Source: Roseinatronobacter alkalisoli
GTDB taxonomy: Bacteria > Pseudomonadota > Alphaproteobacteria > Rhodobacterales > Rhodobacteraceae
Reading direction: 5' to 3'
DNA: 64,000 nt
Assembly (NCBI RefSeq): GCF_028745735.1
Contig: NZ_JAQZSM010000012.1
Coordinates: forward strand, 1-64,000
A model generated the notes under the pieces. That model saw only the letters and a list, made by a program, of their open reading frames with translations. It had not been told where the DNA came from and ran no database searches. Every line of letters starts with the position of its first letter. Within the stretch, counting starts at the first letter, position 1. Position numbers and translations under genes: made by a program. Positions 1 to 64,000 of this stretch are shown piece by piece.

Positions 1-306
1 GACTGGTTGCGCGAGGGCGCGCAGCCGGTTCTGCGCGTGGATGGCGGCATGGCTGCGAATGACTATGCGATGCAGTTTCTGTCGGACATCATCGGCGCGC
101 CTGTCGATCGCCCGGAGGTGCTGGAAACCACCGCACTTGGTGCAGCGTGGCTGGCAGGCATGCGCGCGGGTGTCTGGCCGGACATGGATGAATTCGCCAG
201 AGGCTGGGCCGTGGAACGCCAGTTCACCCCCCAGATGGAAACCGCCCCGCGCAAGGCACGATACGACCGATGGAAACGCGCCGTCAGCGCAGTGCTGGGC
301 GTCTAG
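1..306 (+). CDS. glpK: Glycerol kinase, C-terminal part (5' end outside window)
   Basis: The frame is open from base 1 and ends at the TAG at 304-306, leaving about 101 residues of the C-terminal FGGY-kinase domain. Visible family features are the stretch [18 protein letters not shown] followed by [12 protein letters not shown], typical of the nucleotide-binding second domain of glycerol kinases. The family uses ATP to make glycerol 3-phosphate in the cytoplasm. Another FGGY sugar kinase cannot be fully excluded from a third of the protein, but the RVDGG-M and [12 protein letters not shown] motifs favour GlpK. Confidence 0.85.
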
Positions 307-381
307 CAGAACGCGAACGCGTGACAGCGCAACATATTCTGCTAGGTTTATGCTCTGGCAAGGAGGATGACAGTAAACCCC

Positions 382-969
382 ATGCGAAAATTGCAATCCC
401 AGGGTGTTCACCACATTACCATCATCGGCGCTGACAGGCAGACATCGATTGATTTCTGGGAAGGTGTGCTGGGCATGCCTTTCGTGTTTGACCAGCCCAA
501 TCTTGATAACCAGGAAGAGGGGCATTTGTATTTTGATCCCGGTGACGGGCGTCTGATCACGATTTTTACCAATGAATCCCGCAAACCCGACCCGTCGCGC
601 ACGCCGGTGGATATCGGGTGTGTGCATCATCTGGCCTTTGCCGTGTCCAGAGCCACGTTCAGTCAGGCCGTTGCGCGGCTGGATGAGCGCGGCATAGCCC
701 ATAGTGGCGTCAAGGATCGCGGGTTCATGGATTCCATTTATTTCACGGATCCGCTGGGGCTGTTGATCGAACTGGCCAGCTACCGGTTTGAACCGCCTCA
801 TGGTTTTACCCATGCTCAGGTGTTGCTGGAAGCGCATAAGATCAGGGTGGCGCGTGACGAATATAATATTGCTGAAATCCATCTGGCGGATGCGATTGAA
901 AATCTGACGATGCGGGCGCGGGAGTCGCTGTCGCAGGATCGCGAGCCGAAAGATCCCTATAGCCGTTAA
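382..969 (+). CDS. VOC-superfamily (glyoxalase/extradiol-dioxygenase fold) protein
   Basis: About 195 residues with two vicinal-oxygen-chelate modules. The first begins GVHHITIIGADRQTSIDFWEGVLGM and the second VHHLAFAV, with a late DPLGLLIELASY. The paired His residues at the module starts and the Glu in LIELA fit a metal-binding VOC enzyme such as a glyoxalase or ring-cleavage dioxygenase; the substrate is unknown. An AGGAGG lies at 361-366, directly touching the ATG at 367, which is too close. The ATG at 382 is 15 bases away, so it is preferred, though the spacing is long. The gene follows glpK by about 75 bases and faces the GNAT gene across repeat copy A. It may belong to the neighbouring aromatic catabolism, but nothing proves it. 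Confidence 0.75.
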   Translation: MRKLQSQGVHHITIIGADRQTSIDFWEGVLGMPFVFDQPNLDNQEEGHLYFDPGDGRLITIFTNESRKPDPSRTPVDIGCVHHLAFAVSRATFSQAVARLDERGIAHSGVKDRGFMDSIYFTDPLGLLIELASYRFEPPHGFTHAQVLLEAHKIRVARDEYNIAEIHLADAIENLTMRARESLSQDREPKDPYSR

Positions 970-1006
970 ACCGGCATCAGATCAGCGTGAACCAGCCTGC
1001 TGACGG

Positions 1007-1249
1007 TTGGTTCTGGCCTGAAGGGGAGATTCGTGCCCGGATATAGCCCGCGCTGTTGGCGGGCCGGGGTCTGCCGGTCCGGCGTCGGAGGAGTTCACTT
1101 TATGCAGGCTCCATATTCCGGCGTTCAAGGGCTGAATCACCACCAGCAAAACCGGCAGGCCGCGGGACGGCCCGCCGATAGCGCGGCGGCCTGCGGCCTT
1201 TGCTCCGCGCTTCTGGCACTCTCCAATGTCCCCTTCAGGCCAGAACCAA
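1007..1249. repeat. Intergenic repeat copy A with terminal inverted repeats (MITE-like)
   Basis: The ends carry a 21-base inverted repeat: 1007-1027 begins TTGGTTCTGGCCTGAAGGGG, and 1229-1249 is its exact reverse complement. The inside is GC-rich, with shorter hairpins (for example 1155-1197). A second, decayed copy lies at 22183-22412; the 26 bases at 1154-1179 are identical to 22329-22354. Similarity extends about 25 bases left of the terminal repeat. No open reading frame of note and no clear target-site duplication are seen. It fills the gap between two convergent genes, so it could also act as a two-way transcription stop. Confidence 0.75.
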
Positions 1250-1285
1250 TCGCAGGTTTCGCGCTTTGGCGACATTGATGTGAAT

Positions 1286-1798
1286 TCAGCTTGCCGGATG
1301 CCGCCAGATGTCCAGCGGGCCGAAATGCGGGTGCGGATGCGCTCCTTCCAGCGTGCAGCCCAGCCGCTGCGCGAGCGCCGCAGAGCGCTGGTTTTCCGGC
1401 GCAATCAGGCTCACGGCGGTTTTCCAACCCAGATCTGCATAGACATGCGTGCGGGTGGCAAGGGCGGCCTCATAGGCGAAACCATTCCCTTCGGCGTGGC
1501 CATCCCATAGCTGCCACGCAATTTCGGGTTCGGGCCAGCCTTCGGGAAAGAACGGACCCGCCGCGCCAATGACTGCGCCAGTGTCCCGCCGGACAATGGC
1601 AAACACCCCATAGCCGCGCATTACCCAGTGGCCAAGTGTCACGCAAAAGCGGTTCCAGGCCAGAATTCTGTCGGGTTGACCGCCGGTGAACTGCGCGCGT
1701 TCTGACATGAAATAAGCGGCGAAGACGGGAAAATCCTGCGCACAGGGCGCGCGCAGGATCAGGCGTTCGGTTTGCAGTTGCGGGGTAGCTGTCAGCAT
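1286..1798 (-). CDS. GNAT-family (RimJ/RimL-like) N-acetyltransferase
   Basis: 170 residues. The N-terminus LQTERLILRAPCAQDFPVFA is the standard opening of the RimJ/RimL acetyltransferase group. IAWQLWDGHAEGNGFAYEAA carries a weak version of the acetyl-CoA pyrophosphate loop, and PENQRSAALAQRLG the C-terminal signature. Members transfer acetyl from acetyl-CoA to protein N-termini or small amines; the target here is unknown. It starts 5 bases after the aldehyde dehydrogenase stop, so it is probably the last gene of the metF-aldehyde dehydrogenase unit. Confidence 0.85.
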   Translation of the reverse strand: MLTATPQLQTERLILRAPCAQDFPVFAAYFMSERAQFTGGQPDRILAWNRFCVTLGHWVMRGYGVFAIVRRDTGAVIGAAGPFFPEGWPEPEIAWQLWDGHAEGNGFAYEAALATRTHVYADLGWKTAVSLIAPENQRSAALAQRLGCTLEGAHPHPHFGPLDIWRHPAS

Positions 1799-1803
1799 TG
1801 GCG

Positions 1804-3267
1804 CTAGCCTGCCATATGCACTGTTTTAACTTCCAGGTAGTTTTCCAGCCCTTCTGGCCCGCCTTCGCGGCCCATGCCGGATTCGCGGTATCCGCCGAAC
1901 GGGTGCTTGGGGTCCACGATCAGCCCGTTGATGGTCAGCCCGCCTGTGCGCATACGCTGAGCGAAGGCAAAGCCGCGTTCAGGGTCCGCCGAATAGACCG
2001 CGCCATTCAATCCATAGGGGGTGGCATTGGCCTTGCGGGCGGCGTCATCTTCGTCTGAATAGCCGATGACGGACACGACAGGGCCGAAGATTTCTTCCTG
2101 GGCGATGGCCATGTCGGGTGTCACATCGGTAAACACCGTAGGTTCCACGAAATACCCTTTGTCAAACCCGCGCGGACGGCCACCACCACAGGCAAGCTGC
2201 GCCCCGCCTGCGCGCCCGGCGGCAATATACCCTTCGACCCGTTCGCGTTGCCGAGCCATGGCCAGCGGTCCCATCTGGGTTGCAGGGTCGGCGGGGTCGC
2301 CCAGTTTCAGCGCCTGAACCGCGGGCAGGAACATGTCCAGAAATTCAGTTTTGCGGGCCTCTGGCACCAGAAGGCGGGTCAGGGAAAAGCAGACCTGCCC
2401 GGTGATCGGCATGGAATAGACCATCAGACTGGGTAGTGCTTTGGCGAAATCGGCATCGGGCAGCAGGACGGCCGCTGATTTGCCGCCAAGTTCCAGCGAC
2501 ACCCGCGCCAGCCGGTCTGAACAGACCCGCATGATATGCTTGCCCACAGCAGTTGACCCGGTGAAGGCGACCTTTTCGACATCGCGGTGGCGGATCAGGT
2601 GGTCGCCCGCTTCGCGCCCGGCGGGCACAAGGTTGAACACACCACGCGGCAAGCCTGCCTGCTCAATGCATTCGGCCAGAATATAGGCTTCGAGCGGGGT
2701 TTCGGGGGATGGTTTGGCCACCATTGTGCAGCCCGCCGCTAGCCCTGCCGCGATCTTGTAGGACAGCAGCACCATGGGTGCGTTCCAAGGCGAAATGGCG
2801 GCACATACGCCCACAGGTTCGCGCAGCACGCGCACTTCGCCGCCATCATCACGGCGGCGGTGGTCGATGAAAGGATAGGTTTCAATCAGCTCCGCGTAAT
2901 GGTTGAACAGTGTGGCGTTCTGGGGCACCAGTTTGCGCGTCAGGCTGATGGGCGCACCAACCTGCGTTGTCCATGCCCATGCAATTTCATCCAGCCGCGC
3001 GGTAATCAGGCTGCCCACACGGCGCAGATATGCGGCGCGTTCCCGTGCCGGCATGCGCGGCCATGGCCCATCATCAAAGGCGCGACGCGCGGCGGCCACG
3101 GCGCGGTCCATATCTGCGGCAGCCCCTTCCGGGTAGCTGAACAGCTTTTCTTCTGTCATGGGCGAGATGACATCAAGCCTGCGGTCGCTTTGCGGGGCGG
3201 TCCATTCGCCATCAATGAAAAAGCTGTCGGGCGCTTTCAGAATCCGTCCCTTGTCGAGTTTCACCAT
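1804..3267 (-). CDS. NAD(P)-dependent aldehyde dehydrogenase
   Basis: 487 residues, normal for the ALDH superfamily. Visible are the cofactor segment ISPWNAPMVLLSYKIAAGLAAG, the VAFTGSTAVGK loop, the general base Glu in LELGGKS, the nucleophilic Cys in GQVCFS, and EEIFGPVV near the end. The start at 3267 is set by AGGGGAGCGACAG just upstream; a longer frame to 3435 has no such site. It follows metF by 46 bases on the same strand, and the pair has GntR-type operator palindromes ahead of it. By context it may oxidise an aromatic aldehyde or a C1-linked aldehyde. The exact substrate cannot be read from sequence. Confidence 0.9.
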   Translation of the reverse strand: MVKLDKGRILKAPDSFFIDGEWTAPQSDRRLDVISPMTEEKLFSYPEGAAADMDRAVAAARRAFDDGPWPRMPARERAAYLRRVGSLITARLDEIAWAWTTQVGAPISLTRKLVPQNATLFNHYAELIETYPFIDHRRRDDGGEVRVLREPVGVCAAISPWNAPMVLLSYKIAAGLAAGCTMVAKPSPETPLEAYILAECIEQAGLPRGVFNLVPAGREAGDHLIRHRDVEKVAFTGSTAVGKHIMRVCSDRLARVSLELGGKSAAVLLPDADFAKALPSLMVYSMPITGQVCFSLTRLLVPEARKTEFLDMFLPAVQALKLGDPADPATQMGPLAMARQRERVEGYIAAGRAGGAQLACGGGRPRGFDKGYFVEPTVFTDVTPDMAIAQEEIFGPVVSVIGYSDEDDAARKANATPYGLNGAVYSADPERGFAFAQRMRTGGLTINGLIVDPKHPFGGYRESGMGREGGPEGLENYLEVKTVHMAG

Positions 3268-3313
3268 CTGTCGCTCCCCTGATGCATCAACTGCCGGGCA
3301 ATATGCGCGGTGG

Positions 3314-4210
3314 TTACCCCACGACGCGGCGCAACCGTCCGGCGTTTTGTTGCTGCGCCCATTCCGCGCAAGCCTTGATGCCCCCCAGCGGGAAGAAATG
3401 CACCTGATCGGGTGTATTTGCTGGCTGGCTGGCATGCGCGTCGCGCAATTCCTGCAGCATCTGGTCGGGGGTATAGGGCACCAGCAGCTTGCTCAGGTCG
3501 CGTGCGCGCTTTTTCAGCACGTTCAGCGACGGGCCGACACCGCAGGCAATGGCGAATTTGATCAGGGTCTGCAATTTCGCGGGTCCGGCAAGTCCCACAT
3601 GAACGGGCAGGGTGATGTCTTGCGCACGCAGACGCGCAATCCAGTCAAAGACCGGCTGCCCTTCGAATGCGAACTGGGTGATTATGGCCATGTCCACGCC
3701 CGTATCACGCGCGTATTGTGTCTTCCAGCGCAGGGCCGCGTCAGTTTGTGTATTCCCACCATCGGCGTCAATGTCGCGGTTGCCTTCTGGGTGGCCCGCA
3801 ACATGCAAGCGTGTGAAGCCCGCATCCTGAAATGCTCCGGTTTGCAGCAAATCGATTGAGGATTCGAACGCGCCCGCAGGTTTCGGTATGCCGCCTGCCA
3901 GAACCAGCGCCTGATCAACCCCCGCTTCCGAACGGTAACGGTCGATCCAGTCTTTCAGCGTTGCCAGATCCGGGATGCTGCGCGCGGGAAAATGCGGCAT
4001 GACGGCAAAACCTTCGCCATGCAGGCGGCGGGCGGTGTCGACCATCTCTTCAATGGGGGTGCCGTCAATATGCGCGATATAGACGCGTGTTCCGGCGGGC
4101 AGAAGTGCGCGGAAATCGGGCACTTTGGCGGCTGTGCGCGGCATCACCTCGATCGACCAACCGTTCAGAAGATCGCCTGCCATATCCATCATGTGATCAG
4201 TATTCGCCAT
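3314..4210 (-). CDS. metF: Methylenetetrahydrofolate reductase (MetF family)
   Basis: 298 residues. Family features are the N-terminal SIEVMPRTAAKVPDF (the Glu position of the MTHFR barrel), VMPHFPARS, ALVLAGG, the HVAGHPEGN block and ITQFAFEG. MTHFR interconverts 5,10-methylene-THF and 5-methyl-THF using a flavin. The start at 4210 is preceded by GGAGGAAACG. It is not in a methionine operon: an aldehyde dehydrogenase follows, and a GntR gene and operators precede it. In Sphingobium-type vanillate and syringate degradation a metF gene accompanies ligM to recycle the methyl-THF made by O-demethylation. With a ligM-like gene at 24.7-26.1 kb, that role is the best inference here. Confidence 0.88.
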   Translation of the reverse strand: MANTDHMMDMAGDLLNGWSIEVMPRTAAKVPDFRALLPAGTRVYIAHIDGTPIEEMVDTARRLHGEGFAVMPHFPARSIPDLATLKDWIDRYRSEAGVDQALVLAGGIPKPAGAFESSIDLLQTGAFQDAGFTRLHVAGHPEGNRDIDADGGNTQTDAALRWKTQYARDTGVDMAIITQFAFEGQPVFDWIARLRAQDITLPVHVGLAGPAKLQTLIKFAIACGVGPSLNVLKKRARDLSKLLVPYTPDQMLQELRDAHASQPANTPDQVHFFPLGGIKACAEWAQQQNAGRLRRVVG

Positions 4211-4240
4211 CGTTTCCTCCCCAGAATACGTCCGTCGTGA

Positions 4241-4250
4241 ATACATACAT
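4241..4250. promoter_or_regulatory. Imperfect GntR-type operator upstream of metF
   Basis: ATACATACAT matches 8 of 10 bases of the ATGTATACAT palindrome found elsewhere in the window. It lies 31 bases upstream of the metF start and 50 bases from the perfect copy at 4301-4310. Confidence 0.45.
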
Positions 4251-4300
4251 GCACGATTAATAGCAATAAAAAATGTGTTTTCACTAAAATAATAGGCTTA

Positions 4301-4310
4301 ATGTATACAT
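4301..4310. promoter_or_regulatory. GntR/FCD operator palindrome (perfect) between GntR gene and metF
   Basis: A perfect ATGTATACAT palindrome lies 91 bases upstream of the metF start and just after the GntR stop. The GTATAC core with flanking A/T fits the binding sites of FadR-subfamily GntR regulators. The same word occurs at 14079-14088 and 26142-26151, in front of the ABC operon and ligM. Confidence 0.65.
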
Positions 4311-4317
4311 GAAGCAA

Positions 4318-5067
4318 CTATCCGACGACCAGCCCCAAGGCCGCAAGCGGGGGCGCCTGACCGATATCTGTAACGAATATCTGCTGAATATTGGCCCGTG
4401 CGGCGCCTGTATGTTCGCGCGCCAGCGCTTCGGCGCGTGCGCCCTGACGTGCGGCGATCGCGTCAATCATCGCATGGTGTTGCGCATGCGCGGGCGCAAG
4501 GGTGGATACAAGAGCCTCTATCTGCGTCTTGTAGGGCAGGAAGGCCGAAGGCGCGGCAAAGGGCAGACGAACCACACGCGCGATTTCTTCTTCCAGCACC
4601 TTGCTGCCCGCCAATCTGGCCAGCATGTAGTGAAATTCGTCATTCAACTGCGAATAGCGTTCAAGATCGGCATCTTCCGGATTGGCCCCGAAACAGGAAT
4701 CCAGTTGCGCAAGAATGCACCGGATTCCGGCCATTTTTTCAGAGCAGACGCCCCGCTCTGCTGCCAGCCGTGCGGCAGTCCCTTCCAGAACGCCGCGCAA
4801 TTCGATCATGTCCAGCACATCGGCGACCGCAAAACTGCGTACGACAAAACCACCCGCGCGGGTGCGAACCAGCAACCCTTCTTCCGCCAGCCGTGACAAG
4901 GCTTCGCGCACCGGCGTCCGCGAAATGTCAAGTTCTTCGGCAAGGGACACTTCATACAGCCGCGTTCCGCCCGGATACTCCCCGTTCAGGATACGCTGGC
5001 GCAGGGCGATCTGCGCGCGCAGGGCGTGGGTACGCGCACCTTGCCTGTTTGATTCTGTTCCATCCAT
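4318..5067 (-). CDS. GntR-family transcriptional regulator with FCD domain (paralogue 1)
   Basis: 249 residues. An N-terminal winged helix (about residues 15-80) contains LAEELDISRTPVREALSRLAEEGLL, the hallmark GntR recognition segment. An FCD ligand-binding domain follows, with ELRGVLEGTAARLAAERG, LNDEFHYMLARLAG and AREHTGAARANI, whose Asp/His residues usually hold a metal. It is close to the second regulator at 26235-26966, roughly 70 percent identical by eye over the first 90 residues. It is the last gene of the ABC-transport run (29 bases after the flotillin gene) and lies directly upstream of the metF unit with operators between. It probably represses the aromatic regulon and releases on binding a pathway intermediate; the ligand is unknown. 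Confidence 0.9.
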   Translation of the reverse strand: MDGTESNRQGARTHALRAQIALRQRILNGEYPGGTRLYEVSLAEELDISRTPVREALSRLAEEGLLVRTRAGGFVVRSFAVADVLDMIELRGVLEGTAARLAAERGVCSEKMAGIRCILAQLDSCFGANPEDADLERYSQLNDEFHYMLARLAGSKVLEEEIARVVRLPFAAPSAFLPYKTQIEALVSTLAPAHAQHHAMIDAIAARQGARAEALAREHTGAARANIQQIFVTDIGQAPPLAALGLVVG

Positions 5068-5096
5068 CATGGCCCCCTTTCCGGCTGGTTGCGGAA

Positions 5097-6641
5097 TTAT
5101 TCCTTATGGTCATGCTGACGGCGGCGGGTGTTATCATAGCGGATGTCATCATGGACCCGTTCCAGCAGGCGGCTCAGGCCCGGTGCGTGGACCGTCTGTT
5201 CCAGAACCGATTCCAGCGCCTGCAGGATGGCCCCGCGCGATCCTTCGACCGTCCCTACCTGTGTGACATTGATATTGCCGATCTTCTCGGCGGGTTTGAC
5301 CATTTCGGCGACGATCTTCGGCATGGCTTCCAGTCGCGCCATTTCGGCTTGATGCGCCAGTGATTCCGGTGATCTGCCGTTTTCCGCCTTGATATGCGCT
5401 TCCAGTGCAGTGGTTTCGGCCTGGCGCTGTTTCAGATGGGCCTGCGCGTGCAGGTCTGCGGTTTCCAGCTTATCCGCAGCCATCTTGCGAGTGCTGGCGG
5501 CAGCAATTTCGCTGCGGCGCGCTGCGGCTTCGGCATCGGCCTCTGCAGCGATCAGCGACAGCGCGCGGCGGCGCAGGGCTTCGGCCTCGGCGCGGGCGGT
5601 TTCCACGGATTCCTGTGCGCGCACCGCTTCGGCGCGGGCCAGGTCGGCTTCGGCCATGGCGCGGCTTTCTTCCTGACTTTTGTTGGCGACCATCACCGCG
5701 CGGTCCTGTTCGGCGATTTCAAGCGCGCGGGCACGGGTGATCTCAGCTTCCCGGATGGCTTGTTCGCGGGCAATGTCTGCGGCGCGAATGCCTTGTTCCA
5801 TGTGAATGCGTGCTTCGGCCGCAGCGCGTTCGGCATCCGCCTTGGCGCGGGCGACTTCCGCGATCTGGGCCGACATCAGTGCTTCGACCTGCTGGGCCTG
5901 CGCAATCTCGGCGCGGCGTTCTTCCAGTTCGATGTCAAGTTGCAGACGCGCGGCTTCCATCGCGGCGCGGCGGACACTGACGCGCGTCTCCCCCTCAATC
6001 TCGGCGCGGTCGCGTTTGGACTGGGCAATCACCTGCGACAGCTTGCGCAGCCCTTCAGCGTTGAAGGCGTTGTTTTCATCCAGCGCGGCAAAGGGGGTCT
6101 GGTCCAGTGCGGTCAGGGCAACCGCGTCCAGTTGCAGCCCATAGCGGGTGACATGCGGGGCAATGGCATCGCGTATGGCGCTGGCAAATTCCGCACGCCC
6201 TTCATGCAGGTCATCCATGCTGGACCGCGCGGCCACCGCGCGCATGGCGTCAATGAACATCCCTTCGACAAGGGCGCGCAATTCTTCGGGCTGGAAACTG
6301 CGGCGACCAAGGGCCTGCGCGGCCCGGGCCACGGCGGCGTCTTCGGGGGGGACGGACAGATAGAATTCCGCGCCCACATCGATGCGCAGCCTGTCGCGTG
6401 TGATCAGGGCATGGTCACCGGCGCGCTGCACATCCAGCCGGATGGATTGCATGTTGACGCGCGCCACTTCGTGAAACCACGGCAGCGACAACACGCCCCC
6501 TTCGATTACAACGCGCCGCCCGCCGATGCCGGTACGCACCAGGCTGACGGCGTTGCTGGCGCGTTCATAGAAGGCAGCGGCCAGCGCGATCAGCGCGGCC
6601 AGTACCACGATCAGTACGATGATCCAGAAAATAGTTGTCAT
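5097..6641 (-). CDS. Flotillin-like SPFH/band-7 membrane scaffold protein
   Basis: 514 residues. One membrane segment (about residues 4-26, IFWIIVLIVVLAALIALAAA) is followed by an SPFH domain (about 30-200). A long Ala/Glu/Arg-rich coiled coil runs from about 210 to 420 with repeated EAEITRARALEIAE-type heptads, and the C-terminal domain holds KIGNINVTQVG. This is the layout of bacterial flotillins (YqiK/FloT type), which assemble membrane microdomains. It starts 33 bases after the SDR gene and ends 29 bases before the GntR gene, all on one strand, so it seems co-transcribed with an importer and an aldehyde dehydrogenase. The usual NfeD partner is absent. Why a flotillin sits in a catabolic operon is unclear; organising the importer is one guess. 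Confidence 0.88.
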   Translation of the reverse strand: MTTIFWIIVLIVVLAALIALAAAFYERASNAVSLVRTGIGGRRVVIEGGVLSLPWFHEVARVNMQSIRLDVQRAGDHALITRDRLRIDVGAEFYLSVPPEDAAVARAAQALGRRSFQPEELRALVEGMFIDAMRAVAARSSMDDLHEGRAEFASAIRDAIAPHVTRYGLQLDAVALTALDQTPFAALDENNAFNAEGLRKLSQVIAQSKRDRAEIEGETRVSVRRAAMEAARLQLDIELEERRAEIAQAQQVEALMSAQIAEVARAKADAERAAAEARIHMEQGIRAADIAREQAIREAEITRARALEIAEQDRAVMVANKSQEESRAMAEADLARAEAVRAQESVETARAEAEALRRRALSLIAAEADAEAAARRSEIAAASTRKMAADKLETADLHAQAHLKQRQAETTALEAHIKAENGRSPESLAHQAEMARLEAMPKIVAEMVKPAEKIGNINVTQVGTVEGSRGAILQALESVLEQTVHAPGLSRLLERVHDDIRYDNTRRRQHDHKE

Positions 6642-6674
6642 CCTCTTGGTCCTCTCTCGCCAGCGTTGCTTTTG

Positions 6675-7466
6675 TCAAAGCCCGTCCAGGCTGGTGATTA
6701 TCCGGGCTGAAAGCCCCCCGTCTGCGGCCAGATTGGCCCCTGTCAGCCCCAGCGACAGGTCTGACAGTAAAAACAGCGCTGCGCGCGCGGCAGTATCGGT
6801 GCCGGATGCGGCATCCTGACCGCTGGCCGCCACAATATCCGGCGGCAGGCGCCCGTCATGGCTGGCCGGTGTCAGTGCATTGATGCGGATGCTGCGATCC
6901 GCCCGGTTGTGGCATTGTGCCATGACCCATGCCAGCATGGCCCAGCCCGCAGTGCGGGTGGCGCGGTCCGGTTCGGCCAGAAGCCCCCAGCGCGCAACAA
7001 ACCCGCCCAGATCATCCCAGCGCAGCGCCGCTGCCGCGCGGGTTTCGCCAAGCCGGGCCTGCCATGTGCCATGCATGGGCGTGGCGCAGGCCAGAATTGC
7101 CGCGCCATGCGCAAGTTTCGGGGCCAAAGCCTGTGTCAGATGGCGCGGGGCCAGAAGACTGCGCGCCAGTGTCAGTTCCGGCCCGCCTGTTCCGGGGTCC
7201 GGCAGAAGCGCCAGCCCGTCAATACCATCAGGCAAGGCATGAGCTGCCGCATCAAGCGCTGCGGGATCGTTCAGATCCGTGTGGTAAAGCGCACTTACCC
7301 CGTCGAACAGTTTGCGGTCATCCACGCCCAGCACTTCGGCCCCTGCAGCTTCCGCATAGAGCGCCACAGCCCGTCCCAGCCCGCTGCCGGAGCCAAGCAC
7401 CACCACCCGCTTGCCTGCAAGCAGCAGGGGTGGGACGCTGGCAAGGGGGAGTGATGCGGCGGTCAT
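6675..7466 (-). CDS. SDR-fold protein, probably lacking the classical catalytic Tyr-Lys
   Basis: 263 residues with an N-terminal Rossmann motif (VVVLGSGSGLGRAVALY) and the DD-x-x cofactor region that follows. A late RINALTPAS and TGANLAADGG match the SDR C-terminal signature. Where the catalytic Ser...YxxxK should be, the sequence reads ILACATPMHGTWQARLGETR, with no YxxxK. The start ATG at 7466 sits one base after the aldehyde dehydrogenase stop (TGATATG), which decides against the longer frame and suggests coupled translation. It may bind NAD(P) without classic SDR chemistry, or use other residues. The substrate is unknown. Confidence 0.8.
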   Translation of the reverse strand: MTAASLPLASVPPLLLAGKRVVVLGSGSGLGRAVALYAEAAGAEVLGVDDRKLFDGVSALYHTDLNDPAALDAAAHALPDGIDGLALLPDPGTGGPELTLARSLLAPRHLTQALAPKLAHGAAILACATPMHGTWQARLGETRAAAALRWDDLGGFVARWGLLAEPDRATRTAGWAMLAWVMAQCHNRADRSIRINALTPASHDGRLPPDIVAASGQDAASGTDTAARAALFLLSDLSLGLTGANLAADGGLSARIITSLDGL

Positions 7467-7467
7467 A

Positions 7468-8940
7468 TCAGAAGACCGGCGGGAAGGGACGGCCGCCACG
7501 GTCCAGCGTGATCCAGCGCGTTTCGGTGAATGTTTCCACCGCCCAGCGCCCGCCATGCCGCCCAAGCCCCGATGCCTTGGACCCGCCAAAAGGCACATGC
7601 GGTTCGTCATTCACGGATGAACAGTTCACATGGCACATGCCGGTTTCCAGACGTTGCGCCATGGCCAGCGCGCGGGCTTCGTCGCTGGACATGATACCCG
7701 CCGACAGCCCGTATTCAGTGTCATTATTAAGGGCGATGGCGTCGTCATCGGTGCGGAACGGAATAACCGGCACAACCGGCCCGAAGGTTTCATCCTGATA
7801 GATCAGCATGTCGGGGGTCACGCCCGTCAGGATGGTCGGTTCGACAAAACGGCCATTGATCCCACCGCCGACAACCACCTGCGCGCCCTTGGCGATGGCA
7901 TCGTCAAGCTGCGCCTTGACGCGCGCCACCTGCCGGTCGTTGATCAGCGGACCGATTACATTGGCCTTGTCGGCAGTATCGCCCACTTTCAGTTTCGCGG
8001 CACGTGCGGCGAATTTTTCCAGAAATTCCGGAAAAATGCTTTCCTGCACCAGCACTTTTTCAACGCTCATGCAGATCTGGCCCTGATGCATGAAACTGCC
8101 GAAATTCGCGGCCTGCGTGGCGCGTTCCATATCGGCATCTTCCAGAACGATCAGACTGTCCTTGCCACCCAGTTCGACGCAGCATTTCTTCAGATGCGCG
8201 CCGGATTTGGCGGCGATGGCGCGGCCCACTGGCGTTGATCCGGTGAAGGACACGCCTTTGACCAGTGGATTTTCAATCATCTCATCGCCCATGTCGGCGA
8301 CTGTATCGCGCGAACAGGTGATGACATTGAAAACGCCTGCCGGAATGCCCGCTTCTTCCAACACCTCTGCGAAGAAGATGCCGCCAAGATAGGGCGTATC
8401 CTCTGATGGTTTCAGGACAATCGTGTTGCCGGAAGCCAGCGCAAAGGCAAAGCCGCGCGCGGTCAGGATGCCGGGGAAGTTCCATGGGCTGATAACCGAA
8501 ATAACCCCCATCGGAAACCTGACGGCGGTGGACATCTTGCCATATTCGCTGGGCATGACATCGCCCTGCGCATTATAGCAGGTCGCAGCGGCGGACCGGA
8601 ACACTTCGGGGATGTAATGTGCCTCAAACGCGCCCTTGCCATACCATCCACCGCCTTCGGCCTGAATGGCGGCGATGAAATCAGCGGTGCGGCGTTCAAA
8701 TACATCGGCAATGCGGTTCATAAGTTTCGCGCGTTCGCTGAACTTGGCGGCAGCCCAATCAGGAAAGGCCTTATGCGCCGCCTCAATTGCGGCGCGGGCG
8801 TCGGCGCGGGTGCCGTCGGGCGCTTCCGCCCACAGGCTGCCGTCATTGGGGTTCAGGTCCGCGAAATTGCGCGCGGCCTTGACCCATTGTCCGCCAATAT
8901 ACATGCCGCGCAGGGTTTTGGGGTGTTTTGCATCAAGCAT
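7468..8940 (-). CDS. Aldehyde dehydrogenase, aromatic-aldehyde (vanillin/benzaldehyde) type
   Basis: 490 residues. Cofactor segment VISVISPWNFPGILTARGFA, glycine loop SFTGSTPVGRAI, general-base Glu in CVELGGKDS, nucleophilic Cys in HQGQICMS, and the C-terminal FGGSKASGLGRHGGRWAVETF followed by TETRWITL. That ending resembles vanillin and benzaldehyde dehydrogenases, so oxidation of an aromatic aldehyde to its acid is likely given the LigM/LigAB genes, though substrate range cannot be proved from sequence. The start has GGAGAGATAAG before it. It begins one base after the livF stop and is followed after one base by the SDR gene, so it belongs to the transport operon. Confidence 0.9.
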   Translation of the reverse strand: MLDAKHPKTLRGMYIGGQWVKAARNFADLNPNDGSLWAEAPDGTRADARAAIEAAHKAFPDWAAAKFSERAKLMNRIADVFERRTADFIAAIQAEGGGWYGKGAFEAHYIPEVFRSAAATCYNAQGDVMPSEYGKMSTAVRFPMGVISVISPWNFPGILTARGFAFALASGNTIVLKPSEDTPYLGGIFFAEVLEEAGIPAGVFNVITCSRDTVADMGDEMIENPLVKGVSFTGSTPVGRAIAAKSGAHLKKCCVELGGKDSLIVLEDADMERATQAANFGSFMHQGQICMSVEKVLVQESIFPEFLEKFAARAAKLKVGDTADKANVIGPLINDRQVARVKAQLDDAIAKGAQVVVGGGINGRFVEPTILTGVTPDMLIYQDETFGPVVPVIPFRTDDDAIALNNDTEYGLSAGIMSSDEARALAMAQRLETGMCHVNCSSVNDEPHVPFGGSKASGLGRHGGRWAVETFTETRWITLDRGGRPFPPVF

Positions 8941-8941
8941 C

Positions 8942-10141
8942 TTATCTCTCCGTGCGGTCGAATTGGGTTGATCCGGGGCGGCGGCGGTAAATTTCCACCT
9001 TGCCGCCCGGTGTGGGGGCCACCTGTGCGGGTTGGTTTGCCGCAGGGCGCGCGTCCTCCGGGGTTGTGCGCGGCTTCATGGTGCTCAGGCGCGACGCGGG
9101 GCGCAGGGCGGGCATGGTTAACGGGGTGTCTGTGGCAGGCATGTGCGCGGCGCGCGCGGCGTCTTCCATTTCGGCCAGCAATTTGCGCAGCGGGTCGGGG
9201 GTGGCCCGGTCGTGTCTGGTCCGGGCCGGGGTGGTAGTGGTGTGCGCAGTCGTCGGGCGCATGTCACGCGCAGGCAGCGATTGCTGGGCGGCGCGCGATA
9301 CCAGCGCGGTAATGTCCAGCCCCGACACCTGCGATGCAGATTGTGTGGTTGCCGTTTTTTGCCGGACGGTAACCGCAGGGGGTGTCACAGATGCGGCGGG
9401 TTTTGCCGTTTGCGCGGGTGTGGATTTTGCCCCGCCCCCGCCCAGATAGGCCGCCTGAACCGCAGGGTCGCTGCGCAGCACATCTGCGCGTTCCTCGCGC
9501 AGGATTTCACCGTTTTCCAGCAAATAGCCACGGTCGGCAATCCCAAGGCTAAGGCGGGCATTTTGTTCCACCAGCAAAATGCCAAGCCCCGCTTCGCGCA
9601 CAGCCTTCAGGTTCTGGAACAATTCCCTGGACAACAGTGGCGACAACCCAAGCGAGGGTTCGTCCAGCATCAGGATTGTCGGGTTCGACATCATCGCGCG
9701 GCCGATGGCGACCATCTGCTGTTCACCCCCCGACATGGTGCGCACAGTTTGCCCCGCGCGCTCGGCCAGTTTGGGGAACAGCCCGATCAGACGGTCATAA
9801 TTGGCTTGCGCATCTTCGCGGGCGCGTTCCGGGTTCGCGCCCAGCATCAGGTTTTCGCGCACGCTTAGGTCTGCGAACACGCCGCGCCCTTCGGGCACCA
9901 GCGCCACGCCGCGTTCCACCACTTTATGCGGCGGAAGGCCCAGAAGCCCCTCGCCATTCATGGACATGGCACCGGTGACGCGGCCTTCGCAAATTCCGGC
10001 GATGGATTTCAGAACCGTGGATTTTCCCGCGCCATTGGCGCCCAGAATGACAACAATTTCACCCGGTTTCGTATACAGGCTGACGCCGTCCAACGCGCGG
10101 TGTTTGCCATAGGTGACGCTTAGTCCATGGAGTTCAAGCAT
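8942..10141 (-). CDS. livF: Branched-chain-type ABC transporter ATPase LivF with long C-terminal extension
   Basis: 399 residues, against about 235 for the family. Residues 1-235 are a complete ATPase: Walker A GANGAGKST, signature TMSGGEQQMVAIGRA, Walker B ILMLDEPSLGLSP, and the switch His replaced by Gln in VEQN, as normal for LivF. After AAYLGGGG comes a tail of about 160 residues rich in Ala, Pro, Thr and Arg. It has no recognised domain, one possible helix (PLRKLLAEMEDAARAAHM) and a basic end with YRRRPGSTQFDR. The start overlaps the end of livG by 8 bases; ATG 10147 is an alternative. The uptake system fits HAAT-type import of aromatic acids, by context only. Confidence 0.88.
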   Translation of the reverse strand: MLELHGLSVTYGKHRALDGVSLYTKPGEIVVILGANGAGKSTVLKSIAGICEGRVTGAMSMNGEGLLGLPPHKVVERGVALVPEGRGVFADLSVRENLMLGANPERAREDAQANYDRLIGLFPKLAERAGQTVRTMSGGEQQMVAIGRAMMSNPTILMLDEPSLGLSPLLSRELFQNLKAVREAGLGILLVEQNARLSLGIADRGYLLENGEILREERADVLRSDPAVQAAYLGGGGAKSTPAQTAKPAASVTPPAVTVRQKTATTQSASQVSGLDITALVSRAAQQSLPARDMRPTTAHTTTTPARTRHDRATPDPLRKLLAEMEDAARAAHMPATDTPLTMPALRPASRLSTMKPRTTPEDARPAANQPAQVAPTPGGKVEIYRRRPGSTQFDRTER

Positions 10142-10868
10142 CTTCATCAGCCCCCAGATAGGCGCGGATGACTTCCGCATCTGACAAGACATCTGCGGGC
10201 GTGCCCTCGGCAATCTTGCAGCCAGATGACATGACCACGCAGCGGTCGCACAGGCTGCGGATGGCATCCATCACATGTTCGACCAGAATGACCGTGCGCC
10301 CGTCTTCGCGCAGCGACCGGATCAGGTCGATCCCGGTTTGCAATTCGGTCGGGTTCAGCCCTGCCAGCCATTCATCCAGCAACAGCACTTCCGGTTCACA
10401 AGCCAGCGCGCGCGCAAGCTCCACCCGTTTGGTGTTGATATAAGTCAGCGACGATACCGGCACATTCATGACGCCCCCAAGGCCCACACGGTCCAGCAGG
10501 GTTTGTGCGTAGCGTTCTGCCTCTCCTTTCCAGCGGCGGCGGTGGCCGAAGGCGGCGCCCGCCACGACATTTTCAATGACCGTCAGTTCCGGCAGCAGGC
10601 GCACCAGCTGAAATGTGCGCGCGACACCCATTTGTGCGATGCGGTGCGCGGGTTTTCCCGCCACATCCTGCCCGTTTAGCCGGATCACGCCTGCGCTGGG
10701 CGGAAATGTCCCCGAGATCATGTTGATCATGGTGGATTTGCCCGACCCGTTGGGGCCGATAATGCCCAGAACCTCATGCTGGGTCACGTCAAAGCTCATG
10801 TCATTGACGGCCACCAGACCGCCGAAGCGTTTGGTTACATTGCGCACTTCCAGAACAACACGTGCCAT
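10134..10868 (-). CDS. livG: Branched-chain-type ABC transporter ATPase LivG
   Basis: 244 residues. Walker A GPNGSGKSTMINMISG, Walker B LLLDEWLAGLNPTE and switch His in LVEHVMD are visible. The signature region reads LTYINTKRVELARALA rather than the canonical LSGGQ, so the signature motif is strongly altered. That is unusual and worth noting, because LivG normally carries LSYGQQRRLEIARAL. It directly follows livM with no gap and overlaps livF. With LivF it powers import by the LivHM channel. Confidence 0.9.
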   Translation of the reverse strand: MARVVLEVRNVTKRFGGLVAVNDMSFDVTQHEVLGIIGPNGSGKSTMINMISGTFPPSAGVIRLNGQDVAGKPAHRIAQMGVARTFQLVRLLPELTVIENVVAGAAFGHRRRWKGEAERYAQTLLDRVGLGGVMNVPVSSLTYINTKRVELARALACEPEVLLLDEWLAGLNPTELQTGIDLIRSLREDGRTVILVEHVMDAIRSLCDRCVVMSSGCKIAEGTPADVLSDAEVIRAYLGADEDA

Positions 10869-11795
10869 TCAGTGCCCCCCTTGCCCGAAGCGGTGTTTCA
10901 GCCGTGCCTGAAGGCCGACAACCCCGCCCGGCAGAACATAGACGATCAGCAGAAAGGCCAGCCCCAGCAGCAAAAGTGTCTGGTTGGGTGCGTGGCGGGA
11001 AATGAATTCCCACAGCAAGGTGAAGGGAATGACACCTGCCACTGGCCCCCATAACCGCCCCGTTCCCCCGAGAAGTGCCATGATCACCACCTGAAAGGAC
11101 AGGATCGGCGCGAATGCGGTTGATGGTTCAATATAGATATACCGTGGTGCCAGCATGGCCCCGACTATGGCCGCCGCGGCACCTGACACCATGAACAGCA
11201 GCACCTTGGCCAGCGCGGTGTTGATGCCCGAATGCTTTGCCACGGTTTCGTCATTGCCGATGATGCGCAGCGCAAATCCCAGCCGTGACCGCCCGATCAG
11301 CCAGCCCACCAGAAACACCAGTGCGGCCATCCCCAGCAATTGCCAGTAAATGTCGCGTTCGGTGATGGAGGTCAGGACATACATGCCGCGCTGCCCGGTG
11401 CGGTTCTGCACCCATGTCACCAACTGGCGTACCAGTTCGGCAAGACCCAGCGTGAAGATGACGAAATATACCCCCGACAGCCGCAGCGTGACCATGCCGA
11501 CCAGCCCCGCTAGCCCCGCACCCAATACACCCGCGATCAGAGGCAGCGACCAGTAGGGCATGGTCTGGAACCCGTACCCGGTAACAAAGGTGCCAAGTCC
11601 GAAGAAAGCCGCCGTCGCAAGCGAGATATAATGCGTCGGCCCCGAAAACAGCGCCCAACTGGTGGCCAGCACCGTGAACATGGCCATGGTAGTGGCAATC
11701 GACAGAATGTAGCCCGTGTCATAGAAGGGCAGCAATGCCACCACCCCAAAGGCCATCGCGGACAGGATCAGGTTCCGGATTTCACGCGCGCTCAT
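10869..11795 (-). CDS. livM: Branched-chain-type ABC transporter permease LivM
   Basis: 308 residues with about nine hydrophobic segments and the family regions GPTHYISLATAAFFGLGTF, RLSGVYFVIFTLGLAELVRQ and ALLGGTGRLWGPVAGVIP. It is one of two inner-membrane channel subunits. The start overlaps the stop of livH by four bases (ATGA). The solute is unknown; the operon also encodes an aromatic-type aldehyde dehydrogenase. Confidence 0.92.
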   Translation of the reverse strand: MSAREIRNLILSAMAFGVVALLPFYDTGYILSIATTMAMFTVLATSWALFSGPTHYISLATAAFFGLGTFVTGYGFQTMPYWSLPLIAGVLGAGLAGLVGMVTLRLSGVYFVIFTLGLAELVRQLVTWVQNRTGQRGMYVLTSITERDIYWQLLGMAALVFLVGWLIGRSRLGFALRIIGNDETVAKHSGINTALAKVLLFMVSGAAAAIVGAMLAPRYIYIEPSTAFAPILSFQVVIMALLGGTGRLWGPVAGVIPFTLLWEFISRHAPNQTLLLLGLAFLLIVYVLPGGVVGLQARLKHRFGQGGH

Positions 11796-12661
11796 GTTGG
11801 TTGCTTTCCGAACAGGCCCTGCGGGCGGAACAACAATACGCCCAGAAACAGCACATAGGCCGCCGCCAGCGTCAGGCCGGGGTCGATGATCCGCGCCACG
11901 AAGGTTTCCGCAATTCCAAGGATCAGCGCAGCTACGATTGTGCCGCGAATGTCACCGACACCGCCCATGATGACGATGATCAGCGCCTTCATGGTGAACA
12001 GCACTCCGACGGATGCATCCAGCGTGAAGAACATGGAAATCAGCGCCCCGCCGGTTGCCGTGACTGCCCCGCCAAGACCAAAGGCCAGCGCCGACACCGC
12101 TGTTACGTCAATCCCGACCAGACGCGCGGAATCAGGGCTGACAGCAACCGCCCGCATATTCAGACCTGCGCGCGTGTAGCTTAGCCATAACCACAGCCCC
12201 GCCGCGATAAGGGACGCGATGGCAAAGGCCACAACGCGGTTCTGCCCGTAGGATGACCCGAAAATATCTACCCGTTGGGCAAGGTAGGAATAGTTGAAAT
12301 ACCCGCCACCGAACATCCAGCTCATGATGCCGACCAGCGCGAAGGACAGTCCGAACGTGGCCAGAATGCTGTCCACTTCCAGCGCACCGCGCGATTTTGC
12401 ACGCTTGACCAGCGGGCGCAGCATGATCCGATAGATCAGCCAGTTCACCACAAACGCCACCGGTGCCACCACGATAAGCGCCGCAATCGGACTAACCTGA
12501 CCGGCGGTATAGACCCAGAATGCAGCGAATCCCCCGGCAACCAGCATTTCGCCATTGGCCAGATTCATGATGCGGGCAACGCCATATTGCAGGTTCAGTC
12601 CCATCGCGATCAACGCATAGGTCCCCCCCAGCAACAGGCCGGTAATCAGGATGAAAAACAT
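11792..12661 (-). CDS. livH: Branched-chain-type ABC transporter permease LivH
   Basis: 289 residues. The N-terminal LITGLLLGGTYALIAMGLNLQYGVARIMNLANGEMLVAGGFAA is the LivH signature, and VIMGGVGDIRGTIVAALILG is the conserved late loop. It lies 80 bases downstream of the binding-protein gene, with a strong hairpin in that gap, and overlaps livM by four bases. Confidence 0.92.
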   Translation of the reverse strand: MFFILITGLLLGGTYALIAMGLNLQYGVARIMNLANGEMLVAGGFAAFWVYTAGQVSPIAALIVVAPVAFVVNWLIYRIMLRPLVKRAKSRGALEVDSILATFGLSFALVGIMSWMFGGGYFNYSYLAQRVDIFGSSYGQNRVVAFAIASLIAAGLWLWLSYTRAGLNMRAVAVSPDSARLVGIDVTAVSALAFGLGGAVTATGGALISMFFTLDASVGVLFTMKALIIVIMGGVGDIRGTIVAALILGIAETFVARIIDPGLTLAAAYVLFLGVLLFRPQGLFGKQPT

Positions 12662-12693
12662 TCTTGTTCCATTCGCGCAGTGTCAGGCATTGC

Positions 12694-12719
12694 GCGGCAG
12701 GGCGCGTGCGCCCCGCCGC
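12694..12719 (-). promoter_or_regulatory. Stem-loop between binding-protein gene and livH
   Basis: A 12-base stem with one mismatch (12694-12705 with 12708-12719) and a 2-base loop, all G/C. No T-run follows on the minus strand, so it is more likely an RNA-stabilising or partial-stop hairpin that raises binding-protein output over the permeases than a full terminator. Confidence 0.5.
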
Positions 12720-12741
12720 AGACTGAGAAGCAGACCGTGAA

Positions 12742-13950
12742 TCAGTCCCAGCCGTCTTTCAGGACCACATCGGAAACACCGTCACGCCCCCGCGCGGCAA
12801 CGCCGCGGAACACGCCGTCCTGCCACTGGCCGACTGTCCAGTAGCGTTCATTGTCGTTCATGTCGTTGAACTGAACCGGGCCAAGGACGGTTTCATAGCT
12901 GTTGGAATTGTCCTGCAGGTATTCCATGACAACGGCGCGGTCCCTGGACCCTGTCGCCTCGATCGCTTGTCCAAGGATTTCCAGCGTCGCATAGGTTGAT
13001 GCCGATGCCCAGAAATCCGGCCCTTGCCCTGCGAGTTCCTGATGCGCTTCGGCGAAAGCCTGGAATGCGGGATCGTCGGGGTTCACGCCGCCCATGCCCA
13101 TGACCCCTTCGGCCTGTTGCCCGAAGCGTCCGTAATAGGATGGGAACGCCGTTGCCACGGCGGTAAAGAACACCGAGGGCGCGAAATCCTGCACGATCGC
13201 CTGATCGGTCAGTGCGAACGTGTCACCGGGATAGGACCAAGCGATAAACGCATCGGGATTTGCCGCCTTGGCCCCGTCAATGATGGGCGCAATGTCCTGC
13301 GTGCCCAGCGGATACGAGGTCTGATAGACGATCTCAAACCCGTTTTCTTCCAGCACTGCGCGGGAAATCCCCGACATTTCAATACCGAAAGCATCAGCGA
13401 CATTTACCAGCGCAACGCGGTTGCCGATGTCACCGGATTCGCGCAGATCAACAAGCACCTGTGCGGTATCTTCGGCCATGACGCCCGTTCGGCCCAGCAC
13501 GAAGAACATGCCCGGAAACTGTGCCGACAGTTCAGGTTGCTGGTTGGTGACATTGGTGCCGGTGATCTGCGGATAGCCAAGCTGGCTGAAGATCGGTGCC
13601 GCGGCAAGGTTCAGACCGGTCGAATAGGGCGCGACCATGAAATCCACACGGTCCTGTGTCGCCAAGCGTTGGGCGGCCTGAATGGCCTGTTGCGGGTTGG
13701 TCTGGTCGTCATACTCGATCAGTTCAATCAGCGCGGGACCATCGGCAAGCTGCAACCCGCCCGCTTCATTGGTCTGATGCACCCAAAGCCGCACAGCGGG
13801 CCAATGCGTGACATCTGCGCCACCGGCAAGCGGGCCGGTCTTGGGCGCAGCAGCCCCGAGTTTGATAGCATCCTGGGCCGATGCGGCACCAAGGCTTCCC
13901 ATCATCACCGCCACTGCGGCAACTGTCGTCATCAGTGATCTGCGTTTCAT
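12742..13950 (-). CDS. Periplasmic substrate-binding protein of the Liv-type ABC transporter
   Basis: 402 residues. A Sec signal peptide (MKRRSLMTTVAAVAVMMGSLG, cut near ASA-QD) precedes a Peripla_BP_6 fold beginning IKLGAAAPKTGPLAGG, with AAQRLATQDRVDFMVAPYSTG and the two-lobed layout of amide/branched-chain-type receptors. The start at 13950 follows GGGAGGAGAAAAC. It is the first gene of the run down to the GntR gene at 4318. A perfect ATGTATACAT palindrome lies 129 bases upstream, and a weaker one farther up. The ligand is unknown; aromatic acids are plausible, because related receptors in aromatic-degrading bacteria bind them. Confidence 0.9.
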   Translation of the reverse strand: MKRRSLMTTVAAVAVMMGSLGAASAQDAIKLGAAAPKTGPLAGGADVTHWPAVRLWVHQTNEAGGLQLADGPALIELIEYDDQTNPQQAIQAAQRLATQDRVDFMVAPYSTGLNLAAAPIFSQLGYPQITGTNVTNQQPELSAQFPGMFFVLGRTGVMAEDTAQVLVDLRESGDIGNRVALVNVADAFGIEMSGISRAVLEENGFEIVYQTSYPLGTQDIAPIIDGAKAANPDAFIAWSYPGDTFALTDQAIVQDFAPSVFFTAVATAFPSYYGRFGQQAEGVMGMGGVNPDDPAFQAFAEAHQELAGQGPDFWASASTYATLEILGQAIEATGSRDRAVVMEYLQDNSNSYETVLGPVQFNDMNDNERYWTVGQWQDGVFRGVAARGRDGVSDVVLKDGWD

Positions 13951-14078
13951 GTTTTCTCCTCCCTGAAACACGGAAATTCATCCGAAATACCGTTACTGGC
14001 CCGTTTTGCCTGTGTCCCCTTGTTCTGTCTGGCGTGCCTGTTGCGACCGTGTATGTCTGGGCCTCCTCAAACCCAAAG

Positions 14079-14088
14079 ATGTATACAT
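14079..14088. promoter_or_regulatory. GntR/FCD operator palindrome (perfect) upstream of the ABC operon
   Basis: ATGTATACAT, identical to the words at 4301-4310 and 26142-26151. It lies in the 222-base gap between the TRAP genes and the binding-protein gene, 129 bases before the latter's start codon. Confidence 0.65.
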
Positions 14089-14140
14089 GATGCACTAAAG
14101 GATAATGAAATCAACCCAAAGACGCGGGAACCCAACTAAT

Positions 14141-14150
14141 ATGTACACAA
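14141..14150. promoter_or_regulatory. Possible second operator upstream of the ABC operon
   Basis: ATGTACACAA matches the palindrome at 8 of 10 positions and lies 62 bases from the perfect copy. Weak on its own. Confidence 0.3.
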
Positions 14151-14173
14151 CATCAAGGTAACGGGCCGACAGG

Positions 14174-15484
14174 TCAGCCACGCCCCATCATCGTATTCGG
14201 CAGATAAAGCGCGATATCCGGGAACAGGATCAGCAGGAACACGCAGACCGCCATCGCAATCCAGAACGGAATGATGCCGCGATAGATCTGGCCCAGCGGG
14301 ACATGCTGCGCAACGCCCTTGACGACAAACACATTCATCCCGACGGGCGGGCTGATCAGCCCCATTTCCACGACCACAACCATGATGATGCCGAACCAGA
14401 TCGGATCATAGCCCAGCGTGGTGATGATGGGCAGAACGATCGGAACTGTCAGCACCAGCATGGCAAACCCTTCCATGAAGGTGCCAAGCACAATGTAGAC
14501 CGCAATGATGATCAGCAAGATTGCCAGCGCCGGAACAGCCAGTTCCCCGATGGATGTCGCAAGGTTCATTGGAATGCGCGTCAGTGCCAGAAACGGCGCG
14601 AAAAAATGCGCACCGATCAGGATGAAGAACACCATGGCGGTGGTGCGGATTGTGTCCAGAAGTGCTGCAAAGAACCGCTGCAGGGTCAGTTTACGTGACC
14701 AGAGAGCGTGCAGGAATGTCAGGAATGCACCAACAGATGCAGCCTCTGCCACGGTGAAGACGCCTGTGTAAATGCCACCGATCACAATGGTCACGATGAA
14801 CACCAGCGCCCCCGAATTCACCAGCACTTTCAGCCGTTCCTTCAGGGGTGTTCTGGGGCCAGTGGGACCAGCGGCCGGGTTCAGGGTTGTTACAATGATC
14901 ACCGTGCCCACGAATAGCAGCGTCAGCAACAGCCCCGGTAGGAACCCTGCCAGAAACAGCCGTCCCACAGATTGTTCGGTCAGCAGTGCATAGACGATCA
15001 GCACAGTTGATGGCGGGATCAGAATGCCCAATGTGCCGCCTGCGGCAATGGACCCGGTGGCAAGACCCGCATCATATTTATAGCGTTCCATTTCCGGCAG
15101 GGACACTTTGCCCATTGTCGCCGCCGCCGCAATGGATGACCCTGACAGCGCGGCAAAACCAGCACAGGACAGAATCGTGGCCGACGCCAGCCCGCCGCGC
15201 CTGTGTCCGACCCAGGAATATGCGGTTTTATAAAGGCCGGTGCCCATGCCGGACACTGTTGCAAATGCGCCCATCAGCACAAACAGCGGCACCACGCTAA
15301 GGCTGAACACCGCAGAATAGGAATAGGGGAACGCGCCAAGCACATTCATTGCCGCGCTGGGTGAATTCAGCACCGCAATGCCGCCTGCGCCCACAAGTAT
15401 CATTGCAAGCCCGATCGGCATGCGCAGGGCAAGCAACGCGAACAGCGCTACAAAGCCGATCAACCCGGCCATCAAGGGTGTCAT
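14174..15484 (-). CDS. dctM: TRAP transporter large permease (DctM type)
   Basis: 436 residues with about twelve membrane segments. Family landmarks are LRMPIGLAMILVGAGGI, AALSGSSIAAAATMGKVSLPEM, LIPPSTVLIVYALLTEQSVGRLFLAGFLPGLLL, the late LGTFMEGFAMLVLTVPIVLPI and GLISPPVGMNVFVVKGVA. It overlaps dctQ by four bases, which fixes the start at 15484; a longer open frame exists but runs through dctQ. DctM is the ion-driven channel of TRAP systems. It sits downstream of the LysR gene and dctP on the same strand. Confidence 0.93.
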   Translation of the reverse strand: MTPLMAGLIGFVALFALLALRMPIGLAMILVGAGGIAVLNSPSAAMNVLGAFPYSYSAVFSLSVVPLFVLMGAFATVSGMGTGLYKTAYSWVGHRRGGLASATILSCAGFAALSGSSIAAAATMGKVSLPEMERYKYDAGLATGSIAAGGTLGILIPPSTVLIVYALLTEQSVGRLFLAGFLPGLLLTLLFVGTVIIVTTLNPAAGPTGPRTPLKERLKVLVNSGALVFIVTIVIGGIYTGVFTVAEAASVGAFLTFLHALWSRKLTLQRFFAALLDTIRTTAMVFFILIGAHFFAPFLALTRIPMNLATSIGELAVPALAILLIIIAVYIVLGTFMEGFAMLVLTVPIVLPIITTLGYDPIWFGIIMVVVVEMGLISPPVGMNVFVVKGVAQHVPLGQIYRGIIPFWIAMAVCVFLLILFPDIALYLPNTMMGRG

Positions 15485-15987
15485 ATGCTGTCCTGTCTGT
15501 CTTTGTCCGGACCGGCCAGTGCCTTTGCAGCTTCCAGCAGAAGCACCATAGAAAACAGGCCCGCTGATATTGCGACCGCAAACTGGAACGGGTGTTTGGG
15601 TATGCGCATCATATTGGTGATATCGCCCCAGCGCAGGCTGCCCGAGGCATAGATATAGGCCCGCCACGCAACGAACCCCAGCAGGGCCGCCCCCGTCAAA
15701 TGCACCAGCACAGTCAGCCAGCGCATTGACGGGTGGTCCAGCCATCGCGCAAAAATATCAACCGATACATGTCCCCGCACAATTGCCGTATATGGCAACC
15801 CGAAGGCCACGATCAGCGACATTGCAAGTTCGGTCAGTTCATAGCCGCCCCGGAAGGGGCGACCAAAGAAGTAGCGCATGGTGATTTCATAAATCACCAG
15901 AAACATCAGCCCGACCAGCACCAGACCGCCCGCATACGCGATAAGCCGCAATAGCCGTTCGAACCAGCGTTCGATCTGTGCCAGCAT
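15481..15987 (-). CDS. dctQ: TRAP transporter small permease (DctQ type)
   Basis: 168 residues with four membrane segments and the DctQ landmarks VIYEITMRYFFGRPFRGGYELTELAMSLIVAFGLPY and GHVSVDIF. It starts 11 bases after the dctP stop and overlaps dctM by four bases. The upstream part of the open frame overlaps dctP and is not expected to be translated. Confidence 0.9.
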   Translation of the reverse strand: MLAQIERWFERLLRLIAYAGGLVLVGLMFLVIYEITMRYFFGRPFRGGYELTELAMSLIVAFGLPYTAIVRGHVSVDIFARWLDHPSMRWLTVLVHLTGAALLGFVAWRAYIYASGSLRWGDITNMMRIPKHPFQFAVAISAGLFSMVLLLEAAKALAGPDKDRQDSI

Positions 15988-15998
15988 TGTCCTTGGCC

Positions 15999-17039
15999 TC
16001 AGCGGACCGCGATGCCAGCCATGCGCAGCATGGCCTCGCCATCGATACCCTGTGCTGCCATCTCGGCAACCCATTGCTCATAGATCGGGGCAAGGGTTTC
16101 AAGGATGCGCGCCTGTTCTTCTGCAGACAGTTCGATCACTTCCTTGCCCGGGTCATTGCGCACGAATTCCACGCTTTCGTCGGCGCGGTCCAGATAGGCC
16201 TGCGTTGCCTTCCGGCTAAGTTCAATGCCGGTCAGGCGGTCAATCAGGGCCTGATGTTCTTCGCTCAGGCTGTTGTAACTGGCTTCGTTCATGACCACGG
16301 TGAATTGCGAACGCCCGAAGATCGGACCGGGGATGGTGTAGTAATTCGCTACTTCATGCATGCGGAAATCAAGGATCGTGGTGAAAGGGACCATCGCCCC
16401 GTCAATCACGCCGCGTTCCAGCTGAGGGTAAAGTTCCGTGATCGGCATGGCCACCGGGGTGCCGCCCATCTTTTCGATCTGACCTGCCTGCGCAGCAGAA
16501 GGCGAGCGCAGGATCATGCCCGCGATATCATCCATCGACCGGACCGGTTTGTCGCGGGTGTAGATGCCCGCGTCATCCGCCGCCCAAAGCGCCAGAACCT
16601 TCAGCCCGTCGAATTCGGGGTCCAGATACCCGTTATCCAGCAAGTCCCACATCAGCGTCGTGGATTCGATACCGTCGTTGGACAGTCCCGGCAGTTCGAT
16701 CATCTGGGTGCGCGGAAACTGCGGTGAGGTGTAGCCGGGCAGGCTGAACACCATGTCCACAGTGCCTTCCTGCGCCTGACGGATCAGTTCGGGGGCGCCA
16801 CCGCCCAGCTGCATTGACGGATACAGCGTCAGTGTCAGTTCCCCGTTCGATTCCGCTTCGATTTCGGCGGCCAGGGGTTCCAGGATCTTGGTATAGATAA
16901 TGTGGCCCGGCCCCACAAATGTATGCAAACGCAGTTCCGTTTGCGCCAGTGCCGGAATGGCGGACAGAAGCCCGACACCAAGTGCCAGCCCCGCGGCCGT
17001 TGCGCGCAAAGCGCCCTGAAGACGGTAAGTGTTGTTCAT
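15999..17039 (-). CDS. dctP: TRAP transporter periplasmic binding protein (DctP type)
   Basis: 346 residues. A signal peptide ends near IPALAQ-TELRLHTF, and the DctP/TAXI-like body follows with EIEAESNGELTLTLYPSMQLGG, ELIRQAQEGTVDMVFS and VIDGAMVPFTTILDFRMHEV. The late QFTVVMNEASYNSLSEEHQ is typical. It is the first gene of the dctPQM unit. A near-perfect operator word lies 61 bases upstream, tying this importer to the same regulon as ligM and metF. The solute is unknown. Confidence 0.93.
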   Translation of the reverse strand: MNNTYRLQGALRATAAGLALGVGLLSAIPALAQTELRLHTFVGPGHIIYTKILEPLAAEIEAESNGELTLTLYPSMQLGGGAPELIRQAQEGTVDMVFSLPGYTSPQFPRTQMIELPGLSNDGIESTTLMWDLLDNGYLDPEFDGLKVLALWAADDAGIYTRDKPVRSMDDIAGMILRSPSAAQAGQIEKMGGTPVAMPITELYPQLERGVIDGAMVPFTTILDFRMHEVANYYTIPGPIFGRSQFTVVMNEASYNSLSEEHQALIDRLTGIELSRKATQAYLDRADESVEFVRNDPGKEVIELSAEEQARILETLAPIYEQWVAEMAAQGIDGEAMLRMAGIAVR

Positions 17040-17099
17040 GATTTCCTCCCTCTGTGGCGGCGTTGCCCGATAAGTTATCTGAACAAAGTCGCTAAGAAG

Positions 17100-17109
17100 A
17101 TGTATGCAT
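17100..17109. promoter_or_regulatory. GntR-type operator (one mismatch) upstream of dctP
   Basis: ATGTATGCAT differs from ATGTATACAT at one base. It lies between the LysR stop and the dctP start in an AT-rich stretch, a sensible place for promoter control. Confidence 0.45.
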
Positions 17110-17167
17110 ATGTCGGATTGAATATCAAATATAGCAAAGCAATTAGGTTATTGAATTCGCTATAGGG

Positions 17168-18451
17168 TCATAACCCCTGCGCAAGTTGTGGGGGTTTTCC
17201 TGAAACGATGGATGCAGAGGAATCCTCAAGAAATTCAAGAAATGTCCGTTGTAAGCTGTTTGGCAATGACGAATCCAGCAACGTGACGCCGATGACCCTT
17301 TGTGCGTCGTCCAACGGGAAATCCAGTGGGGCCAGTAACCCTTGTGTGTATTCATAGTCGATCTGACTAAGGGAAATCAGTGTCAATGCATCTGATTCCA
17401 TAAGCAGGCCGCGCACCACAACAAGCGACCCGGTTTCAACATGGCCGCGCGCCGGGTCTTCAAGCCCGTGCAGTGATGATAGGCGTTCAAAGACATGGCG
17501 TGCGGGTGCGTCACGTCGCGGCAATATCCACGGGAAGCGCGCCAGTTCCGCACCCTGAACCCTGCGCCCCGCCAGCGGATGCCCCGCGCGCGCGACAATA
17601 CACAGTAAATCCTTGAACAGCGCACGTTCCTGAAGGCCCTTCGCGCGGTCCCGTCCGCGCAACGCACCGATAATGAAGTCACATGCGCCAAGCCGCATTT
17701 GCTGGACCAGCGCATCATACGCACCATCCACAATTTCAATGCGCGCTGCCGGGTAGCGCGCCATCAGCTGCACGATGGCGCGTGGCACCAGTTGTGTGCG
17801 GGCCAGCGGCAAGGCCCCGATGACCAGATGACTGTCAAAGACGCCTGCGCGTTCGCGCAATTCTGCCCGTGCCAGCGTAACTTCATTCAGCGCAAGACTG
17901 GCCTGTTCCGCCAGCCGTTGCCCAGATGCGGTCAGGACACGCTTGCGCTGACCACCCTCCAACAATGGTTGGCCGATGATCCGCTCGATGTCGCGGCAGG
18001 CCCGCTGCACCGATGATTCGGCCTGCCCGAGTTTACGTGCCGCTGCGGCGAAGCTGCCAGTTGTGGCAAATGCAGACACCGCTCTGAGTTGCGATGTACT
18101 TGCATAGCGAACCAGCAAATCGCCAGCCTGCGCCCGGTCCGTCGGTTTCCGGCCTTTCAGGCCGGGGCCAGTTGCGCGCAGGTGATCAAGGGCGCGGCGG
18201 GCGCGTTTGACCACGATCTCGCCCTCCGGTGTCGGGGCGACATTGTTGCCCGACCGTTCGATCAGGCGCGCACCGAACACTTCCGCCAGCTTTGCGATGG
18301 CCTGTGACGCGGCTGGCTGCGAAATATGCACCTTGCGTGCTGCGGCGGTCAAAGAGCTTTCGCTGATGGCAACATCCAGAAGCCGCAAATGCCGCAGATT
18401 CGGGAACATCGCCATGGATGCATCGTCATGTGCAAGCTCGCGTCCAGTCAT
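17168..18451 (-). CDS. LysR-family regulator with two tandem HTH domains
   Basis: 427 residues, about 120 more than a standard LysR protein. Residues about 14-90 form one LysR-type winged helix (LRLLDVAISESSLTAAARKVHISQPAASQAIAKLAEVFG). Residues about 120-195 form a second, divergent one (LRAVSAFATTGSFAAAARKLGQAESSVQRACRDIERIIG). A substrate-binding domain follows, from LVIGALPLARTQLVPRAI to the end. The gene is directly upstream of dctPQM on the same strand, so TRAP control is likely. Starts at 18415 or 18409 would still include both HTH units. Double-HTH LysR proteins of about 420 residues occur in Proteobacteria but are a minority form. Confidence 0.88.
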   Translation of the reverse strand: MTGRELAHDDASMAMFPNLRHLRLLDVAISESSLTAAARKVHISQPAASQAIAKLAEVFGARLIERSGNNVAPTPEGEIVVKRARRALDHLRATGPGLKGRKPTDRAQAGDLLVRYASTSQLRAVSAFATTGSFAAAARKLGQAESSVQRACRDIERIIGQPLLEGGQRKRVLTASGQRLAEQASLALNEVTLARAELRERAGVFDSHLVIGALPLARTQLVPRAIVQLMARYPAARIEIVDGAYDALVQQMRLGACDFIIGALRGRDRAKGLQERALFKDLLCIVARAGHPLAGRRVQGAELARFPWILPRRDAPARHVFERLSSLHGLEDPARGHVETGSLVVVRGLLMESDALTLISLSQIDYEYTQGLLAPLDFPLDDAQRVIGVTLLDSSLPNSLQRTFLEFLEDSSASIVSGKPPQLAQGL

Positions 18452-18679
18452 GCCCGACCTTTGATTCCGCTGAATTCAAACCTGCCCCAAGCTATAAGCA
18501 TAATGCAATGATAACTTGTTATGTAAATTTGTACTGTCAGATAATATAATGAAATCCAATGTTTTAATAAGGCTGCAATTATAGATGAACAGTGCGCCCG
18601 CGGCGCTGATCCGGGCTTGCAATCACTGCGCAGGCATATGATCCTGCGCGTGCATTCATGCCGTTGGGGGAATAGCTTC

Positions 18680-19414
18680 GTGTTAAGCATCGTGCTGGCG
18701 ATCCTGGCTGTCGCCTTGGGTGGAATAATGAAAGGTGCGATCGGGGCCGGCGTTCCCATCATTGCGGCGCCCGCGCTGACAATGATATTCGGGGTGCAGA
18801 CTGCCGTGGCAATTCTGGTAGTGCCGAACCTGCTCAGTAATGTGTGGCAAGCATGGTTTTACCGCGACAGGGCCTTGTCCCGGCGGTTTCTGGTGCTGTT
18901 TGCGGGTGGTGGCATGCTGGGCGTGGTCTTTGGCACCTATTTGCTTGCATCGCTGCCGCAGGAAACGCTGTCGCTGCTGGTTGCCTTCGCGGTGCTGGGC
19001 TATATCCTGTTGCGCGTGGCTAGGCCGGGCTGGATTCTGGACCGCGCCCGCGCAGATAGACTCAGTGGTGTGGCGGGGGTTTTGGGTGGCATGCTGCAAG
19101 GGGCGACCGGAATATCGGCGCCCGCATCTGTTACCTTTCTGAATGCGATGCGCCTGCCGAGAGAGGCATTCATAGCGACCATTTCGATATTCTTTGTTGC
19201 CATGACAGCATTGCAGATACCCGCGCTCTGGTCGGTGGGCATCATGACAGGCGAAAGGCTGGTCATGGGGTTCATTGCGCTGGGTATTGTTTTTCTGTTC
19301 ATGCCAATCGGCACATGGCTGGGGCGCAGAACCTCGCCCAAGGTATTTGATATCACGATGCTTGTTGTTCTGGGCGTGATTGCCGCCAAGATTCTGTTCG
19401 AAGCCGTGTTCTGA
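18680..19414 (+). CDS. TauE/SafE-family membrane permease
   Basis: 244 residues with about eight membrane segments. LAVALGGIMKGAIGAGVPIIAAPALTMIFG and the second half VLGGMLQGATGISAPASVTFL form the twin repeat typical of TauE/SafE carriers, which export or import sulfonates or other organic anions. The GTG at 18680 has GGGGGA nine bases before it and is preferred over ATG 18638 and TTG 18617, which lack good sites. It is divergent from the LysR gene and the first gene of a plus-strand set with the AEC permease and the ThDP enzyme. Confidence 0.85.
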   Translation: MLSIVLAILAVALGGIMKGAIGAGVPIIAAPALTMIFGVQTAVAILVVPNLLSNVWQAWFYRDRALSRRFLVLFAGGGMLGVVFGTYLLASLPQETLSLLVAFAVLGYILLRVARPGWILDRARADRLSGVAGVLGGMLQGATGISAPASVTFLNAMRLPREAFIATISIFFVAMTALQIPALWSVGIMTGERLVMGFIALGIVFLFMPIGTWLGRRTSPKVFDITMLVVLGVIAAKILFEAVF

Positions 19415-19440
19415 CCCCATGCCCAGCGGATGAAACCAGA

Positions 19441-20370
19441 ATGACGCTGATTCAAACATTCCTGCCCGTTTTTGCGGTTATCGGGATTGGCTTCATCGCC
19501 ATACGCACCCGCTATCTTGACCCTGCCGCAGTGCAGCCAATGGGCATGGTGGTTATCCGCATTGCATTGCCTGCGCTTATTCTGCTGGCGCTGACCGGGT
19601 CATCTGCACATGGGACGCTGAACAAGGGGTTCCTGCTGGCCTATGCTGCAGGGTCGCTGACATCGATGCTGATCTGCATGGCCATCGCGCGCTATGTTCT
19701 GGGTTTGTCATGGACGGTGACCGCCGTTGTGGGGCTGGCCGTGTCCATGGCCAATAGCAGTTTCATGGGGTTGCCGATTGCACAGGTGTTGATGGGCGCG
19801 GATCTGGCAACGCTGATTCTGGCGCATTGCATGATCGTCGAGAATGTCCTGATTCTGCCGCTTGCGTTATTGCTTATGGCACTGGCCGGGCAGGGGGATG
19901 TGGGGCAGACCCGCCGCAAGATTATCGGGGATATGCTACGCAACCCGTTGCTGATTGCGCTTCTGCTCGGGTTGACGATTTCCTTTGCCGGTATTCAACT
20001 GCCGGACGTTGCGCGCGATACACTGGCGTTTCTGGCCCGGATTTCCGGCCCGATTGCGCTGCTGGTGATCGGGGGCATGCTGGCCAGCCTGCCGGCGCAG
20101 GGGCGCGTTTCTGTTGTGGGCCTGATGGTAGTGGGCAAGCTGGCGGTCCACCCGCTGGCGGTCTGGGGCGCGACAAGTGTGATCGGGGGCATAAGCGGCG
20201 TGATGGTGGTGGGGGCCGTGCTGTTTGCCGCCATGCCGATGATAACAATATTCCCGCTACTGGGCGCACGGGCGGGACAAGGACAATTAAGCGCATATGG
20301 CCTGCTGATAGCCACGCTATGCAGTTTCGTGACACTGCCAGTCGTCGTTTATTTGCTGGGTCTTGCCTGA
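19441..20370 (+). CDS. AEC-family (auxin efflux carrier-like) transporter
   Basis: 309 residues with about ten membrane segments in two halves. LPVFAVIGIGFIAIRTRYLDP at the start and RIALPALILLALTGSS are AEC landmarks, and ARISGPIALLVIGGMLAS is the second-half repeat. Bacterial members carry malonate, malate or other organic acids. It follows the TauE gene by 26 bases and precedes the ThDP enzyme by 68, so the three are probably co-transcribed; an organic acid made or used by that enzyme is a reasonable cargo. Confidence 0.88.
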   Translation: MTLIQTFLPVFAVIGIGFIAIRTRYLDPAAVQPMGMVVIRIALPALILLALTGSSAHGTLNKGFLLAYAAGSLTSMLICMAIARYVLGLSWTVTAVVGLAVSMANSSFMGLPIAQVLMGADLATLILAHCMIVENVLILPLALLLMALAGQGDVGQTRRKIIGDMLRNPLLIALLLGLTISFAGIQLPDVARDTLAFLARISGPIALLVIGGMLASLPAQGRVSVVGLMVVGKLAVHPLAVWGATSVIGGISGVMVVGAVLFAAMPMITIFPLLGARAGQGQLSAYGLLIATLCSFVTLPVVVYLLGLA

Positions 20371-20438
20371 ACGAAGCATCAATAGCCAGCAGGGGCCACA
20401 GATATTCAGGCCCCGCGCAGCGGAAAAAGGAGAATGTC

Positions 20439-22139
20439 ATGGACAAATCCCGGGTCGTCTCTGCGGGGGCCGCGCTGCTGGCGCGGTTGAAATCGGTGGG
20501 TGTCGATTACATCTTCGCCAATTCCGGCACGGATTTTCCGCCCATTATCGAAGGTCTGGCAGAAGCCAGCGCCAAGGATATGCCATTGCCGCATGCGCTG
20601 ACCATTCCGCATGAACATGCGGCCATGGGCATGGCGCATGGGTATTATCTGGCCACCGGACGGGCGCAGGCGGTTATTGCGCATACGGATGTGGGGCTGG
20701 CAAACTGTGCGATCGGGGCGTTGAACGCGCATGTCGAACATGTGCCGATCCTGCTGTTTTCGGGGCGCACGCCGACTGTTGAAAAGGGTCGTTTCGGCGC
20801 GCGGACTGTGCCGATTGGCTGGGGGCAGGAAATGCGCGATCAGGCATCTCTGGTGCGTGAAGCCACCAAATGGGACTATGAATTGCGCTTCCCCGAACAG
20901 GTGCCCGATGTTGTGGACAGGGCGCATGCAATTGCGTCATCCACGCCGCGCGGGCCGGTCTATGTGTCACTGCCGCGCGAAGTGTTGTGCGAACCCTGTC
21001 CTGCGGACGGGTTGGGTGCGCCACCCCGGATGCGGGCGCATGGGGCGCATGCCGCCCCGGACGACATTGCCGAACTGGCCGGGTTGATCGCACGGGCAAA
21101 GTTTCCGGTGATCTTTGCGCAGCATGGCGCCGGGTCTGCGCTGGCCTTTGCGGCGCTGGACCGGATGGCGCGGGAATGGGCGATTCCGGTGTGTCAGTAC
21201 TGGGCGGGCCAGCTGGCCCTTGCCACGGATCACCCGATGGCCACGCAATGGGAACCCGGCCCCCTGCTGGCGCGCGCTGATCTGGTGATCTGTCTGGACA
21301 CGCTTGCCCCATGGATGCCCGCCGCCCATGAACCGTGCGCCGATGCAACAGTGGTACAGATCGGCCCGAACCCGTTGTCGCAGCGCACGCCGATCCGGAA
21401 TTTTCGCGCGGATATGGCGCTGGCCAGCGACCTGTCGCCCGCAATTCTTGCGCTGGAACAGGCATTGGCATCATTTGCCCCGGATGCGGATGTGGCAGCG
21501 CGCTTTGATGAGGTTGCTGCCAGCAACGCCGCCGCGCGCAATACGGCCCTTGCAGCGGGGGAGCCCGATGATGCGCAGGGCATGACCAAGGCCCAGATCG
21601 CGCGCATGGTGTCTGATGCCTTGCAAGATGATGACGCCACGATCTTTTCGGAACTGGGGTGTCCAATGGCGCCCATGCGGCTGACGCATCCTCAGGCGTG
21701 GTATCAGGAACCCCATGCCGGTGGGCTTGGCTGGTCGTTGCCTGCGGCCATGGGGTTGCAACTGGCCGCGCCTGACAGGCTGGTTGTCGCCACGATGGGG
21801 GACGGGACATATATGTTCGCAAACCCAGTCGCCTGTCACCAGATTGCAGAAGCGCTGAATCTGTCCATCCTGATACTGGTGCTGAACAACAACGAATGGG
21901 GTGCAGTGCGGCAATCAGTGGTGGGGCTTTACCCCGATGGCTATGCGGCGCGCGCCAATCAGGTGCCGTTGACGGGCCTTGCCCCCAGCCCGGATTTTAC
22001 GCTGGTCGCGCAGGCGTCGCGGGCGCTGGCCATGCGCGCAGATGACCATGTGCAATTTGCAGACGCATTGCAAAAGGCGCTGGACCATATTCGCGCGCGC
22101 AAGGGCGCTGCCTTGATTGATGTGCGCACCCGGCCTTGA
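20439..22139 (+). CDS. ThDP-dependent enzyme of the acetolactate synthase / benzoylformate decarboxylase family
   Basis: 566 residues with the three-domain plan. The N-terminal Pyr domain (about 1-180) holds the activating Glu in TIPHEHAAMGMAHGYY, a central domain covers about 200-340, and a C-terminal PP domain holds the GDG...NN motif (MGDGTYMFANPVA and LVLNNNEWGAV). The start has AAGGAGAATGTC before it; the open frame upstream overlaps the AEC gene. It is not a housekeeping IlvB, as there is no small-subunit gene. Next to LigAB and near aromatic aldehyde dehydrogenases, decarboxylation of an aromatic 2-oxo acid to an aldehyde is an attractive but unproved role. Oxalyl-CoA decarboxylase-like or sulfopyruvate-type activity are alternatives. 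Confidence 0.85.
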   Translation: MDKSRVVSAGAALLARLKSVGVDYIFANSGTDFPPIIEGLAEASAKDMPLPHALTIPHEHAAMGMAHGYYLATGRAQAVIAHTDVGLANCAIGALNAHVEHVPILLFSGRTPTVEKGRFGARTVPIGWGQEMRDQASLVREATKWDYELRFPEQVPDVVDRAHAIASSTPRGPVYVSLPREVLCEPCPADGLGAPPRMRAHGAHAAPDDIAELAGLIARAKFPVIFAQHGAGSALAFAALDRMAREWAIPVCQYWAGQLALATDHPMATQWEPGPLLARADLVICLDTLAPWMPAAHEPCADATVVQIGPNPLSQRTPIRNFRADMALASDLSPAILALEQALASFAPDADVAARFDEVAASNAAARNTALAAGEPDDAQGMTKAQIARMVSDALQDDDATIFSELGCPMAPMRLTHPQAWYQEPHAGGLGWSLPAAMGLQLAAPDRLVVATMGDGTYMFANPVACHQIAEALNLSILILVLNNNEWGAVRQSVVGLYPDGYAARANQVPLTGLAPSPDFTLVAQASRALAMRADDHVQFADALQKALDHIRARKGAALIDVRTRP

Positions 22140-22182
22140 GTTGCAGCTTGAGGTATAGGTCGATCAGATCAGGTGAAACGGC

Positions 22183-22412
22183 TGGTTCTGGCCTGAAGGG
22201 GACGTTCGCGCTTGGATCAAGCCCGCGCTATCGGTGGGCCGGGGTCTGCCGGTCCGACGTTACAGGGATGCAGTTTATGCAGGCGGCATACTCCTGAGTT
22301 CAAAGGACTTGACTGACATCAGGTCATCGGCAGGCCGCGGGACGGCCCGCCGATGGCGCGGCGGGCTTTGCCCTTGATTCCGCGCCTTTGGGTGACTGCT
22401 TCAGGCCAATAG
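22183..22412. repeat. Intergenic repeat copy B (decayed relative of copy A)
   Basis: The left end 22183-22202 matches the copy A terminal repeat over 20 bases (TGGTTCTGGCCTGAAGGGGA). The middle shares GCCGGGGTCTGCCGGTCCG and the 26-base block 22329-22354 with copy A. The right terminal repeat is reduced to about CTTCAGGCCA at 22399-22408. Like copy A, it lies between two convergent genes (ThDP enzyme and YciI). Confidence 0.7.
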
Positions 22413-22429
22413 CGGATGGATGCAGTATT

Positions 22430-22750
22430 CTATCCGCCAGTCAGCGGGGTAATCCGGTCGGCGCGGAATGTATCCGCCAGCCGCGTCAATGTGATGCTTT
22501 GCACCACACCACCGCTGAAAAACGGATCACCTTCGGCAAAGGCGCGGGCGCGCGCTTCGTTGTCAGCCTGCAGAATGCCGAAATTTCCGGTCCCTTGTCC
22601 CGCGTCATCCCAAATTGCGCTGCCGGTCAGCACCACGGCCAGACCACCCCCGCCGGATGCGACCCAGTCCCGGTGCTGCGGGCGCAATTCGTCGCGCAGC
22701 GCCGCCGTTTCTGGCCTATCATGATGCTTGCAGATCATCAGAAAGAACAT
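22430..22750 (-). CDS. YciI-family small protein
   Basis: 106 residues. The opening MFFLMICKHHDRPETAALRDELRPQHRDWV and the later AEGDPFFSGGVVQSITL match the YciI/YCII fold, which has a conserved His-Asp pair (here in RPQHRDW and AEGDPF). The start ATG shares one base with the ligB stop (TGATG), so translation is coupled. YciI-like proteins occur in several aromatic and chloroaromatic pathways; its reaction here is unknown. Confidence 0.85.
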   Translation of the reverse strand: MFFLMICKHHDRPETAALRDELRPQHRDWVASGGGGLAVVLTGSAIWDDAGQGTGNFGILQADNEARARAFAEGDPFFSGGVVQSITLTRLADTFRADRITPLTGG

Positions 22751-23592
22751 CAGCGCATATTCTCCAGCAGGACCATGCCTGCACCTGTCATTGATGCAGG
22801 TGCGAAATAATGATCGAACAGGGTGTTGACCGTTTCATCCATGCAGCCGCGCATAACCAGCCACATGATAAGTTCTGCGCCCTCGGACCCGAATTCTTCG
22901 ACATAATCTTCGCGGGACATGGTGCGATAGCGTTCGGGGTCGGACCCGATGCGCGCAATCCATTCGCGATCAGCGGTCGGGTTGATGAACCCGGCCCGCG
23001 CGCCCTGCAACTGATGTGACAGCCCGCCCGTGCCCATGACCAGCACCTTTTCATCTGTGGGATAGCTTTCGATGGCGCGGCGCAACAAGCGACCAAGATC
23101 CCACATGCGCTGTGGTGTCGGTATCGGATACTGAATTGTATTTATCAGGATCGGCACAACCTTGACCGGCCATGCCTCGGGCCTGCCAAAGACCAGTTCC
23201 ATGGGAACCTGTAGCCCATGGTCCACGTCCAGTTCGCGGCAGATCAGCGGGTCGAAATGCCCCTCGACCATGCGATCGGCCAGATGCCATGCAAAATCAT
23301 CCGCGCCCTGAAAATCCGGCACCGCGCGCGGCCCCCACCCTTCATCGGCGGGGCGATAGTTTTCTGCGACCCCAAGCGCGAGTGTCGGCACGCGGTCCAG
23401 AAAAAAGGAATTCCCGTGGTCATTATAAACCACCACGGCAATATCGGGTTTATGGTCCGCCACCCATTTCTGTGCCGGGATATAACCATCGAAAAACGGT
23501 TTCCATTCGGCGCTGTCGCGCAATCCCTTGTCCAGCGCCGCCGCGATGGAGGGAACGTGGCTGGTGCCCAGCCCTGCAAGCAATTTAGCCAT
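22750..23592 (-). CDS. ligB: Protocatechuate 4,5-dioxygenase beta (catalytic) subunit, LigB type
   Basis: 280 residues, as in LigB. The iron ligands of the type II extradiol family are all in place: His12 (GLGTSHVPS), the His at about 59 (YNDHGNSFF) and a Glu late in the chain (SEGAELIMW). The catalytic His (GGLSHQLQG) and DVDHGLQVP are also present. The enzyme opens protocatechuate or related catechols (gallate, 3-O-methylgallate) between C4 and C5 with Fe(II) and O2. Overlap with ligA is 8 bases. A single-chain gallate dioxygenase (DesB type, about 420 residues) is ruled out by the separate alpha subunit. Confidence 0.93.
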   Translation of the reverse strand: MAKLLAGLGTSHVPSIAAALDKGLRDSAEWKPFFDGYIPAQKWVADHKPDIAVVVYNDHGNSFFLDRVPTLALGVAENYRPADEGWGPRAVPDFQGADDFAWHLADRMVEGHFDPLICRELDVDHGLQVPMELVFGRPEAWPVKVVPILINTIQYPIPTPQRMWDLGRLLRRAIESYPTDEKVLVMGTGGLSHQLQGARAGFINPTADREWIARIGSDPERYRTMSREDYVEEFGSEGAELIMWLVMRGCMDETVNTLFDHYFAPASMTGAGMVLLENMR

Positions 23593-23935
23593 TTGTCACT
23601 TTCCCCAACCGTGTGTCCAGAAATTCCTGCAGTTCCATTCCCGCCTGTGCTGCCCCGATTGCACGAATTGGGGTCGGGTCAACGGCTGAAATTTTCAGGA
23701 TATAGAACAGGTTGCCCCCCAGTCGCACCATTTCCGCCCAATCGCGGGATTTCACAGCGTTCCGCTGTTCCGGTGTCAGGGCGAAACGGTCAAGATAGGC
23801 ATCCTCATCTGCCAGGAATGCCGCGCGCCCGTCTGGTGTGCTCAGCCCCATTGCCATCTTGTTCAGCGCATAGCCCGCATTGCTGCGGGGGCGATCAAAT
23901 AGCGGGGTGTCGGGAATACGGTCCGCATCGGTCAT
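23585..23935 (-). CDS. ligA: Protocatechuate 4,5-dioxygenase alpha subunit, LigA type
   Basis: 116 residues. PRSNAGYALNKMAMGLSTPDGRAAFLADEDAYLDRFALTPEQ, followed by RDWAEMVRLGGNLFYILKI, is the LigA signature. The subunit covers the LigB active site. It is 12 bases downstream of the alpha/beta hydrolase gene and overlaps ligB, so hydrolase-ligA-ligB-YciI form one unit. Confidence 0.92.
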   Translation of the reverse strand: MTDADRIPDTPLFDRPRSNAGYALNKMAMGLSTPDGRAAFLADEDAYLDRFALTPEQRNAVKSRDWAEMVRLGGNLFYILKISAVDPTPIRAIGAAQAGMELQEFLDTRLGKVTNG

Positions 23936-23947
23936 GGGGCGCCTCTT

Positions 23948-24649
23948 TCATTCGGGGTTCAGGCTGCGCACCCAATCTGACAGCAGCCCGGCCACAGCGG
24001 CGGGTTGTTCGACAGGGGCGAAATGGCCAGCATTTTCAACAATTTCCAGCCGTGCCTGCGGGCAAAGCTGCGCGATCGCTTCGTGTTGGGCAATGGGCGA
24101 CCATTGGTCCTGCCGCCCGACGATCAACAGCATTGGCCCGGTATAGGCGCTGATTGTCGCGCTGGCATCGGGGCGGTCCAGAAGTGCGCGCATCTGGCGT
24201 TCGTGAATTTCCGGCGTCATGCGGCAGACCATGCGCGTCAGCCCGTCCAGCACCTCCGGATCGGGTGTCAGCCCTTCGGCCATCATACCGGGCAACCATG
24301 CACTGGCCAGCCCGTCCATGCCCTGCGCATAAGCCAGGTCAATCATGGACTGGCGCTTCGCCCCTTCACCATCCTTGCGCGGGTGCATGCCGGTGTTCAA
24401 CAATGCCATGGCGCGAATGCGTTCGGGCGCAATATGCGCCATTTCCATTGCCACGCGCCCACCCATGGAATGGCCGGCAACCACCAGCGGGCCGTCATGG
24501 TGTGCCAGCAGGTCATTGGCCATGGCGGTTATGCTGGGCTGGGTCGTTACATCGGCCACAGATACGGGCAGGTCATTCAGCGCGGTCCGGGTGGCTTCCC
24601 AGACATGGCCATCGCAGACCAGCCCCGGTATCAGCAGGATACGGGTCAT
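23948..24649 (-). CDS. Alpha/beta-fold hydrolase
   Basis: 233 residues. The nucleophile elbow VVAGHSMGG, the oxyanion region ILLIPGLVCDG, the acid in IVGRQDQWSP and the His in ENAGHFAPVEQP make a complete triad. It probably cleaves a C-C or ester bond of a pathway compound. It is first in the unit with ligA and ligB. The start at 24649 has AGGGA eight bases before it; the ATG at 24664 does not. A terminator lies between it and the ligM-like gene upstream. Confidence 0.88.
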   Translation of the reverse strand: MTRILLIPGLVCDGHVWEATRTALNDLPVSVADVTTQPSITAMANDLLAHHDGPLVVAGHSMGGRVAMEMAHIAPERIRAMALLNTGMHPRKDGEGAKRQSMIDLAYAQGMDGLASAWLPGMMAEGLTPDPEVLDGLTRMVCRMTPEIHERQMRALLDRPDASATISAYTGPMLLIVGRQDQWSPIAQHEAIAQLCPQARLEIVENAGHFAPVEQPAAVAGLLSDWVRSLNPE

Positions 24650-24675
24650 GGGGCGTTCCCTCATGTTCGAGGTCG

Positions 24676-24704
24676 AGGAAAAACCGGCGCCCGTGGGCGC
24701 CGGT
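24676..24704 (-). terminator. Intrinsic terminator after the ligM-like gene
   Basis: A 10-base perfect stem (24683-24692 with 24695-24704), a 2-base loop and five T on the minus strand. It starts 9 bases beyond the ligM stop and ends 27 bases before the hydrolase start, so it should stop or reduce read-through into ligAB. Confidence 0.85.
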
Positions 24705-24712
24705 CCAGTGAT

Positions 24713-26119
24713 TTAGCTGCTTTTGGAGCGCCAGCTATCCGCATAGTTTTCGCGCGCTTCACTTGCGTAAGGCGTGGGCGAAACCCGCACACGGATTTCC
24801 GTCTGCTTGTGCTGCTCGGTAGAGGTTTTGCCGGTCGTTTCCGGCTCACCCCATTTCATGGTCAGCACATCGCCCACCTGCACCGACTGATCCACAACAC
24901 CAAGGCTAAGGACACAGCGTTCATTGAAGCTGTAGCCGTTGAACATGGACATGCCGACCATCTTGTCGCCATGCATGACCATATCCGCGCTGGAAGATGC
25001 GTAGTTGGGCTGCGGGAAGTCGATCCACTTGTAGGGTGTGCCCTGCTCGAACGCGGAGGCGATGACTTTCAGCACATCTTCGCGGTTCCATTCAAACGTG
25101 ACCTTCTTGCGGTTGGTGGCCGACCCTTTCATCGATTCCAGTGCGGATTTACCGATGAAATCGGGTTTCTTCCAGCCGATATAGAAATCATAGCCCAGTT
25201 CAAACGGGTTGACGTAGTAGTCTTCGATATTGTCGGAAACGAAGCTGCCGCCGATGGCGCCTGATGCTTCATAGCTGTCAGCGCCCAGCCAGTCGCGGTA
25301 ATCCGCCAGCATGCCGTCACCGGTATAGATGCCCGGTAGGGGCGACGGAATCCAGCCCGATTCCAGCGTGTTGGTCGAATAGGCGCGGCTGCCGCATTGC
25401 ACCAGATCAACGCCCGCATCGCGCGCAGCCTGCAGGATGGTGGAATGGATGTAATCCTTGTCCTTATACGGACCCCAGATTTCAAGACCCGGCGCGCCCG
25501 ACATGCCGTGACGCAGTGCCTGCACTTTTTTCGATCCGACATTGATCCAGTCAACATGGAAGAACTTGATGTCCTGAACCGGACCACCATTCATTTTCTC
25601 GAAGATCTTCGGCGCGTCCGGCCCCTGAATCTGGAAACGGTAATGTTCGCGCAGAACACGTTCACCTTCGGGGCGCGACGGGCTGCGGGGGTCATAGCGC
25701 AGGCGCACATTCCAGTTGCCATAAGCGGCACAGAACATCAGCCAGTTCGATGTCGGCGCGCGGCCAACAAGGATGTATTTGTCTTCGCGCTCGCGGAAGA
25801 TGATGTGGTCACCAATGACATGGCCATTGGGCGTGACCGGAACGTAGTGCTTTGCGCGGTTCAGGTCAAAATTGGCGAAGCTGTTGATGCCGTGATGGGA
25901 CAGGAAGTCGGTTGCCTGCGGCCCTTCGACGATCAGTTCGTCCATATGGTGGCTTTGGTCAAACAGCACTGCGGATTTCCGCCATGCTTCCTGTTCTACC
26001 CGCCAGTTGGAAAATTCGGGTGCGACAACCGGGTAAACATACATCCCGACTTTGGAGTTGCGCAGCATTTGCACCGGATTGCCGGTCGCCGCCATTTTGG
26101 TGGCAAGGCTTTGTGTCAT
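24713..26119 (-). CDS. ligM: LigM-type tetrahydrofolate-dependent aryl O-demethylase (GcvT/aminomethyltransferase family)
   Basis: 468 residues, close to LigM. The segment FDQSHHM (residues 53-59) matches the active-site start of the family. Tyr247 lies in RAYSTNTLESGWIPSPLP, the diagnostic block; Tyr247 is the key residue reported for LigM of Sphingobium. LigM moves the methoxy methyl of vanillate or 3-O-methylgallate to tetrahydrofolate, giving a catechol and 5-methyl-THF. The start at 26119 follows GGGAGGATTTCAA. Operators lie at 26142 and 26218. It stands between the ligAB unit and a GntR gene. DmdA (DMSP demethylase) and GcvT are relatives, but DmdA is shorter and lacks the GWIPSPLPGIYTG block. 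Confidence 0.88.
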   Translation of the reverse strand: MTQSLATKMAATGNPVQMLRNSKVGMYVYPVVAPEFSNWRVEQEAWRKSAVLFDQSHHMDELIVEGPQATDFLSHHGINSFANFDLNRAKHYVPVTPNGHVIGDHIIFREREDKYILVGRAPTSNWLMFCAAYGNWNVRLRYDPRSPSRPEGERVLREHYRFQIQGPDAPKIFEKMNGGPVQDIKFFHVDWINVGSKKVQALRHGMSGAPGLEIWGPYKDKDYIHSTILQAARDAGVDLVQCGSRAYSTNTLESGWIPSPLPGIYTGDGMLADYRDWLGADSYEASGAIGGSFVSDNIEDYYVNPFELGYDFYIGWKKPDFIGKSALESMKGSATNRKKVTFEWNREDVLKVIASAFEQGTPYKWIDFPQPNYASSSADMVMHGDKMVGMSMFNGYSFNERCVLSLGVVDQSVQVGDVLTMKWGEPETTGKTSTEQHKQTEIRVRVSPTPYASEARENYADSWRSKSS

Positions 26120-26141
26120 TTGAAATCCTCCCAGAAACATG

Positions 26142-26151
26142 ATGTATACAT
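26142..26151. promoter_or_regulatory. GntR/FCD operator palindrome (perfect) at the ligM promoter
   Basis: ATGTATACAT, 22 bases upstream of the ligM start codon. Binding here would block transcription start or early elongation. Confidence 0.7.
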
Positions 26152-26217
26152 TAAACTAAAAGAACTGCACGGTTTTGCAAGCAAAAATAACCGGTCCCCC
26201 GGTGATTTTCGGAATTT

Positions 26218-26227
26218 ATGTATACAA
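26218..26227. promoter_or_regulatory. Second operator (one mismatch) upstream of ligM
   Basis: ATGTATACAA lies 76 bases upstream of the perfect copy and 7 bases beyond the GntR stop. Two sites at about seven helical turns could be bridged by one dimer of dimers. Confidence 0.55.
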
Positions 26228-26234
26228 CAAGGGC

Positions 26235-26966
26235 CTAGCTGGACAGTAGCGCAAGGCTGGGAACGCCTTCGCGCAGCGCTGCTTCCTGTGAAAGCAGGTA
26301 TTCAACATTGCGCCGCGCTGCGCGTGCATGTTCGCGCGCCAGTGATTCGGCGCGCCCGCTTTCGCGGTGCTCAATTGCATCGATGATGGCGCGGTGTTGT
26401 TCCTGCGCGGTGCCAAGCGTTTTCTGCAACGTGTCAATCCGGGTGTGGTCATCCAGAAATGCCGAAGGCGATGCGAAGGGTAGCGCCGTCACGCGCGCGA
26501 TCTCGCGTTGCAGGATGTCACTTCCGCTCATCTTTGCAAGCAACTGATGGAATTCACTGTTCAGCGCAGAATATTCATCCATATCAATGCTTTGGCCTGA
26601 TACAACATGATCGATTTCGCGCACGACACCCTGCGCACGGGTCAGTAGCGCGGCATCCGCACCGCGTTCCGCGGCATAGCGCGCTGCGGTCCCTTCCAGA
26701 ACGCCGCGCAAATCGATTGTGTCCACGACATCTGCCAGCTTGAAGCTGCGCACAACGAACCCACCGCCCTTGGCACGTTCCAGCAGGGTTTCTTCCGCCA
26801 GTTGTGACAGCGCCGCGCGGATGGGTGTGCGGGAAATTTCCAGGTCTTCTGCCAAGGCCACTTCAAACAGGCGGGTACCGCCGGGGAACTGGCCGCTGAG
26901 GATGCGCTGGCGCAGGGTGATCAGGGCGCGCTGGGCATGCGTTGAACTGCCTGTCTGTGCGTTCAT
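26235..26966 (-). CDS. GntR-family transcriptional regulator with FCD domain (paralogue 2)
   Basis: 243 residues. The winged helix contains LAEDLEISRTPIRAALSQLAEETLL, and the FCD domain DLRGVLEGTAARYAAERG, LNSEFHQLLAKMSG and AREHARAARRNV. It is very close to the regulator at 4318-5067 throughout, so the two are duplicates. It is directly upstream of ligM on the same strand with operators on both sides, so it probably regulates itself and ligM. The start at 26966 follows GGGGTGGTGAT; ATG 26987 lies inside an operator and is unlikely. Confidence 0.9.
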   Translation of the reverse strand: MNAQTGSSTHAQRALITLRQRILSGQFPGGTRLFEVALAEDLEISRTPIRAALSQLAEETLLERAKGGGFVVRSFKLADVVDTIDLRGVLEGTAARYAAERGADAALLTRAQGVVREIDHVVSGQSIDMDEYSALNSEFHQLLAKMSGSDILQREIARVTALPFASPSAFLDDHTRIDTLQKTLGTAQEQHRAIIDAIEHRESGRAESLAREHARAARRNVEYLLSQEAALREGVPSLALLSS

Positions 26967-26977
26967 ATCACCACCCC

Positions 26978-26987
26978 GCGTATACAT
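26978..26987. promoter_or_regulatory. Operator-like site at the second GntR gene
   Basis: GCGTATACAT, 8 of 10 matches, 12 bases upstream of the GntR start codon. Confidence 0.45.
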
Positions 26988-27012
26988 GAACCGGTCCGTT
27001 GATCATACACTA

Positions 27013-27022
27013 GTGTATACAT
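27013..27022. promoter_or_regulatory. Operator (one mismatch) upstream of the second GntR gene
   Basis: GTGTATACAT, 9 of 10 matches, 35 bases from the site at 26978. The pair suggests autoregulation. Confidence 0.55.
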
Positions 27023-27078
27023 GCTGCACAGGCCCTCGTGCAAGCATTGATGCGATCACGCGATCTGCACCATAAACA

Positions 27079-27110
27079 ATGGCCCCGGCGCGGGGTGTTG
27101 CCGGGGCCTT
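27079..27110 (-). terminator. Terminator hairpin downstream of dapA
   Basis: A 9-base GC stem (27081-27089 with 27100-27108) and a 10-base loop, 25 bases after the dapA stop. The T-run on the minus strand is poor (ATTGTTTATGG), so efficiency is uncertain. Confidence 0.55.
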
Positions 27111-27135
27111 CTTGCTGTCGTGGGGGCGCGAGGTG

Positions 27136-28014
27136 CTAGTTGATTAAACCTGCGTGGCGCATGGCGGCGTCCATCAGCTTGCGCGTGCCATCGGTCAGTC
27201 CAAGAAGCGGCAGGCGCACCTCCTCCTGGCAGCGGCCCAGACGTGACAGCCCGTATTTCGCCCCCACCAGACCGGGTTCGGCAAAGATGGCGACATGCAG
27301 CGGCATCAGCAGGTCATGCAGTTCCAATGCGCGCGCATGATCACCCGCAAGGCTGGCTTCCTGAAACTGTGCGCATAGCCGGGGCGCGACATTGGCCGTC
27401 ACCGAAATGCAGCCCACACCGCCCTGCGCGTTGAACCCCGGTGCCGTTGCATCTTCGCCCGAAAGCTGAATGAAATCCGGCCCGCAGGTCATGCGTTGCA
27501 GGCTGACACGTTCCAGCTTGCCGGTTGCATCCTTGACCCCGATGATGCGCGGCAATTCAGCAAGGCGGCCCATGGTTTCGGGGGTCATGTCGACGACCGA
27601 ACGGCCGGGAATATTATAGATGATGATCGGCAATTCACAGCAATCATGCAGCGCCGTGAAATGGGCAATCAGCCCTTCCTGCGTAGGTTTGTTGTAATAG
27701 GGGGTCACAACCAGCGCCGCATCGGCCCCGACTTTTTCGGCATGGCGCATGAAACCCATCGCTTCGGTCGTGTTGTTGGACCCGGCACCGGCAATCACCG
27801 GCACGCGCCCGGCCGCCGCCCTGACCACTTCTTCAATGACGCGCTTGTGCTCGTCATGGCTAAGGGTCGGACTTTCGCCGGTGGTGCCCACAGGAACCAG
27901 CCCGTGCGACCCTTCGGAAATTTGCCAGTCAATCAGCGCATGCAGCGCGTCCAGGTCAAGCGCGCCGTCCTTCAGCGGTGTGACCAGTGCCGGAATGGAG
28001 CCTCTGATCTGCAT
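27136..28014 (-). CDS. dapA: 4-hydroxy-tetrahydrodipicolinate synthase
   Basis: 292 residues, the normal length. [14 protein letters not shown] is the pyruvate-binding loop, Tyr in [13 protein letters not shown] the proton relay, Lys in IIGVKDATG the Schiff-base residue, and [12 protein letters not shown] the rest of the family signature. It joins pyruvate to aspartate semialdehyde in lysine and cell-wall synthesis. The open frame extends 26 residues upstream, but [17 protein letters not shown] is the usual N-terminus. It is divergent from the lytic transglycosylase gene. Another pyruvate aldolase of the DapA family is possible, given the aromatic genes alongside, but all DapA residues are present. 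Confidence 0.88.
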
Positions 28015-28144
28015 GCGCGCCTTCCTTTCGTGGTGGTATCGGATCAAGCACTGACCCGAGCCTTTCGCAAATGTGTGTTGTGACTGTGTCACAGGCGGTT
28101 AGAACTAACAGCAGGTATTTTCAAGGTGAAAAGAGGGGTGCAGC

Positions 28145-30130
28145 ATGGCGCAATCAGGAAGGATCTGTCGGGAATCCACTGTTTCGGCCTGGATTCTGGC
28201 TGGTTTTCTGGCTTTGGCAGCATCTGCCGCGTCAGCACAATCCACACCGCCCCCATCGCGCGAGGCGGGTATGCTGGCCCTTGCCTTGACAGAGGCCGCG
28301 TCGGGAAACTGGGATAGGGCGCAAACCATGGTTTCATCCAGCGGTGCGGTCGCGCAACGGCTGATAACATGGCAGGCATTGCGCGAGGGGCAGGGGGATT
28401 TTCCGGAACTTCTGGCGTTTCTGGACCAGCACGGGCATTGGCCGCTGATCAACACTGTGCAGCGCCGTGCAGAGGCCCTGCTGCCAGACCGAAGCCCGTC
28501 AGAAATTCTGTCATTTTTTGAGAATCGCACACCCCTGACCGAAGACGGGCACATCGCCCTTGCGCTTGCTCTGCGCAATCTGAACCGTGCGGATGATGCG
28601 ACAGACATGGCACGAGAGATATGGGTGTCCATGCCCCTCAGCCCGCCCGCAGAAGCGCAGTTGAACAATGCCTTCGGCGCGTCTTTGCGGGCATTGGATG
28701 CCGCCCGCGTGGACATGTTGCTATGGGCGGGTGACAGGCAGGGCGCACAACGCCATCTGGCACGTCTGGATGATGGACAGCAGCGGCTGGCGCGCGCGCG
28801 CATCGCGCTGCAGGAGCGCGCGCCGGGTGTCGATGCGCTGGTTGCGGCTGTGCCTGATGCGTTGTCCCAAGATCCGGGGCTGATGCGCGACAGGTTTGAA
28901 TTCCGCATGCGGGCGGGCAATTATCCGGGCGCGGGGGATCTGTTGCTGGCGCAATCGCGCCACCCTGCGGGCCTGGGCCTGCCGGATGCATGGGGCGGGC
29001 GACGTGTGTTTCTGGTACGCACCGCCATGTCCGACGGCGATTTCCAGCGCGCCTATGATCTGGCGACGCCGCACGGGTTGGAAGATGGGCTGCATTTCGT
29101 CGATCTGGAATTTCTGGCGGGCTTTATCGCGTTGGTCCATCTGGACCGCCCGGAAACCGCATTGGGCCATTTCCGGGCGTTGCGGGTTCGCGTGAACAGC
29201 CCCATCAGCCTGGGCCGTGCCGGGTATTGGGAAGGGCGCGCGCATGAAGCGCTGAATGACCCGATTTCCGCGCAAGCTGCCTATGAATTCGCGGCCGAAC
29301 ATCAGACCAGCTATTATGGCCAGCTTGCGGCGGACCGGTTGGGCCTGAGTCTGGACCCCGCTTTGGTGGCGACACCGGACTACCCCCATTGGCGCGATAC
29401 TGATCTGGCGCAATCGGACTTGCTGGAAGCCGCGTTGTTGCTGCGCGAAGCAGGGCAATGGCATGAAGCGCGCCGTTTCGTGCTGTTTCTGGCGCGACAG
29501 TTGGAAACTGAAGCGCAGCTTGGTGCGTTGGCGGATCTGATGTTGGCGCTGGACGAGCCTAATTTTGCGCTGAACGTAGCAAAAATCGCGGTGCAATCGG
29601 AAATCGTGCTGACGCGCGCCTATTTTCCGGTGACAGCGCTTGCACAGGCACAGTTTGATGTGCCGATGGACCTGATCAAGGCGATTGCGCGGCGTGAAAG
29701 CGAATTTGACGCAGCCGTGGTCAGTCCTGCCGATGCGCGCGGTCTGATGCAGGTCTTGCCGGGTACAGGGCAGATGATGGCGCGCAAACTGGGCGTACCG
29801 TTTCAGCCTGCCGACCTGACGGGCAATCCTGAACTGAATGCGCGCCTTGGTGCGGCCTATCTGGATGAATTGCGTGCGGAATTCGGCCCCTCTCTGGCAT
29901 TGGTTGCGGCAGGGTATAACGCTGGACCGGGCCGCCCGCGCCAATGGACCGACCGGCTTGGCGACCCTCGCGATCCATCGGTTGATTTCGTGACATGGGT
30001 TGAAAGCGTGCCTTTCGCGGAAACGCGCAACTACATCATGCGGGTGGCAGAATCACTGGTGGTTTATCGCAGTGTCCTGGCGGGTGAATCGCGCCCCATT
30101 GACATGGAAGCCCTGATCCGCGGGCGATAA
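28145..30130 (+). CDS. slt: Soluble lytic murein transglycosylase
   Basis: 661 residues. A signal peptide (cut near AASAASA-QS) is followed by a long helical superhelix region (about 30-490) and a C-terminal SLT domain (about 500-640). The catalytic Glu is in AIARRESEFDAAVVSPADARGLMQVLPGTG, followed by AAGYNAGPGRPRQW and the ETRNYIMRV block. This is the Slt70 plan: it cleaves peptidoglycan glycan strands to 1,6-anhydro ends in the periplasm. GAGGGG lies about 8 bases before the ATG. The divergent dapA also serves the cell wall. Confidence 0.92.
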   Translation: MAQSGRICRESTVSAWILAGFLALAASAASAQSTPPPSREAGMLALALTEAASGNWDRAQTMVSSSGAVAQRLITWQALREGQGDFPELLAFLDQHGHWPLINTVQRRAEALLPDRSPSEILSFFENRTPLTEDGHIALALALRNLNRADDATDMAREIWVSMPLSPPAEAQLNNAFGASLRALDAARVDMLLWAGDRQGAQRHLARLDDGQQRLARARIALQERAPGVDALVAAVPDALSQDPGLMRDRFEFRMRAGNYPGAGDLLLAQSRHPAGLGLPDAWGGRRVFLVRTAMSDGDFQRAYDLATPHGLEDGLHFVDLEFLAGFIALVHLDRPETALGHFRALRVRVNSPISLGRAGYWEGRAHEALNDPISAQAAYEFAAEHQTSYYGQLAADRLGLSLDPALVATPDYPHWRDTDLAQSDLLEAALLLREAGQWHEARRFVLFLARQLETEAQLGALADLMLALDEPNFALNVAKIAVQSEIVLTRAYFPVTALAQAQFDVPMDLIKAIARRESEFDAAVVSPADARGLMQVLPGTGQMMARKLGVPFQPADLTGNPELNARLGAAYLDELRAEFGPSLALVAAGYNAGPGRPRQWTDRLGDPRDPSVDFVTWVESVPFAETRNYIMRVAESLVVYRSVLAGESRPIDMEALIRGR

Positions 30131-30135
30131 CGCGG

Positions 30136-30756
30136 TCACGTCACCGCGATCCCGATTGCGACGCAGACCATAAGCACGCCCGCAATCTTGTTGGTCAGTG
30201 CCAGCGCCCTGCCGGATTTCAGCAGGTTGCGCACCTTGCCTATGGCCAGTGCCAGCCCCAGATTACCCAGCATCGGAATCAGTGCGGACACCGCCAGAAT
30301 TGCGGCAATGTCCGCAGGGGTGATGCGCGTCAGGTCAAAAAAACCGGGCAGCACACCCATATAGAACAGAATCGCCTTCGGGTTGGCCAGTATGACGGTC
30401 ACGCCTGCCAGAAATCCCGACATATGGCCGGGACGTGTCAGGCGGCTGTCGGCGGAAATGCGGCCATGCGCATGGCGGATAAGCTGCACCCCCATGACAA
30501 GGAACATGGCCACCGCGACCCATTTCATCAGTTCCAGCAGGTCGCCATAAAGTGTCAGAATCCATGTCAGCCCGTAAATGGCGGCCAGCGGCCAGAACAG
30601 ATCACCCAGTGCCACACCCACCGCCAGCGGTGCCGCTGATGCCGCACCACCGGACATGGCGCGCGCTGTCAGCGCCAGCCATACCGGGCCGGGCGTCAGA
30701 AACAGGATGATAATCGCGCCTGCGTAAAACAGCAGCTCCAGCAGGGTGATCGTCAT
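30136..30756 (-). CDS. LysE/RhtB-family exporter
   Basis: 206 residues with about six membrane segments; FLTPGPVWLALTARAMSGG at the start and ILANPKAILFYMGVLPGFF in the middle are the LysE-family signatures. Exports amino acids or similar compounds. Its start overlaps the end of the VOC gene by four bases, making it the last gene of recF-VOC-lysE. Confidence 0.9.
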   Translation of the reverse strand: MTITLLELLFYAGAIIILFLTPGPVWLALTARAMSGGAASAAPLAVGVALGDLFWPLAAIYGLTWILTLYGDLLELMKWVAVAMFLVMGVQLIRHAHGRISADSRLTRPGHMSGFLAGVTVILANPKAILFYMGVLPGFFDLTRITPADIAAILAVSALIPMLGNLGLALAIGKVRNLLKSGRALALTNKIAGVLMVCVAIGIAVT

Positions 30757-31190
30757 GTTGTCCCCGGCAGGGTCAGGCTACCGTCATCTGCCAGCGGCCA
30801 GAACGGGTTATGCGCGAGTTCCCAGACATGGCCGTCAGGGTCTGCATAATAGCCGGAATACCCGCCCCAGAATACCGGTTCGGGGTGTTTCAGGGCGCTC
30901 GCCCCTGCGGCCAGTGCAGCTGCGAAGGCCGTATCAACATCGTTACGGCTGTTGAAATTCTGTGCCAGCGTCATGGCTCCGGTGCCCAGTGTGGCCCCCG
31001 CGCGCCCCTGATCTTCGGCCAGTTCCTTGCGCCCGAACAGGCCCAGCACCAGCCCGTTCATCTGGTAGAATGCAACGCCGTCCTGTGTTTCAGCGGGGTG
31101 CCAGCCCAGTGCCTGATAAAAGGCGCTGGCGCGCGGCAGGTCATCCACGCCAAGGGTAATCAGGGTGACACGCTGAACAGGCAAGGTCAT
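30753..31190 (-). CDS. VOC-family (glyoxalase-like) protein
   Basis: 145 residues, one VOC unit pair: VTLITLGVDDLPRASAFYQALGW and the C-terminal YSGYYADPDGHVWELAHNPFW. The N-terminal metal His is replaced by Leu (RVTLITL), so metal binding may be altered. Overlaps recF by four bases upstream and lysE by four bases downstream. Confidence 0.88.
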   Translation of the reverse strand: MTLPVQRVTLITLGVDDLPRASAFYQALGWHPAETQDGVAFYQMNGLVLGLFGRKELAEDQGRAGATLGTGAMTLAQNFNSRNDVDTAFAAALAAGASALKHPEPVFWGGYSGYYADPDGHVWELAHNPFWPLADDGSLTLPGTT

Positions 31191-32278
31191 AGGGTGCTTT
31201 CTGATAGCTGCGAACGCCCGTCAGCGTCCGTCACGGAAAAATGCTGCGCGCGTGCGCCCAGATCTAAAAACAGATCCCGGCCAGTGCCCGTCATGAAGGC
31301 CTGAACCCGCAAGCCGCAGATTGCATCATAAAGCGCGGCGCGGCGGTCCGCGTCAAGATGTGCCGCAACTTCGTCCAGCAACAACAGCGGCACAGTGCCG
31401 GTTTCTGCAAGTGCGCGCGCATTGCACAGGATCAGGGAAATCAGCATGGCTTTCTGCTCGCCGGTTGAACATTGCGCGGCATCCATTCCCTTGGCCGCCC
31501 AGACGGCACGCAAATCGGCGCGGTGGGGGCCGGTCAGGCTGCGCCCTGCTGCCATGTCCTGCCGCCGCCCGTCAGACAAGGCGCGCGCCAGTCTTGTTTC
31601 GTCATGGGGGGCGGCGCAATCAAGCGTCAGGTCCGCGACGGGAAAGGGGCTGTCATGGTCGGCATGGCTGGCCAGTGTGGTGATGACAGCGCGGCGGTTT
31701 GCGCTGATCTGCGCACCGGCCTGCGCCATTTGCATTTCTAGCGCGCCATACCATGCCCCGTCGCCCAGCCCGTCGCGCAACAGCTTGTTGCGTTCGCGCA
31801 TGGCCTTTTCATAGGTCAGAACCTGCGCGGCGTGATCCGGGTGAAAACTCAGCACCATGCGGTCCAGAAACCGCCGCCGCCCTTCGGCCCCTTCCAGCCA
31901 CAAGCGGTCCATTGCCGGTGTCAGCCAGACCATGCCTAGCAGGCTGGCCAGTGCAATCTGCGGGGTGGGTTTGTCATCTATCCGGACCTGCCGTGGCTGT
32001 CCGGGTTCCGCCCATGTCTGGATATTGCGCGCGCCATTCGGGGTGGCCAGTTCCGCGACGATCTTCCAGCCTAGGGATTCGGGTTTGCGCGACAGGTCAT
32101 CGGATGCGGCGCGGCGCAGCCCGCGACCGGGCGACAGTAGCGACACGGCTTCAAGCACATTCGTCTTGCCCGCCCCGTTGGGGCCGGACAGCGCCACCGG
32201 TCTGCCATCAAACGCGAGTTGCGTGCGCCGGTGTGACCGGAAATGCGACAATGTCAGCGACTGGATGAAAACGGTCAT
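31187..32278 (-). CDS. recF: DNA replication and repair protein RecF
   Basis: 363 residues. Walker A GPNGAGKTNVLEAVSLLSPGRGLR, the signature region STGEQKAMLISLILCNA, and Walker B LLLLDEVAAHLD. RecF loads RecA at gaps with RecO and RecR. The start MTVFIQSLTLSHFRSH is the standard N-terminus; 18 extra residues are open upstream but would read into the dnaN terminator region. It lies 90 bases after dnaN. Confidence 0.95.
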   Translation of the reverse strand: MTVFIQSLTLSHFRSHRRTQLAFDGRPVALSGPNGAGKTNVLEAVSLLSPGRGLRRAASDDLSRKPESLGWKIVAELATPNGARNIQTWAEPGQPRQVRIDDKPTPQIALASLLGMVWLTPAMDRLWLEGAEGRRRFLDRMVLSFHPDHAAQVLTYEKAMRERNKLLRDGLGDGAWYGALEMQMAQAGAQISANRRAVITTLASHADHDSPFPVADLTLDCAAPHDETRLARALSDGRRQDMAAGRSLTGPHRADLRAVWAAKGMDAAQCSTGEQKAMLISLILCNARALAETGTVPLLLLDEVAAHLDADRRAALYDAICGLRVQAFMTGTGRDLFLDLGARAQHFSVTDADGRSQLSESTL

Positions 32279-32315
32279 GGCCAAGCGGTAAAAAGAAATG
32301 CCGGATAATGCCAGC

Positions 32316-32348
32316 AAGAAAAAGCCCCGCACGGGTGGCGGGGCCTTT
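32316..32348 (-). terminator. Intrinsic terminator after dnaN
   Basis: A seven-base stem (32324-32330 with 32338-32344) and a run of five T on the minus strand. It lies between dnaN and recF, so recF is partly or wholly served by another promoter or by read-through. Confidence 0.75.
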
Positions 32349-32368
32349 GGTCTGGCGTGGCGATGGCG

Positions 32369-33487
32369 TTACACCCGCATTGGCATGACGACATAAACCG
32401 CGCTGGTGTCGTTGCCTTCGCGCATCAATGTCGGGTCGCCGGATGCGTTGAACAGGAACACGGCATTTTCGCGGTCCACCTGGCTGGCGATTTCCAGCAG
32501 GTATTTCGCGTTGAACCCGATTTCCAGCCGTTCATCGCCATAGGCCACGATCAGTTCTTCCTCTGCCGCACCGGAATCAGGGGCGTTGACCGACAGGGTC
32601 AGCTTGTCTTCTTCCAGCGACAGTTTTACGGCGCGGGAACGTTCAGACGACACGGTGGCCACGCGGTCTACCGCGCGCGCGAATTCGCTGGCATCCACTT
32701 CCAGCCGCTTGGTGTTCTGAGTGGGGATGACGCGCGTATAATCGGGGAATGTGCCGTCAATGACCTTGGATGTCAGGGAAATATCGGGGGTAGCAAAGCG
32801 CACCTTGGTTTCCGAAACGGAAACGGCGATCTGCATCTCATCATCTTCCAGCAGCTTTTTCAGCTCTCCCACGGTTTTGCGCGGGACAATCACACCGGGC
32901 ATGTTTTCAGCGCCAGCAGGCAAGGGGGCATCAATGCGTGCAAGCCGGTGCCCGTCGGTTGCCACGCAGCGCAGCACGCGCCCGTTTTCGCCTTCCGCGA
33001 CATGCATATAGACACCGTTCAGATAATAGCGCGTCTCTTCCGTTGAAATGGCGAATTTCGACTTGTCGAACAAGCGGCGCAGATCCTTGGCCAAGGCTGA
33101 AAAATTGGACGAATACTCGCTGGAGGCCATGACCGGGAAATCTTCTTTCGGCAATGTCGCCAGGGAAAAATTCGACCGGCCTGCAGAAACCTGCAGCCGC
33201 CCCGAACGCGGGTCATCCACCAGTTCAACCAGCGCGCCATCGGGCAGTTTGCGTATGATTTCATGTAACATGACCGCCGAAACCGTGGTTGCGCCCGCGC
33301 GTTCAACCATTGCGGGCGCGCGGTCCACGACTTCCACATCCAGATCGGTGGCGCGGAAACTGATCTGGGCATCCTCTGCCTCAATCAGGACATTGGCCAG
33401 AATCGGGATAGTGTTGCGCCGTTCCACCACCGATTGCGCCTGAGAGACGGCCTTGAGCAAGATGGCCCGTTCAATACTGATCTTCAT
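32369..33487 (-). CDS. dnaN: DNA polymerase III beta subunit (sliding clamp)
   Basis: 372 residues in three similar domains. It opens MKISIERAILLKAVSQAQSVVERRNTIPILANVLIEA and ends YVVMPMRV, the clamp C-terminus that contacts the polymerase. It tethers the replicase to DNA. It follows dnaA by 103 bases on the same strand in the classic dnaA-dnaN-recF order. Confidence 0.97.
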   Translation of the reverse strand: MKISIERAILLKAVSQAQSVVERRNTIPILANVLIEAEDAQISFRATDLDVEVVDRAPAMVERAGATTVSAVMLHEIIRKLPDGALVELVDDPRSGRLQVSAGRSNFSLATLPKEDFPVMASSEYSSNFSALAKDLRRLFDKSKFAISTEETRYYLNGVYMHVAEGENGRVLRCVATDGHRLARIDAPLPAGAENMPGVIVPRKTVGELKKLLEDDEMQIAVSVSETKVRFATPDISLTSKVIDGTFPDYTRVIPTQNTKRLEVDASEFARAVDRVATVSSERSRAVKLSLEEDKLTLSVNAPDSGAAEEELIVAYGDERLEIGFNAKYLLEIASQVDRENAVFLFNASGDPTLMREGNDTSAVYVVMPMRV

Positions 33488-33590
33488 ACCCCTGTCCCTT
33501 CGCCTATCCAGTGCCCCTGACTTATCGCCTTGGGGAGGCGTAGCCTAGCCAAAAAACAAGTAGGGACAAGGGTTTTCTGGTGATTTATTG

Positions 33591-34931
33591 TCAGCTTTGC
33601 AGCAGTCTGTGCAACAGGTCTATATCTTCGGCGATCTGGCTGTCCGTATCGCGCATTTCTGCGACCTTGCGCACCCCGTGCAGAATGGTGGTATGGTCAC
33701 GCCCCCCGAACCGCCGTCCGATTTCCGGCAGGCTGCGCGATGTCAGTTCTTTGGCCAGATACATGGCAATCTGACGTGGCCGCGCAATGGTGCGGGTGCG
33801 CTTGGGGCCAAGCATATCCGACAGGCGGATGTTGAAATGCTCTGCCACTTTGCGCTGAATTTCTTCTACAGTGACGCGCCGGTCAGATGTGCGCAGAATA
33901 TCGGACAGGCAATCCTGCACCATATCCATGGTAACTTCCTGCCCGATCAGGCTGGAAAACGCGAAAAGCCGCTGAAGCGCGCCTTCCAGAACGCGCACAT
34001 TGGTGGTGATGCGATGCGCCAGAAATTCGATGACCCCGTCCCCGATCTGCACCGGGCCATAGGTTTGCGTGAACAGGGCGGCTTTCTGCTGCAGAATGCC
34101 AAGGCGCAGTTCATAATCCGTCGGGTGCAGGTCCACGACCAGACCCCATTGCATGCGCGATGAAATCCTGTCTTCCAGTTCCTTGATCTCACCGGGCGCA
34201 CGGTCTGCGGAAATGACGATCTGCTTGTTCTGGTCGACAAGCGCGTTGAAGGTGTGGAAGAACTCTTCCTGCGTGCTGTCCTTACCTGCGATGAACTGCA
34301 CGTCATCCACCATGAGCACATCAACGGACCGGAACAGATTCTTGAAATCCATGATCTGCCGTTCGCGCAGGGCCTGCACAAAGCGGTACATGAACTGTTC
34401 GGCAGACAGATACAGCACTTGCAGATCAGGCCGCTTTCCCTGCAATTCCCAGGCGATGGCGTGCATCAGGTGGGTTTTGCCCAGACCGACGCCACCATAC
34501 AGAAAAAGCGGGTTGAATGTGACATCGCCGCCATCGGCCACGCGCCGGGCTGCGGCATGGGCCAGCTCATTCGGTTTGCCGACAACGAAATTGTCGAAAT
34601 TGAACTTACCGTCCAGCGGTGCGCCTTGCAGGTTGCTTTCGCGAGGTGTTGCGATTTCGGGCGCGCGTGCCGCGGACTTGCGTGGCGGCTGGGTGCCAAC
34701 ATTGAATTCAATACGGGCAATCGTCGGATTGTCGGAGCGCATACGCTGGAATATCTGGTCCTGATAATTGCGCTTTACCCAGTCGCCGACAAATCGCGAG
34801 GGGGCACGGAACTGCACAACACCCGCTTGCAGGCTGACGCATTCCAGAGGCTCTATCCAGCTTTTGTGATTATGCTCGCCAATCTCTGATCGCAGTTGTT
34901 CCGAAACCCGTGCCCATTGTTCTGATATCAT
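33591..34931 (-). CDS. dnaA: Chromosomal replication initiator DnaA
   Basis: 446 residues. An N-terminal interaction domain (WARVSEQLRSEIGEHNHKSWIEPLE) is followed by a AAA+ domain with Walker A GGVGLGKTHLMHA, Walker B VLMVDDVQFIAGK and sensor motifs. The C-terminal DNA-binding domain carries LPEIGRRFGGRDHTTILHGVRKV. The ATG at 34931 has GGGA a few bases before it and matches the usual N-terminus; ATG 34961 lacks a site. Upstream is a 520-base gap, then rpsT. Confidence 0.96.
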   Translation of the reverse strand: MISEQWARVSEQLRSEIGEHNHKSWIEPLECVSLQAGVVQFRAPSRFVGDWVKRNYQDQIFQRMRSDNPTIARIEFNVGTQPPRKSAARAPEIATPRESNLQGAPLDGKFNFDNFVVGKPNELAHAAARRVADGGDVTFNPLFLYGGVGLGKTHLMHAIAWELQGKRPDLQVLYLSAEQFMYRFVQALRERQIMDFKNLFRSVDVLMVDDVQFIAGKDSTQEEFFHTFNALVDQNKQIVISADRAPGEIKELEDRISSRMQWGLVVDLHPTDYELRLGILQQKAALFTQTYGPVQIGDGVIEFLAHRITTNVRVLEGALQRLFAFSSLIGQEVTMDMVQDCLSDILRTSDRRVTVEEIQRKVAEHFNIRLSDMLGPKRTRTIARPRQIAMYLAKELTSRSLPEIGRRFGGRDHTTILHGVRKVAEMRDTDSQIAEDIDLLHRLLQS

Positions 34932-35397
34932 TTTGTCCCAGCCCGCATTCTCGTCAATCATATTCATCAGTACGAACAGCAACTCCGCCCAAGCATGTCA
35001 CAATCTGACAGCCGGTTACTTCTTTACCAAAGAACAGTTGTCCGGTCTGACGAACAAACTGCAGGTTTTGTCATGGTCAGGAGGGTCGAGAATCAAACCA
35101 CGGCATGAAGCCAGGATGTTTCTGATAAATCATCAATAGTGATATAACCGGCATTTGCCGGGTCACCCGCTTGATGACGTCCCCCCCAGGACAGATTCCT
35201 TCACATGTTGGTATGCATAGCAATCGGGTGGCACAGGGCGCAACAGAACATCGTGCTTGACAGCATTTCATGTGACAAAGAATCGCCGCGCGGTTGTTTG
35301 CAGGCCGCAGTGCCGTTGTTGCGACTGCAGGTGCAGCCCCTCTGGCAAGCACATGTTGCTGTACGAAGAAGGCAGACGGGGAGGGCAACACAGGCGC
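34932..35397. other. Long non-coding gap between dnaA and rpsT (possible oriC/promoter region, unproven)
   Basis: About 465 bases without a supported gene, rather AT-rich near 35080-35160 (around GATAAATCATCAATAGTGAT). I looked for TTATCCACA-type DnaA boxes on both strands and found none. TTCCTTCACA (35196-35205) and TGTGACAAA (35271-35279) are weak look-alikes. It must hold the dnaA promoter. Nothing else could be supported. Confidence 0.4.
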
Positions 35398-35427
35398 AAC
35401 AAAAAAGGCGCATGAACTGCGCCTTTC
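35398..35427 (-). terminator. Intrinsic terminator after rpsT
   Basis: A nine-base stem (35404-35412 with 35418-35426) and a run of six T on the minus strand, 26 bases past the rpsT stop. Confidence 0.85.
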
Positions 35428-35452
35428 TTAAATCCGGTTGGCCGGGGTCGTT

Positions 35453-35719
35453 TCAGACGTTCAGCGCTTTCACGCGCGACGCCAGACGCGACATTTTGCG
35501 TGACGCGGTGTTCTTGTGCAGAACGCCTTTTGTCACGCCGCGCATCAGTTCGGGCTGTGCTGCCTGCAGCGCTGCCGCAGCGACAGCCTGATCGCCGGAT
35601 GCAATCGCTTCTTCAACTTTGCGCAGATAGGAACGAATGCGCGAACGACGGGCCTTGTTCACTTCGGTGCGACGGTCGGCCTGACGGGCGCGTTTCTTGG
35701 ACTGGGGTGTGTTTGCCAT
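35453..35719 (-). CDS. rpsT: 30S ribosomal protein S20
   Basis: 88 residues, the usual length. [39 protein letters not shown] is the S20 N-terminus, and [20 protein letters not shown] its C-terminus. It is a small-subunit protein that binds 16S rRNA. It has its own terminator, and its promoter lies in the 147-base gap before the enoyl-CoA hydratase gene. Confidence 0.97.
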
Positions 35720-35866
35720 AACGGGTCTACTTTCGGGTCTGTTTCAATTGTTCGCATCAAAGACCCGACCTGTTCAGGGAACAGGTGACATTTCTTGCCT
35801 TAAGCGGGCCCACGCGCATGTGACGCGCCCTATAGTCCAGCGCGCGCCAAAAGAAAAGCTGAAAGT

Positions 35867-36643
35867 TCAGCGGTCGCGGAATTGCGCGGTGCGCTTTTCC
35901 TGAAAGGCGGACATGCCTTCCTTCTGGTCTTCGGTGCTGAACAGCATGTGAAAGACGCGGCGCTCGAACAAAAGCCCTTCGCGCAGCGTGGTTTCATAGC
36001 TGCGATTGACCGCTTCTTTGACAACTTTGACAGTGATCTGGCTTTTCTCGGCAATCCTGGCGGCGGCGGCCATGGTTTCTTCCATCAGCTTCTTGGCGGG
36101 CACAACCCGGCTGACAAGGCCGGAACGCTCGGCTTCTTCGGCATCCATGAAGCGCCCGGTCAGATGCATGTCCATTGCCTTTGACTTGCCGACGAAGCGT
36201 GTCAGGCGTTGTGTGCCGCCAATACCTGCAACCACACCAAGGTTGATTTCGGGCTGGCCGAATTTGGCCGTGTCCGACGCGATGATGAAATCGCACATCA
36301 TCGCCAGTTCGCAGCCGCCGCCCAGCGCATAGCCGGACACTGCAGCGATGATGGGTTTGCGCACACGCAGCAGCGCTTCGGTTTCCGGCGCAAAGAAATC
36401 TTCCTGGAACATCTCCACGAAGCCCTTATCCGCCATTTCCTTGATATCGGCCCCGGCGGCAAAGGCCTTTTCCGACCCTGTCAGGACGATGCAGCGCACT
36501 TTGTCGTTGCGGTCAGCCTCTGTCAGGGCCTGAGCCAGTTCGCCCAGCAGCGTGGAATTCAGCGCATTCAGGGCTTCGGGGCGGTTCAGGCGGATCAGTG
36601 CGATATGGTCAGAAATATCGACGATCAGCGTTTCATAGGCCAT
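35867..36643 (-). CDS. Enoyl-CoA hydratase (crotonase family)
   Basis: 258 residues. The oxyanion and catalytic parts are visible: [13 protein letters not shown], the first Glu in [11 protein letters not shown], the second in [20 protein letters not shown]. It hydrates trans-2-enoyl-CoA in beta-oxidation. The start [17 protein letters not shown] is standard. Conserved next to rpsT in this order of bacteria; a paaF/fadB1-like label would be a guess. Confidence 0.93.
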
Positions 36644-36706
36644 GAGGCGGCACCTTGTTTGTTGCAATCAGCATCTTGGCATAACAGCTTGGCCTTGGGG
36701 TTCAAG

Positions 36707-37570
36707 TCATCTTTGGCACTGCGCGCAATAGAAGCTGGACCGCCCCGATTGCACGATCCGGCGGATATTTCCTTTGCAATCCGGTGTCATACAGGGCGCA
36801 TTCTCGCGGCCATAGACCTGAAATGCATGTTGGAAATAGCCCAGTTCCCCATCCGCCTGCCGGTAGTCGCGCAGCGAAGACCCACCCGCAGCGATAGCAT
36901 CCGTCAGGGTTTCGCGAATCGCTGTGGTCAGTGATTCGATGCGCGCCACGCTGATTTGCCCCGCAGGGCGCAGCGGGCTGATTCCCGCGCGGAACAGCGC
37001 TTCGCAGACATAGATATTGCCAAGCCCTGCGATGATGCGCTGGTCCAGAAGCGCGGCCTTGACGGGCATTTTGCGTCCCTTCAGCCGGGCTGCCAGATAG
37101 GGCGCGCTGAAATCATTGCCTAGGGGTTCAGGGCCAAGGCCGGACAGCAGTTTGTGTCCGTCCAGCGTGGCGGTAGCGCACAGGTCCATCGCCCCGAAGC
37201 GGCGGGGGTCATTGAATGTGACGCGCGCGCCATTATCCATGTGAAATATCACATGGTCATGCTTTTCCACTGGCGGGTGGTCGAAATGGAACTGCCCCGG
37301 AACATGTGCCGCGCGCAGGCCGGATACCACCATCCGCCCCGACATGCCCAGATGAATGATCAATGTGTCGCCATGGGCCAGATCCACTAGCAGGTATTTT
37401 GACCTGCGGCGCAGGCCCAGCACATGCGCGCCGTCCAGCCGCGCGCCCATATCCGGCGGGAATGGCCAGCGCAGCCCGTCGCGGCGTATTTCGGCACGGG
37501 AAATGTGCCTGCCTTCCATCGCGGGCAGCAGGCCGCGGCGCACGGTTTCCACTTCGGGCAGTTCGGGCAT
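36707..37570 (-). CDS. mutM: Formamidopyrimidine-DNA glycosylase (Fpg)
   Basis: 287 residues. The mature N-terminus [13 protein letters not shown] carries the catalytic Pro2 and Glu3; Lys in the HLGMSGRM region and the C-terminal zinc finger (CMTPDCKG, then YCAQCQR) are present. It removes 8-oxoguanine and nicks the strand. The start at 37570 is set by the required MPELPE end; GGGGGG lies 4-9 bases upstream. Divergent from ubiE. Confidence 0.96.
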
Positions 37571-37675
37571 CATTCCCCCCGGGTGATGGTCGCAGGGTCG
37601 CATTGTCACGCACCCCCAAAACCCTATAAGGAGTGTAACGGTCCCCCGGCAAGGGGCAGGTAAAGGGCAGAACGC

Positions 37676-38428
37676 ATGACGCAGGACGACAAGACCACGC
37701 ATTTCGGGTTCCAGACAGTGGCGGAAGATCAGAAAGCGGGAATGGTGCATGGCGTCTTTACCCGTGTCGCGTCGAAATATGATGTGATGAATGACCTTAT
37801 GTCGATGGGCATTCACCGCGTCTGGAAAGATGCGATGATGGACTGGCTTGCCCCGCGCCCCGGCCAGCGCCTGCTGGATGTGGCGGGCGGCACCGGCGAT
37901 GTTGCGTTCCGGTTTCTGGGGCGTGCGGGCGACAGCGCGCATGCCACGGTTCTGGACCTGACAGAATCAATGCTGATTGAAGGGCAGAAACGTGCCGAGG
38001 CGGAAAACCTGTCCCATGCGCTGGACTGGACCGTGGGCGATGCAATGGCGCTGCCCTTCGCGGATAACAGCTTTGATGTCTACACAATCAGTTTTGGTAT
38101 CCGCAATGTCACTCGCATTGATGACGCGCTGCGCGAGGCATATCGCGTGCTGCGCCCCGGCGGGCGGTTGATGGTGCTGGAATTCAGCCAATTGCCCAAT
38201 GACGGGCTGCAGAAACTGTATGATCTGTATTCCTTCAATGTGATTCCCGTCATGGGCCAGATCGTGGCGAATGACCGCGACAGCTATCAGTATCTGGTCG
38301 AATCAATCCGCAAATTCCCTGATCAGGACCGCTTCAAGGCCATGATCGCCGATGCCGGGTTTGAACAGGTGAAATACCGCAACCTGTCCATGGGCATCGC
38401 CGCCCTGCATTCCGGCTGGAAGATTTAA
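37676..38428 (+). CDS. ubiE: Ubiquinone/menaquinone C-methyltransferase UbiE
   Basis: 250 residues. [26 protein letters not shown] is the UbiE signature; SAM-binding motif [16 protein letters not shown]; the second signature [17 protein letters not shown] is also present. Methylates the demethoxy-ubiquinol ring at C2 at the membrane. ubiB follows after two bases, so the two form an operon. Confidence 0.96.
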
Positions 38429-38430
38429 CC

Positions 38431-39960
38431 ATGCGCGGTCCGCATAATTTCTGGCGCCTTGTGCGCACGGGTGCCACCTTTGAGCGCACAGGCGCCATGC
38501 ATGTGGTGCTGGAAGCCATGAATGCGCCCCCGCGATTGCGATTCGCGGCCCGGATCATGGGTTGGCCGTTCCGGTTTCTGGGCCTGAAGGGCGACCCTGA
38601 TCTGCCGCCACTGGTGCGTGCGCTGACAGCGCTTGGCCCGGCCTATATTAAGTTTGGCCAGACGCTGGCGACGCGCCCCGATGTTGTCGGCCCCGACCTT
38701 GCCGAACAGTTGCGCTATTTGCAGGACAAGCTGCCCCCCTTTCCGCGTGCGCAGGCGATGCAGGTCATTGCCGAGGATCTGGAAGCCCCGGTGGACAGTA
38801 TTTTCACTGACTTGTCCGAACCAGTTGCCGCCGCGTCCATTGCGCAGGTGCATTCCGCGTGTCTAGTCAGTACGGGGGCGAAAGTCGCAGTCAAGGTGCT
38901 GCGCCCCGGCGTGGAACGCGCGTTTCGCACTGATATTGACGCCTTTTATTTTGCGGCGGGCATGATTGAACGGTTGCTGCCGTCCACCCGCCGCCTGCGC
39001 CCGCTGGACGTGATTGCGCATTTTGAAAGCGTGGTCGAAGGCGAACTTGATCTGCGACTTGAATCAGCATCGGCGGCGGAATTCGGAGCCAATACCAAAA
39101 ATGATGCCGGATTCAGTGTGCCTCAACCCGTCTGGGCCTATTCGTCGCGCAGGGTCATGACGCTGGACTGGGCTGAAGGGGTGCCACTGGGCGACAATGC
39201 CGCACTGGATGCGCTGGGGCTGGACCGGCGTGAACTGGGCGTGCGTATCCTCAGCCTGTTCCTGCGCCATGCGTTGCGCGACGGGTTCTTCCATGGTGAC
39301 ATGCATCAGGGCAACCTGAAGGTGACCGCCACAGGTGAAATCATCGCGCTGGATTTCGGGATCATGGGCCGGATTGATGCCTATAGCCGACGTGCCTATG
39401 CCGAAATCCTGTTCGGGTTCATCCGCAAGGATTACCGCCGCGTTGCCGAAGTGCATTTTGAGGCGGGCTATGTCCCCGCTGACCGCGATATAGATGAATT
39501 CGCGCGTGCGCTGCGGTCCGTGGGTGAACCGATTTTCGGGATGGATGCGCAGCATATTTCCATGGCGCGGCTGCTGGCCTATCTGTTCGAGGTGACCGAG
39601 CGTTTCGGCATGGAAACCCGCACCGAACTGATTCTGTTGCAACGCACCATGGTTGTGGTCGAAGGGGTTGCGCGGTCGCTGCACCCTGAAATCAATATGT
39701 GGCATGTCGCAAAGCCGGTCGTCGAAGAATATATTCGTGACCATATCGGGCCTCAGGCGGTTGCACGTGACCTTATAATGACCGCGAAAATCATGTCACG
39801 TTTCGGCCCAAGGCTGCCGCGTCTGGTCGAAGATGCACTGATCGCGCAGGCCCATATTGATAAGCCCGCGCCCCCTGCGCGGCGGTATGGTCCGCTGGTC
39901 TGGGCGCTTTTCGGGGCGGGGTTCATGGGGCTGGGCGTGGCGCTGGGCGCGTTTCTGTAA
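38431..39960 (+). CDS. ubiB: UbiB-family atypical kinase/ATPase for ubiquinone synthesis
   Basis: 509 residues. The KxGQ motif in YIKFGQTLATRPDVVGPDLA, the Ala-rich nucleotide loop in EPVAAASIAQVH, VKVLRPGVE, HGDMHQGNL and LDFGIMGRI are all UbiB/ADCK marks. Two hydrophobic helices lie at the C-terminus (YGPLVWALFGAGFMGLGVALG). It supports the ubiquinone-making complex at the inner membrane. ATG two bases after the ubiE stop. Confidence 0.95.
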   Translation: MRGPHNFWRLVRTGATFERTGAMHVVLEAMNAPPRLRFAARIMGWPFRFLGLKGDPDLPPLVRALTALGPAYIKFGQTLATRPDVVGPDLAEQLRYLQDKLPPFPRAQAMQVIAEDLEAPVDSIFTDLSEPVAAASIAQVHSACLVSTGAKVAVKVLRPGVERAFRTDIDAFYFAAGMIERLLPSTRRLRPLDVIAHFESVVEGELDLRLESASAAEFGANTKNDAGFSVPQPVWAYSSRRVMTLDWAEGVPLGDNAALDALGLDRRELGVRILSLFLRHALRDGFFHGDMHQGNLKVTATGEIIALDFGIMGRIDAYSRRAYAEILFGFIRKDYRRVAEVHFEAGYVPADRDIDEFARALRSVGEPIFGMDAQHISMARLLAYLFEVTERFGMETRTELILLQRTMVVVEGVARSLHPEINMWHVAKPVVEEYIRDHIGPQAVARDLIMTAKIMSRFGPRLPRLVEDALIAQAHIDKPAPPARRYGPLVWALFGAGFMGLGVALGAFL

Positions 39961-39974
39961 GCAAGGCCTGCGCG

Positions 39975-40652
39975 TCAGGTCCGGGGCCAGTCCGGCGTTG
40001 CGGTCAATGCCGTTATTGTATCCTGTAACTGCGCGCGCGGTAGCAGAACCAGCATGTCAGGGCTGTCGAATTCCAGTGTCACTTGTGTTGACGATGCCTT
40101 GTTTGACGTGCCGATAACGCCCGATGGCGTGAAATCCAGCCCGTCTATCGGCCAGAACAACCCCTGTGACCGGCCCGCGCACCGGCCCATCGGGAACAGG
40201 GACACCCGCTGCCCGATGGTTGCGGGCAAGGTCAGGCGCGGGGGGGCAAGAAAGGTGATGTCTTTCTCCGCGACCACCAGCACACGCGCAGACCCGAACC
40301 GCACCAGTGACGACATTGCCGCCAGCGTATGATCCAGCCGCGCGCCCGTGAACCCCAATGCCAGAATGAAGGGCGCATTGACGAAAGCAAGGCATTTGTC
40401 GAAATCAGTGCTGTCCTGTTCCGCGATCCTGTGAACCTTGTCCGCCAGTTGATGGCGCAGATCATCACGCAGGGAATCAATGTCGCCGATAATCGCCTGC
40501 GGCAGGTGGCCTGCATCAACCAGTGAATTGGCCCCGCCATCTGCTGCCACAAGTTCGGGCGCCAATGTCAGTGCAAGATCCAGATCAGCCGTTGAAAAGC
40601 CTGCCCCGCCAACCAAGGTGACAGAATTCTGAGTGCTGAAAAGTACCGACAT
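39975..40652 (-). CDS. thiN: Thiamine pyrophosphokinase
   Basis: 225 residues. VAADGGANSLVDAGHLPQAIIGDIDSL is the nucleotide and metal site, EQDSTDFDKCLAF the catalytic DxxK, GFTGARLDHTLA the next family block, and GLDFTPSGVIGTSNKA the C-terminal thiamine site. It transfers pyrophosphate from ATP to thiamine. The start at 40652 drops 20 weak residues. Convergent with ubiB, divergent from the next gene. No THI-box riboswitch seen in the 137-base upstream gap. Confidence 0.93.
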   Translation of the reverse strand: MSVLFSTQNSVTLVGGAGFSTADLDLALTLAPELVAADGGANSLVDAGHLPQAIIGDIDSLRDDLRHQLADKVHRIAEQDSTDFDKCLAFVNAPFILALGFTGARLDHTLAAMSSLVRFGSARVLVVAEKDITFLAPPRLTLPATIGQRVSLFPMGRCAGRSQGLFWPIDGLDFTPSGVIGTSNKASSTQVTLEFDSPDMLVLLPRAQLQDTITALTATPDWPRT

Positions 40653-40789
40653 GTAACCAGCCTTCCTAAATATGGCGGTGAATGGGGTGATTGGCCATAA
40701 TCCGATCACCAAATTACCCTACTCTGACCATGCAATCGCTCATGTGATACGCGAGTTTGCCAGAGTAAATGTAAAAAGCGAGCGTTGTT

Positions 40790-43003
40790 ATGGTAGGCCC
40801 GAACAGAATATTAACCGTTTCCTATGGCACCTTCTCGTGCACGCTGGAAGGGTTTGACGAGCCATTTGGCACGATGAAGGCAATTGCGGAATATTTCCGC
40901 GATCTTGCTGCGGATGACCGTTATTTTGGGGCTGAACCGCCAACACCGGATGCGGAAATGCTGCACCGGATTGCCGAACGCGAAATTCAGCGCCGTGTCG
41001 AATCACGCGTGCAGGAAAACGGCATCGTCCTGCGGCCTGAAGCGCAGCAAACCGTTGCGACACCTGCGCCGGTAATGGGTTTTGCAACAGCGGCGGCGTC
41101 CGTGCCTGCCACTGTTGCGCTAAGTTCATTCACCGCGGATCTTTCCCCGACGCCGGAACGCGTCCAGCCCAGCGCGCCCGAAAAATCGGACAATGAAACG
41201 CGGGCCAATCCGGAAATCAGCGATAAGCTGGCGCGCATCCGCGCGGCAGTTGCCCTTGCCGAAGGGGCGGCGCAGGCGCAACCCGTCGCTGATATGCCAA
41301 TGCACGGTGTCCAGCAGGAGCCGGCCAGCGGTGACGACGCGATTCGTCAGTTCCTGGCGCAACAACAAGATGATGATACCGCATCTGATGACGGGGGCGC
41401 GGACATTACCGAAATGACGCAGCCTGCGGAACGCGACCTGCCGGAGGTGCAGGAACATGCGCCTGAACCGGACATGGACAAGGATGCGCAGGATGCAGCG
41501 CGCCTTCTGTCATCGGAATTTGATTTCGATGATGACGAGTTGACCGATTTTGACGACAGGCGCCCGGCATTCACACCGCCGGAATCGCTGGAAACTGATG
41601 ATGACCCCGGCATGTTCGATGAAGATGAATTGCCAGAGGAAACCGCCACGGACCCAAAACCGGCCGAGGATGCTTTTGAGGACTTCCTGGACGAAGACGA
41701 AGATGCAGATGAACCGGAAACCGACACGTTCGACGACCTCGCAGAGGACGATTTTGACGAAGACGATGCCCAGTCAGCCGGGGACGAGAATCTGTTTTCT
41801 GAACCTACAGAGGTGTCGGAACCACGTGCCGCAGCCGACACGGAATTCGATGATGATGACTTCGACACTGATCTGGAACAGGCATTGGAACAGCATGCCA
41901 GCGCCGCGGTCGGGCGTGTTTCAATAGAACAGCTGCGCACGCAAATTCGCAATGTGCTGGGCGACACTGGTCTGCCTGCCGCTGATGAACAAGGGCTGGT
42001 GCAGGAACTGGCCGAGATTGAACAGGATGTCGTGCTGAAGCATCCGAACTTCATGAAAGCGCGCCAGAACGCGCTTGCCGAAAGCACGGAGAACACGGCC
42101 GATCGCCTGATGGAGCAAGCCCAGAGCCAGTTAAATGAAACAGAATCCCGGCGTCGTCGCGAAGCGTTTGAACATCTTAGCCTCGCTGTGACAGCCACCC
42201 GCGCCGAAGAAGAAGCAACCGGCCCGCGCCGCCGCGATATTGCCGAAGCCCGTGAGATTGAGCGCTATCGTGAAGATATAGGCATGCCTGATCCGCGTGA
42301 CCTTGCCCTGTCGCGTGCAGCGACAAAACGCCCCGCAGAAGATGACGATCAACCCGCGGATGATGTTGCTGAGGCTGCGCCTGCCGCAACGACCACCGCC
42401 AAAACGACCCCTGAACCTGAAGCTGAAGAACCGGTCGCCACAGCGGATGAACGCCGGGAGGCAAAACCTGCTGAATCCAAACCTGCCCCCGGCACCACCA
42501 GCGCACGTCCCCGTCCTCGCCGCCCCGCGTCCATCGGCAACCGCCGGGCCGAGCGTGGAAACCCCGAACGCGCCCCGTTGGTTCTGGTGTCGGAACAGCG
42601 TGTCGAGCCCCAACAGCCTGCCCAGCGCGTTCGCCCCCGCCGTGTCGAGGTGCCGCTGGACGCACAGGCGCTATCTGCCCCGTTGAAAACCGCGAAGCCA
42701 GAACCGGTTGCCGCCTTCAGGAAATTTGCCGACAAGGTTGATGCATGGCTTCTGGACGAACAGATTGAAGCGGCTGCAGCCTATATGACCCATATTCTGG
42801 GCCAGCGGGAATTTTCACGCACGGACCTGATCAAATACGTTCTGGCCTATAATGATGGCAAGACAGTCACGCGCGAAGACATGCTGCGCGGCTTTGGCAC
42901 GATCCTTCGCGAAGAGCGGCTGGAGCGTCTGGAAACGGGAATGTTCCGCTTGTCGCCCAGTTCGGAATATGACGAACCTGCGCGCCAATACGCGACCAGC
43001 TGA
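40790..43003 (+). CDS. Conserved large acidic protein of Rhodobacterales, function unknown
   Basis: 737 residues. A conserved-looking N-terminal part (about 1-85, with [41 protein letters not shown]) and C-terminal part (about 645-725, [43 protein letters not shown]) flank a low-complexity middle. Residues about 190-360 are very rich in Asp and Glu, and 500-640 are rich in Pro/Arg/Ala. Homologues are sometimes labelled chemotaxis or LPS proteins in databases; I see no such domain. No signal peptide, so it is probably cytoplasmic. A strong terminator follows. The disordered acidic middle suggests a scaffold or nucleic-acid-mimic role, which is only a guess. Confidence 0.8.
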
Positions 43004-43024
43004 ACCAGTCAGAATGCTAGGTAA

Positions 43025-43056
43025 AAGGCCCCGGACATTGTTCCGGGGCCTTTTTA
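43025..43056 (+). terminator. Intrinsic terminator after the 737-residue gene
   Basis: A nine-base GC stem (43027-43035 with 43042-43050), a 6-base loop and five T. Confidence 0.92.
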
Positions 43057-43085
43057 TGTCTGATAACACTGCCTGCTTTCGCGGC

Positions 43086-43310
43086 TTAATCCTTGGGTGT
43101 GTCCGGGTCGGCCTGGCCAACCCCCTTGAAAATCCGTTTCAACGGCAATGCCCAGACAATGCCAAGGGCGATATAGATTGCCAGTTCCAACAGAAACGGC
43201 GGGCGGTCGAACAGGTCAATCACATTGACGGTCACGACAATATACAGTGGCAATGCCACCACCAGCGCGAACAGGGCCCAGCGTCGTCTTGCTTTCCAGG
43301 ATAAGGCCAT
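43086..43310 (-). CDS. DUF2842 small membrane protein
   Basis: 74 residues with two membrane helices (WALFALVVALPLYIVVTVNVI and LELAIYIALGIVWALPL) and the KRIFKG end of DUF2842. Its ATG shares one base with the purA stop, so it is translated after purA. Function unknown. Confidence 0.85.
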   Translation of the reverse strand: MALSWKARRRWALFALVVALPLYIVVTVNVIDLFDRPPFLLELAIYIALGIVWALPLKRIFKGVGQADPDTPKD

Positions 43311-44602
43311 CAGTCTGCAAACGGGTCGGTTACAAGGATCGTGTCATCGCGTTCAGGCGAAGTTGACAGCAGCGCGACAGGGCAGTCAATCAACTCTTCC
43401 ACGCGGCGGACATATTTGATGGCGTTCGCGGGCAGGTCTGCCCAGCGGCGTGCGCCTTCGGTCGATTCGCTCCAGCCCGGCATTTCCTCATAGACCGGTA
43501 CGCAGCGGGCCTGCGCCTCTGCGGCGGTGGGCAGGTAATCCAGATACTGGCCGTCCAGTTCATAGCCGACACAGATTTTCAGCACTTCGAACCCGTCCAG
43601 CACATCCAGCTTGGTCAGGGCAATGCCGTTTACGCCGCTGGTCGCACAGGTCTGGCGCAGCAGGCAGGCATCAAACCAGCCGCAGCGCCGTTTCCGGCCC
43701 GTGGTGGTGCCGAATTCACGCCCGCGTTCGCCCAGCCGCTGGCCATCGTCGTCATGCAGTTCAGTCGGAAAGGGGCCTTCGCCGACGCGGGTGGTATAGG
43801 CTTTGACAATACCCAGCACAAAATCAATCGCGCCGGGGCCGACGCCAACACCTGTCGCCGCCTGTCCGGCGATAACATTTGATGAGGTCACGAAAGGATA
43901 GGTGCCGAAATCGACATCCAGCAGGGCCCCTTGCGCGCCTTCAAACAGGATGCGCTTGCCTGCCTTGCGTTTGTCGTTCAGCACTTTCCAGACGGGCGCT
44001 GCGAATTCAAGAATTCTGGGCGCGATTTCGCGTAGCTGTGCGACAAGCGCATCGCGGTCAATGGGCTCCAGCCCCAACCCGGCCCGCAGCGCATTATGGT
44101 GAACAAGGGCGCGGTCCACACGCATCTGCAATGTCGCGTCATCCGCCAGATCGGCTACGCGGATGACCCGCCGACCGACCTTGTCCTCATAGCAGGGGCC
44201 AATGCCGCGCCCCGTCGTGCCGATCTTGGCGACGGAGTTCTGCGTTTCGCGCGCGCGGTCCAGTTCACCGTGGAATGGCAGAATCAGCGGGGTGTTTTCG
44301 GCAATCATCAGCGTCTCGGGGCTGATATCCACGCCCTGGGCGCGGATTGTCTCTATCTCTTGCAGCAAGTGCCACGGGTCCAGCACCACACCATTGCCGA
44401 TGACTGACAATTTGCCACCGCGCACCACACCCGAAGGCAGCGCATGCAGCTTATAGACCTTACCATCAACGACCAGCGTGTGCCCGGCATTGTGGCCGCC
44501 CTGAAACCGCGCCACCACATCGGCACGTTCCGACAGCCAGTCGACGATCTTGCCTTTACCTTCGTCACCCCATTGGGCGCCGACTACCACGACATTGGCC
44601 AT
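43310..44602 (-). CDS. purA: Adenylosuccinate synthetase
   Basis: 430 residues. [18 protein letters not shown] is the P-loop and catalytic Asp, [10 protein letters not shown] the IMP/His site, [15 protein letters not shown] and [22 protein letters not shown] the further signatures. Joins IMP to aspartate with GTP in AMP synthesis. The start at 44602 is fixed by [17 protein letters not shown]; a longer frame upstream is spurious. Divergent from secG. Confidence 0.97.
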
Positions 44603-44769
44603 GAATGGTCCCCTTTGACTTGCAAACCGCCGCCTGTCATAACGCCAAGCCGCGCGCTGTAAAACCCGAAATAACATGTGCGCACCCGCCCGCCGGACGG
44701 GAAACAGGGGTTGCGGGCAATGCCCCGAGCGCCTAAGTAGGCGGGAACGGAAAAAGCGGGTTGTTCCTG

Positions 44770-45129
44770 ATGCAAAATGTCGTGCTGATTGTCCATCTTC
44801 TACTGGCGCTGACGCTGATCGGTGTCGTGTTGGTGCAGCGCTCCGAAGGGGGTGGTCTGGGTATCGGTGGTGGTGATGGCAGCCCGCAGGCGGGACGTCC
44901 GCCGCTGACAGCAATGGCAAAACTGACATGGGGGCTGGCGATCGCGTTTATCGCAACATCGCTGACGCTGACCGTGATTGCCGCGCAGCAATCGGCCAGC
45001 GTGTCCGTTCTGGACCGTCTGGGTGTTCCGGCGCCGTCCAGTTCCAGCGCGCCGACACTTCCGGCCACAGACAGTTTGCTGCCGCCGCCGGTAACCGACG
45101 ACTCGCTGGCGCCGCCAGCCGCAGAGTAA
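44770..45129 (+). CDS. secG: Preprotein translocase subunit SecG
   Basis: 119 residues. Two membrane helices ([20 protein letters not shown] and [18 protein letters not shown]), with the [13 protein letters not shown] loop between them, are diagnostic. The C-terminus is Ser/Pro-rich, as in alphaproteobacterial SecG. ATG 44770 preferred; TTG 44761 is in frame. Membrane part of the SecYEG channel. Confidence 0.94.
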
Positions 45130-45152
45130 GGCAAATCCACAATCTGTTGCGG

Positions 45153-45176
45153 GGCACATTTTTTCTGTGCCTTTAT
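45153..45176 (+). terminator. Possible weak terminator after secG
   Basis: A six-base stem (45153-45158 with 45166-45171), a T-rich loop and TTTAT following. Weak. Confidence 0.35.
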
Positions 45177-45294
45177 CTAGCGGTTGACTTGCAGCCGCGG
45201 GAAAATTGAGCTATTGCTTAAATCCCGTGATACTTGGGGTTTCTACGTGCCCCGCATCAGCCGAAATACATGATCACGGGGGGTCGTTCAGACC

Positions 45295-46938
45295 ATGGCA
45301 CGCTATATTTTCATAACTGGTGGTGTTGTATCCAGCCTTGGCAAGGGCTTGGCATCGGCTGCACTGGGTGCGTTGTTGCAGGCGCGCGGTTTTACCGTGC
45401 GGTTACGCAAGCTGGACCCCTATCTGAATGTCGATCCCGGCACCATGTCCCCCTTTGAGCATGGCGAGGTTTTCGTGACCGATGACGGGGCGGAAACCGA
45501 TCTGGACCTTGGCCATTATGAACGCTTCACCGGTGTCGCCGCGCGGCGCACCGATTCGGTGTCATCCGGGCGCATCTATTCCAACGTGCTGGAGAAGGAA
45601 CGCCGGGGCGATTATCTGGGCAAGACCATTCAGGTCATTCCCCATGTCACCAACGAGATTAAGGACTTTCTTGCCGTGGGCGAGGATGAGGTTGATTTCA
45701 TGCTGTGCGAAATCGGCGGCACAGTGGGCGATATCGAAGGGCTGCCCTTTTTTGAAGCTATCCGCCAGTTCAGCCATGAACGCCCGCGCGGTCAGTGTAT
45801 TTTCATGCATCTGACCTTGCTGCCTTATCTGGCCGCCAGTGGCGAACTGAAGACAAAGCCCACGCAGCATTCCGTCAAGGAACTGCAATCCATCGGGATT
45901 GCGCCTGATGTGCTGGTGTGCCGGTCCGAACAGCCGATCCCGGAAAAGGAACGCCAGAAGATCGCATTGTTCTGCAATGTCCGTCCTGAAGCTGTGATTC
46001 CCGCCTATGATCTGAAATCAATCTATGAAGCCCCGCTGGCCTATCATGGTGCGGGCCTTGATCAGGCGGTGCTGGATGCGTTCGGCATTACGCCCGCCCC
46101 GCGCCCCAATCTGGACCGTTGGGAAGATGTGCTGGACCGCCTGCAAAACCCCGAAGGCGAAGTGCGCATTGCGATTGTCGGAAAGTATGTCCAGCTTGAA
46201 GACGCCTATAAGTCGATCAAGGAAGCGCTGATTCATGGCGGCATTGCCAACCGTGTGAAGGTGCAGGTGGAATGGATCGACGCTGAAGTGTTCGACAGCA
46301 AGGATCCCGGCCCCGCACTGGAACGTTTTCATGCGATTCTGGTTCCCGGCGGGTTTGGGGAACGCGGCACAGAAGGCAAAATTCGCGCGGCCACCTATGC
46401 GCGCGAAAAGAAGATCCCCTATTTCGGCATCTGTCTGGGAATGCAGATGGCCTGTATCGAAGCTGCGCGTAATCTGGCGGGCATTCCGGATGCAGGATCC
46501 GAAGAATTTGACCATGAAGCCGGCAAGAAACGCTTCACCCCGGTTGTCTATCACCTGAAGGAATGGGTGCAGGGCAACCACAAGGTCGAACGCAAAGTCG
46601 GTGACGACAAGGGCGGCACCATGCGGCTGGGGGCCTATACCGCCCACCTGAAAGAGGGGTCGAACGTTGCCCGCATCTATGGGGCAACCCATATCGAGGA
46701 ACGCCACCGTCACCGCTATGAAGTGGACACGCAGTTCCGCGCAGCACTGGAAGGTGTCGGTCTGACATTCTCCGGCCTGTCACCGGACGGAAAACTGCCC
46801 GAGATTGTCGAACATGAAGGCCACCCCTGGTTTATCGGCGTTCAGTTCCATCCTGAACTGAAATCCAAACCCTTTGATCCCCACCCGCTATTCGCCGATT
46901 TCGTGCGCGCCGCGGTAGAGGTGTCCCGACTGGTCTGA
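45295..46938 (+). CDS. pyrG: CTP synthase
   Basis: 547 residues. Synthetase domain (about 1-268): [21 protein letters not shown], then [22 protein letters not shown]. Glutaminase domain (about 300-540): Cys nucleophile in [12 protein letters not shown], His/Glu in [12 protein letters not shown]. Makes CTP from UTP, glutamine and ATP. A TTGACT at 45184-45189 may be the -35 of its promoter, although no good -10 stands at 17 bases. Confidence 0.97.
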
Positions 46939-47016
46939 CGGCGGCGCGAATATACGGGTGTGCCGTTCAGACTGCGACTCTCGTTATTGCGCAACATGCA
47001 TCTTGCTGATGCAGGA

Positions 47017-49644
47017 TTATTCCATCGCATGCGCGAGGATGAGTGCCAGGGAATCCTTTTTGATCGGCTTTGGCAGTATATCAATGAACCCGACAGCCAG
47101 ATAAACGGCGATCTGTTCTTTCATGACATTTGCGGTGGCCGCAATCGCGCGTGGTTTGGGGCGGTCAGTTTCCTCGGCCTCGCGCAGCATGGTGGTAAAG
47201 GCTTCTATGCCGTCCATCACCGGCATGGAAATGTCCAGAATGATCAGATCGAAATCCTGTTCGCGCCACAGGTTACAGGCTTCCAGACCGTTTTCGGCAA
47301 AATATGCCACGATGCCGATCTGCTCCAGCATGATCTGCATGATCATGCGGTTTGTCGCTGTATCATCTGCGACCAGCATCCTTCGCCCGACCAGTGTGCT
47401 GCGGGCGTGTTCCTCGGTCTGGGAACTATCCGGCTGGTCCGCTGGCGGGGCAACAGTTTCACGCACAGCCGGAAGCGAGAGCCGGACAAACACATCTGTG
47501 CCCATGCCCCGCGTGCTTTTCACAGTGATTGTACCGTTCATCACCTCAACCAGCCTGCTGACGATCGCCATGCCAAGCCCCGTGCCGCCAAAACGACGCG
47601 CAGTCCCGGATTCCGCTTGTTCGAATTCCTCGAATATGCGGGCCAGTTGTTCCTGCGACATGCCGATACCGGTATCCGAGATATGAAAATCGACAAAATC
47701 GGGATCGGTCGCCTGAACCTGCAGTGAAACCTGACCGGTTTCCGTGAACTTCACAGCATTGCCGATCAGGTTTTGCAGGATTTGCAGCACGCGGGTTATG
47801 TCCCCAATGCGCTGCGTGGCGTCGGCGCCCTGCTGTGTGGTAACGAATTTCAGCCCCTTTGCGCGTGCCGACGCACTATGAAGGGCGACCAGTTGCTGCA
47901 AAAGCGAATTCAGCGTAAAGGGTGTCTGTTCAATGGGTAGTTTGCCTGCCTCCACGCGCGCAAGATCAAGAATGTTGTTGATCAGCGCCAGCAAACTCCA
48001 GCCTGAATCGCGAATTGTTTCAACCATGACTTGCTGTTCGGGCATTAGTTTTGTGTCGGCCAGAAGGTCTGCCATTCCCAGCACACCCGTCAGGGGGGTG
48101 CGTATTTCATGGCTCATATTTGCCAGGAACGTTGATTTTGCTGCGCTGGCGGCTTCGGCATGGGTGACAGAGTCGCGCAGCGCGGCTTCCGTTGCCAGCT
48201 GGTCGGTAATGTCCACGATGGAACACACAATCCGCGCCGGGCTTTCCGCAACCTGAAACCGGGTCAGGTTCATTGAAATCAAGCGCTTTTCGCCATTCGG
48301 GCGGCGGATAGACAGGCGGACATCCCGCAAAGGTTTACCATCCCGCAATATCCGCGCCACTGGCAGTTCGTCTGACGGTATTGAGCTGCCGTTCAGTGCG
48401 GTAATTCCCCAACTGTCTTCGTCATAGGGGCGGTTGATGCAGGTTCCCGGAGGCATGCCCAGAATGCGCTCTGCTTCGGAATTGGCAAAGACGATGCGCC
48501 CCTCCTTGTTGAAGGCAATCATGCCCGCTAGGTTCGTTTCAAGGACACTTGCAAGGAAATCGCGTTCGCGACGCAGTTCGTCCTGCAGCGCCAGAACATT
48601 GCTGACATCCGTTAAGGAAATCAGCCATCCCATGACCGGCGCTTTTCGCGCAAGGGGGCGTTCCACTGCCAGAACCCGGGTGGCATAGACCCGTCCCGAG
48701 ATGGTCAGGCGGGTGGGCGCAGGAATGCTCTGGTTATTCATTACTTCGCGCAGAAGCGGGAAAATCTGTGCGTTCGGGTCCAATGCCGCGCCATGCTGAA
48801 GGTTTATGTCTGCATTTCCCAGAACATGCCGCGCTGCGGCGTTTGTTGTCATCACGCGGCCGCTTGTATCAATCATAACTGCCGGGTCATGCGCTGTGAA
48901 AAACAGCAAATCCCGCCCGATTGTGGCAAGATCGAAAGGGCGCGTTACGATCATCATCCAGGTAAACAGAAGCAGAACCAGCGCAAACATGAATGGTGTT
49001 GGATCAAAGCCCAGAATGGTCACACCGCCAAAAATATAGGCAAGATTGGCGACTATCGGAAAAACGGTTATTGCGACAAGGACAGCGAAATGCGCGCGAT
49101 ACGCGCGATTGGCAAGCCACATACCGGAAATGCCGACACCAATCGCGGCCATCAGGAACAGATACAGATAGCCAGCGGCCAGATAGAACAGCGGACCATG
49201 CGCATACCGCACGGAAAGCCGACCATTGATTTCCAGCATGGTTGTCTCTGCACCATAAAACAGCCAATGCCAGGGATTGCTTACTGCGATGGCAGTCACC
49301 ACCAGCGGCCCGCCGATCAGCGTGGCCCATTCCCAGCGCGCCAGCTTCGCTTTACGTCCAAAGGCATAGGCATGCAGAAAAAACGCCCAGACCGTAGGCA
49401 GGGTCGCAATCGCGGGCCAGGCCGCAAGTGCGAACGCGATCTTGCAGTCCTTGGTGGTCGCCGACATTTCCAGAATTGCAGCGGCAAGCCAGCCCAGCAT
49501 GGCCACATGCGACGCCACACAAAAACCCTTGCCGGAAAAATGGGGTTGGCGGGCGACCATATAGGTCATGACTGCCAGCCCTGTCCAAATTGACATGATA
49601 GTGGCAGTATAAACATCAACTGATGCGGACCAGAAGCAATGCAT
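47017..49644 (-). CDS. Membrane-bound hybrid sensor histidine kinase with receiver domain
   Basis: 875 residues. The N-terminal seven-helix sensor domain (about 1-230, with HWLFYGAET) belongs to the 7TM histidine-kinase sensors. Two PAS domains follow (about 240-350 and 370-490), the second containing ILGMPPGTCINRPYDED. HisKA has the phospho-His in FLANMSHEIRTPLTG; HATPase has NAVKFTETG, DTGIGMS and GGTGLGMAI. The C-terminal receiver (about 745-870) has VADD, phospho-Asp in LIILDISMPVMDG and LPKPIKK. Start uncertain: 49674, 49869 and 49941 are also in frame, but 49644 begins just before the first helix. No partner gene is adjacent. The signal is unknown. Confidence 0.9.
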   Translation of the reverse strand: MHCFWSASVDVYTATIMSIWTGLAVMTYMVARQPHFSGKGFCVASHVAMLGWLAAAILEMSATTKDCKIAFALAAWPAIATLPTVWAFFLHAYAFGRKAKLARWEWATLIGGPLVVTAIAVSNPWHWLFYGAETTMLEINGRLSVRYAHGPLFYLAAGYLYLFLMAAIGVGISGMWLANRAYRAHFAVLVAITVFPIVANLAYIFGGVTILGFDPTPFMFALVLLLFTWMMIVTRPFDLATIGRDLLFFTAHDPAVMIDTSGRVMTTNAAARHVLGNADINLQHGAALDPNAQIFPLLREVMNNQSIPAPTRLTISGRVYATRVLAVERPLARKAPVMGWLISLTDVSNVLALQDELRRERDFLASVLETNLAGMIAFNKEGRIVFANSEAERILGMPPGTCINRPYDEDSWGITALNGSSIPSDELPVARILRDGKPLRDVRLSIRRPNGEKRLISMNLTRFQVAESPARIVCSIVDITDQLATEAALRDSVTHAEAASAAKSTFLANMSHEIRTPLTGVLGMADLLADTKLMPEQQVMVETIRDSGWSLLALINNILDLARVEAGKLPIEQTPFTLNSLLQQLVALHSASARAKGLKFVTTQQGADATQRIGDITRVLQILQNLIGNAVKFTETGQVSLQVQATDPDFVDFHISDTGIGMSQEQLARIFEEFEQAESGTARRFGGTGLGMAIVSRLVEVMNGTITVKSTRGMGTDVFVRLSLPAVRETVAPPADQPDSSQTEEHARSTLVGRRMLVADDTATNRMIMQIMLEQIGIVAYFAENGLEACNLWREQDFDLIILDISMPVMDGIEAFTTMLREAEETDRPKPRAIAATANVMKEQIAVYLAVGFIDILPKPIKKDSLALILAHAME

Positions 49645-50170
49645 CACAGGCTCGTCCGGTGCCGCCAGGGGCATGTCGGCCAATAGAAGGAGAGCATGGT
49701 GAATTCCGTGCAATTCAAGGTGGAAAAACGATACGTTCCGTACAGGTGCATTGCAAGTTGCAAGGTTGGTGTCAACGCGCCACGCATGGAATGCATATGC
49801 GGTCTGATAGTTTGGGTTCCCCCCCGGACGCACCGCAATACCCGTGAAAACCGAAGTGTGAACTGTCATATTGAACCGCGCGGCCAGTCGGTTTCCGGGC
49901 CTGAATCGGACTGGTGGGGAATTTCCAGAAACGCGGGGCAACGGGCGGATGAGGGTGCAGGCCGCATGTCTGCTGTACCGCGGCCTGCCGATTACGTTGA
50001 TGTCAGTTCATTTCTTTGAATTAAGGATCATGCAGCCTGCATAACGTGAATCCACCCGGCGTTGACTGACATACCCTGCCCACTATGGTGCGGATTCTAT
50101 GCCTGCCCCAACATCCGTTTCGGGCGTGAACTACCCGCGAACATGTGCGTCAAGCGGATATCATGTTGCG
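49645..50170. other. 526-base gap upstream of the histidine kinase, no supported gene
   Basis: It holds only short frames with poor codon use; part may be N-terminal kinase sequence if a farther start is used. TTGACT (50062-50067) and TATGGT (50084-50089), with a 16-base spacer, resemble a promoter reading right, but no gene follows on that strand. Confidence 0.4.
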
Positions 50171-50599
50171 TTATATACTGATGTCCATATGCGTTGCAGC
50201 TTCGCTATCTGCGTCGCTGCCTATTCCGGCAAGGGCACCATAGGCGCGATTCTGGTCTTGGCTGTCCAGTCGTGCGGCAGGTATGGAAACAGGGTTGGGG
50301 CCGTCATCGGTGACGGGCATTTCTGTCCGGGTTTCACGCAAATGCTGAATGACATTCACTTCAAACGACGGTGGCGGGCCGACAAGGCGGTGGCGTTTGT
50401 CCTGCGGGCTGGCAGGAGGTCTAGTGGCGGTCATGCCAGACTTGGTCAGTGACTGGGTTTGCTGAACTGCGCCTGCTGTGATGCTTTTGCCGACCGCTGC
50501 CACCCCGCGCGAGGGGTGGGGCTGCAATAGCTGCCCTAATGGTTCACGATGCCCGGGCGACACCGGCCCGGATGCGGGAATTGCAGTGAGAACTGACAT
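50171..50599 (-). CDS. Small unknown protein with strong ribosome-binding site, downstream of eno
   Basis: 142 residues. The ATG at 50599 is preceded by GGAGGGGGCAA, an excellent Shine-Dalgarno, which supports translation. It is Pro/Arg-rich in the middle (RPPASPQDKRHRLVGPPPSFEVNVIQHLRET), with no membrane helix, signal peptide or recognised domain. It lies 195 bases downstream of eno on the same strand, with the eno hairpin between. Function unknown. Confidence 0.65.
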   Translation of the reverse strand: MSVLTAIPASGPVSPGHREPLGQLLQPHPSRGVAAVGKSITAGAVQQTQSLTKSGMTATRPPASPQDKRHRLVGPPPSFEVNVIQHLRETRTEMPVTDDGPNPVSIPAARLDSQDQNRAYGALAGIGSDADSEAATHMDISI

Positions 50600-50742
50600 T
50601 TGCCCCCTCCGACTGAATGAAAACGGAAACAATCCTGATGTCCCATCTTCGCAGAATAGGCTTTATAAATCGTAAAGCAGGCGGGGAATCTGTAGATATC
50701 GTTAATATCCATGCCTGACGGCTGGGGATGCAGCGCGCTGAA

Positions 50743-50781
50743 TGCATTGCAGGCCGTGCCCGGTGCCCGGCCTGCAATGCA
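50743..50781 (-). terminator. Hairpin just after eno
   Basis: A perfect 13-base stem (50743-50755 with 50769-50781) and a 13-base loop, 12 bases past the eno stop. Only a short T/C tail follows, so it may stabilise the mRNA as much as stop transcription. Confidence 0.65.
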
Positions 50782-50793
50782 GATTTGCGTGGG

Positions 50794-52077
<1,284 letters not shown>

Positions 52078-52129
52078 CTATGCGCTGAAAACGGATTGCG
52101 CCCGGTATAGCGCCAGAACATGACAAGTG

Positions 52130-52993
52130 CTAGGGCACTTTCGTTTCGCGCCACAGCGTGAACATGCCCGCCGCAACGATCACGGCAGCCCCGATCAGTG
52201 TCAGCCCGTCCGGGCGTTCCCCGAAAATCAGAATGGCCACGACCAGCGCAAACAGCATGCGGGTATAGCGAAAGGGTGTGACAAAGGATAATTCGCCAAC
52301 CCGCATCGCCGCCACAAGGGCATAATAGGCCAGCACACCAACCCCCAGCGCGGCGGTAAGCGCCAGCAATTGCACGGCGGATGGCATGACTGCGGGGTCG
52401 TCCATAAGCATCATCAGGAAAAAGCCGCCGGGCACCATCATCGCGAATGCCCAGGAAGAAATCTGATAGCTGGAAACCGCAGCCGGAATGACCCGCGTTG
52501 CAAGATCGCGCCCTGCAAGACCTAGCACCCCGATGACGGCAAACAGGGATGCGGGTTCAAACCCTGCCATGCCGGGCCGTACAATCAGCATGACACCGAA
52601 AAATCCAAGGCCAATGGCCGTCCAGCGCCGCCAGCCGACCTTTTCGCCCAGAAACAGCACGGCACCAAGCGTCACGAATAACGGCGCTGCCTGCAATATT
52701 GCCGATGCGGTGGCCAGACTGGCCAGCACGAACCCCAGCACGAACCCCACTGTCCCGACAAGTTCGGCCGCATTGCGCAACAGCAGCGCAGGCGTCAGCA
52801 AGGCAGGCGAAAGCAGTTGCTGGCCCTTGCTGCGGGCGATTGCGCCGAAAGCGATGGCACCGCCAGCCCCCAGAATCAGAAGGATTTGTCCGACAGGCAG
52901 CGCATCCGCCAGCAGCTTGATGAACATGTCCTCCAATGCGAAGCCCGCCATCGCAAGGGACATCAGAACTGCGCCGCGCAGATTGTCGGTCAT
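52130..52993 (-). CDS. DMT-superfamily (EamA) permease
   Basis: 287 residues, about ten membrane helices in two EamA repeats: LMSLAMAGFALEDMFIKLLADALPVGQILL, VLFLGEKVGWRRWTAIGLGFFGVMLIVRPG and the second-half end FGERPDGLTLIGAAVIVAAGMF. Exports or imports small metabolites; cargo unknown. ATG 52993 chosen (MTDNLRG); GTG 53008 is possible. Confidence 0.9.
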   Translation of the reverse strand: MTDNLRGAVLMSLAMAGFALEDMFIKLLADALPVGQILLILGAGGAIAFGAIARSKGQQLLSPALLTPALLLRNAAELVGTVGFVLGFVLASLATASAILQAAPLFVTLGAVLFLGEKVGWRRWTAIGLGFFGVMLIVRPGMAGFEPASLFAVIGVLGLAGRDLATRVIPAAVSSYQISSWAFAMMVPGGFFLMMLMDDPAVMPSAVQLLALTAALGVGVLAYYALVAAMRVGELSFVTPFRYTRMLFALVVAILIFGERPDGLTLIGAAVIVAAGMFTLWRETKVP

Positions 52994-53062
52994 CGGGATT
53001 TCTTTCACATGTGAACTTGGGGTAAAGGGCTACAAGCTGCGCGGTGAATTGAAAAGCACAAA

Positions 53063-53096
53063 TGAAGAAGCGCGCCGGACGGGGCGCGCTTCTGAT
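53063..53096 (-). terminator. Terminator hairpin after the pet operon
   Basis: A ten-base stem (53067-53076 with 53083-53092) and a 6-base loop, followed by TTCATTTG on the minus strand. It lies about 30 bases past the petC stop. Confidence 0.7.
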
Positions 53097-53120
53097 CGAA
53101 CAACATATCAGGTGTTGAAC

Positions 53121-53912
53121 TTAGTCCTGCTTCGCGGCCCGCTTGATAGGTGCCCAAAGCTGTTTGTTGGTCAGATACAGCAATGCGGCCAGAACCGACA
53201 GAAAGATGACACCGACAAAACCGGCACGTTTGCGTTCAACAAGTTTCGGTTCCGCAGTCCACATCAGGAAGGCAGCAACGTCCTGCGCCATCTGTTCTTC
53301 GGTGGCGGGGGTTCCGTCGGCATATTCGAGCATGTCCTCGAACAGCACAGGGTTCATGGACACCCAGCCATCATAGGCTTTGTTGTAATAGAACAGCGTG
53401 CCTGCCTGAAGGTCTTCTTCACCAGTGTAGCCTGTCAGGAAGGACGCAATATATTCCGCCCCGCCCAGACCCCGGAAAAGCTGGTTCAGGCCCAGACCAT
53501 ATGGCCCTTCAAAGCCAACGCGCGCTTTGGCCATCAGGCTAAGGTCTGGCGCGCCTTCGAATTGCGATTCCGGGAAGTGGTCTGGCCCGGCAGCTGTCCG
53601 CCAGTCGCGCAGTTCTTCGTCCCAGACTTCATACATTTCAGCATAGGCACGCATCTGGTCATCAGGCAGTTCCGGTCCGTTGCGGTCGCTGAGTGTGCGG
53701 AAGGCAACGAATTCAAGCCCGTGGCAGCTGGAACAGACTTCGGTATAAACCTGAAGCCCGCGTTGCAGCTGGTTGCGGTCATACACACCGAACGGCCCTT
53801 CAAATGAAAAGCTGTAATCGGTGATTTCGCCCAGTCCCCCGGCCGCAAGGGCCGGGGTTGCCATCAAAGTTGCTGCCGTGAGTGCGGAAGCAGCGAGTTT
53901 CCTGAACATCAT
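53121..53912 (-). CDS. petC: Cytochrome c1 of the bc1 complex
   Basis: 263 residues. Signal peptide ending near TPALA-AGG; haem-binding CSSCH in [13 protein letters not shown]; the axial Met region in [14 protein letters not shown]-terminal anchor [16 protein letters not shown], then KQLWAPIKR. The start at 53912 follows AGGAGAGAT. Third gene of petABC; passes electrons from the Rieske centre to soluble cytochrome c. Confidence 0.96.
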
Positions 53913-53932
53913 ATCTCTCCTGTTTCCTGATC

Positions 53933-55282
53933 TCACTCGGCCGGGATCTGTTCGGGCGAGGGGCCAGAACCGCCGGATTTCTTTTTCAGGCCTGCCTTGA
54001 AATCAGCCTCGATGGTTTCTGGTTGCGGCAAGGGTTTCTCGATCACGCCAAGGATGGGAAGGATGATCAGGAAATATCCGAACCAATACGCCGTGCCTAT
54101 CAGCGCGATAGTGGTATAGATCCCTTCTGCGGGCATCGCCCCTGCCCACATCAGGACAAAGAAATCGATCACCAGCAGCCAGAACCACCATTTGAACATC
54201 GGGCGATACCGGCCGGAGCGCACCGAAGACGTGTCCAGCCACGGCACCAGCGCCATCACGAAGATCGAAGCAAACATGGCCAGAACCCCGAAGAAGGCCG
54301 CGTCAATGATGCCGAAGGACAACCAGTTTGCGGCAATCACCACCCATACATCCGATGTGAAGGCGCGCAGAATGGCGTAGAAGGGCAGGAAGTACCATTC
54401 CGGCACAATATGCGATGGCGTGACCAGCGGGTTCGCTTCGATATAGTTGTCGGCATGGCCAAGGAAGCCCGGCATGAAGCCAACCAGCGCCCAGAAGCCA
54501 GCCAGAATCAGCACCAGCGCAAACAAGTCCTTGATAACGAAATATGGCCAGAAGGGCAGGGTGTCTTTCTCTGCTTCCTCTTTCGAACCGCGGCGCACGT
54601 CAACACCGGACGGGTTGTTGTTGCCGGTGGTATGAAACGCCCAGATATGCAGGATCGTCAGACCCAGAATGACAAACGGCAGCAGGTAGTGCAGGCTGAA
54701 AAAGCGGTTCAGCGTCGCGTTACCCACAGCAGGCCCGCCCAGCAGCCACATTTGCAGCGGTTCACCGATGCCGGGAATCGCGCCAAACAGGCCGGTGATC
54801 ACGGTTGCGCCCCAGAATGACATCTGGCCCCATGGCAGAACATAGCCCATGAAGGCGGTTGCCATCATCAGCAGATAGATCAGCATGCCGATGATCCAGG
54901 TGATTTCGCGCGGGGTCTTGTAGCTGCCGTAATACAGACCACGGAAAATGTGGATATAGACCGCAGCGAAGAACAGCATCGCGCCATTCTGGTGCAGATA
55001 GCGCAGCATGAAGCCGCCATTCACGTTACGCATGATATGCTCGACACTGGCAAAGGCCATGTCCGCATGCGGCGTGTAGTGCATTACCAGAACAATGCCG
55101 GTAACGATCTGCAGGATCAGACAGAACATCAGCACGATGCCCCAGATCCACATCCAGTTCAGGTTCTTGGGGGTCGGGATCATGATAGTGTCATAGATCA
55201 GTCCGACAATCGGAAGCCTGCGATGAAGCCACTTTTCAGCGTTCGTCTTCGGCTCGTAATGATCGTGTGGGATACCAGACAT
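53933..55282 (-). CDS. petB: Cytochrome b of the bc1 complex
   Basis: 449 residues with eight helices. Haem His pairs in the [19 protein letters not shown] and [22 protein letters not shown] regions; the quinol-site PEWY in [31 protein letters not shown]. Alphaproteobacterial length. Binds both quinone sites. Second gene of petABC. Confidence 0.97.
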
Positions 55283-55297
55283 AGGTGTTTTCCTCCC

Positions 55298-55861
55298 TTA
55301 GCCGAGCTGGATTGTGGTTTCGTCAACAAACGTGGCTAACGGAATATGCAGATTTTCCGGTGCCGGGCCGCGGCGGATACGGCCAGCGGTGTCGTAATGC
55401 GACCCGTGGCAGGGGCAGAACCAGCCATTGAAGTCCCCGGCGCCATTGCCCAGCGGCACGCAGCCCAGATGGGTGCAGACGCCGGTCATCACCAGCCATT
55501 CGCCCGCCTCATCCATGGTGCGGTTTTCATCCAGGGCATCGGTGCCGGGTTTGTTGGGGTTTTGTGATGCGCGGTCAATGGACAACTGGTCCAGCGTGAC
55601 TGCGCGACCCTCCTCGATCTCTGCTGCGGTGCGACGGCGGATGAAGACAGGCTTGCCAAGAAAGTTGACCGTAATCTGGCCGCCGGCTTCCAGACCTGCG
55701 ACATCGACGAAAATCGATGAAAGCGCCTGAACATCAGCCGAGGGGTTCATCTGGTTGACCAGTGGCCAGACAGCTGCGCCAGCAGTCACAACGCCCGCAC
55801 CTGCAGTGGCGTAATAGATGAAATCCCTGCGGGTGCTATCGTTGTCATCAGCGTGGGACAC
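55298..55861 (-). CDS. petA: Rieske iron-sulfur subunit of the bc1 complex
   Basis: 187 residues. The twin-arginine leader [21 protein letters not shown] doubles as membrane anchor. The 2Fe-2S ligands are in CTHLGC and [20 protein letters not shown]. First gene of petABC; petB follows by 15 bases. The 200-base gap upstream holds the promoter; TTTTCAATGGG-type elements are not distinctive. Confidence 0.97.
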
Positions 55862-56081
55862 GAGCGTTCTCCCTTTTCAATGGGTACGAGGGCTGCAAAT
55901 TATGATTGGGCCACGGAAAAAACCGCAGCCCCTCAGCGTGGGTATTTAGCGGGGAATCCATAGCCCGTCCAGCCGCGAAAGCGGGCAATGATGTCGCAGC
56001 CGGTCAGATTTTCAAGGGATTCTGGTTCAGAAGCCACACTGTTGGCGCAACCGCAAACCCCGCAACGCTGTCCGCGGGGCG

Positions 56082-56696
56082 TCAGGTGGGTGGTTGCGTG
56101 GCCAGCATACTGTCGCGCTGCGCGAAATTTTCATGCCATGCGGTCAGGGCCGGGTGCGCTTGTCGCCAGTTGCGCGCATTATGGCGCAGGTCCAGATAGG
56201 ACAGCGCACAGGCCGTGGCTATCTGGCCGATGCAGAACGGCCCGGCCAGATAGCTGATCCAGCGGGTTTCCAGCATATCGACGCTGCGCGCAATCTTTTG
56301 CCACTGCCCTTCGACAAACGGGGCGAAATGCATGGCTTCCGGGCGCAGGCGGGATTCATAGACCATGGCAAGGGCGGCATCCAGAATGCCGTCGGCCATG
56401 GATTGCAGGGTCAGGGCATCCCACCGGCGCGCGCCACCGGGATAGAAGCCCGATTGCGCGATACTGTCCAGATATTCGCAAATCACGCGGCTGTCGTAAA
56501 TCGCGGGGCCATCCGGGCGCGACAATGTCGGCACCTTGCCCAAAGGGTTCTGCGCAATGGGTGCTTGTCCGGAATCCAGCGGCGTTCCTGACCCGGTTAT
56601 GATATCAAGTTTTCCGGCGATACCTGCTTCATGCGCCAGCACCAGAACCTTGCGCGCGTAGGGGGAGGTCGGGCTGTAATATAGTGTCAGGGCCAT
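56082..56696 (-). CDS. Glutathione S-transferase family protein
   Basis: 204 residues. The thioredoxin-like N-domain opens MALTLYYSPTSPYARKVLVLAHEAG, with NPLGKVPTL and YDSRVICEYLD for glutathione binding; an all-helical C-domain follows. Its ATG shares one base with the stop of the 94-residue gene upstream, so the two are translated together. Substrate unknown. Confidence 0.9.
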   Translation of the reverse strand: MALTLYYSPTSPYARKVLVLAHEAGIAGKLDIITGSGTPLDSGQAPIAQNPLGKVPTLSRPDGPAIYDSRVICEYLDSIAQSGFYPGGARRWDALTLQSMADGILDAALAMVYESRLRPEAMHFAPFVEGQWQKIARSVDMLETRWISYLAGPFCIGQIATACALSYLDLRHNARNWRQAHPALTAWHENFAQRDSMLATQPPT

Positions 56697-56980
56697 CAGA
56701 CCCACCGCAGCTTGATGCGTGCCAGAAACGCAGCGTCCAGTTCAACGCCGCGGCCGTTGTGGCCCAGTCTTATGATTCTGCGCAAACGCGCTGTGCCGTT
56801 CATCTGTTCCGCGTCGCGGGGGCGGGTGATGCATATGCCTTCGGGCAGGGTATCCATGGCATCTTCGAGTGGTTGGGCAATATGGCCGGGCCGGACCTGC
56901 CGGGTCAGCGCATAGCCTGCGAGGGCAAGGGCACCATATTTCATGGCGACAGCGGCGATGGGGGCAAGGGGCAGTGCCAA
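56696..56980 (-). CDS. Small unknown protein coupled to the GST gene
   Basis: About 94 residues if it starts at the TTG at 56980, which has AGGAG eight bases upstream; an ATG 39 bases in is an alternative without a good site. N-terminal hydrophobic stretch (ALPLAPIAAVAMKYGALALAGYAL), then RPRDAEQMNGTARLRRIIRLG, which looks soluble. The stop overlaps the GST start by one base. Function unknown. Confidence 0.6.
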   Translation of the reverse strand: MALPLAPIAAVAMKYGALALAGYALTRQVRPGHIAQPLEDAMDTLPEGICITRPRDAEQMNGTARLRRIIRLGHNGRGVELDAAFLARIKLRWV

Positions 56981-57074
56981 GGCGGAACTCCTGATCAGTT
57001 TGCGGAAGAGTATCAGAAGGCGCGCATTTGTCCATTCACCTTGCTGACAATGGGCGCATATGCGGATGTTGCAA

Positions 57075-57145
57075 GCCGCGCCCATATGGCCCACCCGCCC
57101 GACCCCCGCCGCGCATGACTGCGCGGCTTGCCATATGGGCGCGGC
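57075..57145. repeat. Nested perfect inverted repeat
   Basis: Outer arms 57075-57090 and 57130-57145 are perfect 16-base inverted copies (GCCGCGCCCATATGGC). Inside the 39-base spacer is a second hairpin with eight-base arms (GCCGCGCA / TGCGCGGC) and a TGAC loop. It lies in the 281-base gap between fadH and the 94-residue gene. It could form a large RNA hairpin or cruciform. Confidence 0.7.
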
Positions 57146-57261
57146 GGCACCCCCCCCAAGCATGGGGGCTTCGCGCCGCAGGCTGGGATTGCAGTCCGGC
57201 CAGTCACGTCATGCGCTGGCCATGCGGAAGGCTGCGCAGGTGGGGCACACCGGGGGCGCTG

Positions 57262-59307
<2,046 letters not shown>

Positions 59308-59347
59308 TTAACCGCGCAGCGCGCGTGCTGTCATCATGAACGCCGCG

Positions 59348-60406
59348 TCAATAGCCGGTCATTTCCAGATAGCCGCGCCCCGTGTGGCTGCCGCTGAACC
59401 GCAACGGCCCTTCCCAGTAGCTTACCGACAGGTCCATCCAGGCATGTGGGTTCAGGGGTTCTGTGGTGATGGAAACGCCACCCTCTGGCCAGTCGATGCG
59501 CCAGCGCACCGGCACATCCCGCCCGGCCACGCGCGCGCTGCCCAGTGGTGTGAATTCCAGCGCATCGGGGGGCAGGGGGGTGGCGGTTCCGTCGGGCGCG
59601 ATCCATGTGCCCGACGTGAACACCTGCGCGCCGCGAAGTTGAAACCCCATCATCCGGTGCCCGTCATCGAAACCAAGGGAAAACCAGTCCCATCCGGCCT
59701 GATCATCGGCCAGGGGCTGGCTGGACCATTCGCGGTCAAGCCAGCCGTGCCCGGATACGGAAACCGGCCCGTCGGGCAGGTGCAGCGTGCCGGTGATGTC
59801 ATAGAAGGGTTGCGAATAATAATAGCTGGCCTGTCCGCCCTGCGATTTGACCGAATAGCCCTGATCGCCGTGTAAAACCAACGGGCCTTGGGCCTGCGCG
59901 GTCAGGTCATAGCTAAAATCATGGCCGGTGGCATGGATATGCAGCCGGTCATAAGGGTCGCTGTCCGGGCCTGCACGGCTGGTCATGTGCCAGTCATCGA
60001 TAAAGGCTGAAAACGGGTCCGGTGTGACGCCAGCCTGACCTGTGCCGCCGCGTCCGAATGTTTCGACGGCAAAATGGCTGTCGGCGGTGGTCAGACCCGC
60101 ATGCCCCATCCAGACCTGCGGCGATGCAAAACCCGCCGCTTCGCCCGGTTGCAATGCTGACCGGAACAAGGTCCATTGCGCGCCATAATCCTGTCCGTCA
60201 TCGCCGGTCAGGGTGGCTGTCAGATACCACCATTCAATGCGGAAATCAGGATGTGCGCCGTGGTCTTGCGGAAAGGTTAGTTCCCGCCCGCGTTCGGGGA
60301 CGGAAAAATCCTCGGCGGTGGTGCCCAGCCCGGCGAAGCCCTGCGCCTGCGCAGGGGCGGCTGTCAACAGCAGCGCCGTTGCGAATGCCGCAAGGCAGGG
60401 TTTCAT
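59348..60406 (-). CDS. AttH/CrtC-like lipocalin-fold secreted protein
   Basis: 352 residues. A signal peptide (AFATALLLTAAPAQA-QG) is followed by the CrtC/AttH domain with FPQDHGAHPDFRIEWWYLTA, GHGWLDREWSSQPLADDQAGWDWFSL and the FQLRG block. Members are labelled carotenoid 1,2-hydratase or AttH. Here it follows an FtsX-type permease and an ATPase, as in AttEFGH-type loci, so a lipid- or envelope-linked transport role fits better than carotenoid chemistry. The start at 60406 is 13 bases after the permease stop. Confidence 0.87.
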   Translation of the reverse strand: MKPCLAAFATALLLTAAPAQAQGFAGLGTTAEDFSVPERGRELTFPQDHGAHPDFRIEWWYLTATLTGDDGQDYGAQWTLFRSALQPGEAAGFASPQVWMGHAGLTTADSHFAVETFGRGGTGQAGVTPDPFSAFIDDWHMTSRAGPDSDPYDRLHIHATGHDFSYDLTAQAQGPLVLHGDQGYSVKSQGGQASYYYSQPFYDITGTLHLPDGPVSVSGHGWLDREWSSQPLADDQAGWDWFSLGFDDGHRMMGFQLRGAQVFTSGTWIAPDGTATPLPPDALEFTPLGSARVAGRDVPVRWRIDWPEGGVSITTEPLNPHAWMDLSVSYWEGPLRFSGSHTGRGYLEMTGY

Positions 60407-60419
60407 GCAGTGGCGTTTC

Positions 60420-62810
60420 CTACTTCTCATGCGCGAATACTTTCAGCAACTGGTGTGGCCCATGACGCCACAGGCGCCAGGCGGGCAGCAGGGCCGCGGC
60501 GAGCACGGCCAGCCCAGCCCAGAACGCCAGCCGCGCCCAGTCGGCAGGGAAAAACTGTAGCGGCAAGCGCCAGCCAAACGCCTGCACATTAATGACAGCC
60601 AGCAGGATTTGCGCCAATACCAACCCCACCGGCAAGGCAAGAACAAGTGTCATCCCCGCCAGCACCAATGCGCGGCCCAGTTCCAGCGCGGCCAGTCTGC
60701 GCGTGGTCAGCCCCAGCGCCCAAAGCGGCGCAAGCTGCACCAGCCGCATGCCCGACAGCGTGACAAGGGCTGCAAACAATGCAATGGCCGCTATGGAAAG
60801 TGTCAGCACATTCAGCGCGCCGGTTATCAGGAAGGTGCGTTCGAATACTGCCAGTGACAGGGCTTTCGCCTGTGCCTGATCGGTAATCTGGTTGCCCGGC
60901 AGGCCGAATTCATCCTGCAACGCCGTAATTAATGCCTGCGGGTTTTCGCTGCGCAACGCGAATTGACGGACCGGGGTGTCCGGCCACGCCCCTGTGAAAC
61001 GGTCCAGCCCGAGAGTGGCCTGCGCCAGCGGGTTGCCATAGTCAGAATAGACCCCCAGTACCGGTAACACGCCGATATCCGGCATTTCCAGCGTGGCGGT
61101 GCCGGGGCGAAGACCGGCGCGGCGGGCAAGCTGTTCATTCACAAGCACCCCTTCGCCTGCGGCCAGCCTGTCCCAGACGTGCGGCACTGCGTCCAGCAGG
61201 GGCCAGTTGTCGCGGAATGTGGCATGGTCCTTCATGGCGTATACCTGTCCGGGCTGTGCGGCAAGACGGGCATCAATGCGCTGCATCGGCAGCGTGGCAT
61301 CTGCGTGCGTTTGCAGGAAATTCTGCAGGGCGCGGGCCTCGGACGGGGTGCGGGGGGTGACAGTCACTTCGGCGACAAGGCGCTGGTCCAGCCATGCGAT
61401 GAATGTGGTGCGGAAGGACGACACCATGGTGCCCACGCCGATATTGGTGGCCAATGCCAGCAACAACGCCATCAGTGCCAGGGACAGACGCGGCAGGTTC
61501 TGGCGGCTGTCGGCCCAGAACCATTGTGCCACTGGCCCGCGCGCCAATCGTTGCCCCAATGCGAGCCCTCCGGCCAGTACCAGCGGCATGATCAGTGCCG
61601 CCGCCAGTAATGCCGCCGCCAGCAGGGCGAACCCGGTGATCAGCCCACCATTGATTTGCGCCAATATCAGCGCGATGATGGCCAGTGCCACAGCTACCCC
61701 GCCTTGCAGGCGCAGGCTGCGCGCGCCTGCATGCGCCCATGCGCGGGGTTGTGCAGGTGCCAGAACCGGCAGCCGCCACAGCCGCCACAGCGCTTGTCCA
61801 CCCGCCAGCGCAGTGCCTGCCAGCGTCATGCCCATCCCCGCCAAGGCCCAGACGGGATCAAAGCGCAGCGTGCCGGGCACCGGTGCGCCGTAAAGCCCGC
61901 GCAGCGTGGCGGCCACATCCGGCAGCAGCGTCGCCGCCATCAGATACCCAAGCGCCAGGCCGGCCATCCCTGCGAGAATGGCAAACAGCGCCAGTTCCGC
62001 AGCCAGCAACAGTGCCAGATGGCGCAGCGGCACACCAAGTGCGCGCAGGGTGCGGAACATGGTACGGCGTTGCTCGAACGCCAGCCCGACTGCGGAATGC
62101 ACGATGAACAGCCCCACAGTGAAAGCCAGCAGCCCGAAAGCGGTCAGATTCAGGTGGAAACTGTCGGTGAGCCCGGCCAGATCGGTCCCGTCACCTGGGG
62201 CGACAAGGCGCAGGTCAGGGGCCAGCGTGTTCAGCGGTGTCAGCCCGTCGCGCTGAACGGGCGCAAGGGTCAGCCGCGTGATATGCCCGCGCATGTCCAG
62301 CAGGGTCTGGGCCTGCGCGATATCCATCAGAACAGTGCCGATGGGAATGGCCTGACTGGGCCGCAGGTCCGGCTGGGACGTGCCGATCTCATTCAGTGTC
62401 CTAGGGTGCGCAAACCCAACCCCTGCCAGAAAACCTGTCAGATCAGGGGTGACAAGTTCTGCGCTGGTGCCGCCTGATGAGGCGGTCAGCGGTTCAATCC
62501 CCAGCACGGTGACGCGCGTGTCGCCCAAGGATGCGCGCCCTTCCACCACCGGCGACACGTCCCAGCCCGCGCGGCGTAGCCGTGCAAATTCCCCTTCCGG
62601 CATCCGGCCGGAGGGGGATTCCAGCTGCGCGGATGTGCCATCGCCCAGCAGGTTTTCCGCCGTCGCATAGGCCGCGCGTGCTTCGGCATTCAGGGCCTGA
62701 ACCCCGGACCATAGCGCTGTGGCCAGCGCCAGCCCTGCCAGCAGCATGGCCAGTTGGAACGGACTGCGCAGCCAATGCGATAACAGTGCCTGCAGGGCCG
62801 CGCGGGTCAC
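60420..62810 (-). CDS. FtsX-like ABC transporter permease (MacB/AttFG type, fused)
   Basis: 796 residues with about ten membrane helices: one at the N-terminus (LAMLLAGLALATALWSGVQAL), then two FtsX domains around residues 250-340 and 680-790. The large extracytoplasmic parts lie between. It looks like a fusion of two permease halves. It overlaps the ATPase gene by four bases and is followed by the AttH-like gene, so the three form one unit for moving a lipid or envelope factor. Confidence 0.88.
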   Translation of the reverse strand: MTRAALQALLSHWLRSPFQLAMLLAGLALATALWSGVQALNAEARAAYATAENLLGDGTSAQLESPSGRMPEGEFARLRRAGWDVSPVVEGRASLGDTRVTVLGIEPLTASSGGTSAELVTPDLTGFLAGVGFAHPRTLNEIGTSQPDLRPSQAIPIGTVLMDIAQAQTLLDMRGHITRLTLAPVQRDGLTPLNTLAPDLRLVAPGDGTDLAGLTDSFHLNLTAFGLLAFTVGLFIVHSAVGLAFEQRRTMFRTLRALGVPLRHLALLLAAELALFAILAGMAGLALGYLMAATLLPDVAATLRGLYGAPVPGTLRFDPVWALAGMGMTLAGTALAGGQALWRLWRLPVLAPAQPRAWAHAGARSLRLQGGVAVALAIIALILAQINGGLITGFALLAAALLAAALIMPLVLAGGLALGQRLARGPVAQWFWADSRQNLPRLSLALMALLLALATNIGVGTMVSSFRTTFIAWLDQRLVAEVTVTPRTPSEARALQNFLQTHADATLPMQRIDARLAAQPGQVYAMKDHATFRDNWPLLDAVPHVWDRLAAGEGVLVNEQLARRAGLRPGTATLEMPDIGVLPVLGVYSDYGNPLAQATLGLDRFTGAWPDTPVRQFALRSENPQALITALQDEFGLPGNQITDQAQAKALSLAVFERTFLITGALNVLTLSIAAIALFAALVTLSGMRLVQLAPLWALGLTTRRLAALELGRALVLAGMTLVLALPVGLVLAQILLAVINVQAFGWRLPLQFFPADWARLAFWAGLAVLAAALLPAWRLWRHGPHQLLKVFAHEK

Positions 62811-63478
62811 GCAGATACCTGCAACTTGCCTGCGCGCAGATGTACGCGAAGATTACAGCGCGCTGCCAGCCGGGTCGAATGCGTGGCCAGCAACAGCGCA
62901 GCACCTGCCTGCGCAGCCAGTTCCAGCATCAGGTCCAGTACCGCATCGCCTGTGGCCTCGTCCAGGTTGCCGGTCGGTTCATCCGCCAGAACCAGCCGGG
63001 GCCGCGCGGCCAGACAGCGCCCGATAGCGACACGCTGCTGCTGCCCGCCCGACAGCTGTTCGGGGTAACGCGCCATCAGTTCTGCAATGCCAAGGCGCCG
63101 GGCCAGTTCGGCCACGAAACCGGGGTCATGCCGCCCTGCCAGCCGCGCCTGAAACGCCAGATTGGCCGCAACGTTCAGGGACGGCACAAGATTGAACTGC
63201 TGAAAGATCAGCCCAACACTGGTGCGGCGCAGTGCTGCGCGGGCGCTGTCATCGGCCTGCGCGATATCCTGACCGGCCAGCATGACCTTGCCACTGTCGA
63301 AGGGTTCCAGCCCCGCGCAGATATGCAGCAGGGTTGACTTTCCGCTGCCTGATTCGCCCGTCAGGGCAAGGGATTGCCCCCGTGACAGCTCTAGGTCAGC
63401 ATTGTCCAGAACATGCACGATGTCCGGGGCGCTGCCGAAGGTTTTTCTCAGGCTTTCGATTGTCAGCGCGGATGTCAT
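62807..63478 (-). CDS. ABC transporter ATPase (LolD/MacB-type)
   Basis: 223 residues. Walker A ALTGESGSGKSTLLHI, Q-loop LIFQQFNLVPSLNV, signature QLSGGQQQRVAIGRCLA, Walker B LVLADEPTGNLDEAT and switch His LATHSTRLAA. This is the small-ATPase type that partners FtsX-like permeases. First gene of the attachment-like unit. The start at 63478 (MTSALTIESLRKTFG) is preferred over 63496. Confidence 0.93.
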   Translation of the reverse strand: MTSALTIESLRKTFGSAPDIVHVLDNADLELSRGQSLALTGESGSGKSTLLHICAGLEPFDSGKVMLAGQDIAQADDSARAALRRTSVGLIFQQFNLVPSLNVAANLAFQARLAGRHDPGFVAELARRLGIAELMARYPEQLSGGQQQRVAIGRCLAARPRLVLADEPTGNLDEATGDAVLDLMLELAAQAGAALLLATHSTRLAARCNLRVHLRAGKLQVSA

Positions 63479-63625
63479 GGTCTGGCTTTCCTGCAAACGG
63501 GTGATGCGCTGGACAGGGGCGGGCCGTCATACCTACCAACACCGCGCAGTACGCATGAAGCGTAGCGTTTCAGCAGGCGAACTCAAGGCGGCAATGTCAC
63601 AACATGGTGTTATGCGGATAAACGC

Positions 63626-63660
63626 AAAAGGCCGGACAGGATGCCCCGTCCGGCCTTTTC
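63626..63660. terminator. Bidirectional intrinsic terminator
   Basis: A 12-base stem (63626-63637 with 63648-63659): AAAAGGCCGGAC pairs with GTCCGGCCTTTT around a 10-base loop. A/T on both sides allows stops in both directions. It separates the corrinoid-protein gene from the ABC unit. Confidence 0.85.
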
Positions 63661-63689
63661 ATCAGTTTGCGATATTTCGGGGGCGGGGA

Positions 63690-64000
63690 TCAGTGCGCCG
63701 CCATCTGGTTGTGTTTGCGCGCGACAAAATCCTTGGCTGTTTCCACGGCAACTGCCGCATCGCGGCAATAGGCATCTGCCCCGATGGCGCGACCGAATTC
63801 TTCGTTCAGGGGGGCGCCGCCCACCAGCACGATGTAGTCGTCGCGTTTGCCCTGTGCGACCAGCGTGTCAATCACCACCTTCATATAGGGCATGGTGGTG
63901 GTCAGCAGGGCCGACATGCCCAGAATGTCGGGCTGTTCCTTTTCCAGCGCTTCCATATAGGCCTCAACCGCGTTGTTGATGCCAAGATCCACAACCTCGA
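63690..64000 (-). CDS. Corrinoid (B12-binding) methyltransferase protein, C-terminal part
   Basis: About 103 residues; the start lies beyond the right edge. EVVDLGINNAVEAYMEALEKE, then GMSALLTTTMPYMKVVIDTL, VLVGGAPLNEEFGRAIGADAY and CRDAAVAVETA, match the B12-binding Rossmann domain of MtbC/MttC-type proteins. They carry methyl groups from trimethylamine, glycine betaine or similar compounds to a folate or thiol acceptor. The cobalt-binding His is upstream and not visible. It suggests a second C1-transfer locus to the right. Confidence 0.88.
   Translation of the reverse strand, partial: EVVDLGINNAVEAYMEALEKEQPDILGMSALLTTTMPYMKVVIDTLVAQGKRDDYIVLVGGAPLNEEFGRAIGADAYCRDAAVAVETAKDFVARKHNQMAAH

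Follow-up and report, generated by a model that had tools for sequence, protein, structure and literature searches.

Sequence analysis of the 64,000-nucleotide stretch of Roseinatronobacter alkalisoli DNA (hereafter, the window) supports a single shared operator, ATGTATACAT, which joins the O-demethylase gene ligM, a metF-like gene, an ABC uptake operon, the regulator gene gntR2 and, as its weakest member, a TRAP transporter operon. Several of these genes appear to act in the removal of methyl groups from lignin fragments and in the uptake of compounds of this type. Most probably (about 80%, by our estimate), these sites serve as operators of GntR/FCD repressors of the Atu1419 type, which would bridge paired sites as tetramers and be released by N5,N10-methylene-THF, in a regulon of ligM, metF and uptake genes. 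The positions of the sites, their conservation, pairing and phasing, the conservation of regulator residues, and the gene linkage were computed here, whereas we infer binding, tetramer formation, looping, repression, and the effector from the homologue Atu1419. Such an operator and repressor were already known from another bacterium and seem to have spread here to transport genes; the new finding, for the genus members compared, is that this operator stands at the ABC and TRAP operons in company with a second regulator gene, gntR1, and a PcaQ-like box otherwise. The genes involved are as follows:

1804..3270, minus strand: aldehyde dehydrogenase gene, after metF; among the matches listed (best 25 of 43), none to an equivalog exceeded its cut-off
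3314..4210, minus strand: metF-like gene; matches methylene-THF reductase models weakly and has no Pfam match
4318..5070, minus strand: gntR1, GntR/FCD regulator with 56% identity to Atu1419; it closes the livK run
5097..8940, minus strand: aldehyde dehydrogenase, SDR, and flotillin genes of the same livK run, which ends in gntR1
8942..12661, minus strand: livH, livM, livG, livF
12742..13950, minus strand: livK-type binding protein gene, first of the ABC run
14174..17039, minus strand: TRAP transporter genes dctM, dctQ, dctP
17168..18451, minus strand: PcaQ-like LysR gene with two HTH_1 stretches (TIGR02424, 197 bits, cut-off 304)
22430..22750, minus strand: YCII-domain protein gene
22750..23592, minus strand: ligB-like class III extradiol dioxygenase gene
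23585..23935, minus strand: ligA-like dioxygenase subunit gene (PF07746)
23948..24664, minus strand: alpha/beta hydrolase gene, downstream of ligM
24713..26122, minus strand: ligM, vanillate/3-O-methylgallate O-demethylase (NF047885, 635.8 bits, cut-off 580)
26235..26966, minus strand: gntR2, GntR/FCD regulator, 54% identical to Atu1419

The SDR of the livK run gave a coniferyl-alcohol dehydrogenase as its best match, under the cut-off, and the metF-like gene was 57% identical to the regulator-adjacent gene of Agrobacterium salinitolerans. The predicted operators are distributed around these genes in this way:

4237..4246: second metF operator, GTGAATACAT, 64 bp from the site at 4301
4301..4310: metF operator, perfect copy, between the gntR1 stop and metF
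14079..14088: livK (ABC operon) operator, perfect copy
14141..14150: second livK operator, ATGTACACAA, 62 bp away; kept in genomes G020 and G012
16919..16928: weak dctP partner site, ATGTATGCAA, within dctP, 181 bp from the site at 17100
17100..17109: dctP (TRAP operon) operator, ATGTATGCAT; kept in G020 and G012
26142..26151: ligM operator, perfect copy, 19 bp upstream of the ligM start codon (26122)
26218..26227: second ligM operator, ATGTATACAA, 76 bp from the site at 26142, between the gntR2 stop and ligM
26978..26987: second gntR2 operator, GCGTATACAT, 35 bp from the site at 27013
27013..27022: gntR2 operator, GTGTATACAT

The window scan located perfect copies starting at 4301, 14079, and 26142 and one-mismatch copies starting at 17100, 26218, and 27013, exactly where the preliminary description had them, and all six are intergenic in our gene models. 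Both ligM and metF have perfect sites and gntR2 a one-mismatch site at its own gene, with no operator of its own for gntR1. Among the weaker sites proposed earlier, those at 14141 and 26978 stand, with two mismatches each and G3 and C8 kept, but that at 4241 (ATACATACAT), with its two mismatches, has no G3, and its place is taken by the overlapping, better fitting 4237..4246, where G3 and C8 are both present.

A chance origin of these sites was rejected. Shuffled sequences gave a mean of 0.47 and a maximum of 4 matches with up to one mismatch (100 shuffles), compared with the six found in the window. Among 160 composition-matched palindromes, ATGTATACAT ranked first in the window at zero and at up to one mismatch; at up to two mismatches, 35 of the 160 equalled its count, and weak sites are therefore meaningful only beside strong ones. 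Finally, the perfect palindrome has only three copies in the whole 4.84-Mb genome, all of them inside the window, and matches with up to one mismatch occur at 48 places, including the six in the window. Examination of 29 of the 34 outside one-mismatch places that keep G3 and C8 showed 26 lying in mechanically called ORFs of at least 100 aa, three of these with a two-mismatch neighbour. The remaining three, in L008, L192 (before malate dehydrogenase), and L209, were unpaired, with no partner site within 250 bp. On these 29 places, the existence of more regulon members elsewhere in the genome was rejected, and the motif was not equally common in unrelated intergenic regions, as it might have been if the earlier proposal were wrong. 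Promoter scans found no sigma-70-like promoter near any site.

The link proposed beforehand among metF, ligM, the ABC and TRAP operons, and a GntR gene is supported by a homologue whose proven operator is this very 10-mer, on EMSA, crystal, and reporter evidence (PMC7797058). The homologue, Atu1419 of A. fabrum, is a GntR/FCD tetramer that represses its own gene along with metF- and ligM-like genes; N5,N10-methylene-THF releases it, and H4F and methyl-THF had no effect. A change of G3 abolished its binding, and its structures are available as PDB 6z74, 6za0, 6za3, 6za7, and 6zab (PMC7797058). Both regulators of the window showed the GntR wHTH and FCD domains above gathering scores and had 6z74 as their best solved match (E 3.3e-73 and 6.7e-73). 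The DNA-contact side chains of Atu1419 (R31, S44, R45, T46, R49) are conserved 5/5 in each, as are all four zinc ligands (N137, H141, H192, H214); a GntR/FCD protein likely reads the shared operator. The earlier FadR-subfamily label is not supported, as the closest solved protein is assigned to the VanR group, whose fold has a six-helix FCD domain and no domain swap, and the sites are of the ATGTATACAT type and not of the TGGTNxACCA consensus of FadR-subgroup FCD operators (PMC7797058).

The resemblance to the Atu1419 regulon includes an identical operator that occurs in pairs, regulators 54-56% identical with matching contact residues, self-regulation, and targets of the ligM and metF type. 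In contrast, the window has two regulators and five promoters, adds the ABC, TRAP, and ligAB genes, and shows spacings of 62-76 bp, compared with a stated separation of 190 bp (PMC7797058); in the A. salinitolerans counterpart (L131), the pair lies 200 bp apart start to start. Among the open-access matches listed, we recognised no literature on this regulon outside A. fabrum.

As to the effector, we considered that the same operator and repressors could respond to an aromatic acid (vanillate, syringate, 3-O-methylgallate) instead of methylene-THF, which we regard as unlikely. VanR2 of Pseudomonas sp. NGC7, a GntR repressor of aromatic O-demethylation, responds to syringate and 3-O-methylgallate, and the mobile-loop residues K175 and R183 of the Atu1419 pocket vary among 105 related GntRs, neither being conserved in GntR2 (8 of the 10 listed effector/zinc residues of Atu1419 kept, 9 of 10 in GntR1). 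However, the residues of the zinc site and the inner pocket show little or no variation in the same 105 proteins (R45, R86, Y133, N137, H141, H192, and H214 are invariant), and Atu1419 itself was affected by methylene-THF and not by H4F or methyl-THF. As far as the accessible part of its source describes it, VanR2 also differs in its operator, GGGATCCC, its aromatic inducers, and its VanAB-type enzyme (PMC12314914); that operator was absent from the window, a weak point because only 1.6 copies were expected by chance. DesR of Sphingobium SYK-6 similarly controls ligM but is of the MarR family, according to the part of its source at hand (PMC6888825).

The two regulators had been described as near-identical products of a duplication, but GntR1 and GntR2 are only 53% identical. 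Their genes fall in separate clades with support of 100/100 each, so that a recent local duplication was rejected; an old sister relation was not (p-AU 0.44).

Conservation was assessed on loci L075-L154, collected by the regulator protein alone and not by the palindrome. Within 350 bp upstream, a site with up to one mismatch was found in 53 of 58 ligM, 24 of 34 metF, and 45 of 81 gntR genes (5 ligM genes and 36 gntR 5' regions had none), versus 0/41 livG genes (the control), 0/26 livF, and 0/15 lysR genes, while only one of 17 dctP homologues had one. These counts exclude rows with a query start after residue 25, coverage below 40%, or identity under the floors (45% for GntR, 60% LigM, 55% MetF, 50% LivK, 33% TrapP, 24% others), duplicate upstream stretches were removed (552 to 535), and sites in a stretch between two genes were scored for both. 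Within the genus, at least two perfect palindromes were present in 11/11 gntR2 genomes versus 0/26 genomes without gntR2, four of the latter having one.

At all five window promoters, a second G3/C8 site with up to two mismatches was found within 200 bp, compared with a mean of 0.39 and a maximum of 3/5 promoters in 2000 shuffles. The dctP partner at 16919 is doubtful because it also occurs in genome G027, where the upstream site is absent; the metF second site recurs 62-64 bp away in genus relatives. Across species, pair spacings cluster around whole helical turns, as bridging by a tetramer would require. For 41 spacing states (two pairs scored under two genes left out), R was 0.58 at 10.5 bp, a value matched in 0 of 50,000 simulations, and a scan over periods 6-20 gave 10.4 as the best, in tests devised once the spacings were known and on spacings inherited by common descent, which are not independent. 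A cruder test, run on the medians of 25 clades, returned p 0.06, or 0.01 on post hoc omission of the 35/36 bp spacings. The latter are the best-pair spacing in all 15 members of the gntR2-type clade having a pair and lie off whole turns, as do some others, for example 50, 98, and 102 bp and the 152 bp at a vanA promoter; in a Rhizobium clade, vanA too has operator pairs in front of it. BusR of Streptococcus agalactiae is likewise a tetrameric GntR-family regulator reading two sites, but in the part of its source available these sites are 22 bp apart, and the protein has an RCK_C domain, responds to c-di-AMP, and showed no loop (PMC8517857).

By analogy with Atu1419, GntR2, and GntR1 with the same specificity, would bind ATGTATACAT as dimers, and one tetramer would hold two sites at once, mostly six or seven helical turns apart, in a small loop that would shut the promoter. 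LigM would demethylate vanillate-type aromatics, passing the methyl group to THF, and MetF would convert the THF-bound methyl to N5,N10-methylene-THF, the presence of which would release the repressor and raise ligM-ligAB, metF-ald, and gntR2 expression. The same release would raise the two uptake operons, ABC and TRAP, in this lineage, and gntR1 expression would rely on the livK site.

In the members of the genus that were compared, only genomes with gntR1 have the operator at the ABC and TRAP operons; those without gntR1 have a PcaQ-like box at both operons instead. The livK pair was present in 4/4 gntR1 genomes (the window genome, G012, G020, and G147) versus 0/3 close genus members without it, and the TRAP site only in the trio of the window genome, G020, and G012. 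A search of 248 family genomes for livK gave 22 matched at E <= 1e-100; in 23 distant livK rows (48-60% identity; L236 dropped as partial, two rows from one genome, and L232 with only 122 bp upstream), no PcaQ-like box was found and only L220 had a GntR-like match, single and with two mismatches. Further one-mismatch PcaQ-like matches were seen at L163:761 and L164:450.

The box at livK and dctP in relatives recalls PcaQ of Sinorhizobium meliloti, which controls an ABC uptake operon (pcaMNVWX) for a ring compound, as described in the part of the source available (PMC5002191), although PcaQ is of the LysR family and its kind of box is absent from the window promoters. The PcaQ-like LysR of the window is a possible reader of the box in relatives. 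It could even be that the matches at the ABC and TRAP operons arose by chance or are in decay and that this LysR still runs both operons; the imperfect TRAP site, with its partner in coding sequence and found in G027 without the upstream site, would agree with it. We consider this improbable, since the livK pair is kept at 62-64 bp in three genomes and at 63 bp, in another position, in G147, and no PcaQ-like box with up to two mismatches was detected within 300 bp of livK in the four gntR1 genomes.

The same distribution bears on the earlier idea of a regulon split between the regulators, GntR1 acting on livK (and on TRAP and metF) and GntR2 on ligM and itself. That the livK pair follows gntR1, which closes the livK run, suggests that a milder form survives. 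However, the draft genome G147, which shows only the GntR1 type, has pairs at ligM as well as livK; in genomes with GntR2 alone, pairs stand at ligM, gntR2, and metF, the metF site being retained there; and the named recognition contacts are identical in both proteins. With one operator word common to both types, overlapping control is what one would more simply expect; the evidence does not support a clean split, and we hold it to be rather unlikely. In G147, metF had no site with up to two mismatches and G3/C8 (L243), and a perfect site at C20 was rejected for lying inside an ORF.

The regulon of Atu1419-type repressors proposed here would extend a one-species operator to dozens of Rhodobacterales and Rhizobiales genomes, and adds comparative evidence for bridged, phased sites in the GntR family, where looping was previously shown for one protein. 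More tentatively, and with somewhat less than even confidence, it may be a widespread alphaproteobacterial one-carbon regulon, whose repressor would read methylene-THF arising from LigM/MetF and from VanAB formaldehyde, and in which, in this lineage, the GntR operator replaced a PcaQ-like LysR box at the uptake operons, with a second regulator ending the ABC run. Methylene-THF coming from both THF-linked and Rieske (VanAB) demethylation would account for an operator with phased pairs before ligM, metF, and Rhizobium-clade vanA. At the uptake operons, some species bear the site of one regulator and their relatives that of another, and the regulon predicts which genes would react to a folate one-carbon signal while lignin aromatics are broken down.

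The operator ATGTATACAT was found in three perfect and three one-mismatch copies in the window, all six at the positions given in the preliminary description, whose weak site at 4241 lacks the G at operator position 3 (G3) and gives way to a better fit at 4237–4246. By our gene models, all six copies are intergenic, and the three perfect ones are the only ones in the whole 4.84 Mb genome. Outside the window, 34 one-mismatch places keep G3 and the C at position 8; of 29 inspected, 26 lie within ORFs and three outside, unpaired. Two sites were present at five of five promoters, compared with a second site at a mean of 0.39 and a maximum of three of the five when flanks were shuffled:

4237 and 4301: site pair of metF, spacing 64 bp
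14079 and 14141: site pair of livK, first gene of the ABC uptake run, spacing 62 bp
17100 and 16919: site pair of dctP, of the TRAP uptake operon, spacing 181 bp; 16919 is doubtful and lies within dctP itself
26142 and 26218: site pair of ligM, spacing 76 bp
26978 and 27013: site pair of gntR2, spacing 35 bp
4318–5070, minus strand: gntR1, GntR/FCD regulator
26235–26966, minus strand: gntR2, GntR/FCD regulator

The ligM operators flank a terminator-like hairpin (26190–26203, minus strand; three hairpins found against 1.1 in shuffles), which could terminate gntR2 transcription ahead of ligM.

The window's 10-mer is identical to the operator ATGTATACAT of Atu1419 from Agrobacterium fabrum, in which G3 is essential. 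Atu1419 is a GntR/FCD tetramer that represses metF-like and ligM-like genes as well as its own; it can bridge two palindromes by a loop and is released by N5,N10-methylene-THF (PMC7797058). An Atu1419 chain was the top match for both GntR1 (56% identity) and GntR2 (54%) in a search of solved structures, and each keeps five of five side-chain DNA contacts and four of four zinc ligands; operator and repressor type are already known kinds. BusR is also a tetrameric, GntR-family reader of two sites, but its sites are 22 bp apart and no loop was seen (PMC8517857). The two regulators of the window, previously called near-identical, are only 53% identical to each other and fall into separate clades, an old sister relation being not rejected (p-AU 0.44).

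Among the 80 best named genome loci of 519 relatives, gathered by regulator alignment alone, a perfect or one-mismatch site lay within 350 bp upstream of ligM (53/58; absent in L110, L141, L143, L148, and L154), metF (24/34), gntR (45/81), and an alpha/beta hydrolase gene (13/22), compared with dctP (1/17), livG (0/41), livF (0/26), lysR (0/15), livH (0/13), and ald (0/9). Over all loci, 63 of 73 ligM genes had a site, against a mean of 0.5 and a maximum of 8 for 159 composition-like control palindromes. Within the genus, at least two perfect palindromes were present in 11/11 genomes with gntR2 and in 0/26 without it (a single one in four of these), and all 34 palindromes of the former stand ahead of gntR2, ligM, metF, or livK. 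Perfect operators also occur in Pseudooceanicola (L085:1878 and 3875; L090:1986 and 3972), those of L085 adjoining TRAP dctP and lying between acyl-CoA synthetase and enoyl-CoA hydratase genes.

In addition, operators of this type were seen ahead of vanA, the Rieske vanillate demethylase gene, in L144 (8847–11719; PF19112 match), L139, L142, L146, L147, L149, L151–L153, L183, and L185. At these loci, a GntR gene sits between vanA and a vanB-like reductase gene, and eight of the 11 carry an extra one-mismatch copy within vanA, 292–305 bp from the upstream one.

Pair spacings across species cluster at 62–65, 72–76, 83–86, 106–110, 115–118, 136, and 186–189 bp, with off-cluster values including 50, 98, 102, 128, and 180 bp. 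Condensed by clade and promoter into 41 states, which are not independent where shared by descent, they gave R 0.58 at 10.5 bp, or 0.68 for the 38 states without 35/36, the gntR2 promoter (35–36 bp) differing in geometry from the other pairs. None of 50,000 simulations reached as high an R. When periods from 6 to 20 were scanned, 10.4 and 10.45 came out best, and 15 within-clade changes alone gave R 0.64. With 25 clade medians as input, a cruder test yielded p 0.06 (0.01 without 35/36). Outside this test, vanA spacings were 72–74, 292–294, and 305 bp, with one exception of 152. Whole-turn spacing places both sites on one DNA face, as a bridging tetramer needs, and lac loops of 6–8 turns are known (PMC5081198).

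The duplicated regulators had been proposed to split the regulon between them. Of the two, gntR1 was found in four genomes, namely that of the window, G012, G020, and G147. The last, a draft, yielded no close homologue other than the GntR1 type; its ligM (74 bp) and livK (63 bp) promoters have operator pairs, unlike its metF promoter. G007, G011, G019, G026, and G027 lack gntR1 between metF and the flotillin gene and keep the metF operator, which suggests that metF can be served by GntR2. Since G147 and the gntR1-less genomes carry the same operators, both types appear to use one word, which argues against a clean split. The livK pair was present in four of four genomes with gntR1 and in none of three close genus members without it. 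As gntR1 is last in the one-strand run livKHMGF-ald-SDR-flotillin-gntR1 (no gap longer than about 80 bp), the livK operator would control it too.

In gntR1-less genus members, the livK (3/3) and dctP (4/4) promoters instead carry, with at most one mismatch, WTAACC-N4-GGTTAW, which we take to be the consensus of the LysR regulator PcaQ (L160:15755 and 18809; L211:4778; L171:4799 and 7871; L172:7677; L165:668). No such match was detected at the livK or dctP promoters of the window or of its two nearest relatives, G020 and G012, dctP of the last two having only a two-mismatch match at a different position. Among 23 more distant livK rows (48–60% identity), this box was found in none and a single two-mismatch GntR-like match in one. 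The Sinorhizobium meliloti PcaQ site ATAaccgggggatTAT also precedes an ABC uptake operon (PMC5002191). For the neighbouring LysR (17168–18451), which has two HTH_1 stretches ahead of its substrate domain, the PcaQ model was the best match, scoring under its cut-off; its identity to counterparts in gntR1-less members is about 55–67%, that of livK 88–90%. The LivF ATPase (8942–10150) has a long C-terminal extension, ABC-domain matches stopping near residue 240 of 402. In Rhizobiales, operators lie beside Liv-type genes in the vicinity of ligM (L103:18501, L104:18502, L122:17135, and, with one mismatch, L095:588 and 696), so called from scanned binding proteins in L103 and L095 (PF13458) and from position in L104 and L122. 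ABC uptake may have been recruited to the regulon on more than one occasion.

As far as the open-access literature searched shows, the spread of the operator through Rhodobacterales and Rhizobiales, its use before vanA and at uptake operons, and the helical phasing of its pairs are new. A benzoylformate-decarboxylase-like TPP enzyme (20427–22139) shares the cluster of ligM and two aldehyde dehydrogenases and could channel an aryl-glyoxylate into the pathway.

Beyond the site map, the most likely mechanism is drawn at every step from the homologue Atu1419: LigM would demethylate vanillate-type compounds with THF as the methyl acceptor, MetF would yield methylene-THF, and this would release the bridging repressor. 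The main alternative is an aromatic inducer, with a precedent in VanR2 of Pseudomonas NGC7, a GntR repressor of aromatic O-demethylation (PMC12314914). With methylene-THF as the signal, repressor release would open ligM-ligAB, metF, and gntR2 and, in the lineage of the window, uptake as well.
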